A DNA stretch of 64,000 bases from positions 744,001 through 808,000 of the forward strand of contig NZ_SMRO01000001.1 of the NCBI RefSeq assembly GCF_004359985.1. The letters are read 5' to 3'. Under the pieces are notes generated by a model. It saw nothing but the letters and a program-made list of their open reading frames with translations. It ran no database searches and was not told the DNA's origin. The translations under genes were made by a program, and so were the position numbers. Source of the stretch: Paraburkholderia flava. GTDB taxonomy: Bacteria; Pseudomonadota; Gammaproteobacteria; Burkholderiales; Burkholderiaceae. Positions 1 through 64,000 of this stretch are shown in pieces (the stretch's first letter is position 1; each line of letters starts with the position of its first letter).

Positions 1-1697
1 AGCGTATGGCCGAGCCGCGTGCGCAGCGATTGCGGCGTACCCGTTTCCCCTTGCACCTGCGCGAAACCCGTCAACGGTGCCTGCGGATTCGAGAGCCAGT
101 AGCTGCCGTTGAAATTGCCCGCGTAGTCGCGACGCAGCAAACTCGGCATCTCGGTGACCGGCATTGCGCCGGGTATCGCGGTACGCGCGACGTCGGCGTT
201 TTTGCCGTTCATCCCAACCCATTCGCACGCGGACCGCGAGCCGTCGAGAAACGGCACGCCCGCCACGCGCTGATCGAATGCATGGCCTGCAGGCGTCGTG
301 CAGGCAGCGGCGAGCGTGTCGGGCACGTTCGGCACCGCGCCGATGTCGGCGAACCACACGCGCGGATCGCCACGGCCGATCGCGAGCGTGTTGACCCACG
401 GGAGCGCCGCGTAGCGCTTCTGGATCGAGATGAAATCGTCGAGCGACGTGGCCTTCCCCCACGCGAGAAAATTCGCGAACGCGCGTGTGTTGTCTTCGTT
501 CACGTCGCGCAGCGCGAATGCGTGCTTCGCGTTCCAGCCGAGTGCCGGCGACATCGCCGACAGATCCACCATCGGCCCGAACCGCGACCGGTACAGCACG
601 CGCGTAACGGGCGTGAGCTGCCCCGTCTTCATGTCGCGAACCTGTACGGTGACCGGCATCGGACGCATCGCTTCTTCGTGACCGTCGATCACATAGCGCG
701 TCGGGTCGCCGGGTACGAGTTTCAGTTCGAAGAAACCGAAGCGACGTGCGCTCGACACCGTATGCGTCCACGCGATGTCGTGATTGAAGCCGATCATGAT
801 CACCGGCACCGCGAGAAACGACACGCCGGCGACGTCGAGCTGGCCGGGGATCGTCAGTTGCGCCTGATAGAAACGGTCCGGGCCGCGCCAGAACCAGTGC
901 GGGTTGCCGAACAGCAGGCTGTGACCATCGCGGGTCGCCGAGCCGCCGAACACATACGCGTTGCTGCCGATGCCGACGTGACCGCCGACCGCCAGTTGGT
1001 CGGGATCGATCGGCTTCATGGCGGCGAGCGTCGCGCTATCGGTCAACGATGAAGTCGACGACGACTGCGCTTGCGGCACACGCGGCGGCTGCGCCTGCGC
1101 GATCTGCGACAGAAACCGTGTGCCGCCGCCCGCGAGCATCACCGCGACGAGACGGCGGTACAGATCGTCACTGGAGATCGGCTTGACCCACGGCTTGCCG
1201 GCGCATTCGGCATGCGCGCCCGGAAAGTTGCCGCGCTTCATCTCGTCGACGTAGCGGTTGTAGCCGTCGGCAAAACCCGCGACCAGTTCACGCAATTGCA
1301 GCGGCTGCGCGGCGCGATAGCGTGCGACTGCGTCGTCGTCGGCGATCGAGCGGAAGAAGAAATCGGCGTCGAGATTGCGAGGCTGGCCGAAGGTCGCCGC
1401 GTCGGGCGTCCGCGCGTCGGCGCCGAACCACGCGGAACGTTCGCCGCGCCACGTCAGAAACGCGTCGGCGAGCGTGCACAGGTTGTCCTGCGCCTGCACG
1501 TAACCGTAGCCATAGCCGAGGCTGCCCCAGTCGCGGGCTTCGACGTGCGGGATGCCGTCCTGGGTACGGCGTACGTCCACGCGATACGGCGTGGCAGAGG
1601 CTGCGGGGGACGCCGCGTGTGCGGCGGGCAGCACCGCAACGCTGATGACGGCAACGGTCGACAGGAGTCTGGAAAATCTGCGAAACAACGGAGTCAT
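1..1697 (-). CDS. Penicillin amidase/AHL acylase family Ntn-hydrolase (3' end beyond window)
   Basis: The minus-strand reading frame opens at an ATG (1697-1695) behind a GGGAG ribosome site and runs off the left edge after 565 codons, so the C-terminus is missing. Residues 1-29 form a signal peptide with a hydrophobic core ending in AHA-A. The alpha-chain-like region (about 35-230) is followed by GIGSNAYVFGG, whose Ser at about residue 245 fits the nucleophile exposed by autoproteolysis in the penicillin acylase superfamily. Family members are periplasmic heterodimers that hydrolyse amides such as acyl-homoserine lactones, aculeacin or penicillins. The substrate cannot be read from the sequence; quorum-signal degradation is one possibility. 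Overlapping plus-strand frames are shadows. Confidence 0.88.
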   Translation of the reverse strand, partial: MTPLFRRFSRLLSTVAVISVAVLPAAHAASPAASATPYRVDVRRTQDGIPHVEARDWGSLGYGYGYVQAQDNLCTLADAFLTWRGERSAWFGADARTPDAATFGQPRNLDADFFFRSIADDDAVARYRAAQPLQLRELVAGFADGYNRYVDEMKRGNFPGAHAECAGKPWVKPISSDDLYRRLVAVMLAGGGTRFLSQIAQAQPPRVPQAQSSSTSSLTDSATLAAMKPIDPDQLAVGGHVGIGSNAYVFGGSATRDGHSLLFGNPHWFWRGPDRFYQAQLTIPGQLDVAGVSFLAVPVIMIGFNHDIAWTHTVSSARRFGFFELKLVPGDPTRYVIDGHEEAMRPMPVTVQVRDMKTGQLTPVTRVLYRSRFGPMVDLSAMSPALGWNAKHAFALRDVNEDNTRAFANFLAWGKATSLDDFISIQKRYAALPWVNTLAIGRGDPRVWFADIGAVPNVPDTLAAACTTPAGHAFDQRVAGVPFLDGSRSACEWVGMNGKNADVARTAIPGAMPVTEMPSLLRRDYAGNFNGSYWLSNPQAPLTGFAQVQGETGTPQSLRTRLGHT

Positions 1698-1950
1698 GAC
1701 ACTCCCGGATGACGATGAAGAACCACGTGCCGACGCAGAACGACGAGGCGTTCCGACGGGAGTCGCGGGCACGCGACGAAACGGCGCGCATCGCACCGTG
1801 CGAAAACGGAGACGAAAGTGAAAGCGGCCGGAGATGGAATTGAAAAGCGCACTGAACAGCAATGTGGCTCGTATCTTACTGTGACGATACGCAATACGTC
1901 TGCAGGAGAGCCGTCCTCGTAATGAACGGTAACTACGTATGCGCGATGTG

Positions 1951-2844
1951 TCAGAAGTCGTCGGGGAAATCGAGTTCCCAGCGCACTTCGCTGCCGACGC
2001 TCAACTGCCGGCCCGCCCCTTCGATGACGATCGCGTTCTGCCCGAACGTCAGCCCGCCATCAACGCGCGCGTTCGCGCGCCAGCCGGCCATCGTGTCGAG
2101 CGGCTCGTTCGGCCACTGCGGATCGGGCCGGCCCGCGAGATGATCGACGGTGGTGATCGGACAGCGCGCACACGGTTTGACGAAGCGTAGTTCGATTGCG
2201 TCTTGTGTGCTGGTTGTACTGGCCGGCTGGATGGACAGCGTGCCGACGAAATCCTCCTCGAATGCCTCGATGCCGCGCAGCACGATGTTCGGACGGAAGC
2301 GGTTCATCGGAATCGCCGGTGCGCCTTTCGCAAGCAGACGGCGGTTCACTTCGTCGAGCGATGCCTCGCCGGTAACAAGCAACGGGAAGCCGTCGGCGAA
2401 CTGCGTCGGCGAGTCGACGCCCTGGGTCCACTGCTGGCTGGCGAGCCGCGTCTCGGCGCGGTCGAATCGCACCAACCGCACGTCGGTGCCGAGCACGCTG
2501 GAAAACCAGCGGGCCGGCGCATCGCCTTCGTCGAATGCGGTCACGGCGTCTTTCCAGATCGTCACGGGGATGCGTGCGGCGGCACGCGGTGCGTCGAGCG
2601 GCAGACGCAGCACCGTGTCCGCGCCGGGTGCCGACAGTTCGAGCATCCCGGTAGAGATCGACAGCACGGGATGGATCAGCGCCATCGCCGGGTACTGACG
2701 CTGCGAAACGAAATGCCCGTCGCGATCGATCACCATCCAGTGACGGTCCCACGCGAGCCCATGCGATTCGAGCAACGCGCTTTCGAGCGGAATACCGCCG
2801 CACGATTTGACCGGATAGACGAACAGCGCACTGACGAAAGGCAT
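1951..2844 (-). CDS. MOSC domain-containing protein
   Basis: A 297-residue protein starting at MPFVSALFVYPVKSCGG. An N-terminal MOSC beta-barrel (about 1-120) precedes the MOSC domain, which carries the motif KPCARCPITTVD near residue 225, where the Cys is the expected molybdenum/sulfur-carrying residue. The family transfers or binds Moco sulfur and includes mARC-type reductases and 6-N-hydroxylaminopurine detoxification proteins; the exact substrate is unknown. The upstream in-frame extension to 2946 is rejected because the family begins at MPF. It stands alone between unrelated genes, ending about 250 bases from the acylase start. Confidence 0.85.
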   Translation of the reverse strand: MPFVSALFVYPVKSCGGIPLESALLESHGLAWDRHWMVIDRDGHFVSQRQYPAMALIHPVLSISTGMLELSAPGADTVLRLPLDAPRAAARIPVTIWKDAVTAFDEGDAPARWFSSVLGTDVRLVRFDRAETRLASQQWTQGVDSPTQFADGFPLLVTGEASLDEVNRRLLAKGAPAIPMNRFRPNIVLRGIEAFEEDFVGTLSIQPASTTSTQDAIELRFVKPCARCPITTVDHLAGRPDPQWPNEPLDTMAGWRANARVDGGLTFGQNAIVIEGAGRQLSVGSEVRWELDFPDDF

Positions 2845-3021
2845 CGAAAACGACCGGCATGGGGAGTGCAGAACGCGTGACGTGCACGCGCGTCGACGCC
2901 ACGCGTCGATGGGGGCGATTTTCGCCTGGCGTTTTTGTTGCTGCAACCGGTCTGCGATGCGGGGGCTTGTTGTTATCGACGGATGGGGTGCGCGTCCGGC
3001 TGTTGTGCGGTACTGCGTGCT

Positions 3022-3798
3022 TCACGCGGCGGGGTTTCCTGTGTACGTGTCCGCGACTTGCGCTTCAGTATCGGCCACGCCGTCGTGCCGCTCGCCATAC
3101 GCAACGCAGGCCGCGTACCCCTCGATGCCGTCGATCCAGTGAAACCGCAGCCGACTTGCATCGGCTGCGATCGAGTCTTGCTCGGCAAACGGCTGCTGGA
3201 TACCGTCGACGAACGGATCGACAGCAATGCATTGCAGCCCCTCCGTAATGCCGAGGCCAAGCGCCTTCAGCAATGCTTCTTTCGCAGTCCAGCTGAGCAG
3301 AAAGCCGCGCAACTGCTTCTCAGGCGCGTGCTCTTCCAGCGCGCGCCGCTCGTCCGTCGTACACACGAGGTCGGCGAGCGGCGGCCAGTCGAGTGACGGA
3401 TCGATACGCTCGATATCGATGCCGACCACCCGCCCCGCCGAAATCGCGATCAACGCGTGCTCGCCCGCATGCGACACGTTGAACGACAGATCGGGATAAC
3501 CGTCGAGCGCAGGCCGGCCGTAGCGGCCCGCGATAAAGCGCAGCGCGTGCGGCGCTGCGCCGATCCGTCCGGCGAGCAGCATCCGCAGCGCGGCGCGCGC
3601 CGCGAGAAAGCGCGCGCGATCGGCGAACTGCCGGTAGCGGTCGGCGCGCTCGCGCTCGGCATCGTCGACGCTGCCGAGCAGCGGCGCGAGCGCCGCCGGA
3701 TCGGCAGGCACCGGCACGCGCCAGACCTCGACGTCCGCGGGCCAGCGACGCTGCGCGGTGACGCGCACCGGGTAGGTCCGCTCAGTGCGTCCTGTCAT
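3022..3798 (-). CDS. Sfp-type 4'-phosphopantetheinyl transferase
   Basis: This 258-residue enzyme should move phosphopantetheine from CoA to carrier-protein domains of peptide or polyketide synthases. The family signatures are present in order: NVSHAG (about 107-112), GIDIE (about 126-130, magnesium-binding Asp and Glu) and WTAKEALLKALG (about 170-181, catalytic Glu-Lys region). The ATG at 3798 is chosen because AAGGAG lies 8 bases upstream; an upstream in-frame ATG at 3819 has no ribosome site and its codons would contain that site. A Fur-like box lies 42 bases upstream, so activation of siderophore synthetases under iron limitation is the likely role. No siderophore synthetase is in the window. 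Confidence 0.92.
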   Translation of the reverse strand: MTGRTERTYPVRVTAQRRWPADVEVWRVPVPADPAALAPLLGSVDDAERERADRYRQFADRARFLAARAALRMLLAGRIGAAPHALRFIAGRYGRPALDGYPDLSFNVSHAGEHALIAISAGRVVGIDIERIDPSLDWPPLADLVCTTDERRALEEHAPEKQLRGFLLSWTAKEALLKALGLGITEGLQCIAVDPFVDGIQQPFAEQDSIAADASRLRFHWIDGIEGYAACVAYGERHDGVADTEAQVADTYTGNPAA

Positions 3799-3839
3799 CG
3801 ACTTCGCTCCTTCATTCATCGCACAACCCAGCTCACATA

Positions 3840-3856
3840 CAAATGAGAATCATTTG
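3840..3856. promoter_or_regulatory. Putative Fur box in divergent promoter
   Basis: The 17 bases CAAATGAGAATCATTTG form a perfect inverted repeat with 7-base arms (CAAATGA / TCATTTG) around GAA, closely matching the classical Fur consensus core (ATGATAATCAT type). It sits between the divergent phosphopantetheinyl transferase and nitroreductase genes, in locally AT-rich DNA suited to a promoter. Iron-dependent repression of both directions is inferred. Confidence 0.75.
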
Positions 3857-3926
3857 CAATTATACGGACTTTGTCTCATGATTCGGACTGTCTTGATATT
3901 CCCGCGATCCTTCAAGGTTTCTATTC

Positions 3927-4562
3927 ATGAACTCGCCTCTCACCGCTGCAGACACCGCCGACGCATCCATCGCCCCCTCCGACAGCTCACAGATCGTGCT
4001 GCAATCGCTGCTGTCGCGCCAGTCGTACTGGCCGCTGACCACGCCGGGCCCGAACGACGCCGAACTCGCGTCGATTTTCGACGCCGCGTTGCGCGCGCCG
4101 GATCACGGCAAGCTGCGTCCGTGGCGCTTCGTCTTCGTGCGCGGCGCCGCGCGGGCCGCACTCGGCGAAGTGCTGGTCGACATCGCACACACCCGCTCGC
4201 CGGACGAACCGCGCAGCGCGCATCAGCATCGCGCGCAGAAGGCTCAGGCCGCGCCCGTCATTATCGCGATCGCTGCGGCGGTCGATGCATCGTCGACGGT
4301 ACCCGAAGTCGAACAGCTGCTGTCGGTCGGCGCCGCTGCGATGAACATGCTCAACGCAATCCATGCGCTCGGTTACGGCGGCTTCTGGGCGACCGGTGCC
4401 GATTCGTATCACGCGCACATGCATGCATCGCTGGGCTTCGGTTCGGACGAACGGGTGCTCGGTTTCCTGTTCGTCGGCACGCCGCCTGACGCGCAACGCG
4501 ACACGGTTCGTCCGGAGCGCACGGCTTACGTGCGCGAATGGACCGGGCCGGCGACACGCTAA
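3927..4562 (+). CDS. Nitroreductase family protein (YdjA-like)
   Basis: A 211-residue FMN-dependent oxidoreductase of the nitroreductase fold. The core reads RAPDHGKLRPWRF near residue 57-69 (flavin phosphate and substrate region) and GYGGFWATG near 150, both typical of the YdjA branch. These enzymes use NAD(P)H to reduce nitro or other electron-poor compounds; the physiological substrate is not evident. It is the first gene downstream of the Fur-like box and is followed after 88 bases by an unknown gene and a degenerate transferase, suggesting an iron-responsive unit. The N-terminal 20 residues are low in conservation and the start is moderately certain. Confidence 0.85.
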   Translation: MNSPLTAADTADASIAPSDSSQIVLQSLLSRQSYWPLTTPGPNDAELASIFDAALRAPDHGKLRPWRFVFVRGAARAALGEVLVDIAHTRSPDEPRSAHQHRAQKAQAAPVIIAIAAAVDASSTVPEVEQLLSVGAAAMNMLNAIHALGYGGFWATGADSYHAHMHASLGFGSDERVLGFLFVGTPPDAQRDTVRPERTAYVREWTGPATR

Positions 4563-4650
4563 TAGTGTTGCCCGGCGTGCCGATGCCAGCACACCAGGTA
4601 GCACCGCCGTCGACATCAGCCGACGGCATCCGGTCCAGATCGGAGGTCCC

Positions 4651-5130
4651 ATGCATTTTCATAGCCCGCCCGTGAGGCAAAACTCGCTGCTCGACGATTC
4701 GCTCGCGCAGCATCCCGACGTCGCCGAGCTGACCGTCGTCAGCGCCGTGCGCACGTGGCTGCGTCCGCAGTGCGACGCGGTCCGTACGCGCAACAGCTGG
4801 CGTGATGTGCTGTCGGAAGCCGGCATGACCGCCGACGGCCTGACCTACTTCGACATGCTGATGCGTTCACTGATGCGCACTACGTGTCGTCCGCTCGACA
4901 TGCGCTGCCGGTGCGCCAGCGATCTCGCGAAAGACGAAGCCTCGCTACTGCAAACCATCGCGCTGCTGCAGAAGACTCACAGCCAGGCCGCGATGCAGTT
5001 GCTCAACGACTGGCTGCCGCAGCCTGCGGTGAGCGGCATGCTGAAGATCGCCCGCTGGTTCGCGATCTCGCTGCTCGACGCAGGCATCGTGATCCGCGTG
5101 CGCGTGCGGCGCGTCACGTACATGCATTGA
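4651..5130 (+). CDS. Hypothetical protein in Fur-box-linked unit
   Basis: A 159-residue soluble protein with no family I recognise. The start is well supported by CGGAGG seven bases upstream of the ATG. The sequence is mostly alpha-helical in appearance, with a Cys-containing stretch (CRPLDMRCRCAS, about residues 82-93) in the middle and a basic C-terminus (VIRVRVRRVTYMH). No signal peptide or clear membrane segment is present. It lies between the nitroreductase and the transferase-like gene, only 10 bases from the latter, so co-transcription and a shared role are likely. Confidence 0.75.
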   Translation: MHFHSPPVRQNSLLDDSLAQHPDVAELTVVSAVRTWLRPQCDAVRTRNSWRDVLSEAGMTADGLTYFDMLMRSLMRTTCRPLDMRCRCASDLAKDEASLLQTIALLQKTHSQAAMQLLNDWLPQPAVSGMLKIARWFAISLLDAGIVIRVRVRRVTYMH

Positions 5131-5140
5131 AGGCCAACGC

Positions 5141-6007
5141 GTGTCCACCACGACCTTCGCAACCCCTCTCGATGCGGCTACCGGCATGACACCGGGCGCC
5201 AGCCGCCGTCGGCGCAACGCGATACCTCATGCGATCTATCGCGTGCCGGATCTCGCGTTTCTGCCGCAGCGTCTCGCCTGGCAACGCCCGGACGGCGTCG
5301 CGCCGCCATCGGCCGGCGAGTTGCTGTTGTGGCGCTTTCGTCCGGAATGGCAGGCGATCTCGAAAGACACTGCGTACATGCGGCTGTCGAAGGCCGAACT
5401 CGCACGCGTGAAGAATCATCCGAACCGCGCGCTCGGCAAGCGCTTCGCAGTCGGCCGCGCGATGCTGCGCGGCGTGCTCGCGGAGATGCTCGACTGCGCA
5501 CCCGCCGACGTCGCGTTGAGCGACGACACGCGCGGCCAGCCGGTATTCGTCGATGCGCATCGCGAGCACATCAGGATGCAGGTCGCGTATGCGGGCGTGT
5601 GGATCGTGATCGGTCTCGCGACGACACCGTTAGGCTTCGGTACGCGGCTCCCGGCTCCGGCTCAGGACGACGCCGACAGCATCGAAGGCCCACTCGCCGC
5701 CGCACCCCTTGCGCGCACACCGCTCGCGCAATCGATCGAACTACGCAGCCGCGTCCGTTACGCGAGCCTGCTCGCGGCCACCGGCGAACCGCTCGTCGAT
5801 ACCGATGCGTACGCGCTACGCCAGGACACCGCCGCATGCTTCGTCGAAACCGGCGAGGCAAACTGTACGAACGGCCCGACGCGCTGGCACATCCTCGACG
5901 TGCCGATGCCCGGTGCGATTCATACGGCCGTCGCGGTCGCGCAACCGGTCACGCGAATTCAGGCGTTCGGCTGGGCGAGTCCCGATGGGCGTGTCGACGC
6001 AGGCTAA
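5141..6007 (+). CDS. Degenerate phosphopantetheinyl-transferase-like protein
   Basis: A 288-residue protein beginning at a GTG 10 bases after the preceding stop. Its middle (about 80-165) resembles the N-terminal half of Sfp-type transferases: RLSKAELARV, GKRFAVGRAMLRGVLAEML, then MQVAYAGVWIVIG in the place of the NVSHAG strand. Where real enzymes have GxDxE, this protein reads PLGFGTRL, so both magnesium ligands are absent, and no W-x3-KEA-x3-K motif follows. It may be a pseudoenzyme or have a changed function. The intact transferase lies across the divergent promoter, so the two may share a process. Confidence 0.7.
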   Translation: MSTTTFATPLDAATGMTPGASRRRRNAIPHAIYRVPDLAFLPQRLAWQRPDGVAPPSAGELLLWRFRPEWQAISKDTAYMRLSKAELARVKNHPNRALGKRFAVGRAMLRGVLAEMLDCAPADVALSDDTRGQPVFVDAHREHIRMQVAYAGVWIVIGLATTPLGFGTRLPAPAQDDADSIEGPLAAAPLARTPLAQSIELRSRVRYASLLAATGEPLVDTDAYALRQDTAACFVETGEANCTNGPTRWHILDVPMPGAIHTAVAVAQPVTRIQAFGWASPDGRVDAG

Positions 6008-6016
6008 AGAACATCA

Positions 6017-6685
6017 TTAAGCAGTAGCCAAACGATTCAGATCGGCCGGCTCGAGCACGGCCTGCGGCGCACCGTGCCGCGCGACTTCGAGCATCGCCTG
6101 GCCGAGACTCTCGGTAGTCTGCACCTGTGCGGGGAAGAGCCGCCGCAGTGTCGACAGCAACGGCGCGAGTACCACGTAGGCCGCGTCATACAGCCTGGTT
6201 TTCGAGCGCACGCCGTGCAGCGGCTGGATCACACCCGGCCTGAACAGATACACCGCATTGAACGGCAACCGGCGCAGCGCGTTCTCGGTGCGTCCCTTCA
6301 CGCGCGCCCACATCACGCGACCCTGCTCGCTGCTGTCGGTACCACGACCCGACACGTAGACGAACGTCATCGACGGATTGAGCCGCGCAAGCACGCTTGC
6401 CGCCGCGAGCGTGAGGTCGTACGTGATGCGCGCATAGTCCGCCTCCTGCATCCCCACCGACGACACGCCAAGACAATAGAAACACGCATCGTAGCCGGAC
6501 AGTTCGTCGTCGAGACCCGTGTAGTCAGTCAGATCACGCCGCACCAGTTCGTGCAGACGAGGATCGAGTTGTCCGGTCGCCGTGCGCCCGACCGTAAGCG
6601 CCTGCGTCACGTCCGCATCGCGCAGACATTCGCGCAACACGCCCTGCCCGACCATCCCGGTCGCGCCGAAAATCATCACTTTCAT
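6017..6685 (-). CDS. NAD(P)-binding oxidoreductase, atypical SDR
   Basis: A 222-residue Rossmann-fold protein starting MKVMIFGATGMVGQGVLRE; GATGMVGQG is the dinucleotide-binding loop. Further in, YCLGVSS, then VYVSGRGTDSS with a downstream K, follow the atypical SDR (NmrA/epimerase-like) pattern; a strict YxxxK is not obvious. The start is chosen at 6685 because it overlaps the upstream gene's stop in an ATGA tetranucleotide, indicating translational coupling. It is the last gene of a three-oxidoreductase operon that a TetR protein probably controls. Substrate unknown. Confidence 0.82.
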   Translation of the reverse strand: MKVMIFGATGMVGQGVLRECLRDADVTQALTVGRTATGQLDPRLHELVRRDLTDYTGLDDELSGYDACFYCLGVSSVGMQEADYARITYDLTLAAASVLARLNPSMTFVYVSGRGTDSSEQGRVMWARVKGRTENALRRLPFNAVYLFRPGVIQPLHGVRSKTRLYDAAYVVLAPLLSTLRRLFPAQVQTTESLGQAMLEVARHGAPQAVLEPADLNRLATA

Positions 6686-7647
6686 GTCATTGCCTCCGCG
6701 GGCCATCGGGCATCCACGAGCGGCACGGAGACCGTCCATAGCCGCGATGCCAACGCCTCGTCGCGCACTTTCCTGCCGATGGTCGCCGCACCCACCGGTC
6801 CCTTCAGTTCGAATCGTCCCACCGGCCCATAGTAGCCCCCGGGCTGCGCTTGCGGCGACGTTGCAGCGAACAGCGTCGGCAGCGCGCCGTCCGCAGCGGA
6901 TTGCGACAGGTACGGTGCGAGCGCTTTCGTCAGACGCTCCATCGTCGAACGTCCCGCGACGCGTCCGAGATTCGGCCCCGACGTTTGCAGACCGGTCGTC
7001 GCGTAACCCGGATGACACACGACGCACGTGAGCCCCCAGCGATGCAGATCACTTCGACGCTGCAGCTCGAACGCAAACAGCGACATCGCGAGCTTCGACT
7101 GCGCATACGCGCGCCACGGGTGATAGCGGCGCTCCCATTGCAGGTCGTCGAAATGAATATCGGACAGCAGACGATCCGCCCCGCTGCTCACGTTGACGAC
7201 GCGGGTACCGATGCGCGTGTCGCGCCCCGCGCGCAGCAGCGGCAGCAATCGCGCGGTCAACGCGAAATGACCCAGATAGTTCGTGCCGAACTGCAACTCG
7301 AAACCGTCGTGCGTGGTGTGGCGCGTGGGCGGCGTCATCACGCCGCCGTTGTTCACGAGCAGATCGAGCGAAGCATGCCGATTAGAAAAGCTCTCGGAGA
7401 ATGCGCGGATCGACGCGAGATTCGCGAGATCGAGATGCTCGTAGCGCACGTTCGCGCCCGGATGAATCGCGCGGATGCGGGTCAGCGCGACGCCGCCCTT
7501 CGCGGCATCGCGTCCGGTGAGCACGACCTCGGCACCCGCGCCGGCCAGCGCGAGCGCTGCCTCGTAGCCGATGCCGCCGGTCGCGCCCGTCACGACGACG
7601 AGACGCCCGTGCTGATCCGGAATATCGTCGGTGGTCCAGTTCTTCAC
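6682..7647 (-). CDS. Short-chain dehydrogenase/reductase
   Basis: A 321-residue classical SDR with an extended C-terminus, similar in layout to retinol-dehydrogenase/WW-domain-oxidoreductase-like bacterial SDRs. Visible signatures are TGATGGIGYE (about 20-29, NAD(P) binding), NNGGVM near 100 (in place of NNAG), NVSSGA with the catalytic Ser, and YAQSKLAMS with the catalytic Tyr-Lys pair. It overlaps the next gene by 4 bases and begins 9 bases after the upstream SDR, so the three are one operon. Confidence 0.88.
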   Translation of the reverse strand: MKNWTTDDIPDQHGRLVVVTGATGGIGYEAALALAGAGAEVVLTGRDAAKGGVALTRIRAIHPGANVRYEHLDLANLASIRAFSESFSNRHASLDLLVNNGGVMTPPTRHTTHDGFELQFGTNYLGHFALTARLLPLLRAGRDTRIGTRVVNVSSGADRLLSDIHFDDLQWERRYHPWRAYAQSKLAMSLFAFELQRRSDLHRWGLTCVVCHPGYATTGLQTSGPNLGRVAGRSTMERLTKALAPYLSQSAADGALPTLFAATSPQAQPGGYYGPVGRFELKGPVGAATIGRKVRDEALASRLWTVSVPLVDARWPAEAMT

Positions 7648-7656
7648 GATGAATGC

Positions 7657-8523
7657 CTAGCGGTCGGGAAATTCGGGAATCGGACCGGACGCGATCACGT
7701 CGGTCGACATGCTGACCTCGCGCCATGCGTCCGCTGCGCGCACGCGCTCCGAGTCGATCTGATTGAAGAAATGCAGTGCGTCGCTGCCGAGCAGCAGATG
7801 TGCGGGCGGGTTGCCATGCTCGGCGATCCGCAGCACGACCTGCGCGACGCGCGCCGGATCGCCGGCCTCGTTGCCGATGTGCGACTTGAACAGTTCCAGC
7901 AACGCGCCGACGCTCGGCTCGTAGTCGGGCAGCAACGCCGGAATCTGGCTGCGTGCCACCGTACCCCAGTCGGTACGCATGCCGCCCGGCTCAAGCGCGA
8001 CGACCTTGATACCGAGCGGCGCGACTTCCTGCGCGATGACTTCGGTGAAGCCACCGACCGCCCACTTCGCCGACTGATATGCGGAAAGACCCGCCATCCC
8101 GATGCGTCCGCCCACCGACGAAATATTGACGATATGCCCCGAACGCTGCGCACGCATCGCGGGCAACACGGCGCGTGTGAGATTCACGACGCCGAAGAAA
8201 TTCGTCTCGATCTGCGCGCGAAAATCTTCGTCGCTGCTCTGCTCGAGCGGCGCGACGTGGCCGTAGCCCGCGTTGTTGACCAGCACGTCGAGACGACCGA
8301 ATGCGTCGAGCGCAACCTGTACCGCAGCACGCGCAGCGGCTGCATCGGTGACGTCGAGCGCGACCGTACGCAGACGTTGTTCGCCGAACTGCGCCTGCAG
8401 ATCGGCGAGGCGCCCAGGATCGCGTGCGGCTGCGACGACGCGATGTCCCGCGGCCAGCGCTGCATCGAGAATATGACGGCCGAGGCCGCGTGCACTACCG
8501 GTGATCAACCATACCTTGGACAT
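7657..8523 (-). CDS. Short-chain dehydrogenase/reductase
   Basis: A 288-residue classical SDR. It shows TGSARGLGRH (about 8-17) for cofactor binding, NNAGYG near residue 87, NISSVGG with the catalytic Ser, and YQSAKWAVGG with Tyr-x3-Lys. It is the first gene of the three-gene oxidoreductase operon. A TGAGTG/CACTCA operator-like palindrome lies 60 bases upstream of its start, between it and the end of the TetR gene, which suggests repression by that regulator. Substrate not determinable. Confidence 0.88.
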   Translation of the reverse strand: MSKVWLITGSARGLGRHILDAALAAGHRVVAAARDPGRLADLQAQFGEQRLRTVALDVTDAAAARAAVQVALDAFGRLDVLVNNAGYGHVAPLEQSSDEDFRAQIETNFFGVVNLTRAVLPAMRAQRSGHIVNISSVGGRIGMAGLSAYQSAKWAVGGFTEVIAQEVAPLGIKVVALEPGGMRTDWGTVARSQIPALLPDYEPSVGALLELFKSHIGNEAGDPARVAQVVLRIAEHGNPPAHLLLGSDALHFFNQIDSERVRAADAWREVSMSTDVIASGPIPEFPDR

Positions 8524-8583
8524 ACCGAACTCCTTCGAAAACGCCGACCTTGATCGGCAGGGTTTGATTCAGATTCATTTAAT

Positions 8584-8601
8584 TGAGTGAATACACACTC
8601 A
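8584..8601. promoter_or_regulatory. Putative TetR operator upstream of SDR operon
   Basis: TGAGTGAATACACACTCA: half-sites TGAGTG and CACTCA separated by 6 bases, in AT-rich DNA just upstream of the SDR gene starting at 8523. The same half-sites, with a 2-base spacer, occur in front of the neighbouring tetR gene. The different spacing weakens the match. Confidence 0.55.
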
Positions 8602-8625
8602 TTAAAAAGCCAATAAAAAACGCGG

Positions 8626-9198
8626 TCACGTCCCCGCGATCGCGCTCCAGAAAGCAGCGAATCCCGCGCTCTTGTAGCGCTTCGCATGTTTGGGATCTTG
8701 CTCGACGAACTCCATCGTTACCTCCGCGATCGCGTTCATCACCGCGCCGACGAACGCGGGCGGCTGATCCTTCAACGGACCCGCCGACGAGATCCGATGG
8801 ATCACCGTATTGATCTCGCCGAACGCTGCCATGCCGCTTGCGCGAGTCTGCTCCGTGATGCGCCCGGACACACCCAGCTGACTCATCGCCTTGCGCTTCA
8901 ACGGAAACGCGACGCCCCACTCGACGTAGCGCTCCCACACGTAACGACCGCGTTCCTCGATCGATTGTGCGGCCGGATAACCGTGTGTCATCGCATCGCG
9001 CAACTCGAGCTTGATCGCCAGATACAGTTCGTTGAGCAGCGCGTCCTTGTTCTCGAAGTACGTGAACAACGTCCCCTCCGCCACGCCCGCGCCTTTGGCG
9101 ATCTTCGCCGTCGGCGCGCTGACGCCGAGCGTCGCGACCACGGTGGTCGCCGCCGACAGAATGGCGTTGCGTTTGTCTTCGCTACGGGGACGTGCCAC
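8626..9198 (-). CDS. TetR/AcrR family transcriptional regulator
   Basis: A 190-residue repressor with an N-terminal helix-turn-helix (about 10-55) carrying the family pattern AKIAKGAGVAEGTLFTYFENKDALL, here read as KIAKGAGVAEGTLFTYFENK. The remainder is a helical ligand-binding domain with no recognisable specificity. The start is a GTG at 9198. TGAGTG-type palindromes lie 17 bases upstream of this start and in front of the SDR operon behind it, consistent with autoregulation and control of the three downstream oxidoreductases. Confidence 0.9.
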   Translation of the reverse strand: MARPRSEDKRNAILSAATTVVATLGVSAPTAKIAKGAGVAEGTLFTYFENKDALLNELYLAIKLELRDAMTHGYPAAQSIEERGRYVWERYVEWGVAFPLKRKAMSQLGVSGRITEQTRASGMAAFGEINTVIHRISSAGPLKDQPPAFVGAVMNAIAEVTMEFVEQDPKHAKRYKSAGFAAFWSAIAGT

Positions 9199-9215
9199 GG
9201 CTCGATTCCGATAAA

Positions 9216-9229
9216 TGAGTGTTCACTCA
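9216..9229. promoter_or_regulatory. Putative TetR autoregulatory operator
   Basis: TGAGTGTTCACTCA is an inverted repeat with 6-base arms, placed 17 bases upstream of the tetR start. The same arms recur at 8584-8601. Binding by the adjacent regulator is inferred. Confidence 0.6.
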
Positions 9230-9288
9230 ATAATAAAGCAGTCCACGGATTCGTGCAACCGACCCCACCGCCCCGGCTCGCGCCGCGC

Positions 9289-10098
9289 TCAATGCGTGCC
9301 GGCCGCGCGTTGCGCGATCACCTCTTTTGCGGCGAGCGCCGCGTTGATCGCGCGTGGAAAGCCCGCGTACGCCGCGATCTGCGTGACGATCTCGATCATC
9401 TGCGCCTGCGTGCCGCCGACGTTCAGAAAGCCGTGCATGTGTACCTTCAACTGCGGTTCGGCCGAACCCATCGCGGCAAGCGCAGCGACGGTGATCAGTT
9501 CGCGCGTGACGAGATCGAGGCCAGAGCGTGCGTACACATCGCCGAACGCGAACTCGACGATGAAGCGGCCGAGATCGGGCGCAATGTCGGCGAGCGATTC
9601 GATCACGCGCTCGCCGACTGCACCGTCGATGGCGCGCAGGCCCGCGACGCCGTCGTCATAACGCGTGCTGCCCGGCGGCACGACGAGCGGATCGGCCGCG
9701 ATGCCGCGTTCTTCGAACACGCCACGTACCGCCGTCACACCGTTGAGCGCAGCGGGAAATCCCGCGTACACGACAAGATGAATCATCAGCTCGACGAGTT
9801 CACGCGGCGTGCAGCCGACGTTCAACGCACCGCCAAGATGAAAACGCAGTTGCGGCTGCGCGCCGCCCATCGCGGCCAATGCGGCCACGGTCACGAACTG
9901 CCGCTCGCGCAGACCAAGCGCAGGACGTGCGTAGATATCGCCGTACGCGAAATCGATCGCGAAGCGTGCGAGGTCCGGTGCGACGTCTTTCAGTGCATCG
10001 ACGATCGCGGGCGTATCAGTGCCCTCGACAGCTGCGAGATAACGGCAGCCAAGCGCGTGGCGGGATGGGGTGTCGATGTCGTGGTGCGTGTGTTGCAT
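9289..10098 (-). CDS. Carboxymuconolactone decarboxylase family protein, two tandem domains
   Basis: A 269-residue protein made of two CMD/AhpD-like domains (about 20-130 and 150-265). Each repeat has the same helical core: FAIDFAYGDIYARPALGLRE and FIVEFAFGDVYARSGLDLVT, each followed by VAALAAMG and an H-containing HLGGALNVG or HMHGFLNVGG helix. Neither repeat has the CxxC of AhpD peroxidase-type members, so a decarboxylase-like or unknown activity is more likely than thiol reduction. The start at 10098 is supported by GGAG; an upstream extension to 10227 is rejected. A LysR gene is transcribed divergently and probably controls it. Confidence 0.87.
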   Translation of the reverse strand: MQHTHHDIDTPSRHALGCRYLAAVEGTDTPAIVDALKDVAPDLARFAIDFAYGDIYARPALGLRERQFVTVAALAAMGGAQPQLRFHLGGALNVGCTPRELVELMIHLVVYAGFPAALNGVTAVRGVFEERGIAADPLVVPPGSTRYDDGVAGLRAIDGAVGERVIESLADIAPDLGRFIVEFAFGDVYARSGLDLVTRELITVAALAAMGSAEPQLKVHMHGFLNVGGTQAQMIEIVTQIAAYAGFPRAINAALAAKEVIAQRAAGTH

Positions 10099-10190
10099 GA
10101 CGTGCTCCAGAGAGAGGGGCCGCACGATGCGTGCTGCCTTCGACCCGAAAGTTATCGATCCGCGCGCAGCACGGCCAATTCCTTTCGCGT

Positions 10191-10207
10191 GATACCTTTC
10201 GGGTATC
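10191..10207. promoter_or_regulatory. Putative LysR box (T-N11-A palindrome)
   Basis: GATACC-TTTCG-GGTATC is a perfect inverted repeat with a T-N11-A core, the usual LysR-type recognition pattern. It lies in the 132-base region between the divergent lysR and CMD genes, 24 bases before the lysR start, so both autoregulation and control of the divergent gene are possible. Confidence 0.65.
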
Positions 10208-10230
10208 AACCCGGCGAACCCGTTCACCTC

Positions 10231-11154
10231 ATGCAGCCACGCATCGAACTCTGGCAGTTGCGCTATTTCATCGCGGTCGCGGACGAACTCAGTTTCCGCC
10301 GCGCGGCCGACCGCCTCGCGATCACGCAGCCGCCGCTGACGCGACAGATCCAGGCACTCGAAGAAGCGGTCGGCGCGAAGCTGCTCGATCGCGATCGCAG
10401 CGGCGTGCGGCTCACGTCGACGGGATCGCTGCTCGCGGACGAAGCACGGCGTCTCGTCGCCGATGCCGATGCGCTTGTCGCCCGCGTCGCGGAACGCGCA
10501 GCGGCGCAGCGACCGGCACTGCGACTCGGCATCACGACGGTGCTGGACCCCGAGCTATTCGGCTGGCTCGAACCGGCGCTGCACGCACGCGAACCCGCGT
10601 TGCAGGTGGTGCGCAAGCGGCAGATCTCACAGCAATCGGTAGCGGATTTACGGCGCGGCGCACTCGACGCCGCGTTGATCGGCCTGCCGAGCGAAACCGG
10701 CAACTTGCAGGTCGAGCGGTTGTTCGCCGATCCGCTCGTCGCCGCGCTACCTGCGTCGCACACGTTGCGCGGCCGGCGCCGCATCTCGCTGCTCGAACTC
10801 GCCGACGACGTGTTGTTCTGGCCGCAGCGCCGCGTCAATCCCGCGTATTTCGATCACTACCTGAAGCGCTTTCGCGCGCTCGGTTTCGATCCGCAACGCT
10901 TGCCCGAGCCTGCCGACCATCACGTGCTGCTTGGTTTGATCGCGGCCGGCGAAGGTGTCGCGCTGATTCCTGCATCGTTGAAGTCGATTGCGCGTAGCGG
11001 CGTGATCTATCGGGAACTGCGTGAAGCGGATGTCGCGCGTGGGGCCAATGCACTGTCGATCGAAGTGGCGCTCGCGACAGTGCCGGGGTCGGACAGTGCA
11101 TCGGTGGCGTTGCTACGCGATACGCTGCGACGACATTACGGTAGCGGGAAATAA
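10231..11154 (+). CDS. LysR-type transcriptional regulator
   Basis: A 307-residue LTTR. The N-terminal winged helix-turn-helix reads LRYFIAVADELSFRRAADRL then TQPPLTRQIQALE (about residues 8-45), and the periplasmic-binding-protein-like effector domain spans about 90-300. The LRYFIAVAD start and overall pattern are like the CatM/BenM branch that regulates aromatic catabolism, which would suit the divergent carboxymuconolactone-decarboxylase-type partner, but effector specificity cannot be read. The start is at the ATG at 10231; a long upstream extension of the frame covers the opposite-strand gene and is not coding. Confidence 0.92.
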   Translation: MQPRIELWQLRYFIAVADELSFRRAADRLAITQPPLTRQIQALEEAVGAKLLDRDRSGVRLTSTGSLLADEARRLVADADALVARVAERAAAQRPALRLGITTVLDPELFGWLEPALHAREPALQVVRKRQISQQSVADLRRGALDAALIGLPSETGNLQVERLFADPLVAALPASHTLRGRRRISLLELADDVLFWPQRRVNPAYFDHYLKRFRALGFDPQRLPEPADHHVLLGLIAAGEGVALIPASLKSIARSGVIYRELREADVARGANALSIEVALATVPGSDSASVALLRDTLRRHYGSGK

Positions 11155-11175
11155 CGCAGCGCAAGCGCACCAGTC

Positions 11176-14100
11176 TCATGACGCAACAGCAACAGCCAGC
11201 GCATTGACGAGATCGAGCGGCGCATACGGCTTGCGCAACTGCACCGCGCGCGTCAGCACCTGCCTTTGCTCCGGCGTCAGCACGAGGTCGTAACCGCTCA
11301 CGAAAATCACATGCAGACCGGGCCGCCGCGCGCATGCATCGATCGCGAGATCGACACCGGATGCGCCCGCGAGACCGACGTCGGTCATCAGCACGTCCAC
11401 CGGCTGTTCGGCCAGCACCAGTTGTGCGTCGCGTTCGTTCGCCGCGTCGACGACCGTCAGGCCGTACGTGCGCAGCAACTCCACCGTGCTTGCGCGCACC
11501 AGTTCGTCATCCTCGACGAACAGGATGCGTAGCCGCGCGATCGCCTCCGCCACCACCGGATCGCGTGCGGGGACGCCGAACCGCTGGATACCCGACGGCC
11601 CCGTCTGCATCAGCGACGGTGTCTGCGCGTCGCGACTGCGCAGCACGTGACGCACCTTGCGCGCAAGCGTCTCGTGCGTGTACGGCTTGCTGAGCAGTTC
11701 GATCCCTTCGTCGAGACGCCCCGAGTGAACGATCGCATTGTCCGTATAGCCGGACGTGAACAACACCGCAACGTCGGGTAAGCGCTCGCGCGTCTGACGC
11801 GCGAGTTCCGTGCTGCGCAGCGGGCCCGGCATCACGACATCGGTCAGCAGCAGATCGATCGGCACACCGCTCTCGACGATCGCCAGCGCGCTCTGCGCAT
11901 CGCGCGCCTTCAGCACGCGATAGCCGAGATCCGACAGCATTTCGACCACCGTGAAGCGCACGTCTTCGTCGTCCTCGGCGACGAGAATCGTCTCGGTGCC
12001 GCCTTTCATCGGCCCCGCGTCGACGTCGATCTCGAGATCTTCCTGTTGCCGCTCGCGCGGCAGATAGAGGCGAATCGTCGTGCCGTGTCCCGGCTCGCTG
12101 TAGATCTTCACGTGCCCGCCCGATTGCTTGACGAAGCCGTACACCATGCTGAGCCCGAGGCCCGTGCCCTGCCCCTCGGGCTTCGTCGTGAAGAACGGTT
12201 CGAACACGTGCTCGCGCACCTCGGGCGTCATACCGGAGCCCGTGTCGGTAACGGCGACCATCACGTACTGGCCTGGCGCAACTTCGGCGTTGCGCTTCGC
12301 GTACGCTTCGTCGATCGATGCGTTACCTGCTTCGATCGTGAGACGGCCGTGTCCGCTCATCGCGTCGCGTGCGTTGATCGCGAGATTGAGCAGCGCGTTT
12401 TCGACCTGGAACGGATCGACAAGCGTATTCCACAGGCCACCCGACACGACCGTCTCGATCTCGATGCCGTCGCCGAGCGCGCGGCGCAGCATGTCGTCGA
12501 GTCCACGAATGAAGCGGCCGAGGTTGACCACTTTCGGCGCAAGCGGTTGACGTCGTCCGAACGCGAGCAGTTGCGACGCGAGCTTCGCGCCGCGTGCGAC
12601 TCCGGCGAGCGCGTTGCGCACGCGCTGCTCCGGTTTGCCCGCGCCCTCGACCTCACGCGCGAGCAGTTGCAGATTGCCGCCGATCACCTGCAGCAGGTTA
12701 TTGAAATCGTGCGCAACGCCGCCGGTCAGCTTGCCGATCGCTTCCATCTTCTGCGCCATCCGCAGCGCTTCCTCGGCGTGCCGCAGCGCTTCGGCCGCTT
12801 CCTTGTCCGACGTAACGTCGCGACCGACGCCGTGAATATGATCCGATACCGGGTCGACCGACAGCGTCCACGCGATCCAGCACCACGATCCGTCGCGACG
12901 CCGCACGCGGTTTTCATAGCGCAACGGCGCACGCGTCGCGCGCAGTTCGCCGAGACGGGCGGCGACGGTCGGCAGATCGTCCGGATGGATCATCGCGCTA
13001 TAGGGCTGCGTGAGCAGCCATTTCGGGTCGTGTCCGAGCAGACGCCCCCACGATGGACTCAGCCGCTGGAACAATCCGTCGAAATCGGCGACCACCAGCA
13101 GGTCTTCGCTGATTTCCCACAGACGGTCGCGGTCCGCCACCGCTTCGGTAACGCGCGCCTCGAGCGTCTCGTTCAGTTCGCGCAGCGCGTGCTGCGCTTT
13201 CGTCCGCTCGACGATCTCGGCCTGCGCGGCATGATAAAGCCGCGCGTTGTCGATCGCGATCGCGGCCTGCGCGGCGATGCCGGCAAGAATGCGCTCCGCG
13301 CGCGCGGTAAACACGCCACGCTCCGGATGACCGAAGAACAGCCCGCCGATCACCTCGCCGGTACGCGACACGACCGGCGCGGCCAGATAGCTGCACACCG
13401 CGAGATGCCCTTCCGGCATCCCGTGATGCGGCGGGGTATGACCGTAGCGCGGATCCTCGCGAATGTCGTCGACACGCACGATCCCTTCGCCGCTGAACGT
13501 CGCATTGAACACCGCCGTGTTGCGCGGCATCGGGAAGCGCGAGAAAGTATCTTTCGGCACACCCGACAGCGTGTACAGCATGTAGCTGCCGCCGTCCGCG
13601 TCCTGCACGTTGTAGAAGAACGAGCCGAATGCGGCGCCGGTCAGCTCGGTCGCGGCATCGGTGACGACCTGCACCGCGCGGTCGAGATCGAGTTCCGCAG
13701 CGACCGCGATACCGACGCGATTGAGAATCTCGAGCGTGCGCGACTCTTCGCGCAAACGCCGCTCGTTCTGCTGACGCAACTGCGCGAGCTGCAGATTGCC
13801 CGACACGCGAGCGAGCAGTTCGCGCGCGGAGAACGGCTTGACCATGTAGTCGTCGGCACCCGATTCGATCCCGCCGACCGTTGCTTCCTCGCCCGCGCGC
13901 GCCGACAGCAGCAGCACCGGCGTCTCGTTCAGCAACGGATCGGCGCGCAATGCACGCAGCAGTCCGAAGCCGTCGAGGCGCGGCATCATCACGTCCGACA
14001 CGAGCAGATCGAAATGCCCGGCGTGCATCGCGTCGAGCGCGGCCGCACCGTCGATCGCCACGCTGACGTCGTAACCCGCCGCGCGCAGAATGCGCTGCAT

Positions 14101-16089
14101 GTAGTCGCGCAGATCGGCGTTGTCGTCGACGACCAGCACGCGCGGCACCGTGCCGTCGGGTGCCGGTTTCGCGGCCGTGCCGTCCGCGACGGACAGCGCG
14201 CCTGCGACATCGTCCTGCGCCGCGTTGCCGCCGGTCGAACCGGCACGCACGGCGGAATCGACGTAAGCCTGCGCGTGGCGCCGCATGTCGCGCGCAATCG
14301 TAGGAGCAGCTTTTTCGGCGGGCAGGTGCGGCACGTCGGCCGGCAGTCCGATCGTGAAGCAGGAGCCCCGGCCCGGCTCGCTGTCGACGCGAATCGTGCC
14401 GCCTAGCAACGTCACGAGTTCCTGCACAAGCGCGAGACCGATGCCGCTGCCTTCGATCGAGCGCCCCGCCGCGCCCGCGACGCGATGAAAGCGTTCGAAC
14501 AGACGCGGCAGTTCATCCGCCGGAATGCCGATGCCCGTATCCGACACGCAGACCTCGACGCGCTCGTCGCCGGCCATTCGCACGCTCACTGTGATCGTGC
14601 CGGACAGCGTGAACTTGAACGCATTCGACAGCAGGTTCAGAACGATCTTCTCCCACATGTCGCGATCGATCCGGGTGAACCGGGGCAGCGGCGCGCACTC
14701 GACCACGAACGTCAATCCCGCACCCTCGATCGCCGAGCGAAACAGCGACGCGAGTTCCGCGGTAGCCACGGCGACGTCGGTCGGTGCGAGATCGACCTGC
14801 ACGCGGCCCGCTTCGATCCGCGAAAAATCGAGCAGTGCGTTGACGAGCTTCAGCAGACGCAGCCCGTTGCGATGCGTGATTTCGAGCAGCTGACGACTGT
14901 CGGTACGATCGTCCGGTTTCGCGAGCAGCTCTTCGAGCGGACCGAGCATCAGCGTGAGCGGCGTGCGGAATTCATGACTGATATTCGAGAAGAACGTCGT
15001 CTTCGCACGGTCGATTTCGGCAAGCGCTTCCGCGCGCTGCCGCTCTTCCTCGTACGCATGCGCATAGCCGATCGCCGCGCCGATCTGCCCGGCGACGAGA
15101 TGCAGGAACGCGCGATAGTCGTCGTCGAACAGACGGCATGGATTCAGTCCGACGATCAGCACACCCGCGCGGCCCGTCTCGCCGGACGGCTGCAACGGCA
15201 GTATCGCGGCCTGTCGCGGCGCGAGCGTCCATGCGCCGGTCGGCAGACGCGGCCCGAAACGATGCGCGAGGTCGCCGACCATCGTCATGTCGTCGTGCCG
15301 CAGCACGTCGGCGAACGGCCATGGCGCGTCGCGATCCGCGTGCATCGTGCGCGGGGCGGCCGGATGGTTCGGCTCGATGCCGCAGGTGCCCGCGAGCGAC
15401 ACGGTATCGCTGCCCGGCTCGGCAACGTACAGCAGCGCGAACGGCAGGTCATGCGGATTCGCGCGCAGCGCGCGCATGCTCATCTCGAACGCCTCGCGTT
15501 CGGTGCGCCGGTTCGCGGTCGACGCGGCCAGTTCGCGCAACAGCAGCAGTTGCCGCTCGCCGACCACGCGTGCCGTGTCGTCGCTGTTCGCGCAGATGAT
15601 GCCGCCGGTGCCACCGCTGTCGTCGGGAATCGGGCTGTACGAGAACGTGAAGTACGTCTCTTCCGGATAGCCGTTGCGCTCCATGATCAGGAGCTTCTGT
15701 TCGTCGAACGTGCCTTCGCTGCCCGACAGCGCGGTGTCGAGACGCGGCGCGATCTCGCTCCAGATTTCGCGCCACACGACTTCGGTCGGCTGGCCGAGCG
15801 CGACCGGATGCCGGCCGCCGATGATCGACTTGTACGGATCGTTGTAGAAGAACAGCAGGTCGTCGCCCCAGCCGATCCAGATCGGCTGCCGCGACGTGAG
15901 CATGATGCGGATCGCCGTCTTCAGGCTCTGCGGCCAGTGCTCGGGCCGACCGAGCGGTGTCGTGCTCCAGTCGTAAGCGCGGATCAGCTCGCCCATTTCG
16001 CCGCCGCCGGCGAGAAAGGTCGGGCTGGTGATGCGGGTCGGGCTGACGCTATCGGGCGCGGTGCGCACGGTCGAATCGTCCGGCTTCAT
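11176..16089 (-). CDS. Hybrid sensor histidine kinase with two kinase cores and three receivers
   Basis: A soluble 1637-residue signalling protein without transmembrane segments. Order: PAS-like sensor (about 40-180), GAF (200-340), HisKA with ISHEFRTP phospho-His near 372, HATPase (NLLSNAFKF near 488, GTGIGIP-type box), receiver 1 (VLVVDDN near 652, Asp in SDVMMPRLDG near 699), GAF 2 (about 810-960), PAS (about 1000-1110), second HisKA (GGVAHDFNNLLQ), second HATPase, receiver 2 (VAEDDED, LTDVVMPG) and receiver 3 (LFVEDDE, MTDVGLAG). The start at 16089 follows AAGGAG. No dedicated output regulator is adjacent, so phosphorelay to other proteins is likely. Two full kinase cores in one chain is unusual. 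Confidence 0.93.
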   Translation of the reverse strand: MKPDDSTVRTAPDSVSPTRITSPTFLAGGGEMGELIRAYDWSTTPLGRPEHWPQSLKTAIRIMLTSRQPIWIGWGDDLLFFYNDPYKSIIGGRHPVALGQPTEVVWREIWSEIAPRLDTALSGSEGTFDEQKLLIMERNGYPEETYFTFSYSPIPDDSGGTGGIICANSDDTARVVGERQLLLLRELAASTANRRTEREAFEMSMRALRANPHDLPFALLYVAEPGSDTVSLAGTCGIEPNHPAAPRTMHADRDAPWPFADVLRHDDMTMVGDLAHRFGPRLPTGAWTLAPRQAAILPLQPSGETGRAGVLIVGLNPCRLFDDDYRAFLHLVAGQIGAAIGYAHAYEEERQRAEALAEIDRAKTTFFSNISHEFRTPLTLMLGPLEELLAKPDDRTDSRQLLEITHRNGLRLLKLVNALLDFSRIEAGRVQVDLAPTDVAVATAELASLFRSAIEGAGLTFVVECAPLPRFTRIDRDMWEKIVLNLLSNAFKFTLSGTITVSVRMAGDERVEVCVSDTGIGIPADELPRLFERFHRVAGAAGRSIEGSGIGLALVQELVTLLGGTIRVDSEPGRGSCFTIGLPADVPHLPAEKAAPTIARDMRRHAQAYVDSAVRAGSTGGNAAQDDVAGALSVADGTAAKPAPDGTVPRVLVVDDNADLRDYMQRILRAAGYDVSVAIDGAAALDAMHAGHFDLLVSDVMMPRLDGFGLLRALRADPLLNETPVLLLSARAGEEATVGGIESGADDYMVKPFSARELLARVSGNLQLAQLRQQNERRLREESRTLEILNRVGIAVAAELDLDRAVQVVTDAATELTGAAFGSFFYNVQDADGGSYMLYTLSGVPKDTFSRFPMPRNTAVFNATFSGEGIVRVDDIREDPRYGHTPPHHGMPEGHLAVCSYLAAPVVSRTGEVIGGLFFGHPERGVFTARAERILAGIAAQAAIAIDNARLYHAAQAEIVERTKAQHALRELNETLEARVTEAVADRDRLWEISEDLLVVADFDGLFQRLSPSWGRLLGHDPKWLLTQPYSAMIHPDDLPTVAARLGELRATRAPLRYENRVRRRDGSWCWIAWTLSVDPVSDHIHGVGRDVTSDKEAAEALRHAEEALRMAQKMEAIGKLTGGVAHDFNNLLQVIGGNLQLLAREVEGAGKPEQRVRNALAGVARGAKLASQLLAFGRRQPLAPKVVNLGRFIRGLDDMLRRALGDGIEIETVVSGGLWNTLVDPFQVENALLNLAINARDAMSGHGRLTIEAGNASIDEAYAKRNAEVAPGQYVMVAVTDTGSGMTPEVREHVFEPFFTTKPEGQGTGLGLSMVYGFVKQSGGHVKIYSEPGHGTTIRLYLPRERQQEDLEIDVDAGPMKGGTETILVAEDDEDVRFTVVEMLSDLGYRVLKARDAQSALAIVESGVPIDLLLTDVVMPGPLRSTELARQTRERLPDVAVLFTSGYTDNAIVHSGRLDEGIELLSKPYTHETLARKVRHVLRSRDAQTPSLMQTGPSGIQRFGVPARDPVVAEAIARLRILFVEDDELVRASTVELLRTYGLTVVDAANERDAQLVLAEQPVDVLMTDVGLAGASGVDLAIDACARRPGLHVIFVSGYDLVLTPEQRQVLTRAVQLRKPYAPLDLVNALAVAVAS

Positions 16090-16293
16090 CAACGATGTCT
16101 CCTTGATGCGGTTATCGCGCTGCCCGGGCACCGCGCGATGCGTCACGGTGCGGTTTCGCGTCGGCCCACCCGGCGGTTGCATGGGTGCTGCGATGCACCG
16201 GTGCAGGCCGGCAACGCGAGCCGATTTTCTCACGACGACAGCGCTCCGGACACGTTGTCCGGTCGCCTCGTTGCTTTGTCTGTGTCTGAGTTT

Positions 16294-16545
16294 TCACTGG
16301 CTGGATGATGCGCGCTGCGGCGGTTCACGCGACGGTGGATCGCCGGCTGGCGGTGGTTGGCCGGTCGGGTCGCCTAGATCAGGGTCCGGGTCGATAGCGG
16401 GCGGCGGTGGCGGCTCCGGGCCGGACGGTGGATCGTCCGGCTCCGGCGTGCGCACGCCGTCCGAAAGCGCGACTGCCTGCACCCGTCGCAGTGGCAAAGC
16501 GCCGGCTGTCGACGCAGCAGCAGAGAACGACACACGTGACGGCAT
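16294..16545 (-). CDS. Small proline-rich protein
   Basis: An 83-residue product starting MPSRVSFSAAASTAGALPLR. The ATG at 16545 is behind a strong GGGAGGAGAG ribosome site, which argues that it is a real gene although it has no family I know. After residue 30 it is almost only Pro, Asp, Gly, Glu and Ser (for example PPSGPEPPPPPAIDPDPD), so it is probably disordered. A sigma-54-type -24/-12 sequence lies upstream at 16611-16626, like that of other small stress genes here. No clear signal peptide. Confidence 0.55.
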   Translation of the reverse strand: MPSRVSFSAAASTAGALPLRRVQAVALSDGVRTPEPDDPPSGPEPPPPPAIDPDPDLGDPTGQPPPAGDPPSREPPQRASSSQ

Positions 16546-16610
16546 GACGACGGCTCTCCTCCCGATCGACAGCCGGCACGATGCGCCGCCGCGATTCGGT
16601 CGACGAGCTA

Positions 16611-16626
16611 TGCAATACCCGGACCA
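16611..16626 (-). promoter_or_regulatory. Candidate sigma-54 promoter for proline-rich gene
   Basis: On the minus strand TGGTCCGGGTATTGCA matches the -24/-12 consensus TGGCACG-N4-TTGCA at 12 of its fixed positions or nearly so, with the invariant GG and GC exactly 10 bases apart. It lies about 65 bases upstream of the ATG at 16545. Confidence 0.5.
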
Positions 16627-16832
16627 GATGCGGTCCGCGATTACCCGCTCCGGCAATCTTCGGTCACGCGAAGCCGGATCGCGCGTGCGTAGCGGTATGC
16701 ATTGCGTCGTCGGATCGCGAGGCGGACGGCGATCGTCTACCCGGCATGTAAATTCGACTCGCGCTCTACCGCTTTTACCTGATCCCGCACGCAGTCGACC
16801 GACCCGCATGCTCGCCCGCCTCGCCGCTGCCG

Positions 16833-16848
16833 AGGAACGCCGGTTGCT
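16833..16848 (+). promoter_or_regulatory. Candidate sigma-54 promoter for small acidic protein
   Basis: AGGAACGCCGGTTGCT has GG-N10-GC spacing with ACG and TTGC conserved; only the C after GG is replaced by A. It lies 105 bases upstream of the ATG at 16954. The same GGAACG variant occurs before the PRC-barrel gene and the 51.3 kb operon. Confidence 0.5.
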
Positions 16849-16953
16849 TCACTGGCCAGGCCCTCTTTTGGGAGCATCGGCGACGCCGCAGCGCGGCCAC
16901 TCGATGTCCCGTCCGCGATTCCTCATTTCATTCATCGATCGAAGGAGCACACC

Positions 16954-17154
16954 ATGACCCGCGCAGACGCATCCCGGCCGTCGGAACAGCATCCGCACAG
17001 CGATAAGAGCGAAAAGCAGATCGATCAGGCCGTCGAGGACACGTTCCCCGCGAGCGACCCGCCATCGACCGGCGGCACGACGAAGATCGAACACGACGAC
17101 AAGGCGCACGAAAAGGACAAAGGCCGGCACGACGACGCGACGCATCGTCGCTGA
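16954..17154 (+). CDS. Small hydrophilic protein with FPASDPPS motif
   Basis: A 66-residue, highly charged, probably disordered protein with the core KQIDQAVEDTFPASDPPS (about residues 20-37). Short proteins with this (A/V)E(D/E)(S/T)FPASDPP core are widespread and uncharacterised in proteobacteria. The start is supported by GAAGGAG eight bases upstream. It lies 170 bases before the EmrA-like gene and has its own sigma-54-type promoter candidate. Function unknown; its neighbours and promoter suggest a stress role. Confidence 0.8.
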   Translation: MTRADASRPSEQHPHSDKSEKQIDQAVEDTFPASDPPSTGGTTKIEHDDKAHEKDKGRHDDATHRR

Positions 17155-17323
17155 CACGCGGTCCTGACGGGCTCGTCCCTGGCGCGCGGTCTTCGCCGTG
17201 GGGCTCGAAGTCTGACTCCCAACGAGCGGTCCCGAACCGGCACTCCCAGCCGGCGCCGTCCACCGCGCGCTTCCTTCGTTCTCCCTGCTCGCCGAATTCC
17301 CTCCATTTCGTGGAACCGCACCG

Positions 17324-18499
17324 ATGGCCGACTCCCCCGACGACGACGAACACCGCAAACGCGACGAGCGCCAAGGCGACGACGCGAACCACGACCCGCA
17401 TGACGACGGCAAAAGCAAAGGCAAAGACGAAGACGAAAACAGCGACGATCAGAACAACGGCAAACGCCCCAGCAAACGACCGCTGATCATCCTCGGCATC
17501 GTCGTCGTGGTGCTGCTGATCGGCGCAGGCATCTGGTGGTTCGCGACCCGCAACGAAGTCAGCACCGACGATGCCTACACCGACGGCAACGCGATCACGA
17601 TCGCACCGAAGGTCTCGGGCTACGTCGCGAAGCTCGCAATCGACGATAACGTCTACGTCCACAAAGGCGATCTGCTCGTGCAGATCGATCCGCGCGACTA
17701 TCAGGCGCAGGTCGATCAGGCGCGCGCGCAGCTCGGTCTCGCACAGGCGCAGCTGAGCGCGGCGCAGGTGCAACTCGACATCGCCCGCGTGCAGTATCCC
17801 GCGCAGTTCCGCCAGGCACGTGCGCAGACGCAATCGGCCGAGGCGAACCAGCGTCAGGCGCAGGCCGCGTACGCGCGCCAGCATGCGGTCGATGCGCGCG
17901 CGACGTCGCAACAGAACATCGATACCGCGGATGCGCAGCGTCTCACCACGCAGGCAGCCGTCGATCAGGCCCGTGCGCAGATGCAGACCGCGAGCCTCGT
18001 GCCGCAGCAGATCCGTCAGGCCGAGGCGGCAGTCGAGGAACGTCGCCAGCAGGTCGCACAAGCCAATGCGCAACTCGAGCAGGCGCAGCTGAATCTGTCG
18101 TGGTGCGAAGTACGCGCGCCGTCGGACGGCTGGGTCACGCGCCGCAACGTGCAGTTCGGCAGCTTCCTGCAAGCCGGCGCGACGCTGTTTGCGCTCGTCA
18201 CGCCGCGCGTGTGGATCACCGCGAACTACAAGGAATCGCAGCTCGACAGGATGCGTGCCGGCGATCGCGTGAAGATCGGCGTCGATGCGTACCCGCATCT
18301 CGAACTGCACGGCCACGTCGACAGCATCCAGCTCGGCAGCGGTTCGCGCTTCTCCGCATTTCCCACCGAAAACGCGACCGGCAATTTCGTGAAAATCGTC
18401 CAGCGCGTGCCGGTGAAAATCGTCATCGACGACGGCATGCCGCGCGATCATCCGCTGCCGCTCGGTCTGTCGGTGACGCCCACCGTCTACCTGAAATGA
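17324..18499 (+). CDS. HlyD/EmrA-family membrane fusion protein
   Basis: A 391-residue periplasmic adaptor. The first 50 residues are very acidic/basic and cytoplasmic (rich in D, K, N, H), followed by one membrane anchor (PLIILGIVVVVLLIGAGIWW, about 50-69). The biotinyl-lipoyl-like half-domains (VSTDDAYTDGNAITIAPKV near 80 and the APSDGWVTRRNV return near 265) flank a long alpha-hairpin rich in Gln and Ala. It should link the EmrB-like pump downstream to the NodT outer-membrane channel. The three genes are contiguous (52-base then 1-base gaps) and form a classic tripartite drug exporter. Confidence 0.93.
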   Translation: MADSPDDDEHRKRDERQGDDANHDPHDDGKSKGKDEDENSDDQNNGKRPSKRPLIILGIVVVVLLIGAGIWWFATRNEVSTDDAYTDGNAITIAPKVSGYVAKLAIDDNVYVHKGDLLVQIDPRDYQAQVDQARAQLGLAQAQLSAAQVQLDIARVQYPAQFRQARAQTQSAEANQRQAQAAYARQHAVDARATSQQNIDTADAQRLTTQAAVDQARAQMQTASLVPQQIRQAEAAVEERRQQVAQANAQLEQAQLNLSWCEVRAPSDGWVTRRNVQFGSFLQAGATLFALVTPRVWITANYKESQLDRMRAGDRVKIGVDAYPHLELHGHVDSIQLGSGSRFSAFPTENATGNFVKIVQRVPVKIVIDDGMPRDHPLPLGLSVTPTVYLK

Positions 18500-18551
18500 C
18501 GCGCGGCCGGACCCCACCCGTCCGGCCCGCGCACACCGCAACGGAACGCCG

Positions 18552-20162
18552 ATGAGTTCGCAGGACAACAGCGGAACCGACAAGGCAGGCAAGTCCGGCA
18601 ACGGCACGTGGCGCCCGTCGGCCAACCCGTGGATGATCGCGATCGCGGTCACGCTCGCCGCATTCATGGAAGTGCTCGACACGACGATCGTCAACGTCGC
18701 GCTGCCGCACATCGCGGGCACGATGTCGGCGAGCTACGACGAGGCCACATGGACGCTCACGTCGTACCTCGTCGCGAACGGCATCGTGCTGCCGATCTCC
18801 GCGTTCTTCAGCAAGGCGCTCGGCCGCAAGCGCTATTTCCTGCTGTGCATCATCGCGTTCACCGTGTGCTCGTTCCTGTGCGGCATCGCGACGAATCTCG
18901 GGCAACTGATCGTATTCCGCGTACTGCAGGGCTTTTTCGGCGGCGGCCTGCAACCGAACCAGCAGTCGATCATTCTCGATACGTTCCCGCCCGAACAGCG
19001 CGGCCGCGCGTTCTCGATCTCGGCGATCGCGATCGTCGTCGCACCGGTGCTCGGACCGACGCTCGGCGGCTGGATCACCGACAACTTCACGTGGCGCTGG
19101 GTGTTCCTGCTGAACGTGCCGGTCGGCATCCTGACGACGCTCGCAGTGATGCAGCTTGTCGAAGATCCGCCATGGGAAAAACGCGCACGCAAGGGCAAGC
19201 TGTCGATCGACTACATCGGCATCGGGCTGATCGCGATCGGGCTCGGCTGCCTGCAGGTGATGCTCGATCGCGGCGAAGACGACGACTGGTTCTCGTCGAC
19301 ACTCATCTGCACGTTCGCAGCGCTCGCGGTGACGGGCATCGTCGGTGCGACGTTGTGGCTGCTGTACACGAAAAAGCCGGTGGTCGATCTGCGCTGTCTG
19401 AAAGATCGCAATTTCGCGCTCGGCTGCGCGTCGATGGCTGCCTTCGCGGTGATTCTCTACGGCAGCGCGGTGCTCGTGCCGCAGCTCGCGCAGCAACAGC
19501 TCGGCTATACCGCGACGCTCGCGGGCCTGGTGCTGTCGCCGGGCGCGGTGCTGATCGTGATGGAGATTCCGATCATCAGCAAGGTGATGCCGTACGTGCA
19601 GACCCGTTATCTGGTCACGTGCGGTTTTGTGCTGCTGACGTTGGCGCTCGCCTATGCGCATACGCTGGTGCCCGACGTCGACTACACGACGCTCGTCAAA
19701 ATGCGCAGCGCGCAGTCGATTGCGATCGGCTTCCTGTTCGTGCCGATCACCACGCTCGCGTACCTCACGGTGCCACAGCGCCTGAACAACGATGCGTCGG
19801 CGCTGTTCACGATGTTCCGCAATGTCGCGGGATCGATCGGCATTTCGCTGTCCACCGCATTGATACGCGAGCGCACGCAGGCGCGGATGGCGCATCTGTC
19901 GGATCACATGTCGACGTTCTCGCAGAACTACAACGACACGTTGCAACGCACGGCTCACACCATCACGGACTTCACCGGGCAGGCGCCGGCCGCCGCATTG
20001 CAGACTGCAACGGGCCGTCTGTACGAGACGTTCGTTTCGCAGGCGACGGTGCTCGCGTACATCGACGTGTTCGCGATTCTCGCGGTGTTCTGCCTGCTCT
20101 GCCTGCCGATGACGTTTTTCTTCTCGAATGCGAAAGCCGCCGGCGGCGCAGGAGGACACTGA
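18552..20162 (+). CDS. DHA2 family MFS multidrug transporter (EmrB-like)
   Basis: A 536-residue inner-membrane proton antiporter with 14 predicted helices. Helix 1 carries VTLAAFMEVLDTTIVNVALP, the DHA2 motif with the LDTTIVNVALP sequence, and the loop after helix 2 has the MFS motif A variant SKALGRKRYF; motif C-like GPTLGGWIT follows near residue 170. It works with the upstream EmrA-like adaptor and the NodT-type channel that starts one base after its stop. Substrates may be hydrophobic drugs or plant phenolics; none can be assigned. Confidence 0.94.
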   Translation: MSSQDNSGTDKAGKSGNGTWRPSANPWMIAIAVTLAAFMEVLDTTIVNVALPHIAGTMSASYDEATWTLTSYLVANGIVLPISAFFSKALGRKRYFLLCIIAFTVCSFLCGIATNLGQLIVFRVLQGFFGGGLQPNQQSIILDTFPPEQRGRAFSISAIAIVVAPVLGPTLGGWITDNFTWRWVFLLNVPVGILTTLAVMQLVEDPPWEKRARKGKLSIDYIGIGLIAIGLGCLQVMLDRGEDDDWFSSTLICTFAALAVTGIVGATLWLLYTKKPVVDLRCLKDRNFALGCASMAAFAVILYGSAVLVPQLAQQQLGYTATLAGLVLSPGAVLIVMEIPIISKVMPYVQTRYLVTCGFVLLTLALAYAHTLVPDVDYTTLVKMRSAQSIAIGFLFVPITTLAYLTVPQRLNNDASALFTMFRNVAGSIGISLSTALIRERTQARMAHLSDHMSTFSQNYNDTLQRTAHTITDFTGQAPAAALQTATGRLYETFVSQATVLAYIDVFAILAVFCLLCLPMTFFFSNAKAAGGAGGH

Positions 20163-20163
20163 C

Positions 20164-21816
20164 ATGCGTTTTTCGTTTTCTTCCTTACGCGTTGCTCCGC
20201 TCTTACTGAGTGCGGCCGTCACCGCGTGCACAGTCGGACCCGACTTCAAGCCGCCGCACACTCAAACGCCGGCAACGTGGCACGACACGTCGCGCACCGC
20301 CGATGCAGCCAATGCAGCTAGCGCGCCATCGTCGCGCGTCGTGTCGAATCCGACCGTCGATTCCGATCCCGATCCGCGCTGGTGGCGCAGCTTCGGCGAC
20401 CCGACGCTCGACTCGCTGATCGAACGCGCCGCGCAGGGCAACCCCGATCTGCAGGAAGCGGTATTGCGGATCGTCGAGGCGCGGACGCAGGTGCAATCAG
20501 CGGCCGCGCAAGGCTTGCCGAATGTCCGCGCAACCGCCAGCTATCAACGCGAACAGCTCGGCATCAAGGGCTTCCTCGAATCGAACGATGTGTACGGCAA
20601 GGTGAATGGACTCGGCGCACCGAATTCGCCGGTCAACCAGATCGCCCCAGGCAGCGGTGCCGCCGTGCAACACGGCGCGAACAACCTGCTCGATCAGCTG
20701 ACGTCGCCGGTCAACCTGTGGCAGGCGGGCTTCGATGCGTCGTGGGAACTCGACCTGTTCGGCCGCGTGCGACGCTCGGTCGAATCCGCGCAGGCGCAAA
20801 CCGAAGCCGCCGAGGAAAGCCGCAACGACGCGTTGCTGTCGCTCGAAGCCGAGGTCGCGCAAACCTACGTGCAACTGCGCGGCGCGCAGACGCTGCGCAG
20901 CATTACGCAAAGCCTCGTCGATCAGCAGAACGAGATCGTCGGCCTCACGCAGAGCCAGGCGAAGGTCGGACTCGCGAGCCAGCTCGACGTGAAGAACGCG
21001 ACCGCGCAACTCGCGCAGACGCAGGCGCAGTTGCCGCAATACGACCAGCAGATCGCGCAGTCGCTGAACGCGCTCGCGTATCTGGTCGGCTCGCCGCCGG
21101 GCGCGCTCGACGCGGAACTGTCCGCACCCGGCGCGGTGCCGCCGGTGCCGCCGACGGTCCCGATCGGTCTGCCGTCGACGCTCGCGCGGCGACGTCCCGA
21201 CATCCGCCGCGCGGAAGCGAACCTGCACGCGGCGACGGCCAACGTCGGCGTCGCGGTCGCGCAGTTCTATCCGGACCTGTCGCTGTCGGGCAACGTCGGC
21301 ACGCGCGCGACGAATGCAAGCGATCTGTCGCGCTGGTCGCATCTGTTCTATTCGTTCGGGCCGTCGGTGTCGCTGCCGATCTTCCAGGGCGGTGCACTGG
21401 TGTCGAACCTGAAGCTGTCGAAAGCGCAGCAGGCCGAAGCCGCACTCGACTATCGCAAGACCGTGCTCACGGCGCTGCGCGACGTCGACAACGCGCTGGT
21501 CGTGTACCGGACGGACCAGACGCGCCGCGCGTCGCTCGACGACAGCGTCGCCGCCCAGCAGGCCGCATTCGAGCTGGCCCGCGACAGTTATCGCAAAGGC
21601 ATCGTCACGTTCATCAACGTGCTCGACGCGGAACGTCAACTCGCGCAGGCACGCCAGCAGGCCGCGCAAGGCACAGTCCAGGTGACGACCGATCTCGTCG
21701 CGCTGTACAAGGCGCTGGGCGGCGGCTGGCAGCGCGATACGGGCGCGGCAGCGGATAACGGCGGCGCGACGGTTTCAGGAACCTCATCGGGCACAACAAC
21801 CGCACACCAGGACTAG
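20164..21816 (+). CDS. NodT family outer-membrane efflux lipoprotein
   Basis: A 550-residue TolC-like outer-membrane factor. The start MRFSFSSLRVAPLLLSAAVT leads to a lipobox ending AVTAC at about residue 20, followed by TVGPDFKPP, the usual N-terminus of mature NodT/OprM lipoproteins. Two OEP repeats follow, with the hallmark LARRRPDIRRAEANL near residue 340 and WELDLFGR near 195. It forms the outer-membrane exit duct for the two preceding pump genes. The C-terminal 35 residues are a Gly/Thr/Ser-rich tail. Confidence 0.94.
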   Translation: MRFSFSSLRVAPLLLSAAVTACTVGPDFKPPHTQTPATWHDTSRTADAANAASAPSSRVVSNPTVDSDPDPRWWRSFGDPTLDSLIERAAQGNPDLQEAVLRIVEARTQVQSAAAQGLPNVRATASYQREQLGIKGFLESNDVYGKVNGLGAPNSPVNQIAPGSGAAVQHGANNLLDQLTSPVNLWQAGFDASWELDLFGRVRRSVESAQAQTEAAEESRNDALLSLEAEVAQTYVQLRGAQTLRSITQSLVDQQNEIVGLTQSQAKVGLASQLDVKNATAQLAQTQAQLPQYDQQIAQSLNALAYLVGSPPGALDAELSAPGAVPPVPPTVPIGLPSTLARRRPDIRRAEANLHAATANVGVAVAQFYPDLSLSGNVGTRATNASDLSRWSHLFYSFGPSVSLPIFQGGALVSNLKLSKAQQAEAALDYRKTVLTALRDVDNALVVYRTDQTRRASLDDSVAAQQAAFELARDSYRKGIVTFINVLDAERQLAQARQQAAQGTVQVTTDLVALYKALGGGWQRDTGAAADNGGATVSGTSSGTTTAHQD

Positions 21817-21933
21817 CGCTCACGCCGGTCAACACAGAATCCCGCGTATCGAACAACCGGAACGCGCGCGCAGCATGGCGCCGCGCACCCGACGTTGCTA
21901 TGCTTGTGCGCAATCCCCCACGGAGAAGCCGCC

Positions 21934-23508
21934 TTGCCCATCGACGACGCCCTCGCTCCGCCGCAAGCTCCACGTGCCACCCCGCAGGGCGGCGCCACGG
22001 CCGGTCCGTGCGATGCGCTCGTGATCCGCGCGCAGCCGTCCGATTCAGGCAAACCCTGTGTGCATCAACGTCTCGCGTTGATCGCGACGATTCTCGGGTC
22101 GAGCATGGCGTTTATCGACGGGTCGGTTGTTAACGTCGCGCTGTCGTCGATCCAGACCGAACTCGGGTCGAGCGTCGCGGCGATGCAATGGGTCGTCGAT
22201 GCATACCTGCTGCTGCTCGGCTCGCTCGTGCTGGTCGGCGGCGCGGCCGGCGACCGCTTCGGCCGGCGCACGGTGTTTATCGCGGGCGTCGCGCTGTTCA
22301 CGCTCGCGTCGATTGCGTGCGGCTTCGCGCCCGGCTCCGGCACGCTGATCGCCGCGCGCGCGGTCCAGGGCATCGGCGCGGCGCTGCTCGTGCCAGGCAG
22401 CCTTGCGATCATCGGCGCGGTCTTCGACGAACGCGACCGGGGTCGCGCGATCGGCACATGGGCCGGCTTTGGCGCGATCACCGGCGCGCTCGGTCCGGTG
22501 GCGGGCGGCTGGCTCGTCGACGTGTGGTCGTGGCGCGCGATCTTCTTCCTGAACGTCCCGCTCGCATGCGCGACGATCGCGCTCGCGGCGATCGCCGTGC
22601 CCGACAGCCGCAACGCCGAGGCACAGAAATCGCTCGACTGGCCCGGTGCACTGACGGCCGCCACCGGTCTCGGCGCGCTCACGTACGGACTCACGACTGC
22701 GTCCGCCCATGGCTTCGCGGCGCCGGTCGTGTTCGTGCCGATAGTGTGCGGCATCGCGCTGTTGACCGCGTTCATCGCGCTAGAGCGCAAGCGCGCGGAC
22801 CCGATGATGCCGCTCGACGTATTCCGTTCGCTCGATTTCACCGGCGCGAATCTCGTCACGCTGCTGCTGTATTTCGCGCTCGGCGGCCTGTTTTTCTTTT
22901 TGCCGTTCGCGCTGATCCGCGCGCACGGCTACAGCGCGACGCAGGCGGGCGCGGCGCTGCTGCCGGTGCCGCTCGCGATCGGTCTGCTGTCGCGTGTCAC
23001 CGGTGGGCTCACCGCGCGCTTCGGGATGCGCGCGCTGCTGGTCGCGGGGCCAGCGGTCGCCGGGATCGGGTTCGCGATGTTCGCGCTGCCGGGTGCGCAC
23101 GGTCGCTACTGGAGCCACTACTTTCCCGCGTTGACCACGCTCGGCCTCGGCATGACGATCACGATCGCGCCGCTGACGACCGTGGTGATGACCGCCGTGT
23201 CGCGCGAACGAACCGGCATTGCGTCGGGCATCAACAATGCAGTCGCGCGCGTGGCGAGTTTGCTCGCGATCGCGGTGCTTGGCATCGTGTTCGTCGCCGC
23301 GCACGATGCTGCACTATCGACACATGGCGATGGGCACGCTTCGGCTTCGCTCGATGCCGCGCCTTCCTCGGCAACGGCAATCGCGCCCGACGCCTTGCAG
23401 GCCATGGCCATCGATCATGCATTCGCAGCCGTCGCGCTCGTCTGTGCGGCGTGCGCGTTTGTCGGTGCGATCGGCGCGGCGCTGACGATCGGACGCAAAC
23501 CGCGTTGA
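21934..23508 (+). CDS. DHA2 family MFS transporter (QacA/SmvA-like)
   Basis: A second 14-helix drug/proton antiporter of about 524 residues. Helix 1 contains ATILGSSMAFIDGSVVNVAL, with the DGSVVNVAL form of the DHA2 signature, and loop 2-3 has GDRFGRRTVF (motif A). I place the start at a TTG (21934) because GGAGAAG lies just upstream, whereas the in-frame ATG at 21895 has no ribosome site. It lies 117 bases after the NodT gene on the same strand but seems independently expressed. No adaptor or channel of its own is present. Confidence 0.88.
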   Translation: MPIDDALAPPQAPRATPQGGATAGPCDALVIRAQPSDSGKPCVHQRLALIATILGSSMAFIDGSVVNVALSSIQTELGSSVAAMQWVVDAYLLLLGSLVLVGGAAGDRFGRRTVFIAGVALFTLASIACGFAPGSGTLIAARAVQGIGAALLVPGSLAIIGAVFDERDRGRAIGTWAGFGAITGALGPVAGGWLVDVWSWRAIFFLNVPLACATIALAAIAVPDSRNAEAQKSLDWPGALTAATGLGALTYGLTTASAHGFAAPVVFVPIVCGIALLTAFIALERKRADPMMPLDVFRSLDFTGANLVTLLLYFALGGLFFFLPFALIRAHGYSATQAGAALLPVPLAIGLLSRVTGGLTARFGMRALLVAGPAVAGIGFAMFALPGAHGRYWSHYFPALTTLGLGMTITIAPLTTVVMTAVSRERTGIASGINNAVARVASLLAIAVLGIVFVAAHDAALSTHGDGHASASLDAAPSSATAIAPDALQAMAIDHAFAAVALVCAACAFVGAIGAALTIGRKPR

Positions 23509-23603
23509 CGCGGCGTGATCGAGTGAAACGTTCCGGACGTGCAGTCGAAGCAGGAACTTGTACCGCCTGCATGTTGTCGGTTCCTTGTTGCCCGTGTGCT
23601 TCG

Positions 23604-23619
23604 CGGCATGCAAATTGCA
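23604..23619 (+). promoter_or_regulatory. Candidate sigma-54 promoter for MscS-like channel
   Basis: CGGCATGCAAATTGCA has the invariant GG-N10-GC and matches GGCA, G and TTGCA of the -24/-12 consensus. It lies 54 bases upstream of the ATG at 23673, a suitable promoter distance. Confidence 0.45.
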
Positions 23620-23672
23620 CCACTTACGACTGCTTCCCCTGTCGTCCTCCCGATTCCAATTCCGACCGATTC

Positions 23673-26069
23673 ATGCAAAAGCTCCTGACCGCCCTGCTGT
23701 TGATGTTGTCCGCCATCGCGATGCCGGGTTTCGTCGCGCATGCGGACGCCGCGACCGCGCCGCCGGTCGCGCTGACACCCGACCAGGCGCGCGAAGCGCT
23801 CGACGTGCTGAACAATCCCACGCGACGCGGACAGGTCGAAGACACGCTGCGCGCGATCGCCGCGGCAGGCGCGCTCAGCACGCCCGCGTCCGCCACGACG
23901 CCGGTGTCGGCACCGGCCGCCGCCAGCGCTGCGAGCGGCGCATCGGCAGTCACCGCGTTCAAGACCAACGGGCTCGCGTCGCAACTGGTGCGCTACGGTG
24001 CGCACTGGGCGTTGCATGCGGTCAACGTGTTGCGCACGTCGCTCGAATCGCTGCTCGATCTGTCGTCGCTGCGCGCATGGTGGAACGATCAGATCACGAA
24101 TCCGCAGCATCGCTCGATGCTGCTGCACGTGATCGGCATGCTGCTCGCGGCGCTGCTGCCTGCGCTGATTTTCGAATGGGCCACGCGGCGTCTGCTGCTG
24201 CGCGCGAGCACCGCGCTCGCCGCGCGTGAGCGCGATGCATCGGATGTGACGCCGGCTCAAACGGCTTCGCCGCCTGCGCCCGACGCAGCCAAAAACAGTG
24301 CATCGAAGGAAACGCAAGGCATCCAGCGCGCCGCGCATCACTGGTCGCTGTTGCGGCGTCTGCCGCACGCGCTGTTGAGGCTCATCGTGAAGGCGCTGCC
24401 GCTCGTTGTGTTCATCACGGTCGCGAGTGCCGCGATGTCGCTGCTCACGCAGGACGGCACGCCCGAAGACGACGCGCTCGGCGCGCTGGTCGACATCTAC
24501 GTGCTCTGCCGCGTGATCGCGATCGCGGCCGGCTTCTTCACGCAGCCCGATGCGCCGGGCCTGCGTCTGCTGCGACTCGGCGATACGTGGTCCGCGTGGC
24601 TGCAACGCTGGGTCGTGCGCGGCGTGACCGTGATCGGCTTGGGCGCGGCCATCGTCGAGACCGCTGCGGCGCTCGGCCTGAGCCCAGGCGCGCATCTCGC
24701 GCTGACGAAAATCGTCGCGCTGATCGGTCACGTGCTGGTCTGCGTGATGATCCTGCAATGCCGGCAACCGGTCGCCGAATGGATCCGCGCGCACACCACA
24801 CGCAACCGCTCGACCACGATCGTCGGCAACGGTTTCGCCGATGCATGGGCCGCAATCGCCGTGTTCCTCGTGATGGCGCTGTGGTTCGTCTGGGCACTCG
24901 ACGTCGAAAACGGTTATCACACGCTGCTGCATGTCGGCGGGATTACGATTGCGATCCTGGTCGGCGCGCGGGTCGGTTCGATCGTCGTGTTCGGCGCGCT
25001 CGCGCGGCTCTTTCACGTCGACGAAACGACGCAGACGTCACTCCTCCACCGGCACGCGTACCGCTACTACCCGCTGTTGCGCCGGACCATTTCCGTAATC
25101 GTCGCGATCGTCACCGTGTTTCTGCTGCTGCTCGTGTGGGGCGTCGATCTGCGGCAGTTCTTCCAGAGCGGCTCGATCGGTCACCGGCTCGCATCCGCGA
25201 TCGTGACGATCGCTGTTGCCGCCGCGATTGCGCTGTTCGTGTGGGAAGCGGTGAACGTCGCGATCGAACGACGGCTCGACAACTGGACCGCGCACGGCGA
25301 CTTCATCCGCGCCGCGCGCCTGCGCACGCTGCTGCCGATGCTGCGTTCCGCGCTGTTCGTCGTGATCGCGCTCGTCGTCGTGATGACGGGGTTGAGCGAA
25401 CTCGGCGTGAACACCGCGCCGCTGCTCGCGAGCGCGAGCATCTTCGGCGTCGCGCTCGGCTTCGGTTCGCAGAAGCTCGTGCAGGATTTCATCACCGGCA
25501 TTTTTCTGCTGATGGAAAACGCGATGCAGGTCGGCGACTGGGTGACGCTCGCGGGCGTGTCGGGCACCGTCGAGTATCTGTCGATCCGCACCGTGCGGTT
25601 GCGCGGCGGCGACGGCTCGCTGTACACCGTGCCGTTCAGCTCGGTATCGACCGTGAACAACACGAACCGTGGGCTCGGCAACGCGTCGGTGAAGGTCAGC
25701 ATCGCGTACGGCCAGGACATCGATCTCGCGATCGCGACGCTGAAGGAAATCGGCGCCGCGCTGCGTACCGACGATGCGTTCAAGAGCGGCATCCTGTCCG
25801 ACTTCAGCTACTGGGGCATCGATCAGGTCGACGGTTCGGCGCTCGCGCTGTCGGGGCAGATTCAATGCCGCGATACCGCGCGCTGGGGCGTGCAGCGCGA
25901 ATTCAATCGACGGATTGCCGAGCAGTTCAAGGCGCGGGGAATCAGCATTGCGAATCCGCAGCGGAGTGTGTGGGTGCGGGATGATGCGGCTCGCGATGGT
26001 ACGGGCGATGATGCTTCTTCGGGCAAGGGCGAACACAGTGATAAACAGGGCGACAGGCGCGATGCATGA
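23673..26069 (+). CDS. Large MscS-family mechanosensitive channel (YbiO-like)
   Basis: A 798-residue inner-membrane protein. A signal peptide (about 1-25, ending AHA-D) is followed by a periplasmic helical segment, about ten membrane helices, and a C-terminal MscS core. The pore-lining helix shows ASASIFGVALGFGSQKLVQD (about residue 590), and the beta-domain MENAMQVGDWVTLAGVSGTV follows. The length matches the YbiO/YjeP-type extended channels that protect against hypo-osmotic shock. The C-terminal 30 residues are charged and poorly conserved. The start is the ATG at 23673; a much longer upstream open frame overlaps the transporter gene and is not coding. A sigma-54-type promoter candidate precedes it. 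Confidence 0.92.
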   Translation: MQKLLTALLLMLSAIAMPGFVAHADAATAPPVALTPDQAREALDVLNNPTRRGQVEDTLRAIAAAGALSTPASATTPVSAPAAASAASGASAVTAFKTNGLASQLVRYGAHWALHAVNVLRTSLESLLDLSSLRAWWNDQITNPQHRSMLLHVIGMLLAALLPALIFEWATRRLLLRASTALAARERDASDVTPAQTASPPAPDAAKNSASKETQGIQRAAHHWSLLRRLPHALLRLIVKALPLVVFITVASAAMSLLTQDGTPEDDALGALVDIYVLCRVIAIAAGFFTQPDAPGLRLLRLGDTWSAWLQRWVVRGVTVIGLGAAIVETAAALGLSPGAHLALTKIVALIGHVLVCVMILQCRQPVAEWIRAHTTRNRSTTIVGNGFADAWAAIAVFLVMALWFVWALDVENGYHTLLHVGGITIAILVGARVGSIVVFGALARLFHVDETTQTSLLHRHAYRYYPLLRRTISVIVAIVTVFLLLLVWGVDLRQFFQSGSIGHRLASAIVTIAVAAAIALFVWEAVNVAIERRLDNWTAHGDFIRAARLRTLLPMLRSALFVVIALVVVMTGLSELGVNTAPLLASASIFGVALGFGSQKLVQDFITGIFLLMENAMQVGDWVTLAGVSGTVEYLSIRTVRLRGGDGSLYTVPFSSVSTVNNTNRGLGNASVKVSIAYGQDIDLAIATLKEIGAALRTDDAFKSGILSDFSYWGIDQVDGSALALSGQIQCRDTARWGVQREFNRRIAEQFKARGISIANPQRSVWVRDDAARDGTGDDASSGKGEHSDKQGDRRDA

Positions 26070-26101
26070 CGCGACGTTCGTGGTCAATAGTTAGCCTTCG
26101 G

Positions 26102-26590
26102 TCACTCCGTGTGCGTGTCGTCGAGCAGCGTCACACCGATCCTTCGCGCGAGCGCCGCGCCGCCTTCGCGCATCACCGCATCGTGATTCCACTGGAAGAA
26201 GGGCCGCGCCAGCGGTGCGAGCAGGTTCATCCATGTTCGCGTCGTGCGTACCTGCCAGTCGTAGCGCACGACCGTCGTGCCCCCTTCAGCGGAAAAACGC
26301 CAGCATCCGCGGCCCGCGACGTCGCCGGTCGCATCGCCTGCGAGTAGTTGTAGCGGCTCGACGTCGGTGACGTGCACGTCGAAGATCAGCCGGTATGGAA
26401 GTGCGCCCTTCCAGGTATAGCGCTGGACCGCGCCGACCCCGTCGCCATTGCCCGGCACAAGGTTCTCCACCTGCTCGACGTTCTTCCACCACTGCGGCCA
26501 TTGCGCGGAATCGTGGATCGCGTCCCATACTGTGGGCATCGGCGCATCGAATCGCCAGATGGTCGAAAAGCAGTATTCGATGGCCCGCAC
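26102..26590 (-). CDS. SRPBCC family (polyketide cyclase/START-like) protein
   Basis: A 162-residue soluble protein of the helix-grip fold. It has the N-terminal beta-strand/helix pattern YCFSTIWRFDAPMPTVWDAI followed by W-rich WPQWWKNVEQVE, typical of SRPBCC proteins that bind lipids or hydrophobic ligands. No catalytic residues can be named and no partner gene is adjacent. It is convergent with the MscS gene, with only 32 bases between their ends and no clear terminator. Confidence 0.8.
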   Translation of the reverse strand: MRAIEYCFSTIWRFDAPMPTVWDAIHDSAQWPQWWKNVEQVENLVPGNGDGVGAVQRYTWKGALPYRLIFDVHVTDVEPLQLLAGDATGDVAGRGCWRFSAEGGTTVVRYDWQVRTTRTWMNLLAPLARPFFQWNHDAVMREGGAALARRIGVTLLDDTHTE

Positions 26591-26785
26591 GGAGGCTCCT
26601 GGTTTGAATGGAGGGCTTCAAAACACGATTCGATCGGATGTTTTACACTGCTAAGTGTATCGAGCGGTCATGTCGCGGTAGGCACGCGCTGCCACGGTCT
26701 CGCAAAATGCATCGATTTCACCACCCGTGGTCACGCTGCCGACGATGATCAGCATCGATACTCCATTCCTATCAAGGAGAGAGGC

Positions 26786-27088
26786 ATGATGAACAAGGCA
26801 ATCTATACATCCCTCGCGGCTGCCGCCGCACTCGCGCTGTCGGCCGGCGCTTACGCACAGAACAACACGCTGGCGACTCCAAGCGTCGTTTCGCCGGCTG
26901 CCGCGCAAACAGCACCCGCACCCTCAACGAGCGGCTACGGCACGCCCGGCACCGCGAACTCGGACAGCGGCATGAGCGCCGGATCGTCGAACATGCGCAT
27001 GCAAAACAACGCGACGCCTGCCACCCCGGCTTTCGGGGTCAACAATACGCTGGCAAGGCCGAGCACCGCTTCGCCGGCAGCAAACTAG
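26786..27088 (+). CDS. Small secreted protein with terminal repeated motif
   Basis: A 100-residue protein with a clear signal peptide (AIYTSLAAAAALALSAGAYA, cleavage before QNN at about residue 25) and a strong AAGGAGAGAGG ribosome site. The mature part is only about 75 residues and rich in Ala, Ser, Pro, Thr and Asn. The sequence NNTLATPSVVSPAA just after the signal peptide recurs at the C-terminus as NNTLARPSTASPAA, so the mature protein is bracketed by two copies. No family recognised. A strong hairpin terminator follows. Confidence 0.78.
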   Translation: MMNKAIYTSLAAAAALALSAGAYAQNNTLATPSVVSPAAAQTAPAPSTSGYGTPGTANSDSGMSAGSSNMRMQNNATPATPAFGVNNTLARPSTASPAAN

Positions 27089-27162
27089 CAGCAAGTCGAG
27101 TCGACGCCGAGGCGCGAGCGCGACGCGAACAGGCGCTCGTCATCTACGGCGCGTCACAAGAG

Positions 27163-27193
27163 AAGCCGCTGTCCTCACCGACAGCGGCTTTTT
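27163..27193 (+). terminator. Rho-independent terminator after small secreted protein
   Basis: Inverted repeat AAGCCGCTGTC / GACAGCGGCTT (11 base pairs, 6-base loop) followed by TTT. It ends the 26.8-27.1 kb transcript, and lies 75 bases downstream of the stop. Confidence 0.85.
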
Positions 27194-27314
27194 GTTTGTC
27201 TTCGGTATCTTGGTAGAAGGTCGCCCGCTTTTAACGCGAAGCGAAGTCGCGCAGAGGCAGAGGCGATGGTGCGATCAGGTCTGCGACCCAGAAGCGGATG
27301 AACGGCTCAGGCGC

Positions 27315-28403
27315 CTATACGATCCGCTGCATATAACCCGGCAGATCCGGTTCGGGCAGCACAGCCAGCACCTTCAATCGCTGCAGCGTGCGCTTCTGCG
27401 CCGCGCGCAAGTGATCGAGCAGCGCGTCAGCTGCGGCATCGATGTTTCCATCGAGCAAAGGCTGCAACACCGCACGATGTTCGGCGAGCGTCGCGGGATC
27501 GGGATGCAGATTGAACGCGTTGAAAAACGCGTGGTTCACGGTCAGCGGCATCAGCGCGTGATCGATCGTGCCGAGCAGCTTTTTGTTCGGTGCGTGTTGA
27601 AGACATTCGACATGCAACGTGATTTCGAGCCGCTGAAGCGCATCGGCATCGATTGAATCGGGATCGTGAATCGCCCGCTCGATCTCCGCGCAAGCGCTTT
27701 CGAGCATCTCGCGCGACAGCTTCGGATAGCTGGCGCGAAGAGCCGCCACCTCGAGCAGCATCCGCAATTCGTAATCCTGTGCGACTGCTCGCGCGGTCAG
27801 CGGTCCGGCGAGCCAATGCGAATACGACGACTTTTCCACGAGACCCGAGTCGCGCAACCGGCTCAATGCTTCGCGCACCGCGCTGCGGCTCACACCGAAC
27901 GCGGCCGCCGCTGCGCTTTCGTCGATACGGTAATGACCGAACGCAATCGCGATGGACACCACGTCTTCGAGCGCGTGATAGATGCGTTCGCTGTTCGACG
28001 GCAATTCCAGCGGCGCCTGCGCCTGTTCGAAACCCAGCGATGCTTCCGACAGCGGCGCACGCAATGGCTCGGGCGTATGGCCGTCCGGGCCGTCGGGGCC
28101 GGCCACCAGATAACCGCGCCCTTCGAAGGTATGCAGCAAACCATCGGCGTGCAGCATCTCGAATGCCTTGCGCACCGGCACGCGGCTCGTGCCGAAGATA
28201 CGCGCGACCGGCCCTTCCAGCAGCACCAGCCCGGGCGCGATACGGCCAAGCACAATCGCGCTTTTCAACTGGTCGTGGATCAGGCGATAGCGCAGCCGCT
28301 GGTCGGTATCGACCCGCGTGTCGACCTGGGTATCGATCGCGGATTCGGCTGCTGTCTCGGTATGGGGCGGCTGCTTGAGCGCCGCGCGTGCGCTTCTTGT
28401 CAT
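27315..28403 (-). CDS. GntR/FCD regulator with two winged-helix domains
   Basis: A 362-residue regulator whose N-terminal half contains two GntR-type winged helices. The first (about 40-100) reads LEGPVARIFGTSRVPVRKAF; the second (about 140-200) reads AAAFGVSRSAVREALSRLRD. A helical FCD ligand-binding domain (about 210-345) follows, with the Asp/His pattern DYELRMLLE and EHRAVLQPLLDG. Normal FadR-type proteins have one winged helix and are about 230-250 residues. It is the last gene of the catabolic cluster, separated by 20 bases from the upstream gene, and probably senses the pathway substrate. Confidence 0.88.
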   Translation of the reverse strand: MTRSARAALKQPPHTETAAESAIDTQVDTRVDTDQRLRYRLIHDQLKSAIVLGRIAPGLVLLEGPVARIFGTSRVPVRKAFEMLHADGLLHTFEGRGYLVAGPDGPDGHTPEPLRAPLSEASLGFEQAQAPLELPSNSERIYHALEDVVSIAIAFGHYRIDESAAAAAFGVSRSAVREALSRLRDSGLVEKSSYSHWLAGPLTARAVAQDYELRMLLEVAALRASYPKLSREMLESACAEIERAIHDPDSIDADALQRLEITLHVECLQHAPNKKLLGTIDHALMPLTVNHAFFNAFNLHPDPATLAEHRAVLQPLLDGNIDAAADALLDHLRAAQKRTLQRLKVLAVLPEPDLPGYMQRIV

Positions 28404-28423
28404 GGTCGGATCATGGTACGGCG

Positions 28424-29644
28424 TCAGGCGCGCATGAATTCGTTCCAGCGGCGCACCAGGTAGTTATGCTCGTCCATCACGGAATCCCAAACGGCGATGC
28501 GGCCCATGCGCGCAATGTAATTACCGCCGTCGCGCTGCTGGCCGGCTCTGACCAGATGCTTGCTGGTCGGTCCGGGTAATTCCGCTTCGGCGGGTTTGCC
28601 ATCGTACCAGTAAGCCCATTCGGCGTCGTTCATATGGCCGCGCGAACGCTCGGGGTTCGAGATGTAAAAGCCCTGTCGCGCCATCGTCGCGCCGGCCCAG
28701 CCGTCGAGCCACCAGTTCAGATAGTCATAAGCAGCGTCGAGTACGCGGCCACGTGCGCAGCGCGACAGCGCCATGCCGCCGAACCACGCGCGATACCCTT
28801 CGTACGGCCTCGCCAGCCGGAACCGCAAGCCGGCGCGCTCCAGCTCGACCGTCGCCGGCGACCAGATACTTTGAATCGCGACCTTGCCCGCGATCATCAG
28901 TTGCGCAGCTTCCGCGTAGCTCGACCAGAACCCGGCGAAATGGCCGCGTCGTTTGAAGTCGATCAGCGTCGCGATCAGGCCGTCGATTTCTTCGATCGTC
29001 AGATTGCCGATGTCGGCGAAGGTCATCAGGCCCGCTGCTTCGACAGCGAGCGCGGCGTCGATCGCGCCGATTGCCGCGTCGGCCTGCAGGGCGACTCGCC
29101 CGCTCAGTTCGGGCGCGAGCAGCCACGCCCAGCTTTCCGGTGTGGCCTGCAGCGCAGGCGGCAACGCGTCTTCCAGATAGACGAAGCTGTCCGCGTTATG
29201 CGTCAGCGGCAGCATGCTGATGCGATCCGTCGGCGCGCGCGCGAGCGAATTGTCCGGCTGCACGTAGAGGCGATCGACCGGCACGCTGCCCGCATTCGTG
29301 CACGCATGGTCGTCGAGCTGGCCGGTGCGCGGCAACGAGTTGATCTCGTCCCATCTGCCGATCCGCGCGATGTCGATCGGCTGCAACGCACGCGCCGGCC
29401 ACAGACAGTCGATGCTGTGAAACCACTGGTCGTAGACTTCGTAGCTTTCCGGGTGCATGACGCCCACGCGCTGCACGGCAGAGCCGTCATCGACGATAAA
29501 GCGCAGCTTGATCCCGAGATCCTGCTCTGCCCGTTTGCGAATATGTTCCTGCAGCGTGACCGTGGTGCCGAGCACGCGCAATTCGATCTTCGCCGGATGC
29601 ACGGCGGCCGAGGCAGGTCTGGAAGACGTCGACTTGGGTTTCAA
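28424..29644 (-). CDS. ABC solute-binding-like protein lacking a signal peptide
   Basis: A 406-residue protein of the PotD/PotF-like extracellular solute-binding fold: an N-terminal ELRVLGTTVTLQEHIRKRAE strand-helix, an inter-lobe LPLTHNADSFVYLEDAL region, and the C-terminal YLNWWLDGWAGATMARQGFY helix seen in spermidine/putrescine-binding relatives. The N-terminus (MKPKSTSSRPASAAVHPAKI) has no hydrophobic core, twin-arginine motif or lipobox, so it is not evidently exported. No ABC permease or ATPase is nearby. The start overlaps the CobW-type gene stop by 4 bases, so it is translationally coupled to a metal GTPase; a cytoplasmic binding or enzyme-like role is possible. Confidence 0.82.
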   Translation of the reverse strand: MKPKSTSSRPASAAVHPAKIELRVLGTTVTLQEHIRKRAEQDLGIKLRFIVDDGSAVQRVGVMHPESYEVYDQWFHSIDCLWPARALQPIDIARIGRWDEINSLPRTGQLDDHACTNAGSVPVDRLYVQPDNSLARAPTDRISMLPLTHNADSFVYLEDALPPALQATPESWAWLLAPELSGRVALQADAAIGAIDAALAVEAAGLMTFADIGNLTIEEIDGLIATLIDFKRRGHFAGFWSSYAEAAQLMIAGKVAIQSIWSPATVELERAGLRFRLARPYEGYRAWFGGMALSRCARGRVLDAAYDYLNWWLDGWAGATMARQGFYISNPERSRGHMNDAEWAYWYDGKPAEAELPGPTSKHLVRAGQQRDGGNYIARMGRIAVWDSVMDEHNYLVRRWNEFMRA

Positions 29645-30747
29645 TGAACCGCTTCTTCAAGGTGATGTTGGAACCGTGCATACGACGCTTCTATCGCGTC
29701 GCGCGCCAGGCCCTCGGTGATGAACACGAGCTGCGAACTGCGCTCCGCGTTCGACGAGGCCGCAGGCCACGCATCCAGATGCAGCACCGGATGGACCAGA
29801 TGCTGCACGGCATGGAGCACAGCCGGTCGATCCGATCCCGCGATGGACAGCAGCCCTTTGACGCGCAAAATCTTATCACCGTGACGGTTGAGCAGCATCG
29901 TGAACCAGAGCGTGAAGACCTGCCAGTCGATGGGCTCGTCTATTCGCATGCAGAAAGACTGGATGGGTGCGGTGTCGCTTGAACGGGGTACTCCGCGATG
30001 CGCAAGCGGACCGTTCGCCGCCTCGTCCTGATTCTGGTTCGCCAAACGCTGGGCCCGCCCGAGTCGTCCGATCAGATCGATCGAACTCGCCGATGCAAAC
30101 AACATGTCGAGCAACGCACGTCCGCGCTGTCCCTTATCGCGATCGATACCGGTTGCGCTCGATGCCTCTCCGCGAATCAGAATATCGGCTGCTGGATTGA
30201 GCGCCGCGAGCGAAGCGGCCAACTCCCGCAGATGCGTGTCATCGACGAGATCGGACTTGCTGACAAGCAACCGGTCCGCAGCCGTCACCTGCGCGAGCCA
30301 TTCCGGATAGCGTGCCTGCTGCTCGGTAGCGTTCACCGCATCGACAACGGTGATCGTCGCATTCAACGCGTAATGGCTGCGAATCACGGGATCGGCGAGC
30401 AGGGTCGCGACAATCGGTGCGGGCGTGGCCAGCCCCGTCGTCTCCAGCACGACGCGCGTGAACGGCGGCACGTCGCCGCGAGCGCGCTGCGAGAAAAGCG
30501 TCGCGAGCGCGTCCTTCAACTCGCCCCGGATCGAACAGCATACGCAGCCGTTATCGAGCAGAACGGTTCGCGCATCCACCTCGCCGATCAGCAGATGATC
30601 CAGACCGACGTCGCCGAATTCGTTCACGAGAACGGCGGTGTCGCGCGCGGCGTCGCCGCGCAGCACATCGGCGAGCAACGTCGATTTGCCGCTGCCGAGA
30701 AATCCGGTGACGAGCGTCAGCGGCAGGATGTCGTAGCTCAGACTCAT
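29641..30747 (-). CDS. COG0523 (CobW/YjiA-type) GTP-dependent metallochaperone
   Basis: A 368-residue G3E-family GTPase. It shows Walker A GFLGSGKST (about 15-23), NEFGDVGLDH (about 42-51), the metal-binding CVCC (about 68-71, family consensus CxCC), ETTGLATPAP and the guanine-specificity motif SKSDL, followed by a CobW C-terminal domain. Family members deliver zinc, cobalt or iron to client metalloenzymes. Start and stop overlap the neighbouring genes by 4 bases on both sides, so production is tied to the operon. The NodB-fold hydrolase upstream is the obvious candidate client; that is inference. Confidence 0.93.
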   Translation of the reverse strand: MSLSYDILPLTLVTGFLGSGKSTLLADVLRGDAARDTAVLVNEFGDVGLDHLLIGEVDARTVLLDNGCVCCSIRGELKDALATLFSQRARGDVPPFTRVVLETTGLATPAPIVATLLADPVIRSHYALNATITVVDAVNATEQQARYPEWLAQVTAADRLLVSKSDLVDDTHLRELAASLAALNPAADILIRGEASSATGIDRDKGQRGRALLDMLFASASSIDLIGRLGRAQRLANQNQDEAANGPLAHRGVPRSSDTAPIQSFCMRIDEPIDWQVFTLWFTMLLNRHGDKILRVKGLLSIAGSDRPAVLHAVQHLVHPVLHLDAWPAASSNAERSSQLVFITEGLARDAIEASYARFQHHLEEAVH

Positions 30748-31043
30748 GGTGTGTTCGCGTCGTCGATGAACAGCGTCAGCGGGTCGAGCGGATGTCCGAG
30801 CATGCGCTCGGCAACGCGCCACACCTGAGCGAAGTCGCCGACGAGTTCGCTTGCACCCGTCGGCGACGACAGAATGAACGACTGCCCGTGGAAGTCGTCG
30901 AGTTTTAGCCGGAACGGCACCAGCACGCGATTGGCCAGCGCCGCCTGGATAAGACGTTGCCGACGCGGATTCGCGCCCGCCACCGGCGCGGTGGTATTCG
31001 ACCAGTGATCGCCGCCGCCGAGCAATCCGCACATGCCGCACAT
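30744..31043 (-). CDS. Small protein with N-terminal CGMCG motif
   Basis: A 99-residue protein beginning MCGMCGLLGGGDHWSN; the two Cys of CGMCG and the His nearby look like a metal- or redox-binding N-terminus that needs no maturation. The rest is a small alpha/beta-like domain with no named family. The start follows GGAGGG; the stop overlaps the COG0523 GTPase start by 4 bases, so the two are translated together. A metal donor or acceptor partner for the GTPase is a reasonable guess, but nothing in the sequence proves it. Confidence 0.8.
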   Translation of the reverse strand: MCGMCGLLGGGDHWSNTTAPVAGANPRRQRLIQAALANRVLVPFRLKLDDFHGQSFILSSPTGASELVGDFAQVWRVAERMLGHPLDPLTLFIDDANTP

Positions 31044-31072
31044 GCTGTTCCCTCCGGTGGATCAATACGGTT

Positions 31073-31831
31073 TCATGGCATCACGTCGCCGGAATTCGGC
31101 CCGAGCGTCTGGCCGACAAACAGGTTGCCGCCCGGATCCGATGCGAGCAGCAACGCGGTGGGAGCGACCTCGTCCGCGTAGCCAAAACGCCGCAACGGCA
31201 ATTCCGCCGACTTCGCCTGCTTCCATGCCGCGCTGATGCCATCGACGAGCGGCGTCTCGATCGGTCCCGGCGCAATCGCATTCACCAGCACGTTGTCGGG
31301 CGCGACCTCCAGCGCGAGCGACTTCGTAAAGCCGATCACGCCCGCCTTCGCCGCCGAGTAGTGAGACAGCTCCGCGCCACCTTTGATACCCAGTTGCGAC
31401 GCAACGTTGATCACCCGACCCCAGCGTTGCGCGGTCATGAAAGGCAACGCACGCCGTGTACACAGGAACACGCTGCGCAGATCGACGCGGAGCATGTCGT
31501 CCCACATCGCCGTGGTGAGCTCGGTGCAACGCGCCTGCGTCAGCATGCCGGCGTTGTTCACGAGGATATCGATACCGCCGAACGCCTCAACACAACGATC
31601 GACGATACGGTTCGCACCTGCCTCATCGCCGACATCTGCCTGCACCGTTTCGACGGTCGCACCGGTTGCGCGGCACGCGTCGGCCTGGACCGCAAGACGC
31701 GCCGCATCGCGATCCGCAAGCAGCAAACGCGCGCCGGACTCGGCGTAAAGACGCGCGATCGCCGCGCCGATGCCGCTTGCCGCACCGGTCACGACGGCGC
31801 GTCGACCATCGAGTGAAAATAAACTGCTCAT
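31073..31831 (-). CDS. SDR family oxidoreductase
   Basis: A 252-residue classical SDR starting MSSLFSLDGRRAVVTGAASGIG. It has TGAASGIGAA, NNAGML, INVASQLG (catalytic Ser in NVAS) and YSAAKAGVIGFTKSLA (Tyr-x3-Lys). The C-terminus SDPGGNLFVGQTLGPNSGDVMP departs from the usual GxxxxVDGG ending. It lies 13 bases after the preceding SDR in the catabolic operon. It probably oxidises or reduces a hydroxy/keto intermediate or product of the same pathway. Confidence 0.9.
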   Translation of the reverse strand: MSSLFSLDGRRAVVTGAASGIGAAIARLYAESGARLLLADRDAARLAVQADACRATGATVETVQADVGDEAGANRIVDRCVEAFGGIDILVNNAGMLTQARCTELTTAMWDDMLRVDLRSVFLCTRRALPFMTAQRWGRVINVASQLGIKGGAELSHYSAAKAGVIGFTKSLALEVAPDNVLVNAIAPGPIETPLVDGISAAWKQAKSAELPLRRFGYADEVAPTALLLASDPGGNLFVGQTLGPNSGDVMP

Positions 31832-31844
31832 TCGAATACGCTCC

Positions 31845-32636
31845 TTAGCCGGGCCAGCGCACAGTGAGGCCACCGTCGGCAACGATCGACTGGCCGGTGA
31901 TATAAGACGCATCGTCGCTCGTGAGGAAGCGGATCAGCCTCGCGATTTCCTCCGGACGGCCGACCCGTTGCAGCGGAATGGCGCGTGCCGCGTCACGCAG
32001 ACCTTCGGGGCCGAGCGAGTTCACGGGATCGAGCGATTGCGGTGTTTCGATCAGCCCTGGAATCACCGCGTTGCAGCGCACGCCGCGCGGCGCGAGTTCC
32101 ATTGCGACCGCACGGCACAAACCGGGCACCCCGGCCTTCGCGGCCGAATAATGCGCGTGCTGCTCCCAGCCGTAGACCCCTCCGGCGATCGATGAGATGG
32201 CGACCATCGCGCCGTGCTCCCCGATATGCCGGGCGGCCGCGCGAAACGTCCGCATCACGCCCGAGAGATCCACGTCGAGCATCTCGAACCATTGTTCGTC
32301 ACGCATCTCGACGAGCGCGGCCTGCCGCAGCAAACCCGCGTTGGCGACGGCGTAATCGAGCCGGCCGAAGCGGTCGACGGCCGCTTGTGCAAAAGCATCG
32401 ACCTCTTCCGCCGACGTGACGTCGACGGCCTGCATCACACACTCACCGCCCGCTTCGCGTACCGCGCGTTCGGTCTGCGCGGGGTCGTGCGGATCGCCGG
32501 GGAAATACCCGCCAACAACCGCCACGCCGATCTGCGCATACGCCACCGCCAGCGCCTGTCCGATCCCGCTCGCCGCGCCGGTCACGATAGCGACGCGTTG
32601 CGGTTTTCCATTCGATGCGCCTGAACTCACGGTCAT
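31845..32636 (-). CDS. SDR family oxidoreductase
   Basis: A 263-residue classical SDR. TGAASGIGQA, ANAGLL (in place of NNAG), AISSIAGG and YSAAKAGVPGLCRAVA are visible, ending with the standard ITGQSIVADGGLTVRWPG. The first residues MTVSSGASNGK are variable. The start overlaps the MFS transporter's stop by 4 bases, showing translational coupling in the operon. It is clearly different from the SDR that follows (they are not recent duplicates), so two separate redox steps are likely. Confidence 0.9.
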   Translation of the reverse strand: MTVSSGASNGKPQRVAIVTGAASGIGQALAVAYAQIGVAVVGGYFPGDPHDPAQTERAVREAGGECVMQAVDVTSAEEVDAFAQAAVDRFGRLDYAVANAGLLRQAALVEMRDEQWFEMLDVDLSGVMRTFRAAARHIGEHGAMVAISSIAGGVYGWEQHAHYSAAKAGVPGLCRAVAMELAPRGVRCNAVIPGLIETPQSLDPVNSLGPEGLRDAARAIPLQRVGRPEEIARLIRFLTSDDASYITGQSIVADGGLTVRWPG

Positions 32637-33970
32637 TTGCTTTCCTCGGGATTGACGTGTTTCGCAAAAAAGATCAGCGCGCCGGACAGGAAACACGGCA
32701 CCGCGCCAAACCACACCGCCGCGTGCATCCAGTCGCCGCCATGATTGAGCATCGCGGTCACACCGACGCCCGCGAGAATCGCGCCGATCGGACCCATTGC
32801 GTGAACGATCGAACTGCCGGTGCCGCGAATGGCGGTCGGATAGCTCTCGCCGATAAAAAACAGCGCAGCCGAATACGGTCCGATCAGGAAGAACAGGCCG
32901 AGGCTATACAGCGCGACGACAACACCCGTGCTGCTCGGCCCCATCAACATGCCGGCGAACACGAGACCGCCGAGCATCCAGCCGATCGCAAGCGTGTTGC
33001 GTCGGCCGATCTTGTCGCCGATCCAGCCGTGGCTCAGATAGCCGCAATAACCGACGACGTTGGACAGCACGAGAATCAGCAGCGAGCTTTCGAACGACAC
33101 GTTATGCACACGCGTCAGCACCGTCGTGCCCAACACACTGAACACCTGGATCGCGGACCAGTTCAGCAGGATGCCGCCGCCGAGCACCAGCGTCGCACGC
33201 AGCGACGTGCCGCGAAACGCTTCGCGCAGACCGGCGCGGCTGTGCTGCTCATAGTCCACCCGATGTTCGCCTGCGAGCGTTCGCGCGGCGCTGTCGTTGC
33301 CCGCTTCGCGCAGCGACTTGATACGCTTGTGCAGCAGGAACTGCGGGCTTTCCTTCAGACGCCGCGTCATGAAGAAGATCACGATGGCCGGGAACGTCGC
33401 GAAGATAAAACAGCCTTGCCAGCCGATGCGCGGCAGCAGCAGCGCCGTCAAACCGGACGCGATCAGCGCGCCAATCGGCCAGCCGCCCTGCACGAGGCTA
33501 TAGATAAATCCCTTGTTGCGATTCAGACGCGGATCGTTCGCCGCCGAATACAGTTCGTTGAGATAGGTCGCGTTGACGGTTTCCTCGGCATAGCCCAGTC
33601 CCGACAGCGAGCGGATCAGTACGAGCGGCCACTGTCCGAGCGCGCCGCCCACTACCGTCAGCCCCGAGCATAGCGCCGCGCCTGCCACGGTCCACAGAAG
33701 ACCCGCCTTGCGTCCGGCACGATCCAGCACCGGCCCGATCCCAAACGCAATCACCGCTGTGCCGATCGCGACAAACGTCGCGATCTCGGCTTGCATCGCC
33801 GCGTCCCATCCGTAGTGCGTACCGATCTGCGGCAACAACGTGCCGAACAAAATAAAATCGTAGACGGCAAACACCCACGCGAAAAACGCTACAACGGTTG
33901 CGCGTTTCACATCGACCGGCAAAATCTTTTCCAGCACGAAGCCGGACGCAGCGAGCGGATTTTCTTTCAT
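32633..33970 (-). CDS. MFS transporter, likely carboxylate/amide importer
   Basis: A 445-residue, 12-helix major facilitator of the metabolite:proton symporter/sialate-like type. Motif A-like sequences are GPVLDRAGRKAG (after helix 2) and GWIGDKIGRRNTL (after helix 8), with a long charged central loop (RLKESPQFLLHKRIKSL). It sits inside the catabolic operon between the hydrolases and the SDRs, so it probably imports the substrate. The family mostly carries organic acids, which would suit a cyclic imide or its half-amide. Confidence 0.9.
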   Translation of the reverse strand: MKENPLAASGFVLEKILPVDVKRATVVAFFAWVFAVYDFILFGTLLPQIGTHYGWDAAMQAEIATFVAIGTAVIAFGIGPVLDRAGRKAGLLWTVAGAALCSGLTVVGGALGQWPLVLIRSLSGLGYAEETVNATYLNELYSAANDPRLNRNKGFIYSLVQGGWPIGALIASGLTALLLPRIGWQGCFIFATFPAIVIFFMTRRLKESPQFLLHKRIKSLREAGNDSAARTLAGEHRVDYEQHSRAGLREAFRGTSLRATLVLGGGILLNWSAIQVFSVLGTTVLTRVHNVSFESSLLILVLSNVVGYCGYLSHGWIGDKIGRRNTLAIGWMLGGLVFAGMLMGPSSTGVVVALYSLGLFFLIGPYSAALFFIGESYPTAIRGTGSSIVHAMGPIGAILAGVGVTAMLNHGGDWMHAAVWFGAVPCFLSGALIFFAKHVNPEESK

Positions 33971-34009
33971 TATTGCTCTCCCATAGGGGTAGACAGAGAT
34001 CGATGTGGT

Positions 34010-34894
34010 CTATTTCCCGCGCGGATGGCGGGTGAGGAAGTCATCGGCGATTTCATCGCAGGTGCAGAACCGCACGCCTTCATGCGAGCGGAAATACTCG
34101 ATCAACCGCTCGAGCATCAACAGCACTTGCGGGCGCCCTGACACGTCGGGATGGATCGTGATGGGGAACACCGCGTAGTCGTCATGCTCGCGGTACACCC
34201 AGTCGAACTGATCGCGCCACATCTGTTCGATGTCGCGCGGGTTCACGAAGCCATGACTGTTCGGCGACTTCTTGATGAACATCATCGGCGGCAGGTCGTC
34301 GAGATACCAGTTGGCGGGAATCTCGACCAGATCGGTTTCCTGGCCACGCACGAGCGGCTTCATCCACGCGCTCGGGTGTTTGCTGTAGTCGATCTTCGTC
34401 CACGTGTCGCCCACGCGTACGTAGTACGGGTGGAAATCGTTGTGCATCAGGCTGTGGTCGTACTTGATGCCCTTTTTCACCAGCAGCTCGTTCGATACCG
34501 GGCTGAACTCCCACCAAGGCGCGACGTAACCCGTCGGACGCCGTCCCGACAATTGCGTGACCAGTTCGATGCTGCGATCGAGCACGGCCTCTTCCTGCTC
34601 CGGCGTCATCGCAATCGGGTTTTCATGGCTGTAGCCGTGAATGCCGATCTCGTGCCCTGCGTCCGCGACCGCCTTCATCTGCTGCGGAAAAGTTTCGATC
34701 GAATGGCCGGGGATAAACCATGTCGTCCTGATCTTCTCGCGCTCGAACAGTTTGAGCAGACGCATCGATCCGACTTCGCCGGCGAACAGGCCGCGCGAGA
34801 TGTCGTCGGGTGAATCCTCGCCGCTGTATGAACCGAGCCAGCCGGCTACAGCGTCGACGTCGATACCGAATGCCACCAGAATTTCCTTGGCCAT
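34010..34894 (-). CDS. NodB-fold hydrolase, probable cyclic imide hydrolase (imidase)
   Basis: A 294-residue polysaccharide-deacetylase-family protein without signal peptide. Metal-site features are FGIDVDAV (Asp12, Asp14), [11 protein letters not shown] (His81, His86, His90) and a C-terminal ITIHPD (His248). It has the aromatic APWWEFSP stretch and conserved [17 protein letters not shown] cytoplasmic NodB-fold enzyme of this length, next to an amidase, fits the bacterial imidases (from memory, Pseudomonas putida YZ-26 imidase is about 293 residues and zinc-dependent) better than a glycan deacetylase. It would open cyclic imides to half-amides. An allantoinase-like (PuuE) activity is an alternative. 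Confidence 0.8.
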
Positions 34895-34954
34895 CTTTGT
34901 TTCTCCTTCGTTCGAATGTGCAGCGAATGGTGAGTGAGCGACGTGCGCGTATTA

Positions 34955-36307
34955 TCAACGCACGGCGACTTCGACTGCCGATGCGATGCGCAGCAACGCG
35001 TCGTCGTCGTGCTGTGCGCGCATGAGTTGCACGCCGGTTGGGAGACCGCTTGCGTCGACGCCGGACGGCATCGCAAACGCAGGGGTATCGAGGAAGCTGC
35101 CGAGCATGGTGATCGCGAGCGTCTGCAGGTTCACGCGTGCGAACAGATCGGGATCGCTTTCGAGTGGCGCGAGCAACGGAGCGACGTGCGGGGTCGTGGG
35201 CATGACGAGCGTCGCGCCTGCGGTTTCTTTGGCGAATGCGTCGATCAATTCGCCGCGTCGCGCGAGGAGGTACGCGAGGCGGTCCGACGCAACCGCGCGA
35301 TTCGCTTCGAGGCGCACACGTACGCGCTGATCGATTCGACTCGCGTCCGGCGAATCGAGTAACGCGCGATGCATCGCAAACGCTTCGAGTCCGCCTAGCC
35401 AGCCGTAATCGCGAATCAGATCGCGCACGTCGGCAAGCACGCCGAGTGGCTTCCGTTCGATCACCGCGCCGGCCTCTTCCAGGCGCATCACGAAGCGTTC
35501 GAAGTTTTCGGCAACGATCGACGTCACCGCATAACGCTCGAACAGATCCGGATCGACGATAAAACGTGCGCCGGTCAATGCAGCGGTATCGGTCGACGAT
35601 GGCGGCTGGTTGGCACGCACGGCGGCATCGAACGCGATGCAGTCCGCTACGTTCGCGGCAAGCGGCCCGCACGTGTCCAGCGTCGCCGACAACGCGACCA
35701 TGCCGTCGCGCGAGTACCGGTCCGCGCTGGCGCGATAGCCGGTGAGACCGTTGAACGCGCTCGGCACGCGGATCGAGCCGCCGGTGTCGGTGCCGATTGC
35801 AATCGGCACGATGCCCGACGCCACCGCGACTGCTGCGCCGGATGACGATCCACCTGGCACGCGTCGGCCGCTATCGAGTGATGGATTGATCGCCGTCCCG
35901 AAGTGCGGATTCAGGCCAAGCCCCGAGAATGCAAATTCGCTCAACCCCGTCTTGCCGATGCACACCATGCCCGCATGCGTGCCGGCGGCGACCAGCGGTG
36001 CATCCTCGGCGGCATTCGGATGCTCGGCGAAGACGGCGGACCCGGCGGTCGTAACGGTGCCTGCGATATCGAAGAGATCTTTCCAGGCGACCGGTACGCC
36101 ATCGAGTGCGCTCAGGGGCCGCCCTTCGCGCCAGCGTCGCGCGGACGCGGCGGCTTCGCGCCGCGCGCGCTCCGCCGTGACGGCGAGAAACACGGCGGGC
36201 GCCTCAAGCGCCTTCAGCAACGCGGCTTCTGCCACCTCGACCGGATCGGCTTCGCCAACCGCATACGCACGGGACAGCTCGATCGCGGTGATAACGGGAG
36301 TGGGCAT
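34955..36307 (-). CDS. Amidase signature family hydrolase (possible half-amidase)
   Basis: A 450-residue amidase. The catalytic triad is visible: Lys76 in VAWKDLF, the cis-Ser in GGSSSGAAVAV (about 155) and the nucleophile Ser178 in TDTGGSIRVPSAF. The start at ATG 36307 is chosen because AGGA sits just upstream; the earlier ATG at 36322 has none. It is the first gene of the nine-gene cluster and directly precedes the imidase-like hydrolase, so it may hydrolyse the half-amide to a dicarboxylate and ammonia. Other amides, or carbamoyl compounds, remain possible. Confidence 0.88.
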   Translation of the reverse strand: MPTPVITAIELSRAYAVGEADPVEVAEAALLKALEAPAVFLAVTAERARREAAASARRWREGRPLSALDGVPVAWKDLFDIAGTVTTAGSAVFAEHPNAAEDAPLVAAGTHAGMVCIGKTGLSEFAFSGLGLNPHFGTAINPSLDSGRRVPGGSSSGAAVAVASGIVPIAIGTDTGGSIRVPSAFNGLTGYRASADRYSRDGMVALSATLDTCGPLAANVADCIAFDAAVRANQPPSSTDTAALTGARFIVDPDLFERYAVTSIVAENFERFVMRLEEAGAVIERKPLGVLADVRDLIRDYGWLGGLEAFAMHRALLDSPDASRIDQRVRVRLEANRAVASDRLAYLLARRGELIDAFAKETAGATLVMPTTPHVAPLLAPLESDPDLFARVNLQTLAITMLGSFLDTPAFAMPSGVDASGLPTGVQLMRAQHDDDALLRIASAVEVAVR

Positions 36308-36321
36308 CGATTCCTGATCCA

Positions 36322-36344
36322 TTCGTTAAAATGTACTTCGTTAA
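36322..36344. promoter_or_regulatory. TTCGTTAA direct repeats at operon promoter
   Basis: The octamer TTCGTTAA occurs at 36322-36329 and 36337-36344, a 15-base period, in AT-rich DNA directly upstream of the amidase start. On the transcribed strand it reads TTAACGAA twice. This is a plausible operator for the cluster's double-headed GntR regulator, which could contact two half-sites. Confidence 0.45.
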
Positions 36345-36678
36345 CAACATTCATTTTTATTATGGCGAAGCCAAAAACCGATCGGATAGGGTGGTTTACC
36401 CTTGCTCGCGGTTTTGCTGGGAAAGGGAAGAGGCGTGAAGGCTTTGTGGTGCCTCGATGTCCCCGGTTTAGCGTCGCTGCCGGATACGATCAGGCCGCCG
36501 GGATTCGTCATGACCTCGGGTGTTTGCGATCGGGAAAGCGGTCATCAATGACGAATTGCGCGAGTCGTGCTTGAGCATGACCGTCGGGTAGAAGAACAAA
36601 GGGGCCGCGATTGCGGCCCCTTTGTTCTTCTACAACGCTGGATCAAGCATCACGCCTCGTCGGAGCGCTTCTCCTGCC
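36345..36678. other. Non-coding stretch between catabolic operon and repair operon
   Basis: No frame here looks like a gene: a 70-codon plus-strand frame from 36363 lacks a ribosome site and family features. The AT-rich left end belongs to the amidase promoter, and a long perfect hairpin lies at 36588-36633. The middle shows nothing I can name. Confidence 0.5.
36588..36633. terminator. Perfect 21-bp hairpin, probable terminator of the helicase operon
   Basis: Two perfectly complementary 21-base arms (36588-36608 and 36613-36633) enclose the loop GATT. The stem has a GC-rich tip (GGGGCCGC) and an A/T-rich base, so either strand would give a hairpin ending in a T-rich segment. It lies 46 bases beyond the helicase stop and is probably its terminator; there is no plus-strand gene before it. 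Confidence 0.7.
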
Positions 36679-38970
36679 CTACCCGACCGTCCACCACCGC
36701 GGCAATAACCTCCGCACCTCTGCCCGCCGATACCGGTCGTCGATCAGATGCACGACGCCCGTATCGTGTTCGGTACGAATCACGCGCCCGGCTGCCTGCA
36801 CGACCTTCTGCAGCCCGGGAAACAGATACGTGTAGTCGTAACCGCAACCGAACTTCGCCTCCATCGCGCGACGCATCTGCTCGTTGACCTCGTTCACCTG
36901 CGGCAACCCGAGCGTCGCGATGAACGCGCCGATCAGCCGGTCGCCGGCGAGATCGATGCCCTCCGCGAATGCACCGCCCAGCACCGCGAAGCCGATGCCC
37001 TGCCGCGCTTCGTCGAAGCGGCGCAGGAACGCATCGCGAGCGGCCTCGTCCATGCCGGGCGCCTGTGCCCACACCGGTAACGCCGGATGCCGCTCGCGCA
37101 GCATCTCGACCACACGCTGCAGATAATCGAAGCTGCTGAGAAAGCCGAGGTAATTGCCGGGCCGATCGTCGAACTGCCGCGCGATCAACTCGACGATCGG
37201 TTCGAGCGACTTGTCGCGATCGCGCCAGCGTGTCGATACATGCGATGCGACACGCACCGTCAGTTGCTGCGCGCGAAATGGCCCATCGACGTCGAGCCAG
37301 CCGGTGTCGTCGCGCAGCCCGAGCGTGTCGCGATAGAAACCGTGCGGACTCAGCGTGCCGGAAAACAGCACGACGGTTTGCGCAGCCGCGTGACGCGGCG
37401 CGAGAAACGGCGCGGGGATCACGTTGCGCACGCACAGCGTCAGGTCCGGCCGTCGTACAGTGCCGCCCGTGCGCGTCGCGTCGAAAATCGAATGGTCGCC
37501 GAACTGCTCGGCCAGCGATACGAAATGCAGCGTGTCGAAATAGAAGCGCAGCAGCGTGTCGTCGAGCGATAGCGGTGCATCGGCGAGCCGTTCCGTCACG
37601 GCACTCGCGAAATTCTGCGCAGCCGACAGCACTCGCGCCGGCACTTCGGCATGCACCGCGTACGACTCGGTCTGCGCACGGCTCAATGCACTCCATTCGC
37701 GATCGAGCCGCGTCAACGGCGCGCGCAGCGCAGCCGGCGCGGTCTTTTTCAGTGCACGTAGCGTGCTTCGTTCGAGCGACGCGCTGTACATCCGGCGCGC
37801 GCGGTCGAGCAGGTTGTGCGCCTCGTCGACGAGCACCGCGACGCGCCATTGATTTGCCTGCGCCAGCCCATACAACAGCGGACCGCCATCGTCGTAGTAG
37901 TAGTTGTAGTCACCGATCACGACGTCGCACCAGCGCGCCAGCTCCTGCGCGAGGTAGTACGGACAGACGTCGTGCGCGAGCGCGGCTGCGCGTACGGTCG
38001 CGCGATCGAGACGCGCCGGTCGCGCGATGTCGCGTCGCGCATCGGGCGGTGCGCCGAGCGCGGCATCGCGAGCCTGCGCCAGACGATCGTAGAAGCCGCG
38101 CGCCAGCGGACACGCATCGCCGTGACAGGCGTTGCCGGGGTGCTCGCACGCCTTGTCGCGTGCGACCAGTTCGAGCACACGTAGCGGCGGCGCTTCGCCT
38201 TCGACACGTAGCGTATCGAGCGCATCGAAAGCGAGCGCGCGACCCGGCGTCTTCGCCGTGAGGAAGAACACGCGATCGACGCGCTCTTCCGCGCACGCCT
38301 TCAGCACCGGAAACAGCGTACCGAGCGTCTTGCCGATGCCGGTCGGCGCCTGCGCCATCAGACAATGGCCGTCGCGTGCCGCGCGGTACACGGCGACTGC
38401 GAGTTCGCGCTGCCCGCTGCGAAAGTGTTCGTGCGGAAACGGCAGCGTGCGCAGTGCTGCGTTGCGCGCCGTGCGATGCGCGGTCTCACGCGTGGCCCAA
38501 CCGAGAAAACGCTCGCACTGCTCGACAAAAAACGCGTGCAGTGCGCCTGCACTGTGGGTCTCGGTCAACACCGTTTCCTGCCGGCTCGCGATGTCGAAAT
38601 AGACGAGCGCGACGGTGATCTCCGCGAGCCCGCGCGCCACGCACAGCAGATGGGCATACACACGCGCCTGCGCCCAATGCAGCGCGCGATGATTGGCGGG
38701 CATGCTCGCGAGATCGCCGCGATAGGTCTTGATTTCCTCGAGCCGGTTGAGCGCCGCGTCATAACCGTCCGCACGACCGCGCACCATGAGACCGCGATAT
38801 TCGCCGGACAGCGAGACCTCCGCCTCGTACGCGTCGCCGCGCCGCGCGGCGACCGTCGCGTGACCGGCCATCCCTTCGAGTGCAGTCGGTGCCGGCGTGA
38901 AGCGCAGATCGAGATCGCCGCAGCGCGCGGTGAATTCGCACATCGCGCGCACGGCGACTGTGTAGCTCAT
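36679..38970 (-). CDS. XPD/DinG-like Fe-S helicase with N-terminal nuclease-like domain
   Basis: A 763-residue superfamily 2 helicase. The N-terminal 160 residues have a PD-(D/E)xK-like pattern (GRADG about 65-69, LEEIKT about 77-82), resembling RecB/Cas4-type nucleases. Then come Walker A APTGIGKT (about 208-215), four Cys (KACEHPG, NACHG, DACPL, DVCPYY) placed as the iron-sulfur cluster of XPD/DinG, DEAH near residue 390, and motif VI QAAGRVIRTEHD. It should unwind DNA 5'-3' during repair. It overlaps the preceding FAN1-type nuclease gene by 4 bases, and a LexA box controls the pair. Confidence 0.93.
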   Translation of the reverse strand: MSYTVAVRAMCEFTARCGDLDLRFTPAPTALEGMAGHATVAARRGDAYEAEVSLSGEYRGLMVRGRADGYDAALNRLEEIKTYRGDLASMPANHRALHWAQARVYAHLLCVARGLAEITVALVYFDIASRQETVLTETHSAGALHAFFVEQCERFLGWATRETAHRTARNAALRTLPFPHEHFRSGQRELAVAVYRAARDGHCLMAQAPTGIGKTLGTLFPVLKACAEERVDRVFFLTAKTPGRALAFDALDTLRVEGEAPPLRVLELVARDKACEHPGNACHGDACPLARGFYDRLAQARDAALGAPPDARRDIARPARLDRATVRAAALAHDVCPYYLAQELARWCDVVIGDYNYYYDDGGPLLYGLAQANQWRVAVLVDEAHNLLDRARRMYSASLERSTLRALKKTAPAALRAPLTRLDREWSALSRAQTESYAVHAEVPARVLSAAQNFASAVTERLADAPLSLDDTLLRFYFDTLHFVSLAEQFGDHSIFDATRTGGTVRRPDLTLCVRNVIPAPFLAPRHAAAQTVVLFSGTLSPHGFYRDTLGLRDDTGWLDVDGPFRAQQLTVRVASHVSTRWRDRDKSLEPIVELIARQFDDRPGNYLGFLSSFDYLQRVVEMLRERHPALPVWAQAPGMDEAARDAFLRRFDEARQGIGFAVLGGAFAEGIDLAGDRLIGAFIATLGLPQVNEVNEQMRRAMEAKFGCGYDYTYLFPGLQKVVQAAGRVIRTEHDTGVVHLIDDRYRRAEVRRLLPRWWTVG

Positions 38971-40688
38971 GCGCGCGCCTCGGCCACTTGCTCAGCCCAT
39001 CGCACGTCGAGCACGCGCACCGGAATCCCGTGCTCCGCGCAGTACCCGAGCCAGCGGATCTGGTTGTCCTGCAGGCGATCGCCCGGCCCCTTGATCTCGA
39101 TCAGCTCGTAGCGTTGTTCGGCCGGCCAGAATTGCACGAGATCAGGCAAGCCCGACCGGTTGCTGCGGATATCGGCGGACAGGCGCTCGAACCAGTGCTT
39201 CAGATGCGCGGCCGGCAGACACGCAAGCGCCTCGTCGAGCAGCGTGTCGGTCAGCAGGCCCCACGACACGAACGGCGATTGCAGGCCGGCTTTGGTTGCG
39301 AAGTGCCGGCGGATCGTCGCGCGATACTCGCTGCTGTCGAGTTGTGCGAAGCACGCGGCGAATGCATCGGCACGACGCGCGCGGAAATCGGGCGCGTGCA
39401 GATCGGCGGGTTCGCGCTGGAACGGATGGAAAAAAGCTCCGGGAATTGCCGCGAAAATCGCGTCCCAGCACAGCAGACCGAACAGCGAATTGATCAGCGC
39501 GTTCTCGACAAAATAAACCGGCGCATCGGGCCGCGCGAGATGATCGCGCGCGACGCATTCGACGGTCGTCGGCTCATCCGGGCGCGGCAAAACGAGCATG
39601 CCGCGTGTGATCGGCGGCTGCGGGGACGTGAGTGCGGCGGTTGCATCGCGTGGCGCTGCCTTGCGCTGCAAACGCGGCAGCATTCGTGCGATGCGTTGAT
39701 GCTCTTCGTCGCTTTCCGGCGCGGCAACGGCCTGTAACGCGAGTGCGAACGCATCGGCATCGCGTCCGCTGCGTTCGAGCACGCGAGCTCGCCGATGTCG
39801 CGCGCCGGGCCACGCGCTGCGTGTGTACACGTCGAGTGCGGTGTCCCAATCGTGTCGTCGCTCGCAATGCTGGCCGATCAGGAACAGCAGCTTCGCGCGA
39901 CGCATTTCGAGCCACGCGTGCGCGCAGTCGATCGAACCGGCTTCGTCAGCTAGCGCTAGCGCGGCTTCGGCACCGGGTTCGGGATCTAATGCGGCCAGCG
40001 TATCGAGCGCGCCACGGCACGCATGCAGCGCGAGCCATGCATCGACGTCGCCGCGCCGCTGAAACGCACGCGACGACGGTGCAAATGCAACGCGCTCGTA
40101 CTGATACACGCCGAGGTCCGCGAGTACGAACTCCGACCAGTCCTGATGCAGATTGCCGAAGAACATCAATCGCAAGCGGTCGCACAGCGGCGTGACGGTC
40201 ACGTGCAGCACGCGATCTTCCTTTTCCGTGCAGAGATTCCAGTCGGCGAACGTTCGCGAATCGTCGTGTGTGTCGCGTAATGCGTCGAGCAGTTCGGCCT
40301 TGCGCGGCGTTGCCATCGTGCTGGCTTCGGGAAACGCACGCAGCAGGTCGGGCTTGGTGGCGAGCGCGAACAGATCGTCGAGTGTGAGCAGCGGATCGGG
40401 ATCGACCCAACCCGCTCCGACGAGCGGTGCGGCCGCCTGTAACGGACAACCGATTTCGTCATAGACGAGCCGGCTCGCGCGGAACAGCGGCCCCTTGCGC
40501 ATCAGCATCCGCACGAGCAGCGCGCGCGATGCGAGCGGTAATGCGGCGAACGTTGTGATGAACGTGTGCTCGGTTTCGTCGAGGACGTCGGCGTAACGCG
40601 CGCCGATCCACGCGAGCGCGCGTTCGAAGTTCGCGAGGTAGTACGGCGTTGGGCCTGGGGACGGAGCGGATGAGGGCTCGGCCGGCAT
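38967..40688 (-). CDS. FAN1-type VRR-NUC structure-specific nuclease
   Basis: A 573-residue bacterial FAN1 homologue. The C-terminal VRR-NUC domain contains SGLPDLVQFW (catalytic Asp) and YELIEIKGPGDRLQDNQIRW (Glu-x-Lys), about residues 500-545. The N-terminal part has the SAP-like DNA-binding segment (LLVRMLMRKGPLFRASRL) and helical repeats in the middle, as in human and Pseudomonas FAN1, which unhook interstrand crosslinks. I start it at 40688; an in-frame ATG at 40730 would put the LexA box inside the coding region. It is translationally coupled to the helicase downstream. Confidence 0.92.
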   Translation of the reverse strand: MPAEPSSAPSPGPTPYYLANFERALAWIGARYADVLDETEHTFITTFAALPLASRALLVRMLMRKGPLFRASRLVYDEIGCPLQAAAPLVGAGWVDPDPLLTLDDLFALATKPDLLRAFPEASTMATPRKAELLDALRDTHDDSRTFADWNLCTEKEDRVLHVTVTPLCDRLRLMFFGNLHQDWSEFVLADLGVYQYERVAFAPSSRAFQRRGDVDAWLALHACRGALDTLAALDPEPGAEAALALADEAGSIDCAHAWLEMRRAKLLFLIGQHCERRHDWDTALDVYTRSAWPGARHRRARVLERSGRDADAFALALQAVAAPESDEEHQRIARMLPRLQRKAAPRDATAALTSPQPPITRGMLVLPRPDEPTTVECVARDHLARPDAPVYFVENALINSLFGLLCWDAIFAAIPGAFFHPFQREPADLHAPDFRARRADAFAACFAQLDSSEYRATIRRHFATKAGLQSPFVSWGLLTDTLLDEALACLPAAHLKHWFERLSADIRSNRSGLPDLVQFWPAEQRYELIEIKGPGDRLQDNQIRWLGYCAEHGIPVRVLDVRWAEQVAEARA

Positions 40689-40702
40689 GGGATCGGCGAT
40701 CA

Positions 40703-40718
40703 CTGTATGGATATACAG
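40703..40718. promoter_or_regulatory. LexA (SOS) box
   Basis: CTGTATGGATATACAG has the invariant CTGT-N8-ACAG and an alternating AT core, close to the E. coli consensus CTGTATATATATACAG. It lies 15 bases upstream of the FAN1 start, overlapping the presumed promoter, so DNA damage should derepress the nuclease-helicase operon. Confidence 0.88.
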
Positions 40719-40814
40719 TGATGATAGCAAAGGTGGGAAGCTGCTGGGAAACGGGGCTGGTGAGGCTGGGTCCCGGTTTTTAAATTAGCTCAAGCTCATC
40801 ATCGACAACGCCAA

Positions 40815-41300
40815 TTACTCGGGGTGGGATGCCGCTCTGGCAACCGCGCGTCGAACTGCTGGCTTCATGGTTAATTCATCCGCCGTAGTGAAGAATTCGA
40901 ACGCCTTGTCGTTCTCGCGCGTCACCCGAAATCCAAGCTTGCGGTGGAAAGCGACGGACAATCGATTGGTCTTGTAGACATGGCTTCGAAGCTCGCCGAT
41001 TCCTCGTTCTTTCGCGAGAGTCGCGATCTTCGCAAGCAGATCAGTCATAACGGCGGACGTCCGGTGCGAGGGATGGGTACCGAATGCGCCGACGAACCAG
41101 CACGCCCCGGAATCCGGCCGAAGCATCGCGTACGCGACGAGGTTGCCGTCGCGCCGCACCGAACATATCTCACTGACGTCTACCGCTTTTTGCAGCTTTA
41201 TCCGCTGCTCGTCTACGTCGAATGTATCGCCGGCCTGTTCCGTGTGGGCACGTAACGTCAGCAAATCGAGCGCAAGGAGTTCGTCAACGGACGGCGACAT
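40815..41300 (-). CDS. GNAT family N-acetyltransferase
   Basis: A 161-residue acetyltransferase fold protein. The acetyl-CoA-binding strand-loop region is VGAFGTHPSHRTSAVMTDLL (about 70-90; the usual Q/RxxGxG/A loop is degenerate), followed by HVYKTNRLSVAFHRKLGFRV (about 108-127), the typical GNAT motif B with N-x-x-(S/A)-x-x-F/Y-x-x-x-G-F. The altered CoA loop makes catalytic activity less certain. Substrate unknown. It is a monocistronic gene following the repair operon's promoter region on the same strand, and precedes nothing obviously related. Confidence 0.8.
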   Translation of the reverse strand: MSPSVDELLALDLLTLRAHTEQAGDTFDVDEQRIKLQKAVDVSEICSVRRDGNLVAYAMLRPDSGACWFVGAFGTHPSHRTSAVMTDLLAKIATLAKERGIGELRSHVYKTNRLSVAFHRKLGFRVTRENDKAFEFFTTADELTMKPAVRRAVARAASHPE

Positions 41301-41326
41301 ATCGAGAGCTCAGGACGATAAGTGCG

Positions 41327-42151
41327 TCACTCCTTCCCGACAAACAACGCATTAAGCTGCGCGCCAGCCGCCGCCTCGCCAAACCCATCGAAGCGCCCCT
41401 CCGCAAGCGCCTGCGTCGCGCGCATAAAACCACCCCACGCCGCCCGCGCAAGCGCACCGCCGACGCTCACGCGTCGCACGCCGAGCGCAGCCAGATCCTG
41501 CAACGTGAACGCCGAGTTCGAGCCGATCAGCACGTTCACCGGCTTGGGCGCCACCGCGGCAACGACGGCTTCGATTTCTTCGCGCGTGCGAATACCCGGC
41601 GCGTAGAGGCAGTCCGCGCCTGCCGCCGCGTACGCTCGCAGACGCGCGAGCGTGTCGTTCAGATCCGGCACACCGACGACGAAATTTTCCGCGCGGCCGA
41701 TCAGCAAGGTATCGCCGCCGGTTTCGTCGATCACACGACGGGCCGCCTCGATGCGCGCCACCGCGGCATCGATCGCCAATAGAGGTTGCGCGGCGTCGCC
41801 GGTGGCGTCTTCGATCGACAGGCCCGCCACGCCGGTCGCAACCGCCAGCCTGACGCTCTCGGCCACGCCGGCCGGGTCGGTAGCGAAGCCATTTTCGAAG
41901 TCCGCGTTGACGGGCAGATCGGTCGCTTCGACCATCGTGCGCAGATGCGCGAGGATCGTCTCGCGGTCGACCTGGTTGTCCGCGTGCCCGGTCGACCATG
42001 CGTATCCCGAACTCGTGGTCGCGATGGCCTTGAAGCCCTGGCTCGCCAGATAGCGTGCGCTGCCCACGTCCCACGGATTCGGCAAGACGAAGCAGCCCGA
42101 CGCGTGCAAGGCACGGAAGGCGGCGCGTTTTTCGGCAACGGTGCGGGACAT
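41327..42151 (-). CDS. Isocitrate lyase/PEP mutase family enzyme
   Basis: A 274-residue TIM-barrel protein of the PEP mutase/oxaloacetate decarboxylase-like branch. The start FVLPNPWDVGSARYLASQGF matches the family, followed by TTSSGYAWSTGH, DFENGFATDP (metal/substrate Asp-Glu) and GLSIEDATGD, and GRAENFVVG. The usual KKCGH catalytic loop of isocitrate lyase is absent, as in other short members, several of which cleave or rearrange oxaloacetate- or phosphonate-like compounds. Substrate unknown. It is divergent from the DyP peroxidase gene across a 352-base spacer. Confidence 0.85.
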   Translation of the reverse strand: MSRTVAEKRAAFRALHASGCFVLPNPWDVGSARYLASQGFKAIATTSSGYAWSTGHADNQVDRETILAHLRTMVEATDLPVNADFENGFATDPAGVAESVRLAVATGVAGLSIEDATGDAAQPLLAIDAAVARIEAARRVIDETGGDTLLIGRAENFVVGVPDLNDTLARLRAYAAAGADCLYAPGIRTREEIEAVVAAVAPKPVNVLIGSNSAFTLQDLAALGVRRVSVGGALARAAWGGFMRATQALAEGRFDGFGEAAAGAQLNALFVGKE

Positions 42152-42503
42152 GGTTAACTCCGGATAGAGGGAAAAGTGTGTGTAGTCAGGAGATCTGTAT
42201 CGATGACGCGACTAGCCAGGCAATGGGATAAACCGGGCACGCGAATCTCGAACAGCGTGACGCGCACATCGAAAGCGACGGGGAAATGCAACGGGACAAT
42301 CGATTCTCTCACGATCCGATCGGCTCTTGAGGGGGCAACTGTGCAATTGGCCCTGCGCCAAACGCGAAATCGTTTCCCATCTCGCGCGGCTCATGAGAAT
42401 CCGCTAATCTGTCGGCGCAGAAATACTCAACGTCGATCGCTGCCCCAAACCATCCGCCCCGCTCCACCGGGATCCCCAACGTGTCGAGAAAGAACAACCC
42501 ACG
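42152..42503. other. Divergent promoter region, no gene seen
   Basis: This 352-base spacer separates the divergent PEP-mutase-family and DyP peroxidase genes and must hold both promoters. Short frames in it lack ribosome sites and codon preference. I found no recognisable operator. Confidence 0.4.
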
Positions 42504-43460
42504 ATGCCCGACGATCTCCCAGAACCGCAAGCCGTCTGCAGCCCGATCACGCGCAGCGCGATCTTCCTGGTCGCCACGCTGAAGCCCGGCGACGACCACG
42601 CCGACACCGTGCGCGCGTTTTGCGCCGACGTCGACTCGCTCGTGCGCGCGGTCGGCACGCGTGTCCCCACCGGCAACCTGTCATGCGTGTGCGGTTTCGC
42701 TTCCGCCGCGTGGGACACGCTGTTCGGTGCGCCGCGTCCCGCATCGCTGCACGCATTCCGCGAATTCGGCGACGGCGACCGCCGCGCGATCGGCACGCCC
42801 GGCGACCTGCTGATGCACATCCGCGCGGACCATACGGATCTGTGCTTCGAACTCGCCGCGCTGCTGATGGAACGGCTCGGCGAAGCGGTCACCGTCGTCG
42901 ATGAAGTCCACGGCTTCCGCTATTTCGATCTGCGCGCGATGGTGGGCTTCGTCGACGGCACGGAAAATCCGCGCGGCCGCGAACGCGACGAGTTTACGTT
43001 GATCGGCGATCAGGAGCCCGGCTTCGCCGGCGGCAGCTATGTGATGGTGCAGAAATATCTGCATGACATGACCGCGTGGAATGCGCTGACGGTCGAGGCG
43101 CAGGAACGCATCATCGGCCGCAAGAAACTGTCCGACGTCGAACTCGACGACGAAGTGAAGCCGTCGTGGTCCCACAGCTCGCTGACGACACTCGAAGAAA
43201 ACGGCAAGGAAGTCAAAATCCTGCGCGACAACATGGCGTTCGGCCGTCCGGGCGCGGGCGAGTTCGGCACGTACTTTATCGGCTATGCGAACTCGCCGGC
43301 ACCGATCGAGCAGATGCTGGAGAACATGTTCGTCGGAAAACCGCCGGGCAATTACGATCGCTTGCTCGATTACAGTCATGCGGTGACGGGTGGGCTGTTT
43401 TTTGTTCCGTCGGCGTCGTTGCTTGAGGAACTGGCGGACAGAAAGCCTGCGGCGGGTTGA
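42504..43460 (+). CDS. Dye-decolorizing peroxidase (DyP, YfeX-like)
   Basis: A 318-residue haem peroxidase. The distal-side signature GFVDGTENP (about 149-157, GxxDG with catalytic Asp) is intact, with the conserved GGSYVMVQKYLHD that follows. The proximal haem His is expected in the PSWSHSSL segment (about residue 225), and the haem-propionate Arg in DNMAFGRPGAGEFG. There is no Tat signal, so it is a cytoplasmic B/P-type DyP like YfeX, oxidising porphyrinogens or dyes with peroxide. No encapsulin gene is nearby. A strong terminator follows. Confidence 0.93.
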   Translation: MPDDLPEPQAVCSPITRSAIFLVATLKPGDDHADTVRAFCADVDSLVRAVGTRVPTGNLSCVCGFASAAWDTLFGAPRPASLHAFREFGDGDRRAIGTPGDLLMHIRADHTDLCFELAALLMERLGEAVTVVDEVHGFRYFDLRAMVGFVDGTENPRGRERDEFTLIGDQEPGFAGGSYVMVQKYLHDMTAWNALTVEAQERIIGRKKLSDVELDDEVKPSWSHSSLTTLEENGKEVKILRDNMAFGRPGAGEFGTYFIGYANSPAPIEQMLENMFVGKPPGNYDRLLDYSHAVTGGLFFVPSASLLEELADRKPAAG

Positions 43461-43477
43461 CAGTCGCCCGTGAAGAA

Positions 43478-43516
43478 AGCAAAAAGGCCATGCGCGCGAT
43501 GCATGGCCTTTTTGCT
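43478..43516 (+). terminator. Rho-independent terminator after DyP gene
   Basis: AGCAAAAAGGCCATGC pairs with GCATGGCCTTTTTGCT (16 base pairs, 7-base loop) with the T-run inside the descending arm. It begins 17 bases after the DyP stop. The A/T symmetry would let it work in both directions. Confidence 0.88.
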
Positions 43517-43956
43517 GGCGGTTTGCCGCACGCACTCACCCATGTCGATGCCCAGCCGGGTTGCACGACGTGCGTGCCGTGCTGATACCTCCACTACTGG
43601 AACGCCGCGAAACCGACGCATGCAAGCGGCACGAGAAACCACCAGACCTTCCGTGCCGGCAAACGAAGCAATGCCAGAACGCGGTTTCGACGTCGTGGAA
43701 CGGCACGTCACGGCCGCGACCAGGGTTCCTGCGCTGCGTTATATTGCTGATCTCCTGCGGCCACGGCTATGTCTCGACGGAGCGGCGGCAGAATGCCCGC
43801 GCACGAGGTCATCACAAGGTCGCTGGCAAGCAAGCCGACGTCGCACGGCGTCAAGCGATGCGTCGCGGGACGGCGCTAGAGTGATCAGGAAAACAGCAAG
43901 ACACGCGCGACGGTCGCGCCACGGTTGCACGATAAGCACAAGACAGGTGCCTCACG
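43517..43956. other. 440-base region without a supported gene
   Basis: Several overlapping open frames exist on both strands, but none has a ribosome site, family resemblance or a length beyond what high-GC DNA gives by chance. It must include the promoter of the following MFS gene. Confidence 0.4.
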
Positions 43957-45270
43957 ATGAAAACGGCGCACGACCTCCCGCCCTGCGGCTCCACTCCGCT
44001 GCCGCCGTCCGTCGTCGAGTCGGAGGCGGCGACGGCAGCGCTCGAAGCGGTGCCGTCCACTTCATCGTCACCGTTGCCGCTTGAATCCCCCGCCCCTTCC
44101 GGTCTGCGCGCCACCGCCGTACTCCTGCTCGGCTACGCGATCCTGATCACCGGCAACGGGCTGCTCAGCACATTGATCTCGTTGCGACTGATCCAGCAGC
44201 AGGCACCGTCGATCGTCGTCGGGGTCGTGCAGTCCGCGTACTACGTCGGCTTCATGGCAGGCGCGCTGTGGGGCGGCGTGCTGATCGGCCGGGTCGGCCA
44301 TCATCGCGCGTTCGTCACGTTCGCGGCCGCTGTCGCATGCTGCGCGCTCGGCTACGCGGTCTGGGACAACGCGCCTGTCTGGGCCGTGCTGCGCTTCGTG
44401 ACGGGCTTCTGCCTCGTCGGCATCTACACGGTGGTCGAGAGCTGGCTGCATCAGGTCGCGAGCAACGCGCACCGCGGACGCGTGTTCTCCGCGTACCTGA
44501 TCACGAACTACCTCGGCGTCGGCATCGGCCAGTTTCTGATCGGGCTCGCCGATCCGGCGGGCTTCGTGCTGTTCAGCGTGGTGAGCGCGCTGTTTTCGGC
44601 ATCGCTGATTCCGGTCGCGCTGGCCGGCGACATGCCCGCCGCGCAGAGCCATCGCACGCCCGGCTCGAAACTCGCACTCGGTATCTCGGGGCTGCGCGCG
44701 GTTGCCGCGTGGGCGCCGCTCGGTTTGATCGGCTGCGCGGCGGCGGGCATGCTGAACGCCGCGTTCTATACGATGCAGCCGGTGTTCATGCGACGTCTCG
44801 GCTATCCGGTCGAGTCCGTATCGCACTTCATGGGCTTCGCGCTGCTGGCCGCGCTCGTGCCGCAATGGCCGGTCGCACGACTCGCGGACCGCTTCGACCG
44901 GCGGCGCATCGTGCTCGCGATCACCGTCGTCTGCGCCGTATGCAGCGCGCTGCTGTTCACGCTGCGTGGCGGTCCGCTGCTCGATCTGCTCGGCTATGTG
45001 TACGTGGGGCTCGCTTTCTCGCTGTACGGCGTGCTGACGTCGTACGTCAACGACAGCATTCCCGCCGATCAACGCGTCGCGGTCAGCGCCGGCCTGCTGC
45101 TGATCTTTTCGCTCGGCGCGAGCGGCGGCCCGACGTTGGCATCGGCGATGATGAGCGTCGCGGGGCCGTCGGGGCTTTATCTGTTTACGGCGATCGTGAC
45201 GGCGGTGTTGGGGGTGTCGGCTGCGCGGAGTTTGAGGGGTGGACGGCGGGCGGCGTTGCCTCGCGTGTGA
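43957..45270 (+). CDS. MFS transporter (YcaD-like)
   Basis: A 437-residue, 12-helix transporter with a 45-residue Ser/Pro/Glu-rich cytoplasmic N-terminus. Helix 1 starts near GLRATAVLLLGYAILITGNG. Loop 2-3 carries WGGVLIGRVGHHRAFVT (motif A variant) and the middle has RLADRFDRRRIVLAI after helix 8. The GLLSTLISLRL and ESWLHQ sequences are typical of the YcaD group of uncharacterised exporters. It converges on the rpoN paralogue, with that gene's terminator between them. Substrate unknown. Confidence 0.87.
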   Translation: MKTAHDLPPCGSTPLPPSVVESEAATAALEAVPSTSSSPLPLESPAPSGLRATAVLLLGYAILITGNGLLSTLISLRLIQQQAPSIVVGVVQSAYYVGFMAGALWGGVLIGRVGHHRAFVTFAAAVACCALGYAVWDNAPVWAVLRFVTGFCLVGIYTVVESWLHQVASNAHRGRVFSAYLITNYLGVGIGQFLIGLADPAGFVLFSVVSALFSASLIPVALAGDMPAAQSHRTPGSKLALGISGLRAVAAWAPLGLIGCAAAGMLNAAFYTMQPVFMRRLGYPVESVSHFMGFALLAALVPQWPVARLADRFDRRRIVLAITVVCAVCSALLFTLRGGPLLDLLGYVYVGLAFSLYGVLTSYVNDSIPADQRVAVSAGLLLIFSLGASGGPTLASAMMSVAGPSGLYLFTAIVTAVLGVSAARSLRGGRRAALPRV

Positions 45271-45312
45271 AGTCTGTGAAAACGGCCTGAACCGCGCTAC
45301 CTCGCCGCCCAT

Positions 45313-45345
45313 AAAAATCGGGCCGACACTCTCATGCCGGCCCGA
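45313..45345 (-). terminator. Terminator downstream of rpoN paralogue
   Basis: On the minus strand TCGGGCCG, a 12-base loop and CGGCCCGA are followed by TTTTT. It lies 25 bases beyond the rpoN stop and also separates it from the convergent MFS gene. Confidence 0.82.
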
Positions 45346-45369
45346 CCCACCGTCCCCCCAACCCACCAC

Positions 45370-46875
45370 CTACACCTGTCGACGCATCTCCGCCGGCGGC
45401 ACCTTCATCAGATGCCGATACTTCGCGATCGTGCGGCGCGCGACCAGCACGCCCTGATCGGCGAGCATCTTCGCGAGCGTCACGTCGGACAGCGGATCGC
45501 GAACGTTCTCCGCAGCGATCATTTCCTTCAACAGCGCGCGCACGGCAGCAGCCGAACACGTGCCGCCGCTTTCGGTGCCCAGCTCGCGCGGGAAGAAATG
45601 CTTGAACTCGAAGATGCCGCGCGGCGTCGCCATGTACTTGTTGCCCGTCGCGCGCGAGATCGTCGATTCGTGCAGACCGAGTTCGTCGGCGACGTCGCGC
45701 AACACGAGCGGCTTCAACGCGATTTCACCGTACTGGAAGAACGCCTTCTGATGCGTGACGATGCATTCGGCCACACGCTGGATCGTATCGAAACGCTGCT
45801 GCGCGTTGCGGATCAGCCAGCGCGCTTCCTGCAGCTGCTGCGCAAGCGGCGAACGGCTCGCGCCGGCCGATTGCGCAAACAGCTCCGCATACATCCGGTG
45901 AATGCGCGCGCGCGGCAGCACCGCCGGGTTGATCGCGACGACCCACTTATTGCGCACCTGACGCACGATCACATCCGGCACCACGTAGTTGTCTTCCGTG
46001 CGGCCGTACGAATTGCCCGGCTTCGGATCGAGCCGGCGTATCAGCGCGGTTGCTTCGCGCAGCGTCTCGGCGCTGCAACCGGTCTGCTTCTGCAACTCCG
46101 CATGCTCGCGGCGCGCAAGACGCTCCAGATGATGTTCGACGATCTCGCGCGCGACGTCGCGTGCGGGCGTGTCTTCCGGTAGCGCAGCGATCTGCAGCAT
46201 CAGGCATTCGGACAGCGAGCGCGCGGCGAGTCCCGGCCGGTCCAGCGACTGCACGAGTCGCAGCGCGACGAGCAGTTCGTCTTCGGTCAGCGCAGGTTCA
46301 AAATCGATCAGCGTCACGAGGTCTGCAAACGATTGACGCAGATAGCCGTCATCGTCGAGTGCTTCGATTACGAGGCGTGCCGCTTCGCGATCGCGCTCGT
46401 CGAGGCGATACAGACACAGCGCATCGTGCAGCTGTTCGTGTAGCGTCGGTTGCACACGCGCCCACGAGGACGGGTCCGCGCCCTCGCCGTCGCTACTCGA
46501 GCGCGACGCGCCGCGACCATACGGATCGCCGGGGAAATCGGCGCCGTGATCGTCGTGTCCGCCGTCGTCGCGTGAGTCGTCCTGTGATGCGGCTGGTGCA
46601 TCGTGCATTTCAGCCACGGCGGTGTCGCCCGACGCGTCGCGATCGAGTGCGGCCGCCTCTCCCGTGGCCGCATCGCTCGAAGCAGTCGACGACGTTTCGA
46701 GCGCGACGTCCTCGGTCTGCGACGAGTCGTACTCGAGAAACGGATTGGTATCGAGCGCTGTTCTGAGTTCCTGTTGAAACTCCAGCGAAGACAGTTGCAG
46801 CAGGCGTACCGATTGCTGCAAACGCGGCGTGAGCGCCAGCGATTGTCGTGCGCGCAATTCAAGCGATTGAGGCAT
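45370..46875 (-). CDS. rpoN: RNA polymerase sigma-54 factor, second-locus paralogue
   Basis: A 501-residue sigma-54. Region I starts MPQSLELRARQSLALTPRLQ; region II is an acidic linker (about 55-130); the core-binding domain spans about 130-310. The HTH (RDVADELGLHESTISRATGN) and the RpoN box (ARRTIAKYR, canonical ARRTVAKYR) recognise -12 and -24. The normal rpoN locus (lptA-lptB-rpoN-hpf-ptsN) is not here; instead stress-type small genes follow, so this is probably a dedicated second copy. The ATG at 46875 fits the family start; an upstream extension to 47241 is rejected. Many nearby genes have -24/-12 promoter candidates. Confidence 0.95.
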   Translation of the reverse strand: MPQSLELRARQSLALTPRLQQSVRLLQLSSLEFQQELRTALDTNPFLEYDSSQTEDVALETSSTASSDAATGEAAALDRDASGDTAVAEMHDAPAASQDDSRDDGGHDDHGADFPGDPYGRGASRSSSDGEGADPSSWARVQPTLHEQLHDALCLYRLDERDREAARLVIEALDDDGYLRQSFADLVTLIDFEPALTEDELLVALRLVQSLDRPGLAARSLSECLMLQIAALPEDTPARDVAREIVEHHLERLARREHAELQKQTGCSAETLREATALIRRLDPKPGNSYGRTEDNYVVPDVIVRQVRNKWVVAINPAVLPRARIHRMYAELFAQSAGASRSPLAQQLQEARWLIRNAQQRFDTIQRVAECIVTHQKAFFQYGEIALKPLVLRDVADELGLHESTISRATGNKYMATPRGIFEFKHFFPRELGTESGGTCSAAAVRALLKEMIAAENVRDPLSDVTLAKMLADQGVLVARRTIAKYRHLMKVPPAEMRRQV

Positions 46876-47266
46876 TGTCGGTGGTCCTGTCGATGAAATT
46901 CGATCGTGAAAACAGCAACTCCTGTGCCAATTGCGGCAACGTGCTGTTTTATCGACGCTTTGTTCTTTCGACGTGGCCCGGGACCTGCTACTTCGACCGC
47001 TGTTTTTACAAGGCACCGGAAAAATGCGGACATCGCTCGCACCTGGCGCACGGCATTCATTCCGCTCGCCCGACATCTTTAGATCTGCTGTAACGACGCG
47101 TCGCAGCACCGTCCCGCCGCAACGCGCGCACGCCGCAAGATTTGCCGGGCACAGCGCTTGCGGATCCGGTACGGGTGGACGGATGCCCTCGCTTTTTGAA
47201 TTGGGTCGAGAGACCGCAGCAAGGCAGTAGAACCGCCGCATTCATCAACAACCGGAAGGAGAGATC
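46876..47266. other. Divergent spacer between rpoN paralogue and BON gene
   Basis: This 391-base region holds the promoters of two divergent genes and no supported coding frame. A sigma-54-type element facing the BON gene is at 47147-47162. I see no obvious activator-binding repeat. Confidence 0.45.
47147..47162 (+). promoter_or_regulatory. Candidate sigma-54 promoter for BON protein
   Basis: GGGCACAGCGCTTGCG carries GGCAC and TTGC with the invariant GG-N10-GC spacing. It lies 105 bases upstream of the BON-protein start and 270 bases from the rpoN paralogue start. Confidence 0.6.
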
Positions 47267-47605
47267 ATGAGAACAATTCAGTTCCTCAAGGCTGCTGGCA
47301 GCATCGCATGCGTCGCGTTTGCCCTGAACGCTACTGCGCAGACGAGTGCTTCAGCACCGCCCGCTTCGTCGGAAACCGTCGGCCAGCATATCGACGACGG
47401 CACGATCACGACGAAGGTCAAGGCCGATCTGCTCGGCGCGAAGAACGTGAAGTCGACGCATATTCACGTGAAGACGCGCAAGGGCATCGTGTGGCTGTCG
47501 GGCACGGTGCCGTCCGCCGACGACAAGAGCGCGGCGCAGGACGTCGTGCAAAACGTCGACGGCGTGAAGGGCGTGAAGAATCATCTGAAGGTCGCGGCGG
47601 AATAA
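47267..47605 (+). CDS. BON domain periplasmic protein (OsmY-like)
   Basis: A 112-residue exported protein. The signal peptide (about 1-24, ending ATA-Q) is followed by a single BON domain (about 38-110): DGTITTKVKADLLGAKNVKS, then VWLSGTVPSADDK and VQNVDGVKGVKNHL. BON domains bind lipids or other proteins at membranes; OsmY-type members protect the envelope under osmotic stress, usually with two BON copies, whereas this has one. The start follows GGAAGGAGAG. It is divergent from the rpoN paralogue and has a sigma-54-type promoter candidate. Confidence 0.92.
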   Translation: MRTIQFLKAAGSIACVAFALNATAQTSASAPPASSETVGQHIDDGTITTKVKADLLGAKNVKSTHIHVKTRKGIVWLSGTVPSADDKSAAQDVVQNVDGVKGVKNHLKVAAE

Positions 47606-47665
47606 CGCTGCGGGCGACTGCTCGCAATGCTGGTGCAGGTTCGCCGGCTTCGCGTGAAGTTCAAC

Positions 47666-47697
47666 GGGCCGCCTGCTCGATGCAGGCGGCCCTTCTT
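47666..47697. terminator. Terminator between BON and PA2169-type genes
   Basis: GGGCCGCCTGC / GCAGGCGGCCC, an 11-base-pair stem with 5-base loop, followed on the plus strand by TTCTTT. It lies between two convergent genes and may serve both. Confidence 0.8.
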
Positions 47698-47717
47698 TAT
47701 GGCGAACGTTACAAACG

Positions 47718-48167
47718 TTATTTCCGCGCCGCATACTGGTCGCGCAGATCGCGGATGCGATCGTGATTCTGCAGCACGCCCTGATACTGCCGTTCGACCA
47801 CACTGCGCACATCCGCCGGCAAATCGTTGCCGAGCGCATCGCCGTAGTGCTTCTTCGCGACGTCCTCGCCCTTCTCGCAATCCGCGAGAATCGCGTGATC
47901 GTCGCGTCCACCCACCACCGACTTCACATCGACCCAGCCGCGATGCAGCGCGCCGCTGACGCTCCCGTGACTCTCCGGCTTGCCGCCCAGTTTGAGCACG
48001 ACGTCCTGCAGTTCGCGCGCACCGACCGCACAGTTGTCCGCACGATCGGCGAACAGCGTCTTCAGCTGTTGATCGTGCGCATCCTCGGCGGCCTTGCGAA
48101 AACCGCGCTCGCCATCCTTCGACGTTTCGACCAGATCGTTTAGCACTTCCACCACTTTCGTCGCCAT
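47718..48167 (-). CDS. PA2169 family four-helix-bundle stress protein
   Basis: A 149-residue, soluble, helical protein with the ferritin-like bundle pattern of the PA2169/DUF2383 family: VVEVLNDLVETSKDGERGFR (about 5-24), ELQDVVLKLGGKPESHGSVS and the acidic AILADCEKGEDVAKKHY helix. Carboxylates and His on these helices could bind metal, but no complete di-iron site can be assigned by eye. Family members accompany general-stress genes, as here. The start at 48167 follows GGGAGAGAC; an upstream extension is rejected. Confidence 0.9.
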   Translation of the reverse strand: MATKVVEVLNDLVETSKDGERGFRKAAEDAHDQQLKTLFADRADNCAVGARELQDVVLKLGGKPESHGSVSGALHRGWVDVKSVVGGRDDHAILADCEKGEDVAKKHYGDALGNDLPADVRSVVERQYQGVLQNHDRIRDLRDQYAARK

Positions 48168-48231
48168 CTGTCTCTCCCGGTTACGTTTGCTGTCATCGGC
48201 CCGCGGGCATCGCGGGACGTGCTCCCGATTC

Positions 48232-48247
48232 CGCACGGTGCATGCCT
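48232..48247 (-). promoter_or_regulatory. Weak sigma-54-like element before PA2169-type gene
   Basis: Minus strand AGGCATGCACCGTGCG keeps GG-N10-GC, GGCA and TGC, but lacks the first T of TTGC and has T for C in the -24 box. It lies 65 bases upstream of the start. Confidence 0.3.
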
Positions 48248-48402
48248 GAGCGCTACGTGAATGCAATGCGTGTCGCGATACCGCGTGGGACTGGCAGGAT
48301 TACCAGCGCTGCGTAGATATTGCGCGGTGATGTCGCTGGATCACGCGTGGTCACGCGAGCGAATTCGCCGATAAGCCTTGGCCGGCCGATGATTCGCCTC
48401 AA

Positions 48403-48418
48403 TGGCATGGACATTGCG
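48403..48418 (+). promoter_or_regulatory. Candidate sigma-54 promoter for small exported protein
   Basis: TGGCATGGACATTGCG matches TGGCA, G and TTGC of the consensus with exact GG-N10-GC spacing, about 92 bases upstream of the start at 48510. Confidence 0.55.
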
Positions 48419-48509
48419 TTATTTGAGCGCCCGCACGCGTCGCCGCCTGCATTCGCATGCGCCGGATGCACGAAGACGGCCTTAACACGACAAAGAGGGA
48501 GCAGCACAA

Positions 48510-48794
48510 ATGAAAACCAGGACCATCGAGTCGCTGGTGTTCGTGGCAATCGTCACGTCAGCCGGCGTCATGCAGATTCGCGAACACCTGCTGCCGGTCG
48601 CGCACGCGACCTCAGCGAGTTCCACCGCGACTACCTGTGCGCAACAGCCGGCGGGCGTGATACCGGCTTCGTGCGTGTCGTTACGCGATTCGCGCACGCC
48701 GCACGATGAAGCCCAGGACCGCACACGCAACGACGCTGATGAACCGGCCGATCGCGCGACCACGATCACGCATCGCGCACAGATCTGGGTATAG
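48510..48794 (+). CDS. Small exported or membrane-anchored hypothetical protein
   Basis: A 94-residue protein with an N-terminal hydrophobic segment (SLVFVAIVTSAGVMQIREHL, about 8-27), which may be a signal anchor or peptide; the rest is hydrophilic with three Cys positions near the centre (TTCAQQ, ASCVSL) and a charged C-terminus. The ATG follows GAGGGAG. A sigma-54-type promoter precedes it and a terminator follows, so it is a complete single-gene unit. No family recognised. Confidence 0.7.
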   Translation: MKTRTIESLVFVAIVTSAGVMQIREHLLPVAHATSASSTATTCAQQPAGVIPASCVSLRDSRTPHDEAQDRTRNDADEPADRATTITHRAQIWV

Positions 48795-48820
48795 ACAGCA
48801 CAGACATCCGCTTTAGGCGC

Positions 48821-48855
48821 ACGGCGGTCGCTGGTCCCGGGCCGCCGTCCTTTTT
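48821..48855 (+). terminator. Terminator after small exported protein gene
   Basis: ACGGCGG and CCGCCGT form a stem around a 14-base loop, followed by CCTTTTTG. It lies 27 bases after the stop at 48794. Confidence 0.72.
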
Positions 48856-48889
48856 GTTTTGTTACCCGAGCGACAACCGAGCGACAACG

Positions 48890-49489
48890 TTACGCAGAAC
48901 TCGAGTTCTGCATCTGCTCTTCGCTCACGCGATCGAGCGGCGTCGGCGTACGCGTCGGATCGAAATCGGCCCAACGCCCCTGCTGCCAGCGCCCGCTCGC
49001 ACGCTCCACTTCCACGCCGCCGGTATCGCGCAGCACACGTGCGGCCACTTGCTGCGTGTCGGGCGACACGTGCACGGCCAGCAGCACACCGGAGCTGTGC
49101 TCTTCGTGTGGTCCCTTCTCTCGATGCGCAAGCCGGCCGCCGCGACGCGTATGCGACATCGCGCCGATCAGCGACCCGATATACGCACCGACGCCGGCCG
49201 CGATGATCGACACGAGCAACGGTGCCGCGAATGTCGCGAAGATGGCGACGCCGACGATCGCACCCACGACCGCGCCGATCGTCACGCCCTTGCCTGCGCC
49301 CTTCGGTGCATCGACGGAAGCCGGGTCCTCGTTCATGTCTCCGCCGATCGGATGCCGCGCATGCTGGCCGCGCGGATTGACGAAGAACAGCGTGACGTCC
49401 TCTTCGACGAAACCGCTTTCGAACAGCCGCTGGGCGGCGTCCTCGGCGGACGGGAACGTCGTATAGCGTGCAGCGACGATCAATGACAT
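48890..49489 (-). CDS. Glycine-zipper membrane stress protein
   Basis: A 199-residue protein. An N-terminal soluble domain (about 1-45: SLIVAARYTTFPSAEDAAQR, then FVEEDVTLFFVNPRG) resembles general-stress proteins that begin with a ferredoxin-like fold. Two Gly-spaced membrane segments follow (VTIGAVVGAIVGVAIFATFA and IAAGVGAYIGSLIGAM, about 68-112), then a second soluble domain with AVHVSPDTQQVAARVLRDTG. The start at 49489 follows AGGAGG. It is the last gene of a minus-strand stress-gene series. Function unknown. Confidence 0.85.
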   Translation of the reverse strand: MSLIVAARYTTFPSAEDAAQRLFESGFVEEDVTLFFVNPRGQHARHPIGGDMNEDPASVDAPKGAGKGVTIGAVVGAIVGVAIFATFAAPLLVSIIAAGVGAYIGSLIGAMSHTRRGGRLAHREKGPHEEHSSGVLLAVHVSPDTQQVAARVLRDTGGVEVERASGRWQQGRWADFDPTRTPTPLDRVSEEQMQNSSSA

Positions 49490-49542
49490 GTCAGCCTCCT
49501 CTAGAACGACATACAAACGCAACGTGAGGCAACCGCGCGATG

Positions 49543-49839
49543 CTATTCGTCGCGCCCCGCCTCGATGCCTTCGACGCGGAAGAATCCGCTGCGCAGCACC
49601 ACGCTCGCCCCTTCGTTCTGTTCGAGCGCTGCCGAGCACACCGGACGAATGCGCGGCCTGCCGCGCTCGAACGCGGCGAGCAGCACGCTCTCCAGCGGCG
49701 AATCGGCACCGAAGTGATCTTCGAGTGCCTCCGCCGTGATTTCGCAGATCACCGGCTCGCCGTCCACGTGCGCGATAAAACGGACGGTCAGGCTCGCACC
49801 GTCGAAAGCCGGAGGGTCGTCGGGAAAAGTGATGTGCAT
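49543..49839 (-). CDS. DUF1488 family protein
   Basis: A 98-residue soluble protein starting MHITFPDDPPAFDGASLTVR. The pattern VRFIAHVDGEPVICEITAEA then LEDHFGADS is typical of the DUF1488 family of small beta-rich proteins with unknown function. The start follows GGAGGCTGCG. It lies 53 bases before the glycine-zipper gene and 57 bases after the PfpI-type gene on the same strand, so all three may be co-transcribed. Confidence 0.85.
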   Translation of the reverse strand: MHITFPDDPPAFDGASLTVRFIAHVDGEPVICEITAEALEDHFGADSPLESVLLAAFERGRPRIRPVCSAALEQNEGASVVLRSGFFRVEGIEAGRDE

Positions 49840-49896
49840 CGCAGCCTCCCTGTTTGCGGTGCGACGCGTCGTGACGCATCGCCTGGCGTGTCGCGT

Positions 49897-50460
49897 TCAA
49901 GCCGCCTTGCGCCTGCTCAACTGCGCGGTCAACTGCTTGATCAGCGCGCGGTTGAACGCCGGCAGATCGTCCGGCTTGCGGCTCGTGATCAGGTTGCCGT
50001 CCTCGACCACCTCGCGATCCACCCAGGTGCCGCCCGCGTTGCGGATGTCGTCCTGCAGACTCGGCCAGCTCGTTACCGTGCGGCCCTTCACGATGCCCGC
50101 CGACACCGGCAGCCACGTACCGTGGCAAATCACCGCGATCGGCTTCTTCGCGCCATCCGCGTCTTTAACGAAGGCCTGCGCCTTCGGCAGCAGGCGGATC
50201 GCGTCGCCGTTCACGACGCCGCCCGGCAACACGACGGCGTCGTAATCGTTCGCGATGGCATCGTCGAACGTCGCGTCGACGTCGACCTGATCGCCCTTGT
50301 CGACGTGCTTGAAGCCCTGGATCTTGCCGGGCTTCGCCGAAATCACGTGCACGGTGGCGCCGGCTTCGGCCAGCGCGCGTTTCGGCTCGACGAGTTCAGC
50401 CTGTTCGAAACCGTCGACGGCCAGCACCGCGACCTTGCAACCGTTCAAAGCGTTAGACAT
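49897..50460 (-). CDS. DJ-1/PfpI family protein (type 1 glutamine amidotransferase-like)
   Basis: A 187-residue protein of the PfpI/YhbO/DJ-1 superfamily. It shows VAVLAVDGFEQAELVEPKRA (conserved Glu near 19), the Cys nucleophile in AVICHGTW, and SLQDDIRNAGG. Family members include general-stress proteins such as YhbO and proposed deglycases; ATP-independent protease activity is doubtful. The start at 50460 follows GGAGAGCC. A sigma-54-type promoter candidate is 92 bases upstream. It lies in a run of stress genes, which fits a protein-repair or glyoxal-defence role. Confidence 0.92.
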   Translation of the reverse strand: MSNALNGCKVAVLAVDGFEQAELVEPKRALAEAGATVHVISAKPGKIQGFKHVDKGDQVDVDATFDDAIANDYDAVVLPGGVVNGDAIRLLPKAQAFVKDADGAKKPIAVICHGTWLPVSAGIVKGRTVTSWPSLQDDIRNAGGTWVDREVVEDGNLITSRKPDDLPAFNRALIKQLTAQLSRRKAA

Positions 50461-50551
50461 GACTGGCTCTCCTTGATGCGAAAAATTTCCGGAAGAATGA
50501 GAAAAACCCTTAAAACAGATGAAAAGTGATGTGCGGACGTGCGTGCGGTGC

Positions 50552-50567
50552 AGCAATCCGCACGCCT
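50552..50567 (-). promoter_or_regulatory. Candidate sigma-54 promoter for PfpI-type gene
   Basis: Minus strand AGGCGTGCGGATTGCT has GGC, G and TTGC with GG-N10-GC spacing; the A and C of GGCAC are G and T. It lies just downstream of the preceding gene's end and 92 bases before the PfpI start. Confidence 0.45.
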
Positions 50568-50580
50568 CGCCCGCTTCTGA

Positions 50581-50892
50581 TCAAAAGCGGCGAATATGGA
50601 AATCGCCCGCCAGCGCGGTGGGCCTGCGATGCCTCATCAGTTGCGCAAATTCCTGTCCCACACGTGTAAGCGCGCGGCGCTTGTCGCCCGTGTTGCTGTG
50701 CGCGAATGCGTTGTACGCGACATCGTCGAACGACACCGTCACCAGCGTGTCGTGACCGTCCGCATGAAAGCGGATGTGCAGCGAGCCGTTCGCGTGTTCA
50801 TCGAGTTCGAACGGCATGCTGCGCGCCTCGAAGTAGCGGCCCAGCGTCTCGGCAAGTTCGCGCTTGTCACCGGGCTTCACGTGAATGCTCAT
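50581..50892 (-). CDS. Hypothetical small protein
   Basis: A 103-residue soluble protein starting MSIHVKPGDKRELAETLGRY. It looks alpha/beta: a helix, then a beta-rich segment (SLHIRFHADGHDTLVTVSFD, about 42-61), and a C-terminal helix (RRALTRVGQEFAQLMRHR). No family recognised. The start at 50892 follows AAGGAGG eight bases upstream. It lies 40 bases after the acidic-protein gene and probably shares its transcript. Confidence 0.75.
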   Translation of the reverse strand: MSIHVKPGDKRELAETLGRYFEARSMPFELDEHANGSLHIRFHADGHDTLVTVSFDDVAYNAFAHSNTGDKRRALTRVGQEFAQLMRHRRPTALAGDFHIRRF

Positions 50893-50932
50893 CGGTATGC
50901 CTCCTTTGGTCCTCGGTTTCGGGTAGTGGTAC

Positions 50933-51274
50933 TCAACGTTCACCGCGCGCATCGGCATCAGCATCGGATAGCGGATCGTCGATGCGATCCGGTTCGATGT
51001 CTTCGTCCAGTTCTAGCGTGCCGTCGCCGTCCGCGGATGCGCGCTCGCCGGTGCCATGACGATCGGTGTCACTCGCGAGTTCGGTATCGCCGGTTTCGAG
51101 CGCGTGCTCGTCGAGTTCGCTGTCGCGGTCGAAGTCGTGCCGCTTCGCACCTGCGACGTCGCTGCCGCTATCGGACGAATCGCTTGGTCCCAGCGACCCG
51201 GTATCGTGGCCGCGTGGTTCGCCCTCATCGGGCGTATGCAACGGTTCTTCATCGGGATTCAACGTGCTGCTCAT
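50933..51274 (-). CDS. Acidic, disordered small protein
   Basis: A 113-residue protein composed mainly of Asp, Glu, Ser, Gly and Thr (for example DPLSDADADARGER at the C-terminus), with almost no hydrophobic stretch; it is surely disordered. The start follows GGAGGCACG and supports a real gene. It is the first of a run of five minus-strand small genes reaching down to 48.9 kb and has a sigma-54-type promoter candidate 75 bases upstream. Charge-rich disordered proteins of this sort can act as desiccation or osmotic protectants, but that is a guess. Confidence 0.72.
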   Translation of the reverse strand: MSSTLNPDEEPLHTPDEGEPRGHDTGSLGPSDSSDSGSDVAGAKRHDFDRDSELDEHALETGDTELASDTDRHGTGERASADGDGTLELDEDIEPDRIDDPLSDADADARGER

Positions 51275-51348
51275 ATCGTGCCTCCAGAAACGAAGATGAA
51301 AACCGCAGCGCCATGCACTGCGTGCGCGTCTGCGTACTTCAGGAGGTC

Positions 51349-51364
51349 CGCAAACGTCGTTCCT
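51349..51364 (-). promoter_or_regulatory. Candidate sigma-54 promoter for the 48.9-51.3 kb stress series
   Basis: Minus strand AGGAACGACGTTTGCG has ACG and TTGC with exact GG-N10-GC spacing, the C of GGC being A. It is 75 bases upstream of the ATG at 51274. Confidence 0.5.
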
Positions 51365-51825
51365 CGTCAGGTGTGTAGAGGTGGCATCGCGTTTGCTCGG
51401 GGCGGATTTTTCCTTGTATTCGATCCCGTTGCGTTTTTACCGATATGCGGTCGCGACCCGTGCGATTTGATCGGGATATCCAGTTTCACGCGCCCGTTAA
51501 ATTCACGCGGAAATCATCTTCGACAGATTCATCGAATCATTAAACCCCGACAAAGCAATGAAACCCTGCCTCTATTAAATAGCCACTACGCCGGATATAA
51601 ATTTAAATCAGGAATATCTGAAATACCGGAATGACCCATCGTGCATTTTCCATGTAGCCATAGAACCACTCCCCGTAACCACAAGACCAATTTCCGCTGC
51701 GACAGGCGATTTCAGCCCGATATTACGAAAACATTCAATCGATATAATGCCTCGCTTAATTTCATGTTGATCCAGAAATTTTTCCAATTTAATTGACCTG
51801 ACGGCTATAAATCCAGATGATTAGC

Positions 51826-51864
51826 CACTGCCTTTTTTCGCAACCCTTATGCGAAACGGCAGTG
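51826..51864 (+). promoter_or_regulatory. Nested hairpin in chitinase leader
   Basis: CACTGCC (51826-51832) pairs with GGCAGTG (51858-51864), and inside it TTTCGCA (51836-51842) pairs with TGCGAAA (51850-51856), giving a two-part stem 42 bases before the chitinase start. It could be a leader RNA structure or an operator; no T-run follows, so it is not a standard terminator. Confidence 0.45.
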
Positions 51865-51905
51865 CTGTGCTGATCAAAGTCCATCCCTTATAGAGACTCA
51901 AGAAC

Positions 51906-53255
51906 ATGGAGAACAGCATGCAATTCGATTTGTCCTCATCCCGTGTCCGTCATGTCCCTGTCCAGGCGGATTCTCATGTGTCGAAGAAACGATCGTCGAT
52001 TGCGAAGAACGCGGTATTGAGCGTCGCCGCAGCGCTGCTGATGCTCGGGCTATCGTCCGAACGCGCATCGGCAGCGAGTGCATGGGCACCCGATACGTAT
52101 TACGCGGCGGGCACGGTCGTGAGTTACAACGGCAACGATTACCAGGCACTCGTCAGTCAGACCGATTATTCGAGTACCGGCTGGAATCCGACGACTGCAT
52201 CGCTATGGACGCTCGTCGGCCCGGACTCCGGCTCGGGCGGCACCACGCCGCCGTCGGGCCCAGGTACGGGTGGTCCGACCGGGACGGCGCCGGGGTTCAT
52301 CTATAGCCCGTACAAGGACGCGTCGATCTCGATGAACTGGAACACCAACACGATCTCGACAAACGTGACCGGCAGACTGAGTCCCGTGTTGACCGTCCTG
52401 CCGACCAGCGTGCGCACGCTCACCCTCGCGTTCGCGACCGGCGAATGCGGCAGCGAGAACTGGGGCGGCGTCGGCGCCGCTGCGCTCGCATCGGCAAACG
52501 TGTCGCTGTTCACTGCGTCGAACGTCAACTACATCGTTTCGACGGGCGGTGCAGGCGGCGTGTTTTCCTGCGGCACCGACGCGGGCATGACGACGTTCAT
52601 CAATCGCTACGCGTCGAAGAATCTGGTCGGCATCGACTTCGACATCGAGGGAGGACAAACGCAGCAGGTCATCAACAACCTCATACAGCGTGTCGTCGCA
52701 GCGCAGAAGCAGTTCCCGAATCTGCGCTTCAGCTTCACGCTCGCGACGGTTGCGCCTGCGCCGTCGGGCGCATCGAAAGCAACGTCGTGGGGCGCCAGTG
52801 CGCCAGACAGCTTCAATACGTACGGCGACTGGGTGATGCAGGCCATCAAGACCTACGGCCTGCAGAACTACACGATCAACCTGATGACGATGGACTACGG
52901 TTCGGCGCTTCCAGGCAACTGCGTGCTGTCGGGTGGAGCGTGCCAGATGGGGCAATCGACCGTCCAGGCTGCGTTGAATCTGCACGATCACTGGGGCGTG
53001 CCGTATAACCAGATCGAAGTCACACCGATGATCGGCGGCAACGACTCGGCCGGCGAGACGTTCACGCCGGGCGACGTGGACACCGTCACGAGCTTCGTCA
53101 AGCAGTACGGCCTGGTGGGCCTGCACTTCTGGTCGCTTGATCGCGATGCCGACTGCGCGCCCGGTGCTGCATCGCCGACGTGCAATTCGATCGGTGGTGT
53201 GGGCGCGCTCGGTTACACGAACCACTTTGCCAGCGATCTTGCGTCTGGAGGGTAG
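51906..53255 (+). CDS. Secreted GH18 chitinase with carbohydrate-binding module
   Basis: A 449-residue exported enzyme. After an N-terminal extension, the signal core is AVLSVAAALLMLGLSS (about 36-51). A CBM5/12 module follows (AWAPDTYYAAGTVVSYNGND, then W residues at GWNPTTASLWTLV; about 58-105), a Gly/Thr/Pro linker (about 106-128), and a GH18 domain (130-445) with the catalytic IDFDIEGG near 245 (D-x-D-x-E). It should cut chitin from fungi or insects. The second ATG at 51918 has a better-spaced GGAG and may be the true start. A leader hairpin and an AT-rich upstream region precede it; a strong terminator follows. Confidence 0.93.
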   Translation: MENSMQFDLSSSRVRHVPVQADSHVSKKRSSIAKNAVLSVAAALLMLGLSSERASAASAWAPDTYYAAGTVVSYNGNDYQALVSQTDYSSTGWNPTTASLWTLVGPDSGSGGTTPPSGPGTGGPTGTAPGFIYSPYKDASISMNWNTNTISTNVTGRLSPVLTVLPTSVRTLTLAFATGECGSENWGGVGAAALASANVSLFTASNVNYIVSTGGAGGVFSCGTDAGMTTFINRYASKNLVGIDFDIEGGQTQQVINNLIQRVVAAQKQFPNLRFSFTLATVAPAPSGASKATSWGASAPDSFNTYGDWVMQAIKTYGLQNYTINLMTMDYGSALPGNCVLSGGACQMGQSTVQAALNLHDHWGVPYNQIEVTPMIGGNDSAGETFTPGDVDTVTSFVKQYGLVGLHFWSLDRDADCAPGAASPTCNSIGGVGALGYTNHFASDLASGG

Positions 53256-53375
53256 CGAGGGAGGATCTGTTGCGCTGTCGCTGCTATTGCCGCTCGCGCA
53301 AGCGGAGTTATTCAGGCGATCCCGGCAACGCATGAACAGGACCACCGCCAGTCACGAGCGGCGGTGAATCGCTAC

Positions 53376-53414
53376 AGGTGACGTGCCGCTGCAGAACGGC
53401 ACGTCACCTTTTTT
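53376..53414 (+). terminator. Terminator after chitinase
   Basis: AGGTGACGTGCCG and CGGCACGTCACCT make a 13-base-pair stem with 8-base loop, followed by TTTTT. The 53256-53579 spacer around it has no gene but contains the next gene's promoter candidate. Confidence 0.92.
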
Positions 53415-53507
53415 ATTTGCCTGCGCTGAAGGCGCTCGTGTGTTCAGAGAAAAAAGCGATGCCCTCAGAAACCCCCTGGCGATTCTCTCAACCCCCAAAA
53501 TCACAAC

Positions 53508-53523
53508 AGGCACTTACCTTGCT
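53508..53523 (+). promoter_or_regulatory. Candidate sigma-54 promoter for topoisomerase IB
   Basis: AGGCACTTACCTTGCT carries GGCAC and TTGC with exact GG-N10-GC spacing. It lies 57 bases upstream of the ATG at 53580 and directly after the chitinase terminator. Confidence 0.6.
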
Positions 53524-53579
53524 TAGGAGACGATATCGTCTTCGACCTTTACCCGATCGCCCTTACCGGCAAGCCATCC

Positions 53580-54782
53580 ATGACCCGGACCGATGCATCC
53601 TCCTCCCCGCCAGCCGTCGACACACCGACGATGCCCACAGGCCTGCGGCACGCGGACGACTCGCGCCCAGGTTACACGCGCAGACGACAACGCAACGCAT
53701 TCGTCTATTACGACACGTCGGGCCAGCGTATCCGCGATAAAGCGGAAATCGCACGCATCAATGCGCTCGTGATCCCTCCGGCCTATACCGACGTGTGGAT
53801 CTGCACAGACCCACGCGGCCATCTCCAGGCAACGGGCCGCGATGCACGCGGTCGCAAGCAGTATCGCTATCACCCGCGCTGGCGTGAGACACGCGATGCC
53901 GATAAATACGGTCGCATGCAGGCGTTCGGATGCGCGTTGCCGCGCATCCGGCGCCGCGTCAAACGCGATCTGAAACTCGCCGGCATGCCACGCGACAAGG
54001 TGATTGCCGCGGTCGTCGATCTGCTCGACACGACGTTGATCCGCATCGGCAGCCCCGAATACGCACGCGACAACCAGTCATACGGATTGACGACGTTGCG
54101 CAAGAAGCACGTCAAGATCGAAGCGGGCCAGGTGCGATTTCGCTTTAGCGGCAAGAGCGGCGTCGAGCACGACGTCACGGTCGACAATCCGCGCGTCAGG
54201 AAGATCGTGCGGCGCTGCGCGGAATTGCCGGGACACGAACTGTTCAAGTACCTCGACAGCGACGGCGAGCGGCATACGGTCGGCTCCGCGGATATCAACG
54301 ACTATCTGCGCGAAGCGAGCGGCGCGGACTTCACCGCGAAGGACTACCGGACGTGGGCGGGCAGCGTGTTCACGCTCGCGTCGCTGCGGCACGCTACGTG
54401 TGAAAGTCCGGCGGAAATACGGCGTCATGTCGTCGACACCGTGAAGGACGTCGCGGCGCTGCTGCGCAATACGCCTGCTGTGTGCCGCAAGTGCTACATC
54501 CATCCTGCGGTGCTCGCGGCTTTCGAAGCGGGTGCGCTAACGGGTCTCGTAACGGAGCGGGTGCGGCGCGGGATGAAATCGGATGAAGCGGCGCTCGCTG
54601 CACTGCTCGAACGCGCGGAACGGACGGCTCGCCGTGATGCGCGTCGCAACGCGAACGGTAGCCATGCAAACGCAAAAAGGGCAAAGCCTGCGGAAAAGAC
54701 ACGCCATATCGAACAGCCCGCGTCCGCTACGACTCGTCGTAAGCCGCCATCACGAGCCAGAGGTCGTGATCTTCATCCTTGA
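53580..54782 (+). CDS. Bacterial DNA topoisomerase IB
   Basis: A 400-residue type IB topoisomerase, of the poxvirus-like bacterial family. The catalytic set is visible: RKQYRYHPRWRE (Arg near 98 and Lys), KDYRTWAGS (Arg, near 258) and the nucleophile Tyr in RKCYIHP (about 307). It relaxes supercoils through a 3'-phosphotyrosine intermediate. The C-terminal 60 residues are Lys/Arg/Ala-rich. The last 56 bases overlap the convergent 97-residue gene. A ribosome site before the ATG is weak, so a nearby alternative start is possible. A sigma-54-type promoter candidate suggests stress induction. Confidence 0.93.
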   Translation: MTRTDASSSPPAVDTPTMPTGLRHADDSRPGYTRRRQRNAFVYYDTSGQRIRDKAEIARINALVIPPAYTDVWICTDPRGHLQATGRDARGRKQYRYHPRWRETRDADKYGRMQAFGCALPRIRRRVKRDLKLAGMPRDKVIAAVVDLLDTTLIRIGSPEYARDNQSYGLTTLRKKHVKIEAGQVRFRFSGKSGVEHDVTVDNPRVRKIVRRCAELPGHELFKYLDSDGERHTVGSADINDYLREASGADFTAKDYRTWAGSVFTLASLRHATCESPAEIRRHVVDTVKDVAALLRNTPAVCRKCYIHPAVLAAFEAGALTGLVTERVRRGMKSDEAALAALLERAERTARRDARRNANGSHANAKRAKPAEKTRHIEQPASATTRRKPPSRARGRDLHP

Positions 54783-55020
54783 TCTCGGCTGCGAGTGCAT
54801 ATGCGTCGCCGGGGCTGCAGGTTTGCGCGAGCATCGTCTGCGCAACCTCGCCGTTGCTGAACGCGCGATCGGTCAGACGACGCACCTCCTGCTTGCCTTC
54901 GAACATGTGCTCGTCCTTGCGATATACGAGCGTCTGCTGCTTCCATTCATGAAAGCAGGCTTCGACATGCTGGAAATCGCCGCCGCACACATTGGCCTGG
55001 TAGTGAATTTTCGATGCCAT
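54727..55020 (-). CDS. Hypothetical small protein, convergent overlap with topoisomerase
   Basis: A 97-residue soluble protein starting MASKIHYQANVCGGDFQHVE, with the aromatic and acidic segment HEWKQQTLVYRKDEHMFEGK and C-terminus EDHDLWLVMAAYDES. No family recognised. The start at 55020 follows AGAGGT. Its 3' end lies inside the topoisomerase gene on the opposite strand by 56 bases, which is unusual in this window, and its codons look normal. It follows the lipoprotein gene on the same strand after 192 bases. Confidence 0.72.
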   Translation of the reverse strand: MASKIHYQANVCGGDFQHVEACFHEWKQQTLVYRKDEHMFEGKQEVRRLTDRAFSNGEVAQTMLAQTCSPGDAYALAAEIKDEDHDLWLVMAAYDES

Positions 55021-55115
55021 GATTAAACCTCTTCGGCGCAGGCGTACTGCGCGCATCTGCCACTCTCTTGCCGTCTCGCAGCGTCGGAACACCAAGCCAG
55101 TCACTGCGTAAAACT

Positions 55116-55144
55116 GCGCGATGCCGCATGCCGCGGCATCGCGC
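55116..55144. repeat. 12-bp perfect hairpin between small genes
   Basis: GCGCGATGCCGC and GCGGCATCGCGC pair perfectly around a 5-base ATGCC loop. It lies downstream of the lipoprotein gene and upstream of the 97-residue protein gene on the minus strand. No T-run follows; it may be an attenuator, processing site or stabiliser. A second shorter inverted repeat, GCAGGGC/GCCCTGC, is next to it at 55153-55173. Confidence 0.5.
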
Positions 55145-55212
55145 GAATCCTTGCAGGGCGACTGCTGCCCTGCATGGGGCCGGCCGCGGACACTCCGCGG
55201 ACCGGAACGTCG

Positions 55213-55497
55213 TTACTGGCTCGCGCCCGACGCCGCAGCCGGTGCACTCGCGCCAGTGTCAGCCCCTGGTGCGCTTGCGCTCATATCGGCCGATGCACCC
55301 GCCGCCGGCGTGTTTGCGCTTGAATCCGCTGCGCCGCTGCTCGGCGAAGGCGCACTCATCGCACCGCTACTGCTCGCGCTGCTGTCGCTGCTCGAAGCAC
55401 TGTTGTCCGCACGCTTGCAGCCAGCTGCGCCGAGCGTGACGAGCGCGATCGATGCGATCACGAGAACGTTCTTCATCTGGATCGTGTTCAGCTTCAT
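55213..55497 (-). CDS. Small Ser/Ala-rich lipoprotein
   Basis: A 94-residue lipoprotein. The signal peptide is MKNVLVIASIALVTLGAAGC with lipobox LGAAGC ending at about residue 27; the mature part is almost only Ser, Ala, Asp, Gly and Pro and likely an extended, disordered tether. The start at 55497 follows GGAGGG. It has the best-matching sigma-54 promoter in the region (55539-55554). No family recognised. Confidence 0.85.
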   Translation of the reverse strand: MKLNTIQMKNVLVIASIALVTLGAAGCKRADNSASSSDSSASSSGAMSAPSPSSGAADSSANTPAAGASADMSASAPGADTGASAPAAASGASQ

Positions 55498-55538
55498 TGC
55501 AAGCCCTCCTGGCTTTGGTGGCAACCCGATTACGATGG

Positions 55539-55554
55539 AGCAAGCACCGTGCCT
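55539..55554 (-). promoter_or_regulatory. Sigma-54 promoter before small lipoprotein
   Basis: Minus strand AGGCACGGTGCTTGCT contains the full GGCACG-N4-TTGC(T) consensus with exact GG-N10-GC spacing; it is 42 bases upstream of the start at 55497. Of the elements found here this is the closest match. Confidence 0.7.
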
Positions 55555-55791
55555 TCCGCCACACGAATGTGCGGGCCAGACCCTGTGTACGTCGCGTGAC
55601 GAGGCAGGCCATGTTCTTCGCGGTGCGGTAGGCGGCCGGAGAACGGCGGTAAATTACACAGGCCGACGTAATTCCTTCGCCCCTCTTTTTGCACCGTATG
55701 TGGGTCAACTGGCGATTCGCGTGTGGATTTGCGTGTAGCGCGCTGCCACGCGAATCGTGTAACGTCGGCTTTCTTCCACGGAGAACCCATC

Positions 55792-56466
55792 ATGCGCATC
55801 GAAACGTCCTTCCTGTTCGACCTCGACGGCACGCTGGTCGACAGCGTCTATCAACACGTGCTCGCGTGGAAGGAGGCGCTCGACTCGGAAGGGATCGAGC
55901 TTTCGGTGTGGCGCATTCATCGCAAGATCGGCATGAGCGGCGGGCTGTTCACGAATCAGTTGCTGCGCGAAACCGGCGGCGACATCAGCGCGGAACGGGT
56001 GGACCGGTTGCGTCGCGCGCATGCGGACGCCTATACGCGGATGCGCGCGCAGGTATGTCCGCTGCCGGGTGCGCGAGCGCTGCTCGATGCGCTGACGCAG
56101 GCCGGCACGCGTTGGGCCGTCGCAACGAGCGGCCGGATGGAAACCGCACGCCTGAATCTTGAGGCACTGGGTATCGATCCGGCGAAGTCGGTGATCGTCA
56201 CACGCGATGACGTGAAGTACGCGAAGCCCGACCCGGATCTGTTCGTCGCCGCCGCGCATCGGTTGGGCGTGCCGATCGAACACGCGGTCGTCGTCGGCGA
56301 CAGCATCTGGGACATGCTCGCGGCACGCCGCTGTCGTGCGCTGGGCGTAGGGCTGCTGTCCGGCGGCTATGGAATGGAGGAACTGGAACGCTCGGGCGCA
56401 TTGCGCGTGTATGAAGACCCCGCGGATCTGCTGCTGCATCTCGACGAGGTTGCCGCGCGGCCTTAA
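55792..56466 (+). CDS. HAD superfamily hydrolase (phosphoglycolate-phosphatase-like)
   Basis: A 224-residue HAD phosphatase. Motif I is FDLDGTLVDS (about 9-18; nucleophile and acid Asp), motif II ATSG near 109, motif III KPDPDLF near 143 with Lys, and motif IV GDSIWDM near 167. The helical cap between motifs I and II makes it subclass I, like phosphoglycolate and sugar-phosphate phosphatases; the substrate is unknown. The start at 55792 follows GGAGAACCC. It lies 97 bases before the PRC-barrel gene. Confidence 0.92.
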   Translation: MRIETSFLFDLDGTLVDSVYQHVLAWKEALDSEGIELSVWRIHRKIGMSGGLFTNQLLRETGGDISAERVDRLRRAHADAYTRMRAQVCPLPGARALLDALTQAGTRWAVATSGRMETARLNLEALGIDPAKSVIVTRDDVKYAKPDPDLFVAAAHRLGVPIEHAVVVGDSIWDMLAARRCRALGVGLLSGGYGMEELERSGALRVYEDPADLLLHLDEVAARP

Positions 56467-56506
56467 GCGTTCTTGCCAGACCTTCCCGTTCCGCGACCGA
56501 TTCTCG

Positions 56507-56522
56507 CGGAACGGCGTTTGCT
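56507..56522 (+). promoter_or_regulatory. Candidate sigma-54 promoter for PRC-barrel protein
   Basis: CGGAACGGCGTTTGCT has ACG, TTTGC and exact GG-N10-GC spacing, with A for C after GG. It lies 41 bases upstream of the start at 56563 and 40 bases after the HAD gene stop. Confidence 0.55.
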
Positions 56523-56562
56523 GTATCGCTTGAACGTCACACCTCGAATCGGGAGATCCCTC

Positions 56563-57111
56563 ATGACCCAGCAGCTCAACCATCCCTCGCCTGTCGCGGA
56601 CACGGGCGCACGCATCGTCGGCAAAGGCAGCGCGACCGCCGACGGTCCCGGCCCGAGCGTAATGGCCGCCTCGACACTCGACGGCAACAAGGTGCTCAGC
56701 ACCGACGGCGACGACGTCGGCAAGGTGAAGGACATCATGCTCGACGTGCGAAGCGGACGGATCGCGTACGTCGTGCTGTCGAGCGGCGGCTTTCTCGGTA
56801 TCGGCGACAAACTGCTCGCGATTCCGTGGAGCGCGCTCACGCTCGATACCGGACGCAAATGCTTCGTGCTGTCGATTTCGTCGGAGCGGGTGAAAAACGC
56901 GCCGGGCTTCGACAAGGAGCACTGGCCTTCGATGGCGGACCAGACGTGGGCTACTTCCGTTCATCAGTACTACGGCATCGAGCCTTACTGGAGCGATGAC
57001 GGCGACGCACGCGACCGTTCGCGTGCGCAGCCGCCACGCGACGATCTCGGCGTCGGCGACATTCCGGCGGGGTCGTCGGATGCGCCGGAGGCGGGGGGCG
57101 TGAAGCTCTGA
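56563..57111 (+). CDS. PRC-barrel domain stress protein
   Basis: A 182-residue soluble protein with a PRC-barrel fold (about 38-110): VMAASTLDGNKVLSTDGDDV, VGKVKDIMLDVRSGRIAYVV and LLAIPWSALTLD are the usual signature strands. The C-terminal 70 residues (with W/Y-rich HQYYGIEPYWSDD) are an extra segment. PRC-barrel proteins bind RNA, photosynthetic reaction centres or other partners; bacterial stand-alone copies are stress-linked, role unclear. The start follows GGGAG. It has its own terminator. Confidence 0.9.
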   Translation: MTQQLNHPSPVADTGARIVGKGSATADGPGPSVMAASTLDGNKVLSTDGDDVGKVKDIMLDVRSGRIAYVVLSSGGFLGIGDKLLAIPWSALTLDTGRKCFVLSISSERVKNAPGFDKEHWPSMADQTWATSVHQYYGIEPYWSDDGDARDRSRAQPPRDDLGVGDIPAGSSDAPEAGGVKL

Positions 57112-57127
57112 GCATGTAGCTGTACAC

Positions 57128-57151
57128 GGCGCCCCATTGCGGGCGCCTTTT
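57128..57151 (+). terminator. Terminator after PRC-barrel gene
   Basis: GGCGCCC and GGGCGCC form a 7-base-pair stem with a 6-base loop, followed by TTTT; it begins 17 bases after the stop. Confidence 0.85.
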
Positions 57152-57183
57152 CGTCCCCCAAGGCTCGGCGCGCGACCCAACAC

Positions 57184-57199
57184 GGGCACACCCCTTGCG
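57184..57199 (+). promoter_or_regulatory. Candidate sigma-54 promoter for DUF3175 gene
   Basis: GGGCACACCCCTTGCG carries GGCAC and TTGC with exact GG-N10-GC spacing. It lies 41 bases upstream of the start at 57240 and just after the previous terminator. Confidence 0.6.
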
Positions 57200-57239
57200 C
57201 GCCTCCTCCGCATCGCTTCACTTTTTGCGAGGAGCCACG

Positions 57240-57638
57240 ATGACTACCCGGAAATCGAAGCACCCGACCCAACACCCTTCCACGCGCGGCAAGTCTGGCC
57301 ATCCGCCGCGTCAGCGTCACGCCCAGGCAAACGCAGCACACACGGCACGCGCATCCGCAAACAGCAACCATCGCTGGTCGCATCACGTGATGGAAACCAG
57401 CGACGCGATGGACATCGAAGGCGACATCTTCAAGTCCGGCAGCGCCGAGGCCATCGCGCAGTCGCTGAAACGCTCGTCGACGCATAGCCGTCGCCGCAAG
57501 GGCACGCCGTTCCAGTCCGCGATGTCGATGCTCAATTTCTACATCAACCGCGCGGGTCACAATCTGCCGAAGACACGCAAGGTGACGCTGCAACAGGCCA
57601 AGCGCAAACTCCGCGAAGCGTTTGGACGTGCGCCCTGA
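57240..57638 (+). CDS. DUF3175 family protein
   Basis: A 132-residue basic protein. The first 40 residues are a Ser/His/Arg/Ala-rich tail; the DUF3175 core (about 45-130) reads WSHHVMETSDAMDIEGDIFK, KRSSTHSRRRKGTPFQSAMS and LNFYINRAGHNLP, and ends in KAK-type helices. Its high basic charge and small size suggest nucleic-acid binding, but that is not shown. The start follows AGGAG. It lies 60 bases before the antiporter gene and may be co-transcribed with it from the sigma-54-type promoter. Confidence 0.9.
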   Translation: MTTRKSKHPTQHPSTRGKSGHPPRQRHAQANAAHTARASANSNHRWSHHVMETSDAMDIEGDIFKSGSAEAIAQSLKRSSTHSRRRKGTPFQSAMSMLNFYINRAGHNLPKTRKVTLQQAKRKLREAFGRAP

Positions 57639-57698
57639 TGCTGCACCCGCGCCGCATACGACGCACCGCCGAATCAAGCTACCAATCGACGAGCCGCG

Positions 57699-59024
57699 AT
57701 GCATGAGAACGCCTGGTTCCTGATCGTCGGCGCGGTGCTCGTGTTCATGGGCATCGCGGCAACCACGCTGAAGCGGCTGCCGTGCAGCGCCGCGATGTTC
57801 TATCTGGCGATCGGCTACGCGCTGGGGCCGTCGGGCGCGGGCCTGCTCGTCCTCGATGCCGTGCGCGACGCACCGCTGCTGCGCCTGCTCACCGAAGTCG
57901 CGTTGCTCGTCTCGCTGTTCGCAATCGGCCTGCGATTGCGGGTGCCGCTGTTCGACCGATTGTGGGCGTTGCCGCTGCGACTCGGCTTCGTCGCGATGGT
58001 GTTGACGGTGCCGCTCGTCGCGGCGTTCGGCGTGTACGTGCTGCAACTCGCGTGGGGACCGGCGCTGCTGCTTGCCGCGATCCTCGCACCGACCGACCCG
58101 GTGCTCGCACACGACGTCCAGGTGCAGAATCCCGGCGACGTCGATCTGCTGCGTTTTGCGCTATCGGGCGAAGGCGGTCTGAACGACGGCATTGCGTTGC
58201 CGTTCGCGTTGCTCGGGCTCATGTGGTGCGCCGCGCCTTCAGCCAGCGGTGCCGACGCGATCACGTGGTCTTTCGCGGGCAGCGTGCTGTGGGGTGTCGT
58301 CGGTGCGCTCGTGGTCGGCGGGACGCTGGGCTGGGCGGCCACGCATATGGTGACGTGGCTGCGGACGCGTCACGAGCAGGCGCTCGGACTCGAAGGCTTC
58401 TTCGCGCTCGGCCTGATCGAACTCGCGTACGGCGTTGCGCAGATCGCGCACACGTATGGCTTTCTCGCCGTGTTCGCAGCCGGCGTCGCGATGCGACGCG
58501 TCGAGCAGCGCGCGAGCGGCGACCGCTCGCCGCACGAAGCGATCGGTGCGATCGATGCGCAGGACGTCACCGCGACCGCCGCCGATCCGCAAAAAGCCCA
58601 TGCGTATATGGCGGAATCGGTGCTCGGCTTCACGATCGAACTCGAGCGTATTGCCGAAATGGCGGTGATGACGATGATCGGTGCCACGCTATCCGGTCTA
58701 CCGCAGCAGCACATCGCGCTGCTCACGTGGAACAACGCGGCGCTCGTCGCCGTGCTGTTCCTGATCGTGCGTCCCGTTGCTGCCGAACTGTCGTTGACGG
58801 GGTCGAGCGCGTCGCGGGCGCAGCGGCGTCTGGTCAGCTGGTTCGGCATTCGCGGAATCGGCTCGTTCTACTACCTCGCATTCGCGCTCGAACGCGATCG
58901 CAGCGCGCAGATCGCGGCGCTCGTGTCGCCGGTGCTGGCCGTGGTTGCGGCATCGGTCATCGTGCATGGCGTGTCGGCGACGCCGCTAATGAAGCGCTAC
59001 CGGATGCGAGATTCGTCGCAGTAG
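57699..59024 (+). CDS. CPA1-family sodium/proton antiporter (NhaP-like)
   Basis: A 441-residue inner-membrane transporter with about 12 helices. The ion-binding helix reads LAPTDPVLAHDVQV (about 128-141; the acidic DP pair) and SGEGGLNDGIALP (about 155-167) matches the CPA1 signature. It should exchange sodium or potassium for protons in pH and salt stress. A short basic C-terminus follows. It probably shares a transcript with the DUF3175 gene 60 bases upstream and converges on a response regulator. Confidence 0.92.
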   Translation: MHENAWFLIVGAVLVFMGIAATTLKRLPCSAAMFYLAIGYALGPSGAGLLVLDAVRDAPLLRLLTEVALLVSLFAIGLRLRVPLFDRLWALPLRLGFVAMVLTVPLVAAFGVYVLQLAWGPALLLAAILAPTDPVLAHDVQVQNPGDVDLLRFALSGEGGLNDGIALPFALLGLMWCAAPSASGADAITWSFAGSVLWGVVGALVVGGTLGWAATHMVTWLRTRHEQALGLEGFFALGLIELAYGVAQIAHTYGFLAVFAAGVAMRRVEQRASGDRSPHEAIGAIDAQDVTATAADPQKAHAYMAESVLGFTIELERIAEMAVMTMIGATLSGLPQQHIALLTWNNAALVAVLFLIVRPVAAELSLTGSSASRAQRRLVSWFGIRGIGSFYYLAFALERDRSAQIAALVSPVLAVVAASVIVHGVSATPLMKRYRMRDSSQ

Positions 59025-59081
59025 TGCGTCGACACAGCCACACGCCCAACGTCGCGCAGTTTTTGCAACCGTCGTGCAAGT

Positions 59082-59564
59082 TCACGACGCGCCGCCCGTG
59101 GGTCGCGCGGTGGCGACTTCGAGCACACGCAGCAGCCGCTGCGGCGTGAGCGGCTTCGCGCAGTGCGCATCGAAGCCCGCCTCCTTCGCGCGCTCGCGAT
59201 CGCCGCTCGATGCAAATGCGGTACATGCAATCAGCAGCATGTGCCCGGTCGCGGGATCGGCACGCAAACGACGCGCGAGCTGCAACCCGTCGAGTCCCGG
59301 CATCGCGATGTCCAGCACGACCGCGAACGGCTGCCATGCGCCGGCCAGTGCGCAGGCTTCGCGCGGGTCGTTCAACGTGCGGCATTCAAAGCCGTCAGCG
59401 TCCAGCAGCAACTGCAGCGCGTCGGCCGCTTCGCAATAGTCGTCGACGACCAGCACGCGGCGGTGGTCGGTCATTGCACGTGCAATCGGACGCCATAGCA
59501 CGACGTCGTCGTTCGAGTACGCATCGTGTGACGCGTCGCCGGGTGATCCGGGTGTCCCGCTCAT
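59082..59564 (-). CDS. Single-domain response regulator
   Basis: A 160-residue CheY-like receiver. VLVVDDYCEAADAL supplies the acidic pair (about 38-41), VLDIAMPGLDGLQLA the phospho-Asp (about 84) and CAKPLT the conserved Lys (about 137). There is no output domain, so it probably passes or takes phosphate in a relay, or binds a partner. The first 30 residues are variable; the start follows GGGAGG. The closest partner by content is the hybrid kinase at 11-16 kb, but no link is shown. A sigma-54-type element is upstream. Confidence 0.9.
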   Translation of the reverse strand: MSGTPGSPGDASHDAYSNDDVVLWRPIARAMTDHRRVLVVDDYCEAADALQLLLDADGFECRTLNDPREACALAGAWQPFAVVLDIAMPGLDGLQLARRLRADPATGHMLLIACTAFASSGDRERAKEAGFDAHCAKPLTPQRLLRVLEVATARPTGGAS

Positions 59565-59606
59565 TGCTTTCCTCCCTGTGGCGGCTGGGCGCCAGACGGA
59601 GTTGAG

Positions 59607-59622
59607 CGCAAGTTGTGCGCCC
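59607..59622 (-). promoter_or_regulatory. Candidate sigma-54 promoter for receiver protein
   Basis: Minus strand GGGCGCACAACTTGCG keeps GGC and TTGC with exact GG-N10-GC spacing; the A of GGCAC is G. It is 43 bases upstream of the start at 59564. Confidence 0.4.
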
Positions 59623-59675
59623 GGGGTGTGCGGGTGCGCTTACGAGTCAGCCGCGAAACTGCATGCGACGTGCGC

Positions 59676-59691
59676 CGGTACGCGGCTTGCT
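59676..59691 (+). promoter_or_regulatory. Candidate sigma-54 promoter for DUF4142 gene
   Basis: CGGTACGCGGCTTGCT has GG, ACG and TTGC with exact GG-N10-GC spacing, with T for C after GG. It lies 57 bases upstream of the start at 59748. Confidence 0.5.
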
Positions 59692-59747
59692 GATTCGAAG
59701 ATGTTTTCCGCGTCCCACGCGGATCGATCGTTCCCGATGGAGGATTC

Positions 59748-60317
59748 ATGAAGCTAGCCACTACCACGCTCGCTACGCTCACCGTTGCCGCAGCCGCGGG
59801 CATGCTGCCGTTGCCTTTCGTCGCTTCGTCGGCGTTTGCGCAGACCGATGCCGCGTCGACGACCTCAGCGAACGCGCTGCCGGATGCGGATCGACAGTTC
59901 GTGCAAACCGCGTCTGCGGCAGGCTCGACGGAAATCGACGCGGCAAAACTTGCGTTGCATCAGTCGAACGATGCCGACGTGAAGTCGTTCGCGCGTCACA
60001 TGATCGTCGATCATACGAAGCTCGCCGCCCAGTTGAAGATGGCCGCGCCGCACGGCGTATCGATACCGAAGGACAATGCCGATCAGCAGGCGCTCGACGC
60101 GCTGAAGCCGTTGAAGGGCAAGGACTTCGACACGGCCTATGTGCAAAAGCTCGCGGTGCAGGGTCATAAGGACGCCGTCGCGGTGTTCCAGGACGAAGCG
60201 TCGAACGGTCAGAACGCGAGCCTGAAGAAAGCCGCGCAAAAGGCGCTGCCGACGATCCAGCATCACTACAAGATGGCGCAGGCGCTTGCGCAGAAGAAGG
60301 GCATCGCGGCGCAGTGA
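59748..60317 (+). CDS. DUF4142 family exported protein
   Basis: A 189-residue exported, helical protein. The signal peptide (about 1-31, ending AFA-Q) precedes a ferritin-like DUF4142 domain: DADRQFVQTASAAGSTEIDA, KSFARHMIVDHTKLAAQLK and HKDAVAVFQDEASNGQNASL. His and acidic residues on these helices recall a bundle metal site. The family is linked to acid and envelope stress and is common in Burkholderiales. The start follows GGAGG. It converges on the DJ-1/AraC regulator without a clear terminator. Confidence 0.92.
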   Translation: MKLATTTLATLTVAAAAGMLPLPFVASSAFAQTDAASTTSANALPDADRQFVQTASAAGSTEIDAAKLALHQSNDADVKSFARHMIVDHTKLAAQLKMAAPHGVSIPKDNADQQALDALKPLKGKDFDTAYVQKLAVQGHKDAVAVFQDEASNGQNASLKKAAQKALPTIQHHYKMAQALAQKKGIAAQ

Positions 60318-60447
60318 ATGCAATCTCGCGCAGCAACCTGCCACGCTCGATGTCTGCCGGCGCTGCGCGCTAGGGCATGACGCTACGCAGGCGGTCTGGG
60401 GTATGGGTTCCGCCGCTCATTCGCGACGTGAACCCGAAGCGCTCGAA

Positions 60448-61413
60448 TCACCGCAACTCCGCACGAAGATCCCGCACACCCCGTCCCAACCGATCACGCA
60501 ACAGCACACGCAACGTGCGGCCATCGGCATAACCGACCTCGGCCGCGATCGCATCGATGTCGAGACCGCTGCCGTGCAGCAGCGACTGTGCATGCTCGAC
60601 ACGCAGATCCTGAAAGTACGCGAGCGGCGACTTGCCGAGCACAGCGGTGCAGCGTCGTTGCAACGTGCGCGCGCTCGTCGCCAGTGCGGCAGCAGCTTCG
60701 TCCAGCGAGAACCCCTGGTTCAGGTGTTTTCTCGCCCACCGCTCGAAGCGATGAATCAACGGATCAGCCTGCGACAGATGATTCGGAATGATGTACGCCG
60801 CCTGCGAAGAGCGCAGATCGGCGAGCAGGTAGCGCGACACGACGCTCGCCAGCTCGGGGCTCGCTTTCTGGATCAACCACAGCGCGAGATCAAGATGCCC
60901 CATCGCCGCGCCGGCCGTGACGCCGATGTCGGACGGCACGAGCATGCGCGACTCGTCGAGCTTCACCTTCGGATAGCGTTGCCGGAACAGCGGCGCGAGC
61001 CACCACGTCGTCGTCGCTTCGCGATGATCGAGCAGCCCGGCTTCCGCGAGAAAAAACGTCCCGATGCAGGACGCGGCAATCTGCACGCCTTCGGCATGCC
61101 ACTTCAATAGCTGCGCCCTCACCTGCTTCATGTCCGCTCGCGCGAGCGCCGGAACCAGCAGCTCGGGCGTGCCGGTGTTCAGCGCAGGCACGATCACCCA
61201 GTCGGGCTTCGAATCCTGCGGGACGGGTTGCACGGGTATCGGAAAGCCCTGGCCGGAGCGCACCTTCTTTCGCACACCGACGATCGACACGTCGAAGTGC
61301 GGCGACCCGCCCATCAGTTTGGCCGAGAACTTGTTGGCGAGCGTGAACGCGTCGAGCGGCGCGGTGAGGCCGGTGTCGAACACACCGTCGAGAGCAAGGA
61401 TCTGGATGCGCAT
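60448..61413 (-). CDS. GlxA-type AraC regulator with DJ-1-like sensor domain
   Basis: A 321-residue transcription factor. The N-terminal DJ-1/PfpI-like domain (about 1-180) has ASCIGTFFLAEAGLLDHREA, the typical Cys-containing nucleophile elbow of this family. The AraC DNA-binding domain follows (about 220-318): SLDEAAAALATSARTLQRRC and DIDAIAAEVGYADGRTLRVL. Such GATase1-AraC proteins often regulate amine, betaine or aldehyde metabolism. It is divergent from the small gene at 61593 with a 179-base spacer and may control the paralogous pair there. Confidence 0.92.
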   Translation of the reverse strand: MRIQILALDGVFDTGLTAPLDAFTLANKFSAKLMGGSPHFDVSIVGVRKKVRSGQGFPIPVQPVPQDSKPDWVIVPALNTGTPELLVPALARADMKQVRAQLLKWHAEGVQIAASCIGTFFLAEAGLLDHREATTTWWLAPLFRQRYPKVKLDESRMLVPSDIGVTAGAAMGHLDLALWLIQKASPELASVVSRYLLADLRSSQAAYIIPNHLSQADPLIHRFERWARKHLNQGFSLDEAAAALATSARTLQRRCTAVLGKSPLAYFQDLRVEHAQSLLHGSGLDIDAIAAEVGYADGRTLRVLLRDRLGRGVRDLRAELR

Positions 61414-61592
61414 GGCGAGATCGATTCAAAAGTGACCTGTTACGACGGTAGCGGATTTTTCGTTCCCAAGCCAGTTTTTACGTCATTTCGACTGGCGCGA
61501 ATGACCATAAAGTTGGCAGTTACGCCGCTATCGAATGGGCTGTCCGATCGCTAGTATCAACTCCGCCACTCAACCCCAACGAGGAAACGTTC

Positions 61593-61886
61593 ATGAAAGT
61601 CATCGCAATCGGTTCGATCACCCAAGCACCGTCGCCCGAGCAACAGGCGCAGGTGATGCCGAAGGAAGTGCCCGCCACGCTGCAACTGTATCTCGACGCA
61701 AAAATCGAGCAGTTCTGGTTTCGTCAGGACAAGCCGGGCGTGATCTTCTACATGCAGGTCGAGTCGATCGACGACGCGAAGGCGGCCGTAGGCAAGCTGC
61801 CGCTGACCGCAGGCGGTTTCATGACCTTCGACATCATTCCGGTCGGGCCGCTGGCACCGCTGGGTAGTTTGATCCAGGGCAAGTAA
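61593..61886 (+). CDS. Small cytoplasmic protein, paralogue of the next gene
   Basis: A 97-residue soluble protein starting MKVIAIGSITQAPSPEQQAQ. It resembles YCII/muconolactone-isomerase-like small dimeric alpha/beta barrel proteins, with YLDAKIEQFWFRQDKPGVIF and a C-terminus GFMTFDIIPVGPLAPLGSL. The following gene encodes a related protein with a signal peptide (same YL-x2-KI-x-Q-(F/W)-(F/W) and PLAPL landmarks). Its function is unknown. The start has GAGGAAACG upstream. The GlxA-type regulator is divergent and probably controls it. Confidence 0.82.
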   Translation: MKVIAIGSITQAPSPEQQAQVMPKEVPATLQLYLDAKIEQFWFRQDKPGVIFYMQVESIDDAKAAVGKLPLTAGGFMTFDIIPVGPLAPLGSLIQGK

Positions 61887-61969
61887 GCCCAGGAGGTGCC
61901 GCCGATATCCGATACAACGCGTCTTGCGTACGCATCGGCGGCGCTGTCCGCAACGACGAAGGATAACGA

Positions 61970-62371
61970 ATGAAAGCCGCACTCTCGTTGGCATTCGCGC
62001 TGATCATGTGTGCCGCGGGCATGAGTGCCGCGCGCGCACAGTCCGCCGTTCCACCGACACCCACCACACGCATCCTCGCGATCGGCACTGCGAATCCCGG
62101 TGTCGATCCCGCCGCGATACGCGCGATCCTGCCCGCCGAAATGCACGATACCGCCGACCTGTACCTCGAAGGCAAGATCGATCAATGGTTCTCGCTTCAG
62201 GGGCGCATGGGCGTCGCGTTCATCCTGAACATGACGGATCCGGTTGCCGCTCGCGCGATGCTCGAGAAACTGCCATTGGGCCGTGCGCATCTGATGAGCT
62301 TCGAGTTGCTGCCGCTCGCACCGCTCAGCCCGCTTCGTCAGCTACAGGGTATGAAGGCGGGTTCGCAGTAA
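61970..62371 (+). CDS. Exported paralogue of the preceding small protein
   Basis: A 133-residue protein with a signal peptide (LSLAFALIMCAAGMSAARA, cleavage before QSA at about residue 24). The mature part parallels the protein at 61593: TTRILAIGTANPGVDPAAIR, then DLYLEGKIDQWFSLQGRMGV, and LMSFELLPLAPLSPLRQLQG. So one family is present as a cytoplasmic and an exported form. It lies 83 bases after the first copy and probably shares its transcript. Function unknown. Confidence 0.82.
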   Translation: MKAALSLAFALIMCAAGMSAARAQSAVPPTPTTRILAIGTANPGVDPAAIRAILPAEMHDTADLYLEGKIDQWFSLQGRMGVAFILNMTDPVAARAMLEKLPLGRAHLMSFELLPLAPLSPLRQLQGMKAGSQ

Positions 62372-62408
62372 GGCATCGAATAGCAGTGGCACGTCGCTAA
62401 GGCTGCGG

Positions 62409-63437
62409 CTACGCTTTCGGCCGACGCCGGTAGCGTCCCGGCGTCTCACCGGTGCTCTGCTGGAACGCCTTGCCGAACGCCGCCTCCGACAGATACCCGA
62501 CAGCCATTCCGATGTCCGCCGCGCTGCGCTGCGTGCGCAGCAGCAGATCGCTCGCGATCGCCATCCGCAGTTGCGTGAGGAAGTCCATCGGCGTCATGCC
62601 CGCGCGTTCGCTGAAATGACGCGCGTACGTGGCTCGCGACATCGCCGCGACGTCGCCGAGTTCCGCGAGCGTCCATGCTCGCTCGGGCGCATTCAACATC
62701 GCTTCGACCGACCCGCGCAAACGCGGATCGGACAGCAGCGTCAGCACGCCCGACTGCATCGGCGAGCCGCCGTTACTGCCGTTAGCGCCGTTAGCGCCAT
62801 GCGCGCGCAACGCCAACGCGAGCAGCGCGTGACTCAACGCAGTGACGATCGCGAGCGCGCCCGGCGCACGCTGTTCCGCTTCGCCGCGCATCAGCGTCGT
62901 GAGCATACGCAGTGCGTGGCCGGCAGATGCGGCGCCAGAAAGATCGGCCGTGGGCTCGCCGCCCACGAACACGCCGGGCAACGCATCGGCCAGCGACACG
63001 TGCAACGGATCGGGCAGCGAATCGAGCAGTAGCGCAGCGGGTCCGCTCGTATAGATGAAGCGGCCGCACAGCAGATCGAGATCGACGTGTTCGGCCGGCT
63101 CGCCGTTGCGCCGCACCGGCAGCATGCCGTCATGTGTCAGCGTGAGTGGCTGCGTCGTATGCTCCGACGATTCGCGTTCGTTCGATCCCGCACGGCGTTC
63201 GCGCACCCGATGCGCGGCACCGCGTGGAAACAGCACGAAATCGCCGGCACGCAGCGACAGCGGCGTGCGTGCCGCGGGCGTCTCGATGCTGCACGCGCCG
63301 TCCAGCACGAGATGAAACGGTGCAATACCGGGTTCTTCGGGCGTGTGGTCGACGGTAAACGGTCCAGCGAACAGACAGCGCAGATCTAGGCTCGCCTGGG
63401 GGCGCGCAAGGTCGATCAGGCGGCTGAGTGTATCCAT
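62409..63437 (-). CDS. AraC family regulator with cupin_6 sensor domain
   Basis: A 342-residue regulator. The N-terminal cupin_6 domain (about 1-190) shows APFHLVLDGACSIETPAART and RAGDFVLFPRGAAHRV; the AraC HTH (about 235-340) shows WTLAELGDVAAMSRATYARH and AADIGMAVGYLSEAAFGKAF. The linker contains a GANGANGSNGG stretch encoded by a 9-base tandem repeat (62769-62795). Such cupin_6-AraC proteins often regulate a divergent oxidoreductase or CMD gene, and here the AhpD-like gene lies divergently 115 bases away. Confidence 0.92.
   Translation of the reverse strand: MDTLSRLIDLARPQASLDLRCLFAGPFTVDHTPEEPGIAPFHLVLDGACSIETPAARTPLSLRAGDFVLFPRGAAHRVRERRAGSNERESSEHTTQPLTLTHDGMLPVRRNGEPAEHVDLDLLCGRFIYTSGPAALLLDSLPDPLHVSLADALPGVFVGGEPTADLSGAASAGHALRMLTTLMRGEAEQRAPGALAIVTALSHALLALALRAHGANGANGSNGGSPMQSGVLTLLSDPRLRGSVEAMLNAPERAWTLAELGDVAAMSRATYARHFSERAGMTPMDFLTQLRMAIASDLLLRTQRSAADIGMAVGYLSEAAFGKAFQQSTGETPGRYRRRPKA
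62769..62795. repeat. Three-copy 9-bp tandem repeat in AraC gene
   Basis: GCCGTTA(CT/GC) is repeated three times in frame in the regulator gene, giving GAN/GAN/GSN in the inter-domain linker. Copy number could vary between strains without changing frame. Confidence 0.6.
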
Positions 63438-63552
63438 GAGACGAATCCGCTAAAAGAAGAGTCGAGCGAGTATTCAGGAGATCGCCGCACGGCGCAATAC
63501 TGGCTTCACCGCGCAGGGCATCCGGCCCGCGCCATTCGACAAGGAGCAAGCC

Positions 63553-63900
63553 ATGCTGGACTGGATCGATTATCGCAAGGAGCTGGTGGGTCGCATCGGT
63601 GAAATGGGCAAGCTGTCGCCGGACACGGTGAGGGCCTATCAGATGATGTCGGGAGCCGGACAGAAGACCGGCCAGTTCGATGCGAAGACGCGCGAACTGA
63701 TCGCGCTGGCGGTTGCGGTGACGCTGCGCTGCGACGGCTGTATCACCGTTCACACCGGCGAAGCGCTGAAGCACGGCGCGACCCGTGAAGAGATCGCCGA
63801 AGTACTCGGCGTTGCGATCTCGATCAATGCGGGTGCCGCGCTCGTGTACTCCGCCCGCACGCTGGACGCTGTCGCAGCACACAGCGCGCAGCAAGCGTAG
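63553..63900 (+). CDS. Carboxymuconolactone decarboxylase/AhpD-like protein
   Basis: A 115-residue single-domain CMD protein. The active site RCDGCITVHTGEALKHGATR (about 57-76) has the CxxC and downstream His of AhpD-type alkylhydroperoxidases, unlike the larger CMD protein at 9.3 kb. It should act in peroxide or thiol chemistry in the cytoplasm. The start follows AAGGAG. It is divergent from the cupin-AraC regulator, and the last 100 bases of the window after it show no feature. Confidence 0.93.
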   Translation: MLDWIDYRKELVGRIGEMGKLSPDTVRAYQMMSGAGQKTGQFDAKTRELIALAVAVTLRCDGCITVHTGEALKHGATREEIAEVLGVAISINAGAALVYSARTLDAVAAHSAQQA

Positions 63901-64000
63901 TCCGTCGTACAGGCAACCACCCACGCATCCTGCGCGCCGCGCGTTCGTTCAGCGCGCAGGCAATGCGTGACGCGACTGCGCCAGCATGTCGCGACGCGCG

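Follow-up and report, generated by a model that had tools for sequence, protein, structure and literature searches.

The genes between 45.4 and 60.3 kb of the window (the whole 64,000-nucleotide stretch of DNA analysed) probably make up the core of a regulon for general stress that sigma-54 RNA polymerase transcribes. A second sigma-54, RpoN2, would be dedicated to it, and two enhancer-binding proteins, denoted EBP1 and EBP2, would drive it. The promoter-like sites, their conservation and the linkage of the genes are observed here; the stress role is suggested by the kinds of gene. In the proposed mechanism, RpoN2 would activate its own gene, which is divergent from the BON gene, and would transcribe a series of small operons: BON; DUF2383; the small exported protein; PfpI-DUF1488-glycine zipper; the acidic protein; topoisomerase IB; the lipoprotein; and PRC-DUF3175-antiporter, with the receiver and DUF4142 as probable further members. 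At other places in the genome, otsA (trehalose) and katE would also belong to the regulon. EBP1 and EBP2 would drive open-complex formation from another contig, a stress or stationary-phase signal reaching EBP1 through a kinase. A local sigma-54 stress regulon had been put forward in the initial annotation, and every GG-N10-GC element that it listed before these genes was recovered, the one described as weak (PA2169-type gene) scoring 7/10 and the PfpI element being likewise weak. Upstream enrichment, conservation, the rpoN2 site (80/80) and activator linkage support that proposal; the DUF3175 element is not conserved (4/32).

Table 1. Features of the cluster and of the two putative activator genes. 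Site scores are matches to TGGCAC-N5-TTGC over 10 positions.
Feature	Position	Strand	Score or basis
rpoN2, second sigma-54	45370..46875	-	PF00309, PF04963, PF04552 over Pfam cut-off
Putative sigma-54 site TGGCACAGGAGTTGC before rpoN2	46915-46929	-	10/10, ~40 bp from start
Candidate enhancer motif TTTTTACAAG / CTTGTAAAAAC, rpoN2-BON gap	46993..47015	+	third-best motif match in window
Putative sigma-54 site GGGCACAGCGCTTGC before BON gene	47147..47161	+	9/10
BON-domain exported protein	47267..47605	+	PF04972
DUF2383 (PA2169-type) protein	47718..48167	-	PF09537
Weak putative sigma-54 site AGGCATGCACCGTGC before DUF2383	48233..48247	-	7/10, GG and GC intact
Candidate enhancer motif, DUF2383-small exported gene gap	48307..48329	-	second-best motif match in window
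Putative sigma-54 site TGGCATGGACATTGC before small exported protein	48403..48417	+	9/10
Small exported protein, no family assigned	48510..48794	+	sequence, no family match
Glycine-zipper-like protein	48890..49490	-	below Pfam cut-off
DUF1488 protein	49543..49839	-	PF07369
PfpI/DJ-1 protein	49897..50460	-	PF01965
Weak putative sigma-54 site AGGCGTGCGGATTGC before PfpI	50553..50567	-	7/10, GG and GC intact
Acidic small protein	50933..51274	-	sequence
Putative sigma-54 site AGGAACGACGTTTGC before acidic protein	51350..51364	-	8/10
Putative sigma-54 site AGGCACTTACCTTGC before topoisomerase IB	53508..53522	+	9/10
DNA topoisomerase IB	53580..54782	+	PF01028, PF21338
Small probable lipoprotein	55213..55497	-	sequence; no Pfam match
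Putative sigma-54 site AGGCACGGTGCTTGC before lipoprotein gene	55540..55554	-	9/10
Putative sigma-54 site CGGAACGGCGTTTGC before PRC-barrel gene	56507..56521	+	8/10
PRC-barrel protein	56563..57111	+	PF05239
Putative sigma-54 site GGGCACACCCCTTGC before DUF3175	57184..57198	+	9/10; conserved in 4/32 only
DUF3175 protein	57240..57638	+	PF11373
Na+/H+ antiporter	57699..59024	+	PF00999
Stand-alone response-regulator receiver	59082..59564	-	PF00072
Putative sigma-54 site GGGCGCACAACTTGC before receiver gene	59608..59622	-	8/10
Putative sigma-54 site CGGTACGCGGCTTGC before DUF4142	59676..59690	+	8/10
DUF4142 exported protein	59748..60317	+	PF13628
EBP1, NtrC-type response regulator	G000 C4:191619-193016		
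EBP2, receiver-less activator	G000 C4:194272-195324		

The rpoN2 product has the activator-interacting, core-binding and DNA-binding domains of a sigma-54 (Pfam) and matches NF009118 with 778 bits (cut-off 396). Because it possesses the activator-interacting domain, RpoN2 should need an AAA+ activator. The genome holds two rpoN genes; RpoN2 is 45% identical to the other RpoN, which is encoded on contig C3. In a midpoint-rooted tree, the RpoN1 and RpoN2 proteins of the genus form separate clades, RpoN2 being distinct from the housekeeping copy. Upstream of rpoN2 lies TGGCACAGGAGTTGC, the sole 10/10 site of the window and absent from the list of the initial annotation; a site scoring at least 8/10 was present in 80/80 orthologue loci. 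Since the only perfect site of the window belongs to rpoN2, the gene is probably autoregulated, and such self-activation should give positive feedback.

We infer that RpoN2 uses the sites listed in Table 1. A possible but rather unlikely alternative is that EBP1 and EBP2 act on sigma-54 promoters that RpoN1 serves equally or mainly, RpoN2 being an autoregulated amplifier or a redundant copy. Two genomes that have no rpoN2 (G029 and G034) retain the EBP pair and the otsA site, so RpoN1 may share the regulon. Moreover, an E. coli rpoN mutant regained amino-acid use when given B. pseudomallei RpoN2, from which it follows that sigma-54 proteins can share promoters (PMC4745423). However, the retention of rpoN2 in 33/35 same-genus genomes, of its site in 85/85 upstream regions examined and of BON in 78/80 loci argues for a dedicated role, and katE expression was lost in the rpoN2 single mutant (PMC4745423).

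Consistent with the initial annotation, the window contains no enhancer-binding activator; candidates lie elsewhere in the genome, which has 14 strong activator matches, 13 of them with a GAFTGA-type loop. EBP1 and EBP2 are encoded divergently on a contig other than that of rpoN2. Both possess a GSFTGA loop, PF00158 and PF02954 (Fis-type HTH), which identifies them as enhancer-binding proteins. NtrC-family regulators and the receiver-less HrpS and PspF have an AAA+ domain with a GSFTGA loop and a Fis-type HTH, features shared by EBP1 and EBP2. Unlike those proteins, EBP1 and EBP2 reach no NCBIfam cut-off among their best 25 of 105 and 25 of 26 matches, respectively, and are therefore unnamed. 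The pair was found in 35/35 same-genus genomes. Of 68 loci extending at least 6.2 kb downstream, 24 had EBP1 as the best activator match near rpoN2 (best match per locus), at a distance of ~4 kb, accompanied by EBP2 in 23. All 24 rpoN2-EBP1 loci were Caballeronia-type, and a trehalose synthase gene with a site of its own goes with the pair there; in those Paraburkholderia loci whose flanks were long enough, no linkage of the pair to rpoN2 was seen. Weaker matches to other activators were seen at the locus edge in L018 and L020, and no sensor kinase next to EBP1 was recognised by eye among the ORF start sequences of L101, L102 and L112.

Linkage or co-occurrence of the EBP genes was also observed in other families. 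In G056, from another family, the EBP pair lies together with katE, DUF2383, PRC, a CsbD-like gene and BON; sites precede the DUF2383 and CsbD-like genes, with a 10/10 site between. G039 has a second rpoN with its own site and with PRC and EBP1 nearby; G055 likewise carries one, close to BON, with sites. These two rpoN genes are on very long branches in the RpoN tree. No fitting site was found before katE, PRC or the EBP genes of G056 or before PRC of G039. The trehalose synthase gene beside the EBP pair, otsA, had a site in 31/31 regions and c18262 in 22/22; for neither was conservation as high with any of 100 permuted consensuses. The katE site scored at least 8/10 in 8/10 regions, B. pseudomallei not among them, and only 7/10 in the other two (0/100 permuted consensuses as high). 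A further candidate member, c14888, was rejected, its site (2/31) being no better conserved than permuted consensuses. EBP1 and EBP2 are likely activators of the regulon.

We searched for a candidate enhancer by training a motif on relatives of the same regions. It occurs in three intergenic regions and before c18262, and is absent upstream of PfpI, acidic protein, topoisomerase IB and OtsA genes; a looser profile covers rpoN2 in 59/80 and BON in 58/76 of the sequences on which it was trained. The palindrome CGTAA-N3-TTACG matched at 8/10 or better before c18262 in 22/22 regions. Against a background of 0.055, its frequency was 0.48 for the small exported protein (of 23), 0.30 for DUF2383 (of 60) and 0.26 for PRC (of 31), and was not above background for rpoN2 (0.05), BON (0.07), PfpI, acidic protein, topoisomerase IB and OtsA. 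With several promoters at background, the palindrome was discarded as a common enhancer and stays a candidate. This patchy occurrence, together with the absence of linkage in the Paraburkholderia loci seen, would fit an RpoN2-dependent regulon activated by another enhancer-binding protein. We consider that improbable, as EBP1 and EBP2 are the activators neighbouring rpoN2 or stress genes in the loci examined (best match per locus), and we infer that they activate RpoN2.

RpoS, SigB or EcfG-type systems usually get the credit for general stress responses, and their regulons contain similar kinds of target, e.g. catalase HPII, OtsA, CsbD and BON proteins. These systems use another class of sigma factor, whereas sigma-54 depends on an activator driven by ATP. 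The genome does encode RpoS, and we lean, by a little, towards the view that Burkholderiales have an old sigma-54 general stress response parallel to RpoS, comprising catalase HPII, trehalose, topoisomerase IB, a BON/PRC/CsbD/DUF set, a self-activating RpoN paralogue and a divergent EBP pair. If true, the response would be ATP-gated by its activator, so that tight repression of the stress genes could last until a signal comes in; once thrown, the switch could then sustain itself through rpoN2 autoregulation. With genes, sites and two regulators named, the proposal is directly testable.

The closest published case is B. pseudomallei, which by its description likewise has a second rpoN (on chromosome 2) and an RpoN box preceding katE; its rpoN2 mutant gave no detectable katE expression, which the wild type shows at 48-72 h, and an earlier report cited there held that KatE may be under RpoS (PMC4745423). 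A sigma-54 stress response would explain this dependence. That report shows one target gene, and its accessible part does not describe a regulon, an activator or autoregulation (PMC4745423). The novelty suggested in the initial annotation needs qualifying, because this work had already placed katE, a stress gene, under RpoN2. Neither the regulon nor the activator pair is described in the literature covered (mainly open-access titles and abstract starts). The plasmid-borne RpoNp of Bradyrhizobium sp. DOA9 is likewise a second sigma-54 proposed to tune stress genes, but is alphaproteobacterial with other targets, and no dedicated activator is named in the accessible text (PMC13207237). Ralstonia and Xanthomonas also divide tasks between two sigma-54 paralogues; they differ in that Ralstonia rpoN1, not rpoN2, is tied to twitching, competence, nitrate growth and virulence, and the Xanthomonas pair to virulence, flagella and metabolism (PMC4371752, PMC7280030). 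In B. thailandensis, RpoS showed no significant rise in stationary phase, and the authors named RpoE and RpoN as possible factors, a question to which the regulon is a candidate answer (PMC12322963).

Site conservation was assessed in up to 80 Paraburkholderia and Caballeronia loci, counting sites of at least 8/10. Eight gene sets had sites in 84-100% of the counted orthologues, a level that 60 permuted consensuses all failed to reach (best 0.30-0.60). Sites preceded BON in 76/78 orthologues, PfpI in 54/54, the acidic protein in 47/47 (mostly CGGAAC..TTGC), the small exported protein in 23/23 counted (of 30 matches), topoisomerase IB in 31/32, PRC in 31/36 and DUF2383 in 58/69. The weak window sites of DUF2383 and PfpI, 80 and 107 bp before the start, are stronger in orthologues (median 90 and 92 bp). 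Sites were mostly absent before the glycine-zipper gene (1/27 orthologues), DUF1488 (6/67), p54727 (2/16) and the antiporter (2/22), and promoters of their own for these genes and DUF3175 were rejected as not conserved. In relatives, PfpI is followed by codirectional DUF1488 and glycine-zipper genes and likely heads an operon with them. Similarly, DUF3175 and the antiporter lie closely behind PRC (the antiporter behind DUF3175 in 20/20 relatives with both genes), and the three look like one operon. A PRC-DUF3175 paralogue suspected at L095 from two sites 674 bp apart was rejected; by eye, one site lies inside a coding stretch and the other before a 24-codon ORF. The receiver-gene site was found in 0 of only 2 orthologues, no lipoprotein orthologue was found in the 80 loci, and DUF4142 (12/56) gains weak support through a probable paralogue.

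The window elements have the sequence features of sigma-54 promoters, reading GG-N10-GC with TGGCAC/TTGC on the coding strand, upstream of genes and conserved. The GGAAC read at the acidic-protein and PRC sites could point to another directional element, e.g. an ECF-type -35 or a transcription-factor site, but this is very improbable: most sets read GGCAC, rpoN2 itself is among the site-bearing genes, and TTGC is co-conserved at sigma-54 spacing, on which ground the ECF reading was rejected. Aligning Caballeronia sequences without anchoring them on the site still brings out both halves for rpoN2, BON, OtsA and the acidic set, and also for PfpI, DUF2383 and c18262.

Placement was evaluated with GG and GC intact and a score of at least 8. 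Ten of the 19 gene starts between 45.4 and 60.3 kb have such a site within 130 bp upstream, compared with a shuffle mean of 0.51 genes (largest value 4; 0/500 shuffles reached 10), which bears out the enrichment expected in the initial annotation. Site density is 4.54/kb upstream versus 0.042/kb (one site) in coding DNA, about one hundredth, and 0.234/kb in the rest of the window; coding regions thus do not show the same density. Total counts are not raised, with 71 matches of up to two mismatches in the window (72.7 expected) and 327 genome sites of up to one mismatch, fewer than the 631 for the reversed pattern. The sigma-54 signal resides in the placement and quality of the sites, not in their total number; despite these totals at or below chance, placement and cross-species conservation versus permuted consensuses contradict chance matches in GC-rich upstream DNA, an explanation with hardly any probability left. 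Of 38 other such genome sites (a subset picked by us), 29 lie inside apparent coding ORFs by a crude criterion that overcalls, given that it places 2/7 window sites inside. All eight window sites with at most one mismatch fall within 46.9-59.1 kb, where the genome density predicts ~0.6 per 13 kb; among them, the one at 59065 is without GG and that at 51382 is without a nearby gene start.

Sigma-54 sites were scored against the consensus TGGCAC-N5-TTGC over 10 positions with GG-N10-GC spacing. The motif is not enriched overall, since its counts lie at or below those of the controls: the window contains 71 matches with at most two mismatches (72.7 expected), and the genome contains 327 with at most one mismatch, compared to 631 for the reversed pattern. 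It is the position of the window sites, rather than their abundance, that is unusual. The eight window sites that deviate from the consensus at no more than one position all fall within 46.9–59.1 kb (genome density predicts ∼0.6); both GG and GC are retained in seven of them, six of which precede a gene start. A coding-strand site of at least 8/10 with intact GG and GC is located at most 130 bp upstream of 10 of the 19 cluster genes, whereas 500 dinucleotide shuffles yielded a mean of 0.51 such genes and a maximum of 4. The elements listed by eye in the initial annotation are borne out, but that list omitted the best site, ∼40 bp before rpoN2, the second sigma-54 gene. The annotation's refuting condition, equally dense sites inside coding regions, is contradicted by densities of 4.54 per kb upstream and 0.042 per kb (one site) in cluster coding DNA; the remaining window has 0.234 per kb. 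For the genome, 38 sites with intact GG and TTGC were picked by eye among 100 matches listed, which reach 2.4 Mb of contig C1 (at least four other qualifying ones were left out). By a GC3 criterion, 29 of the 38 fall within apparent coding ORFs; the criterion overcalls, as it classes two of seven window sites as 'inside', and the contrast between window and genome-wide sites stands despite this overcalling. One 9/10 site, TGGCATCGCGTTTGC, points toward a possible target that carries a CBM5/12 module and, below cut-off, a GH18-like stretch.

Coordinates of the features, in the window or in the named contig or locus
Feature	Location	Strand	Remark
rpoN2	window 45370-46875	-	divergent from BON
Site TGGCATCGCGTTTGC	window 51382-51396	+	9/10
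CBM5/12 gene	window 51906-53255	+	∼500 bp from TGGCATCGCGTTTGC
Best match of the candidate enhancer motif	window 59050-59072		between antiporter and receiver 3' ends
EBP1	C4_192096		activator, this genome (G000)
NtrC-type regulator (L094)	G000 C2:817918		
Glycine-rich exported protein (L157)	G000 C1:999506		sigma-54 site
Site CGGCACACCCCTTGC and 24-codon ORF	L095:5453-5613		
49-aa protein	L102:12491-12640		adjoins BON in G056
TATAAT-like stretch	L068, beyond 17186		upstream of EBP1

Conservation was analyzed at the best 80 of 411 candidate loci from an RpoN2 search. These are named loci from Paraburkholderia, Caballeronia and their relatives, flanked by at most 10 kb in each direction, and the 250 bp before each orthologue were searched for sites scoring 8/10 or more. 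Rows were excluded before counting because of the E-value, an incomplete N-terminus or too little upstream DNA (small exported gene 7/30, GlyZip 4/31, PfpI 2/56, TopoIB 2/34, DUF1488 2/69, antiporter 3/25, DUF4142 5/61, receiver 23/25; acidic protein, PRC and DUF3175 one each). Sites precede 80/80 orthologues of rpoN2, 76/78 of BON, 58/69 of DUF2383, 23/23 of the small exported gene, 54/54 of PfpI, 47/47 of the acidic protein gene, 31/32 of TopoIB and 31/36 of PRC. None of 60 permuted consensuses equals the observed fractions of these eight gene sets (84–100% of orthologues counted), the highest reaching 0.30–0.60. Antisense counts are high in places (TopoIB 29/32, DUF2383 45/69, acidic protein 24/47, rpoN2 35/80), at least partly because divergent genes have a common intergenic region. 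Core columns carry 1.65–1.92 bits versus 0.16–0.59 in the 45 bp upstream, partly by construction because rows were anchored on sites of at least 8/10. Site-unanchored alignments of Caballeronia upstream regions reveal both halves as conserved blocks (rpoN2, BON, otsA, acidic protein, PfpI, DUF2383 and c18262, a gene near the activator pair described below). In the window the PfpI and DUF2383 sites are weak (7/10), near the position of stronger orthologue sites. At one locus a site, CGGCACACCCCTTGC, precedes an ORF of 24 codons whose hydrophobic peptide product by eye resembles a 49-residue protein of G056, a genome from another family of the order.

Cluster domains above the Pfam cut-off were sigma-54, BON, DUF2383, DUF1488, DJ-1/PfpI, CBM5/12, topoisomerase IB, HAD, PRC, DUF3175, Na/H exchanger, receiver and DUF4142. 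Site frequency is intermediate for HAD (6/15) and DUF4142 (12/56), and sites are rare or missing before orthologues of GlyZip (1/27), DUF1488 (6/67), p54727 (2/16), antiporter (2/22), DUF3175 (4/32), MFS (0/5) and receiver (0/2). In the relatives' loci the siteless genes are codirectional followers at gaps of <700 bp, as seen for PfpI-DUF4142 (50/50), DUF4142-DUF1488 (60/60), DUF1488-GlyZip (23/23), PRC-DUF3175 (32/32), DUF3175-antiporter (20/20) and PfpI-DUF1488 (37/56, often with DUF4142 between).

RpoN2 should need an AAA+ activator because its activator-interacting domain is kept. Two rpoN genes are present in the genome. Strong activator matches number 14, all of them outside the window. 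One of the 14, the NtrC-type regulator L094, has a lower AAA+ score and lacks a GAFTGA-type loop by the pattern used; it is possibly not a sigma-54 activator. The 14 activators were compared with the 80 rpoN2 loci, 68 of which extend at least 6.2 kb downstream of rpoN2, and the best match per locus was listed. In 24 loci, a gene ∼4 kb downstream of rpoN2 is 88–91% identical to EBP1, which has a receiver, AAA+, Fis HTH and GSFTGA; the matches in L018 and L020 were weaker, lay at the edge of the locus and involved other activators. The 24 loci are designated Caballeronia-type here on the basis of their names and layout; 19 of them carry the name Caballeronia, and the other five are Burkholderia sp. 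8Y, B. turbans, B. peredens, Ca. Paraburkholderia kirkii and Ca. P. calva. The Caballeronia rpoN2-EBP1 stretch also carries the acidic protein gene, otsA, DUF883, c18262 and EBP2, a receiver-less activator gene that is divergent from EBP1 and present in 23 of the 24 loci. On contig C4 of the window's genome, EBP1 and EBP2 adjoin otsA and DUF883. All 35 same-genus genomes, this one included, have the pair (identity 84–100% for EBP1, 75–100% for EBP2), and 33 have rpoN2. Second EBP1-like copies occur in two genomes (G013, 84% identical; G001, 76% identical with an internal stop). A housekeeping promoter may drive EBP1, since 20/21 Caballeronia-type loci lack a sigma-54 site for this gene and a TATAAT-like stretch is conserved upstream.

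Outside the cluster, sites occur in 31/31 upstream regions of otsA (identity confirmed by TIGR02400) and in 22/22 of c18262, and 0/100 permuted consensuses score as high for either. The gene c14888 was rejected as a member (2/31). We searched for katE because a B. pseudomallei rpoN2 mutant lost its expression, according to PMC4745423, which describes katE as RpoN2-dependent and mentions an earlier RpoS claim; the link is also cited in PMC6004011. The long catalase was found in 10/40 genomes at the cut-off used; in eight of the 10 katE regions a site close to the start scores 8/10 or more, and the other two reach 7/10 (with 100 permuted consensuses the mean fraction is 0.24 and the maximum 0.60). 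RpoS is also present in the window's genome. At L157 and L126–L128, a sigma-54 site accompanies genes for small exported proteins rich in glycine; such genes are divergent from katE in three genomes. For B. thailandensis in stationary phase, PMC12322963 reports no significant rise of RpoS and suggests RpoE and RpoN as possible factors; among the entries that its tables give as up are a DUF4142 protein at the transcript level and an OsmY-domain protein in the proteome, not necessarily orthologues. PMC3162934 states that some Burkholderiales have two sigma-54 variants, and PMC5979394 used rpoN Bphy_0326 in P. phymatum.

Among wider relatives, G056 has katE, DUF2383, EBP1, EBP2, PRC, a CsbD-like protein (below the Pfam cut-off) and BON in one stretch. 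Here DUF2383 and the CsbD-like gene are each preceded by a 9/10 site, and that interval also contains a 10/10 site; no fitting site was found there for katE, PRC or the EBP genes. In G039, a 9/10 site starts 47 bp upstream of a second rpoN, and PRC (without site), DUF1328 (with site) and EBP1 lie within ∼6 kb. A second rpoN of G055 is separated from BON by 1.5 kb and accompanied by several sites; on a separate contig, a two-piece EBP1-like gene is located near PRC. Versions with 62–66% identity likewise have rpoN2 and BON as a divergent pair; sites of at least 9/10 stand on both sides of the interval in L108 and L109, and in L110 they precede rpoN2. RpoN2 is set apart from the housekeeping RpoN1 in a tree of 33 RpoN proteins; the G055 and G039 copies have very long branches and are placed with uncertainty.

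The observed site positions, their conservation and the gene linkage fit a sigma-54 stress regulon that has an autoregulated sigma factor of its own plus a pair of activators. RpoN2 would use the cluster sites, EBP1 and EBP2 would activate the regulon, and a stress signal would drive it. The strongest counter-evidence comes from G029 and G034, which lack rpoN2 and retain the activators and the otsA site; RpoN1 is therefore probably able to serve at least part of the regulon.

A motif, CGCA-N3-TTTAC / TTGTAAAAAC, recurs in the rpoN2-BON and DUF2383-small exported intervals and before PRC. We regard it as a candidate enhancer only, because it is missing before PfpI, acidic protein, TopoIB and otsA. 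The best window match has no obvious promoter target. The three best window matches all fall in the stress region, and all 22 c18262 upstream regions contain a palindromic form.
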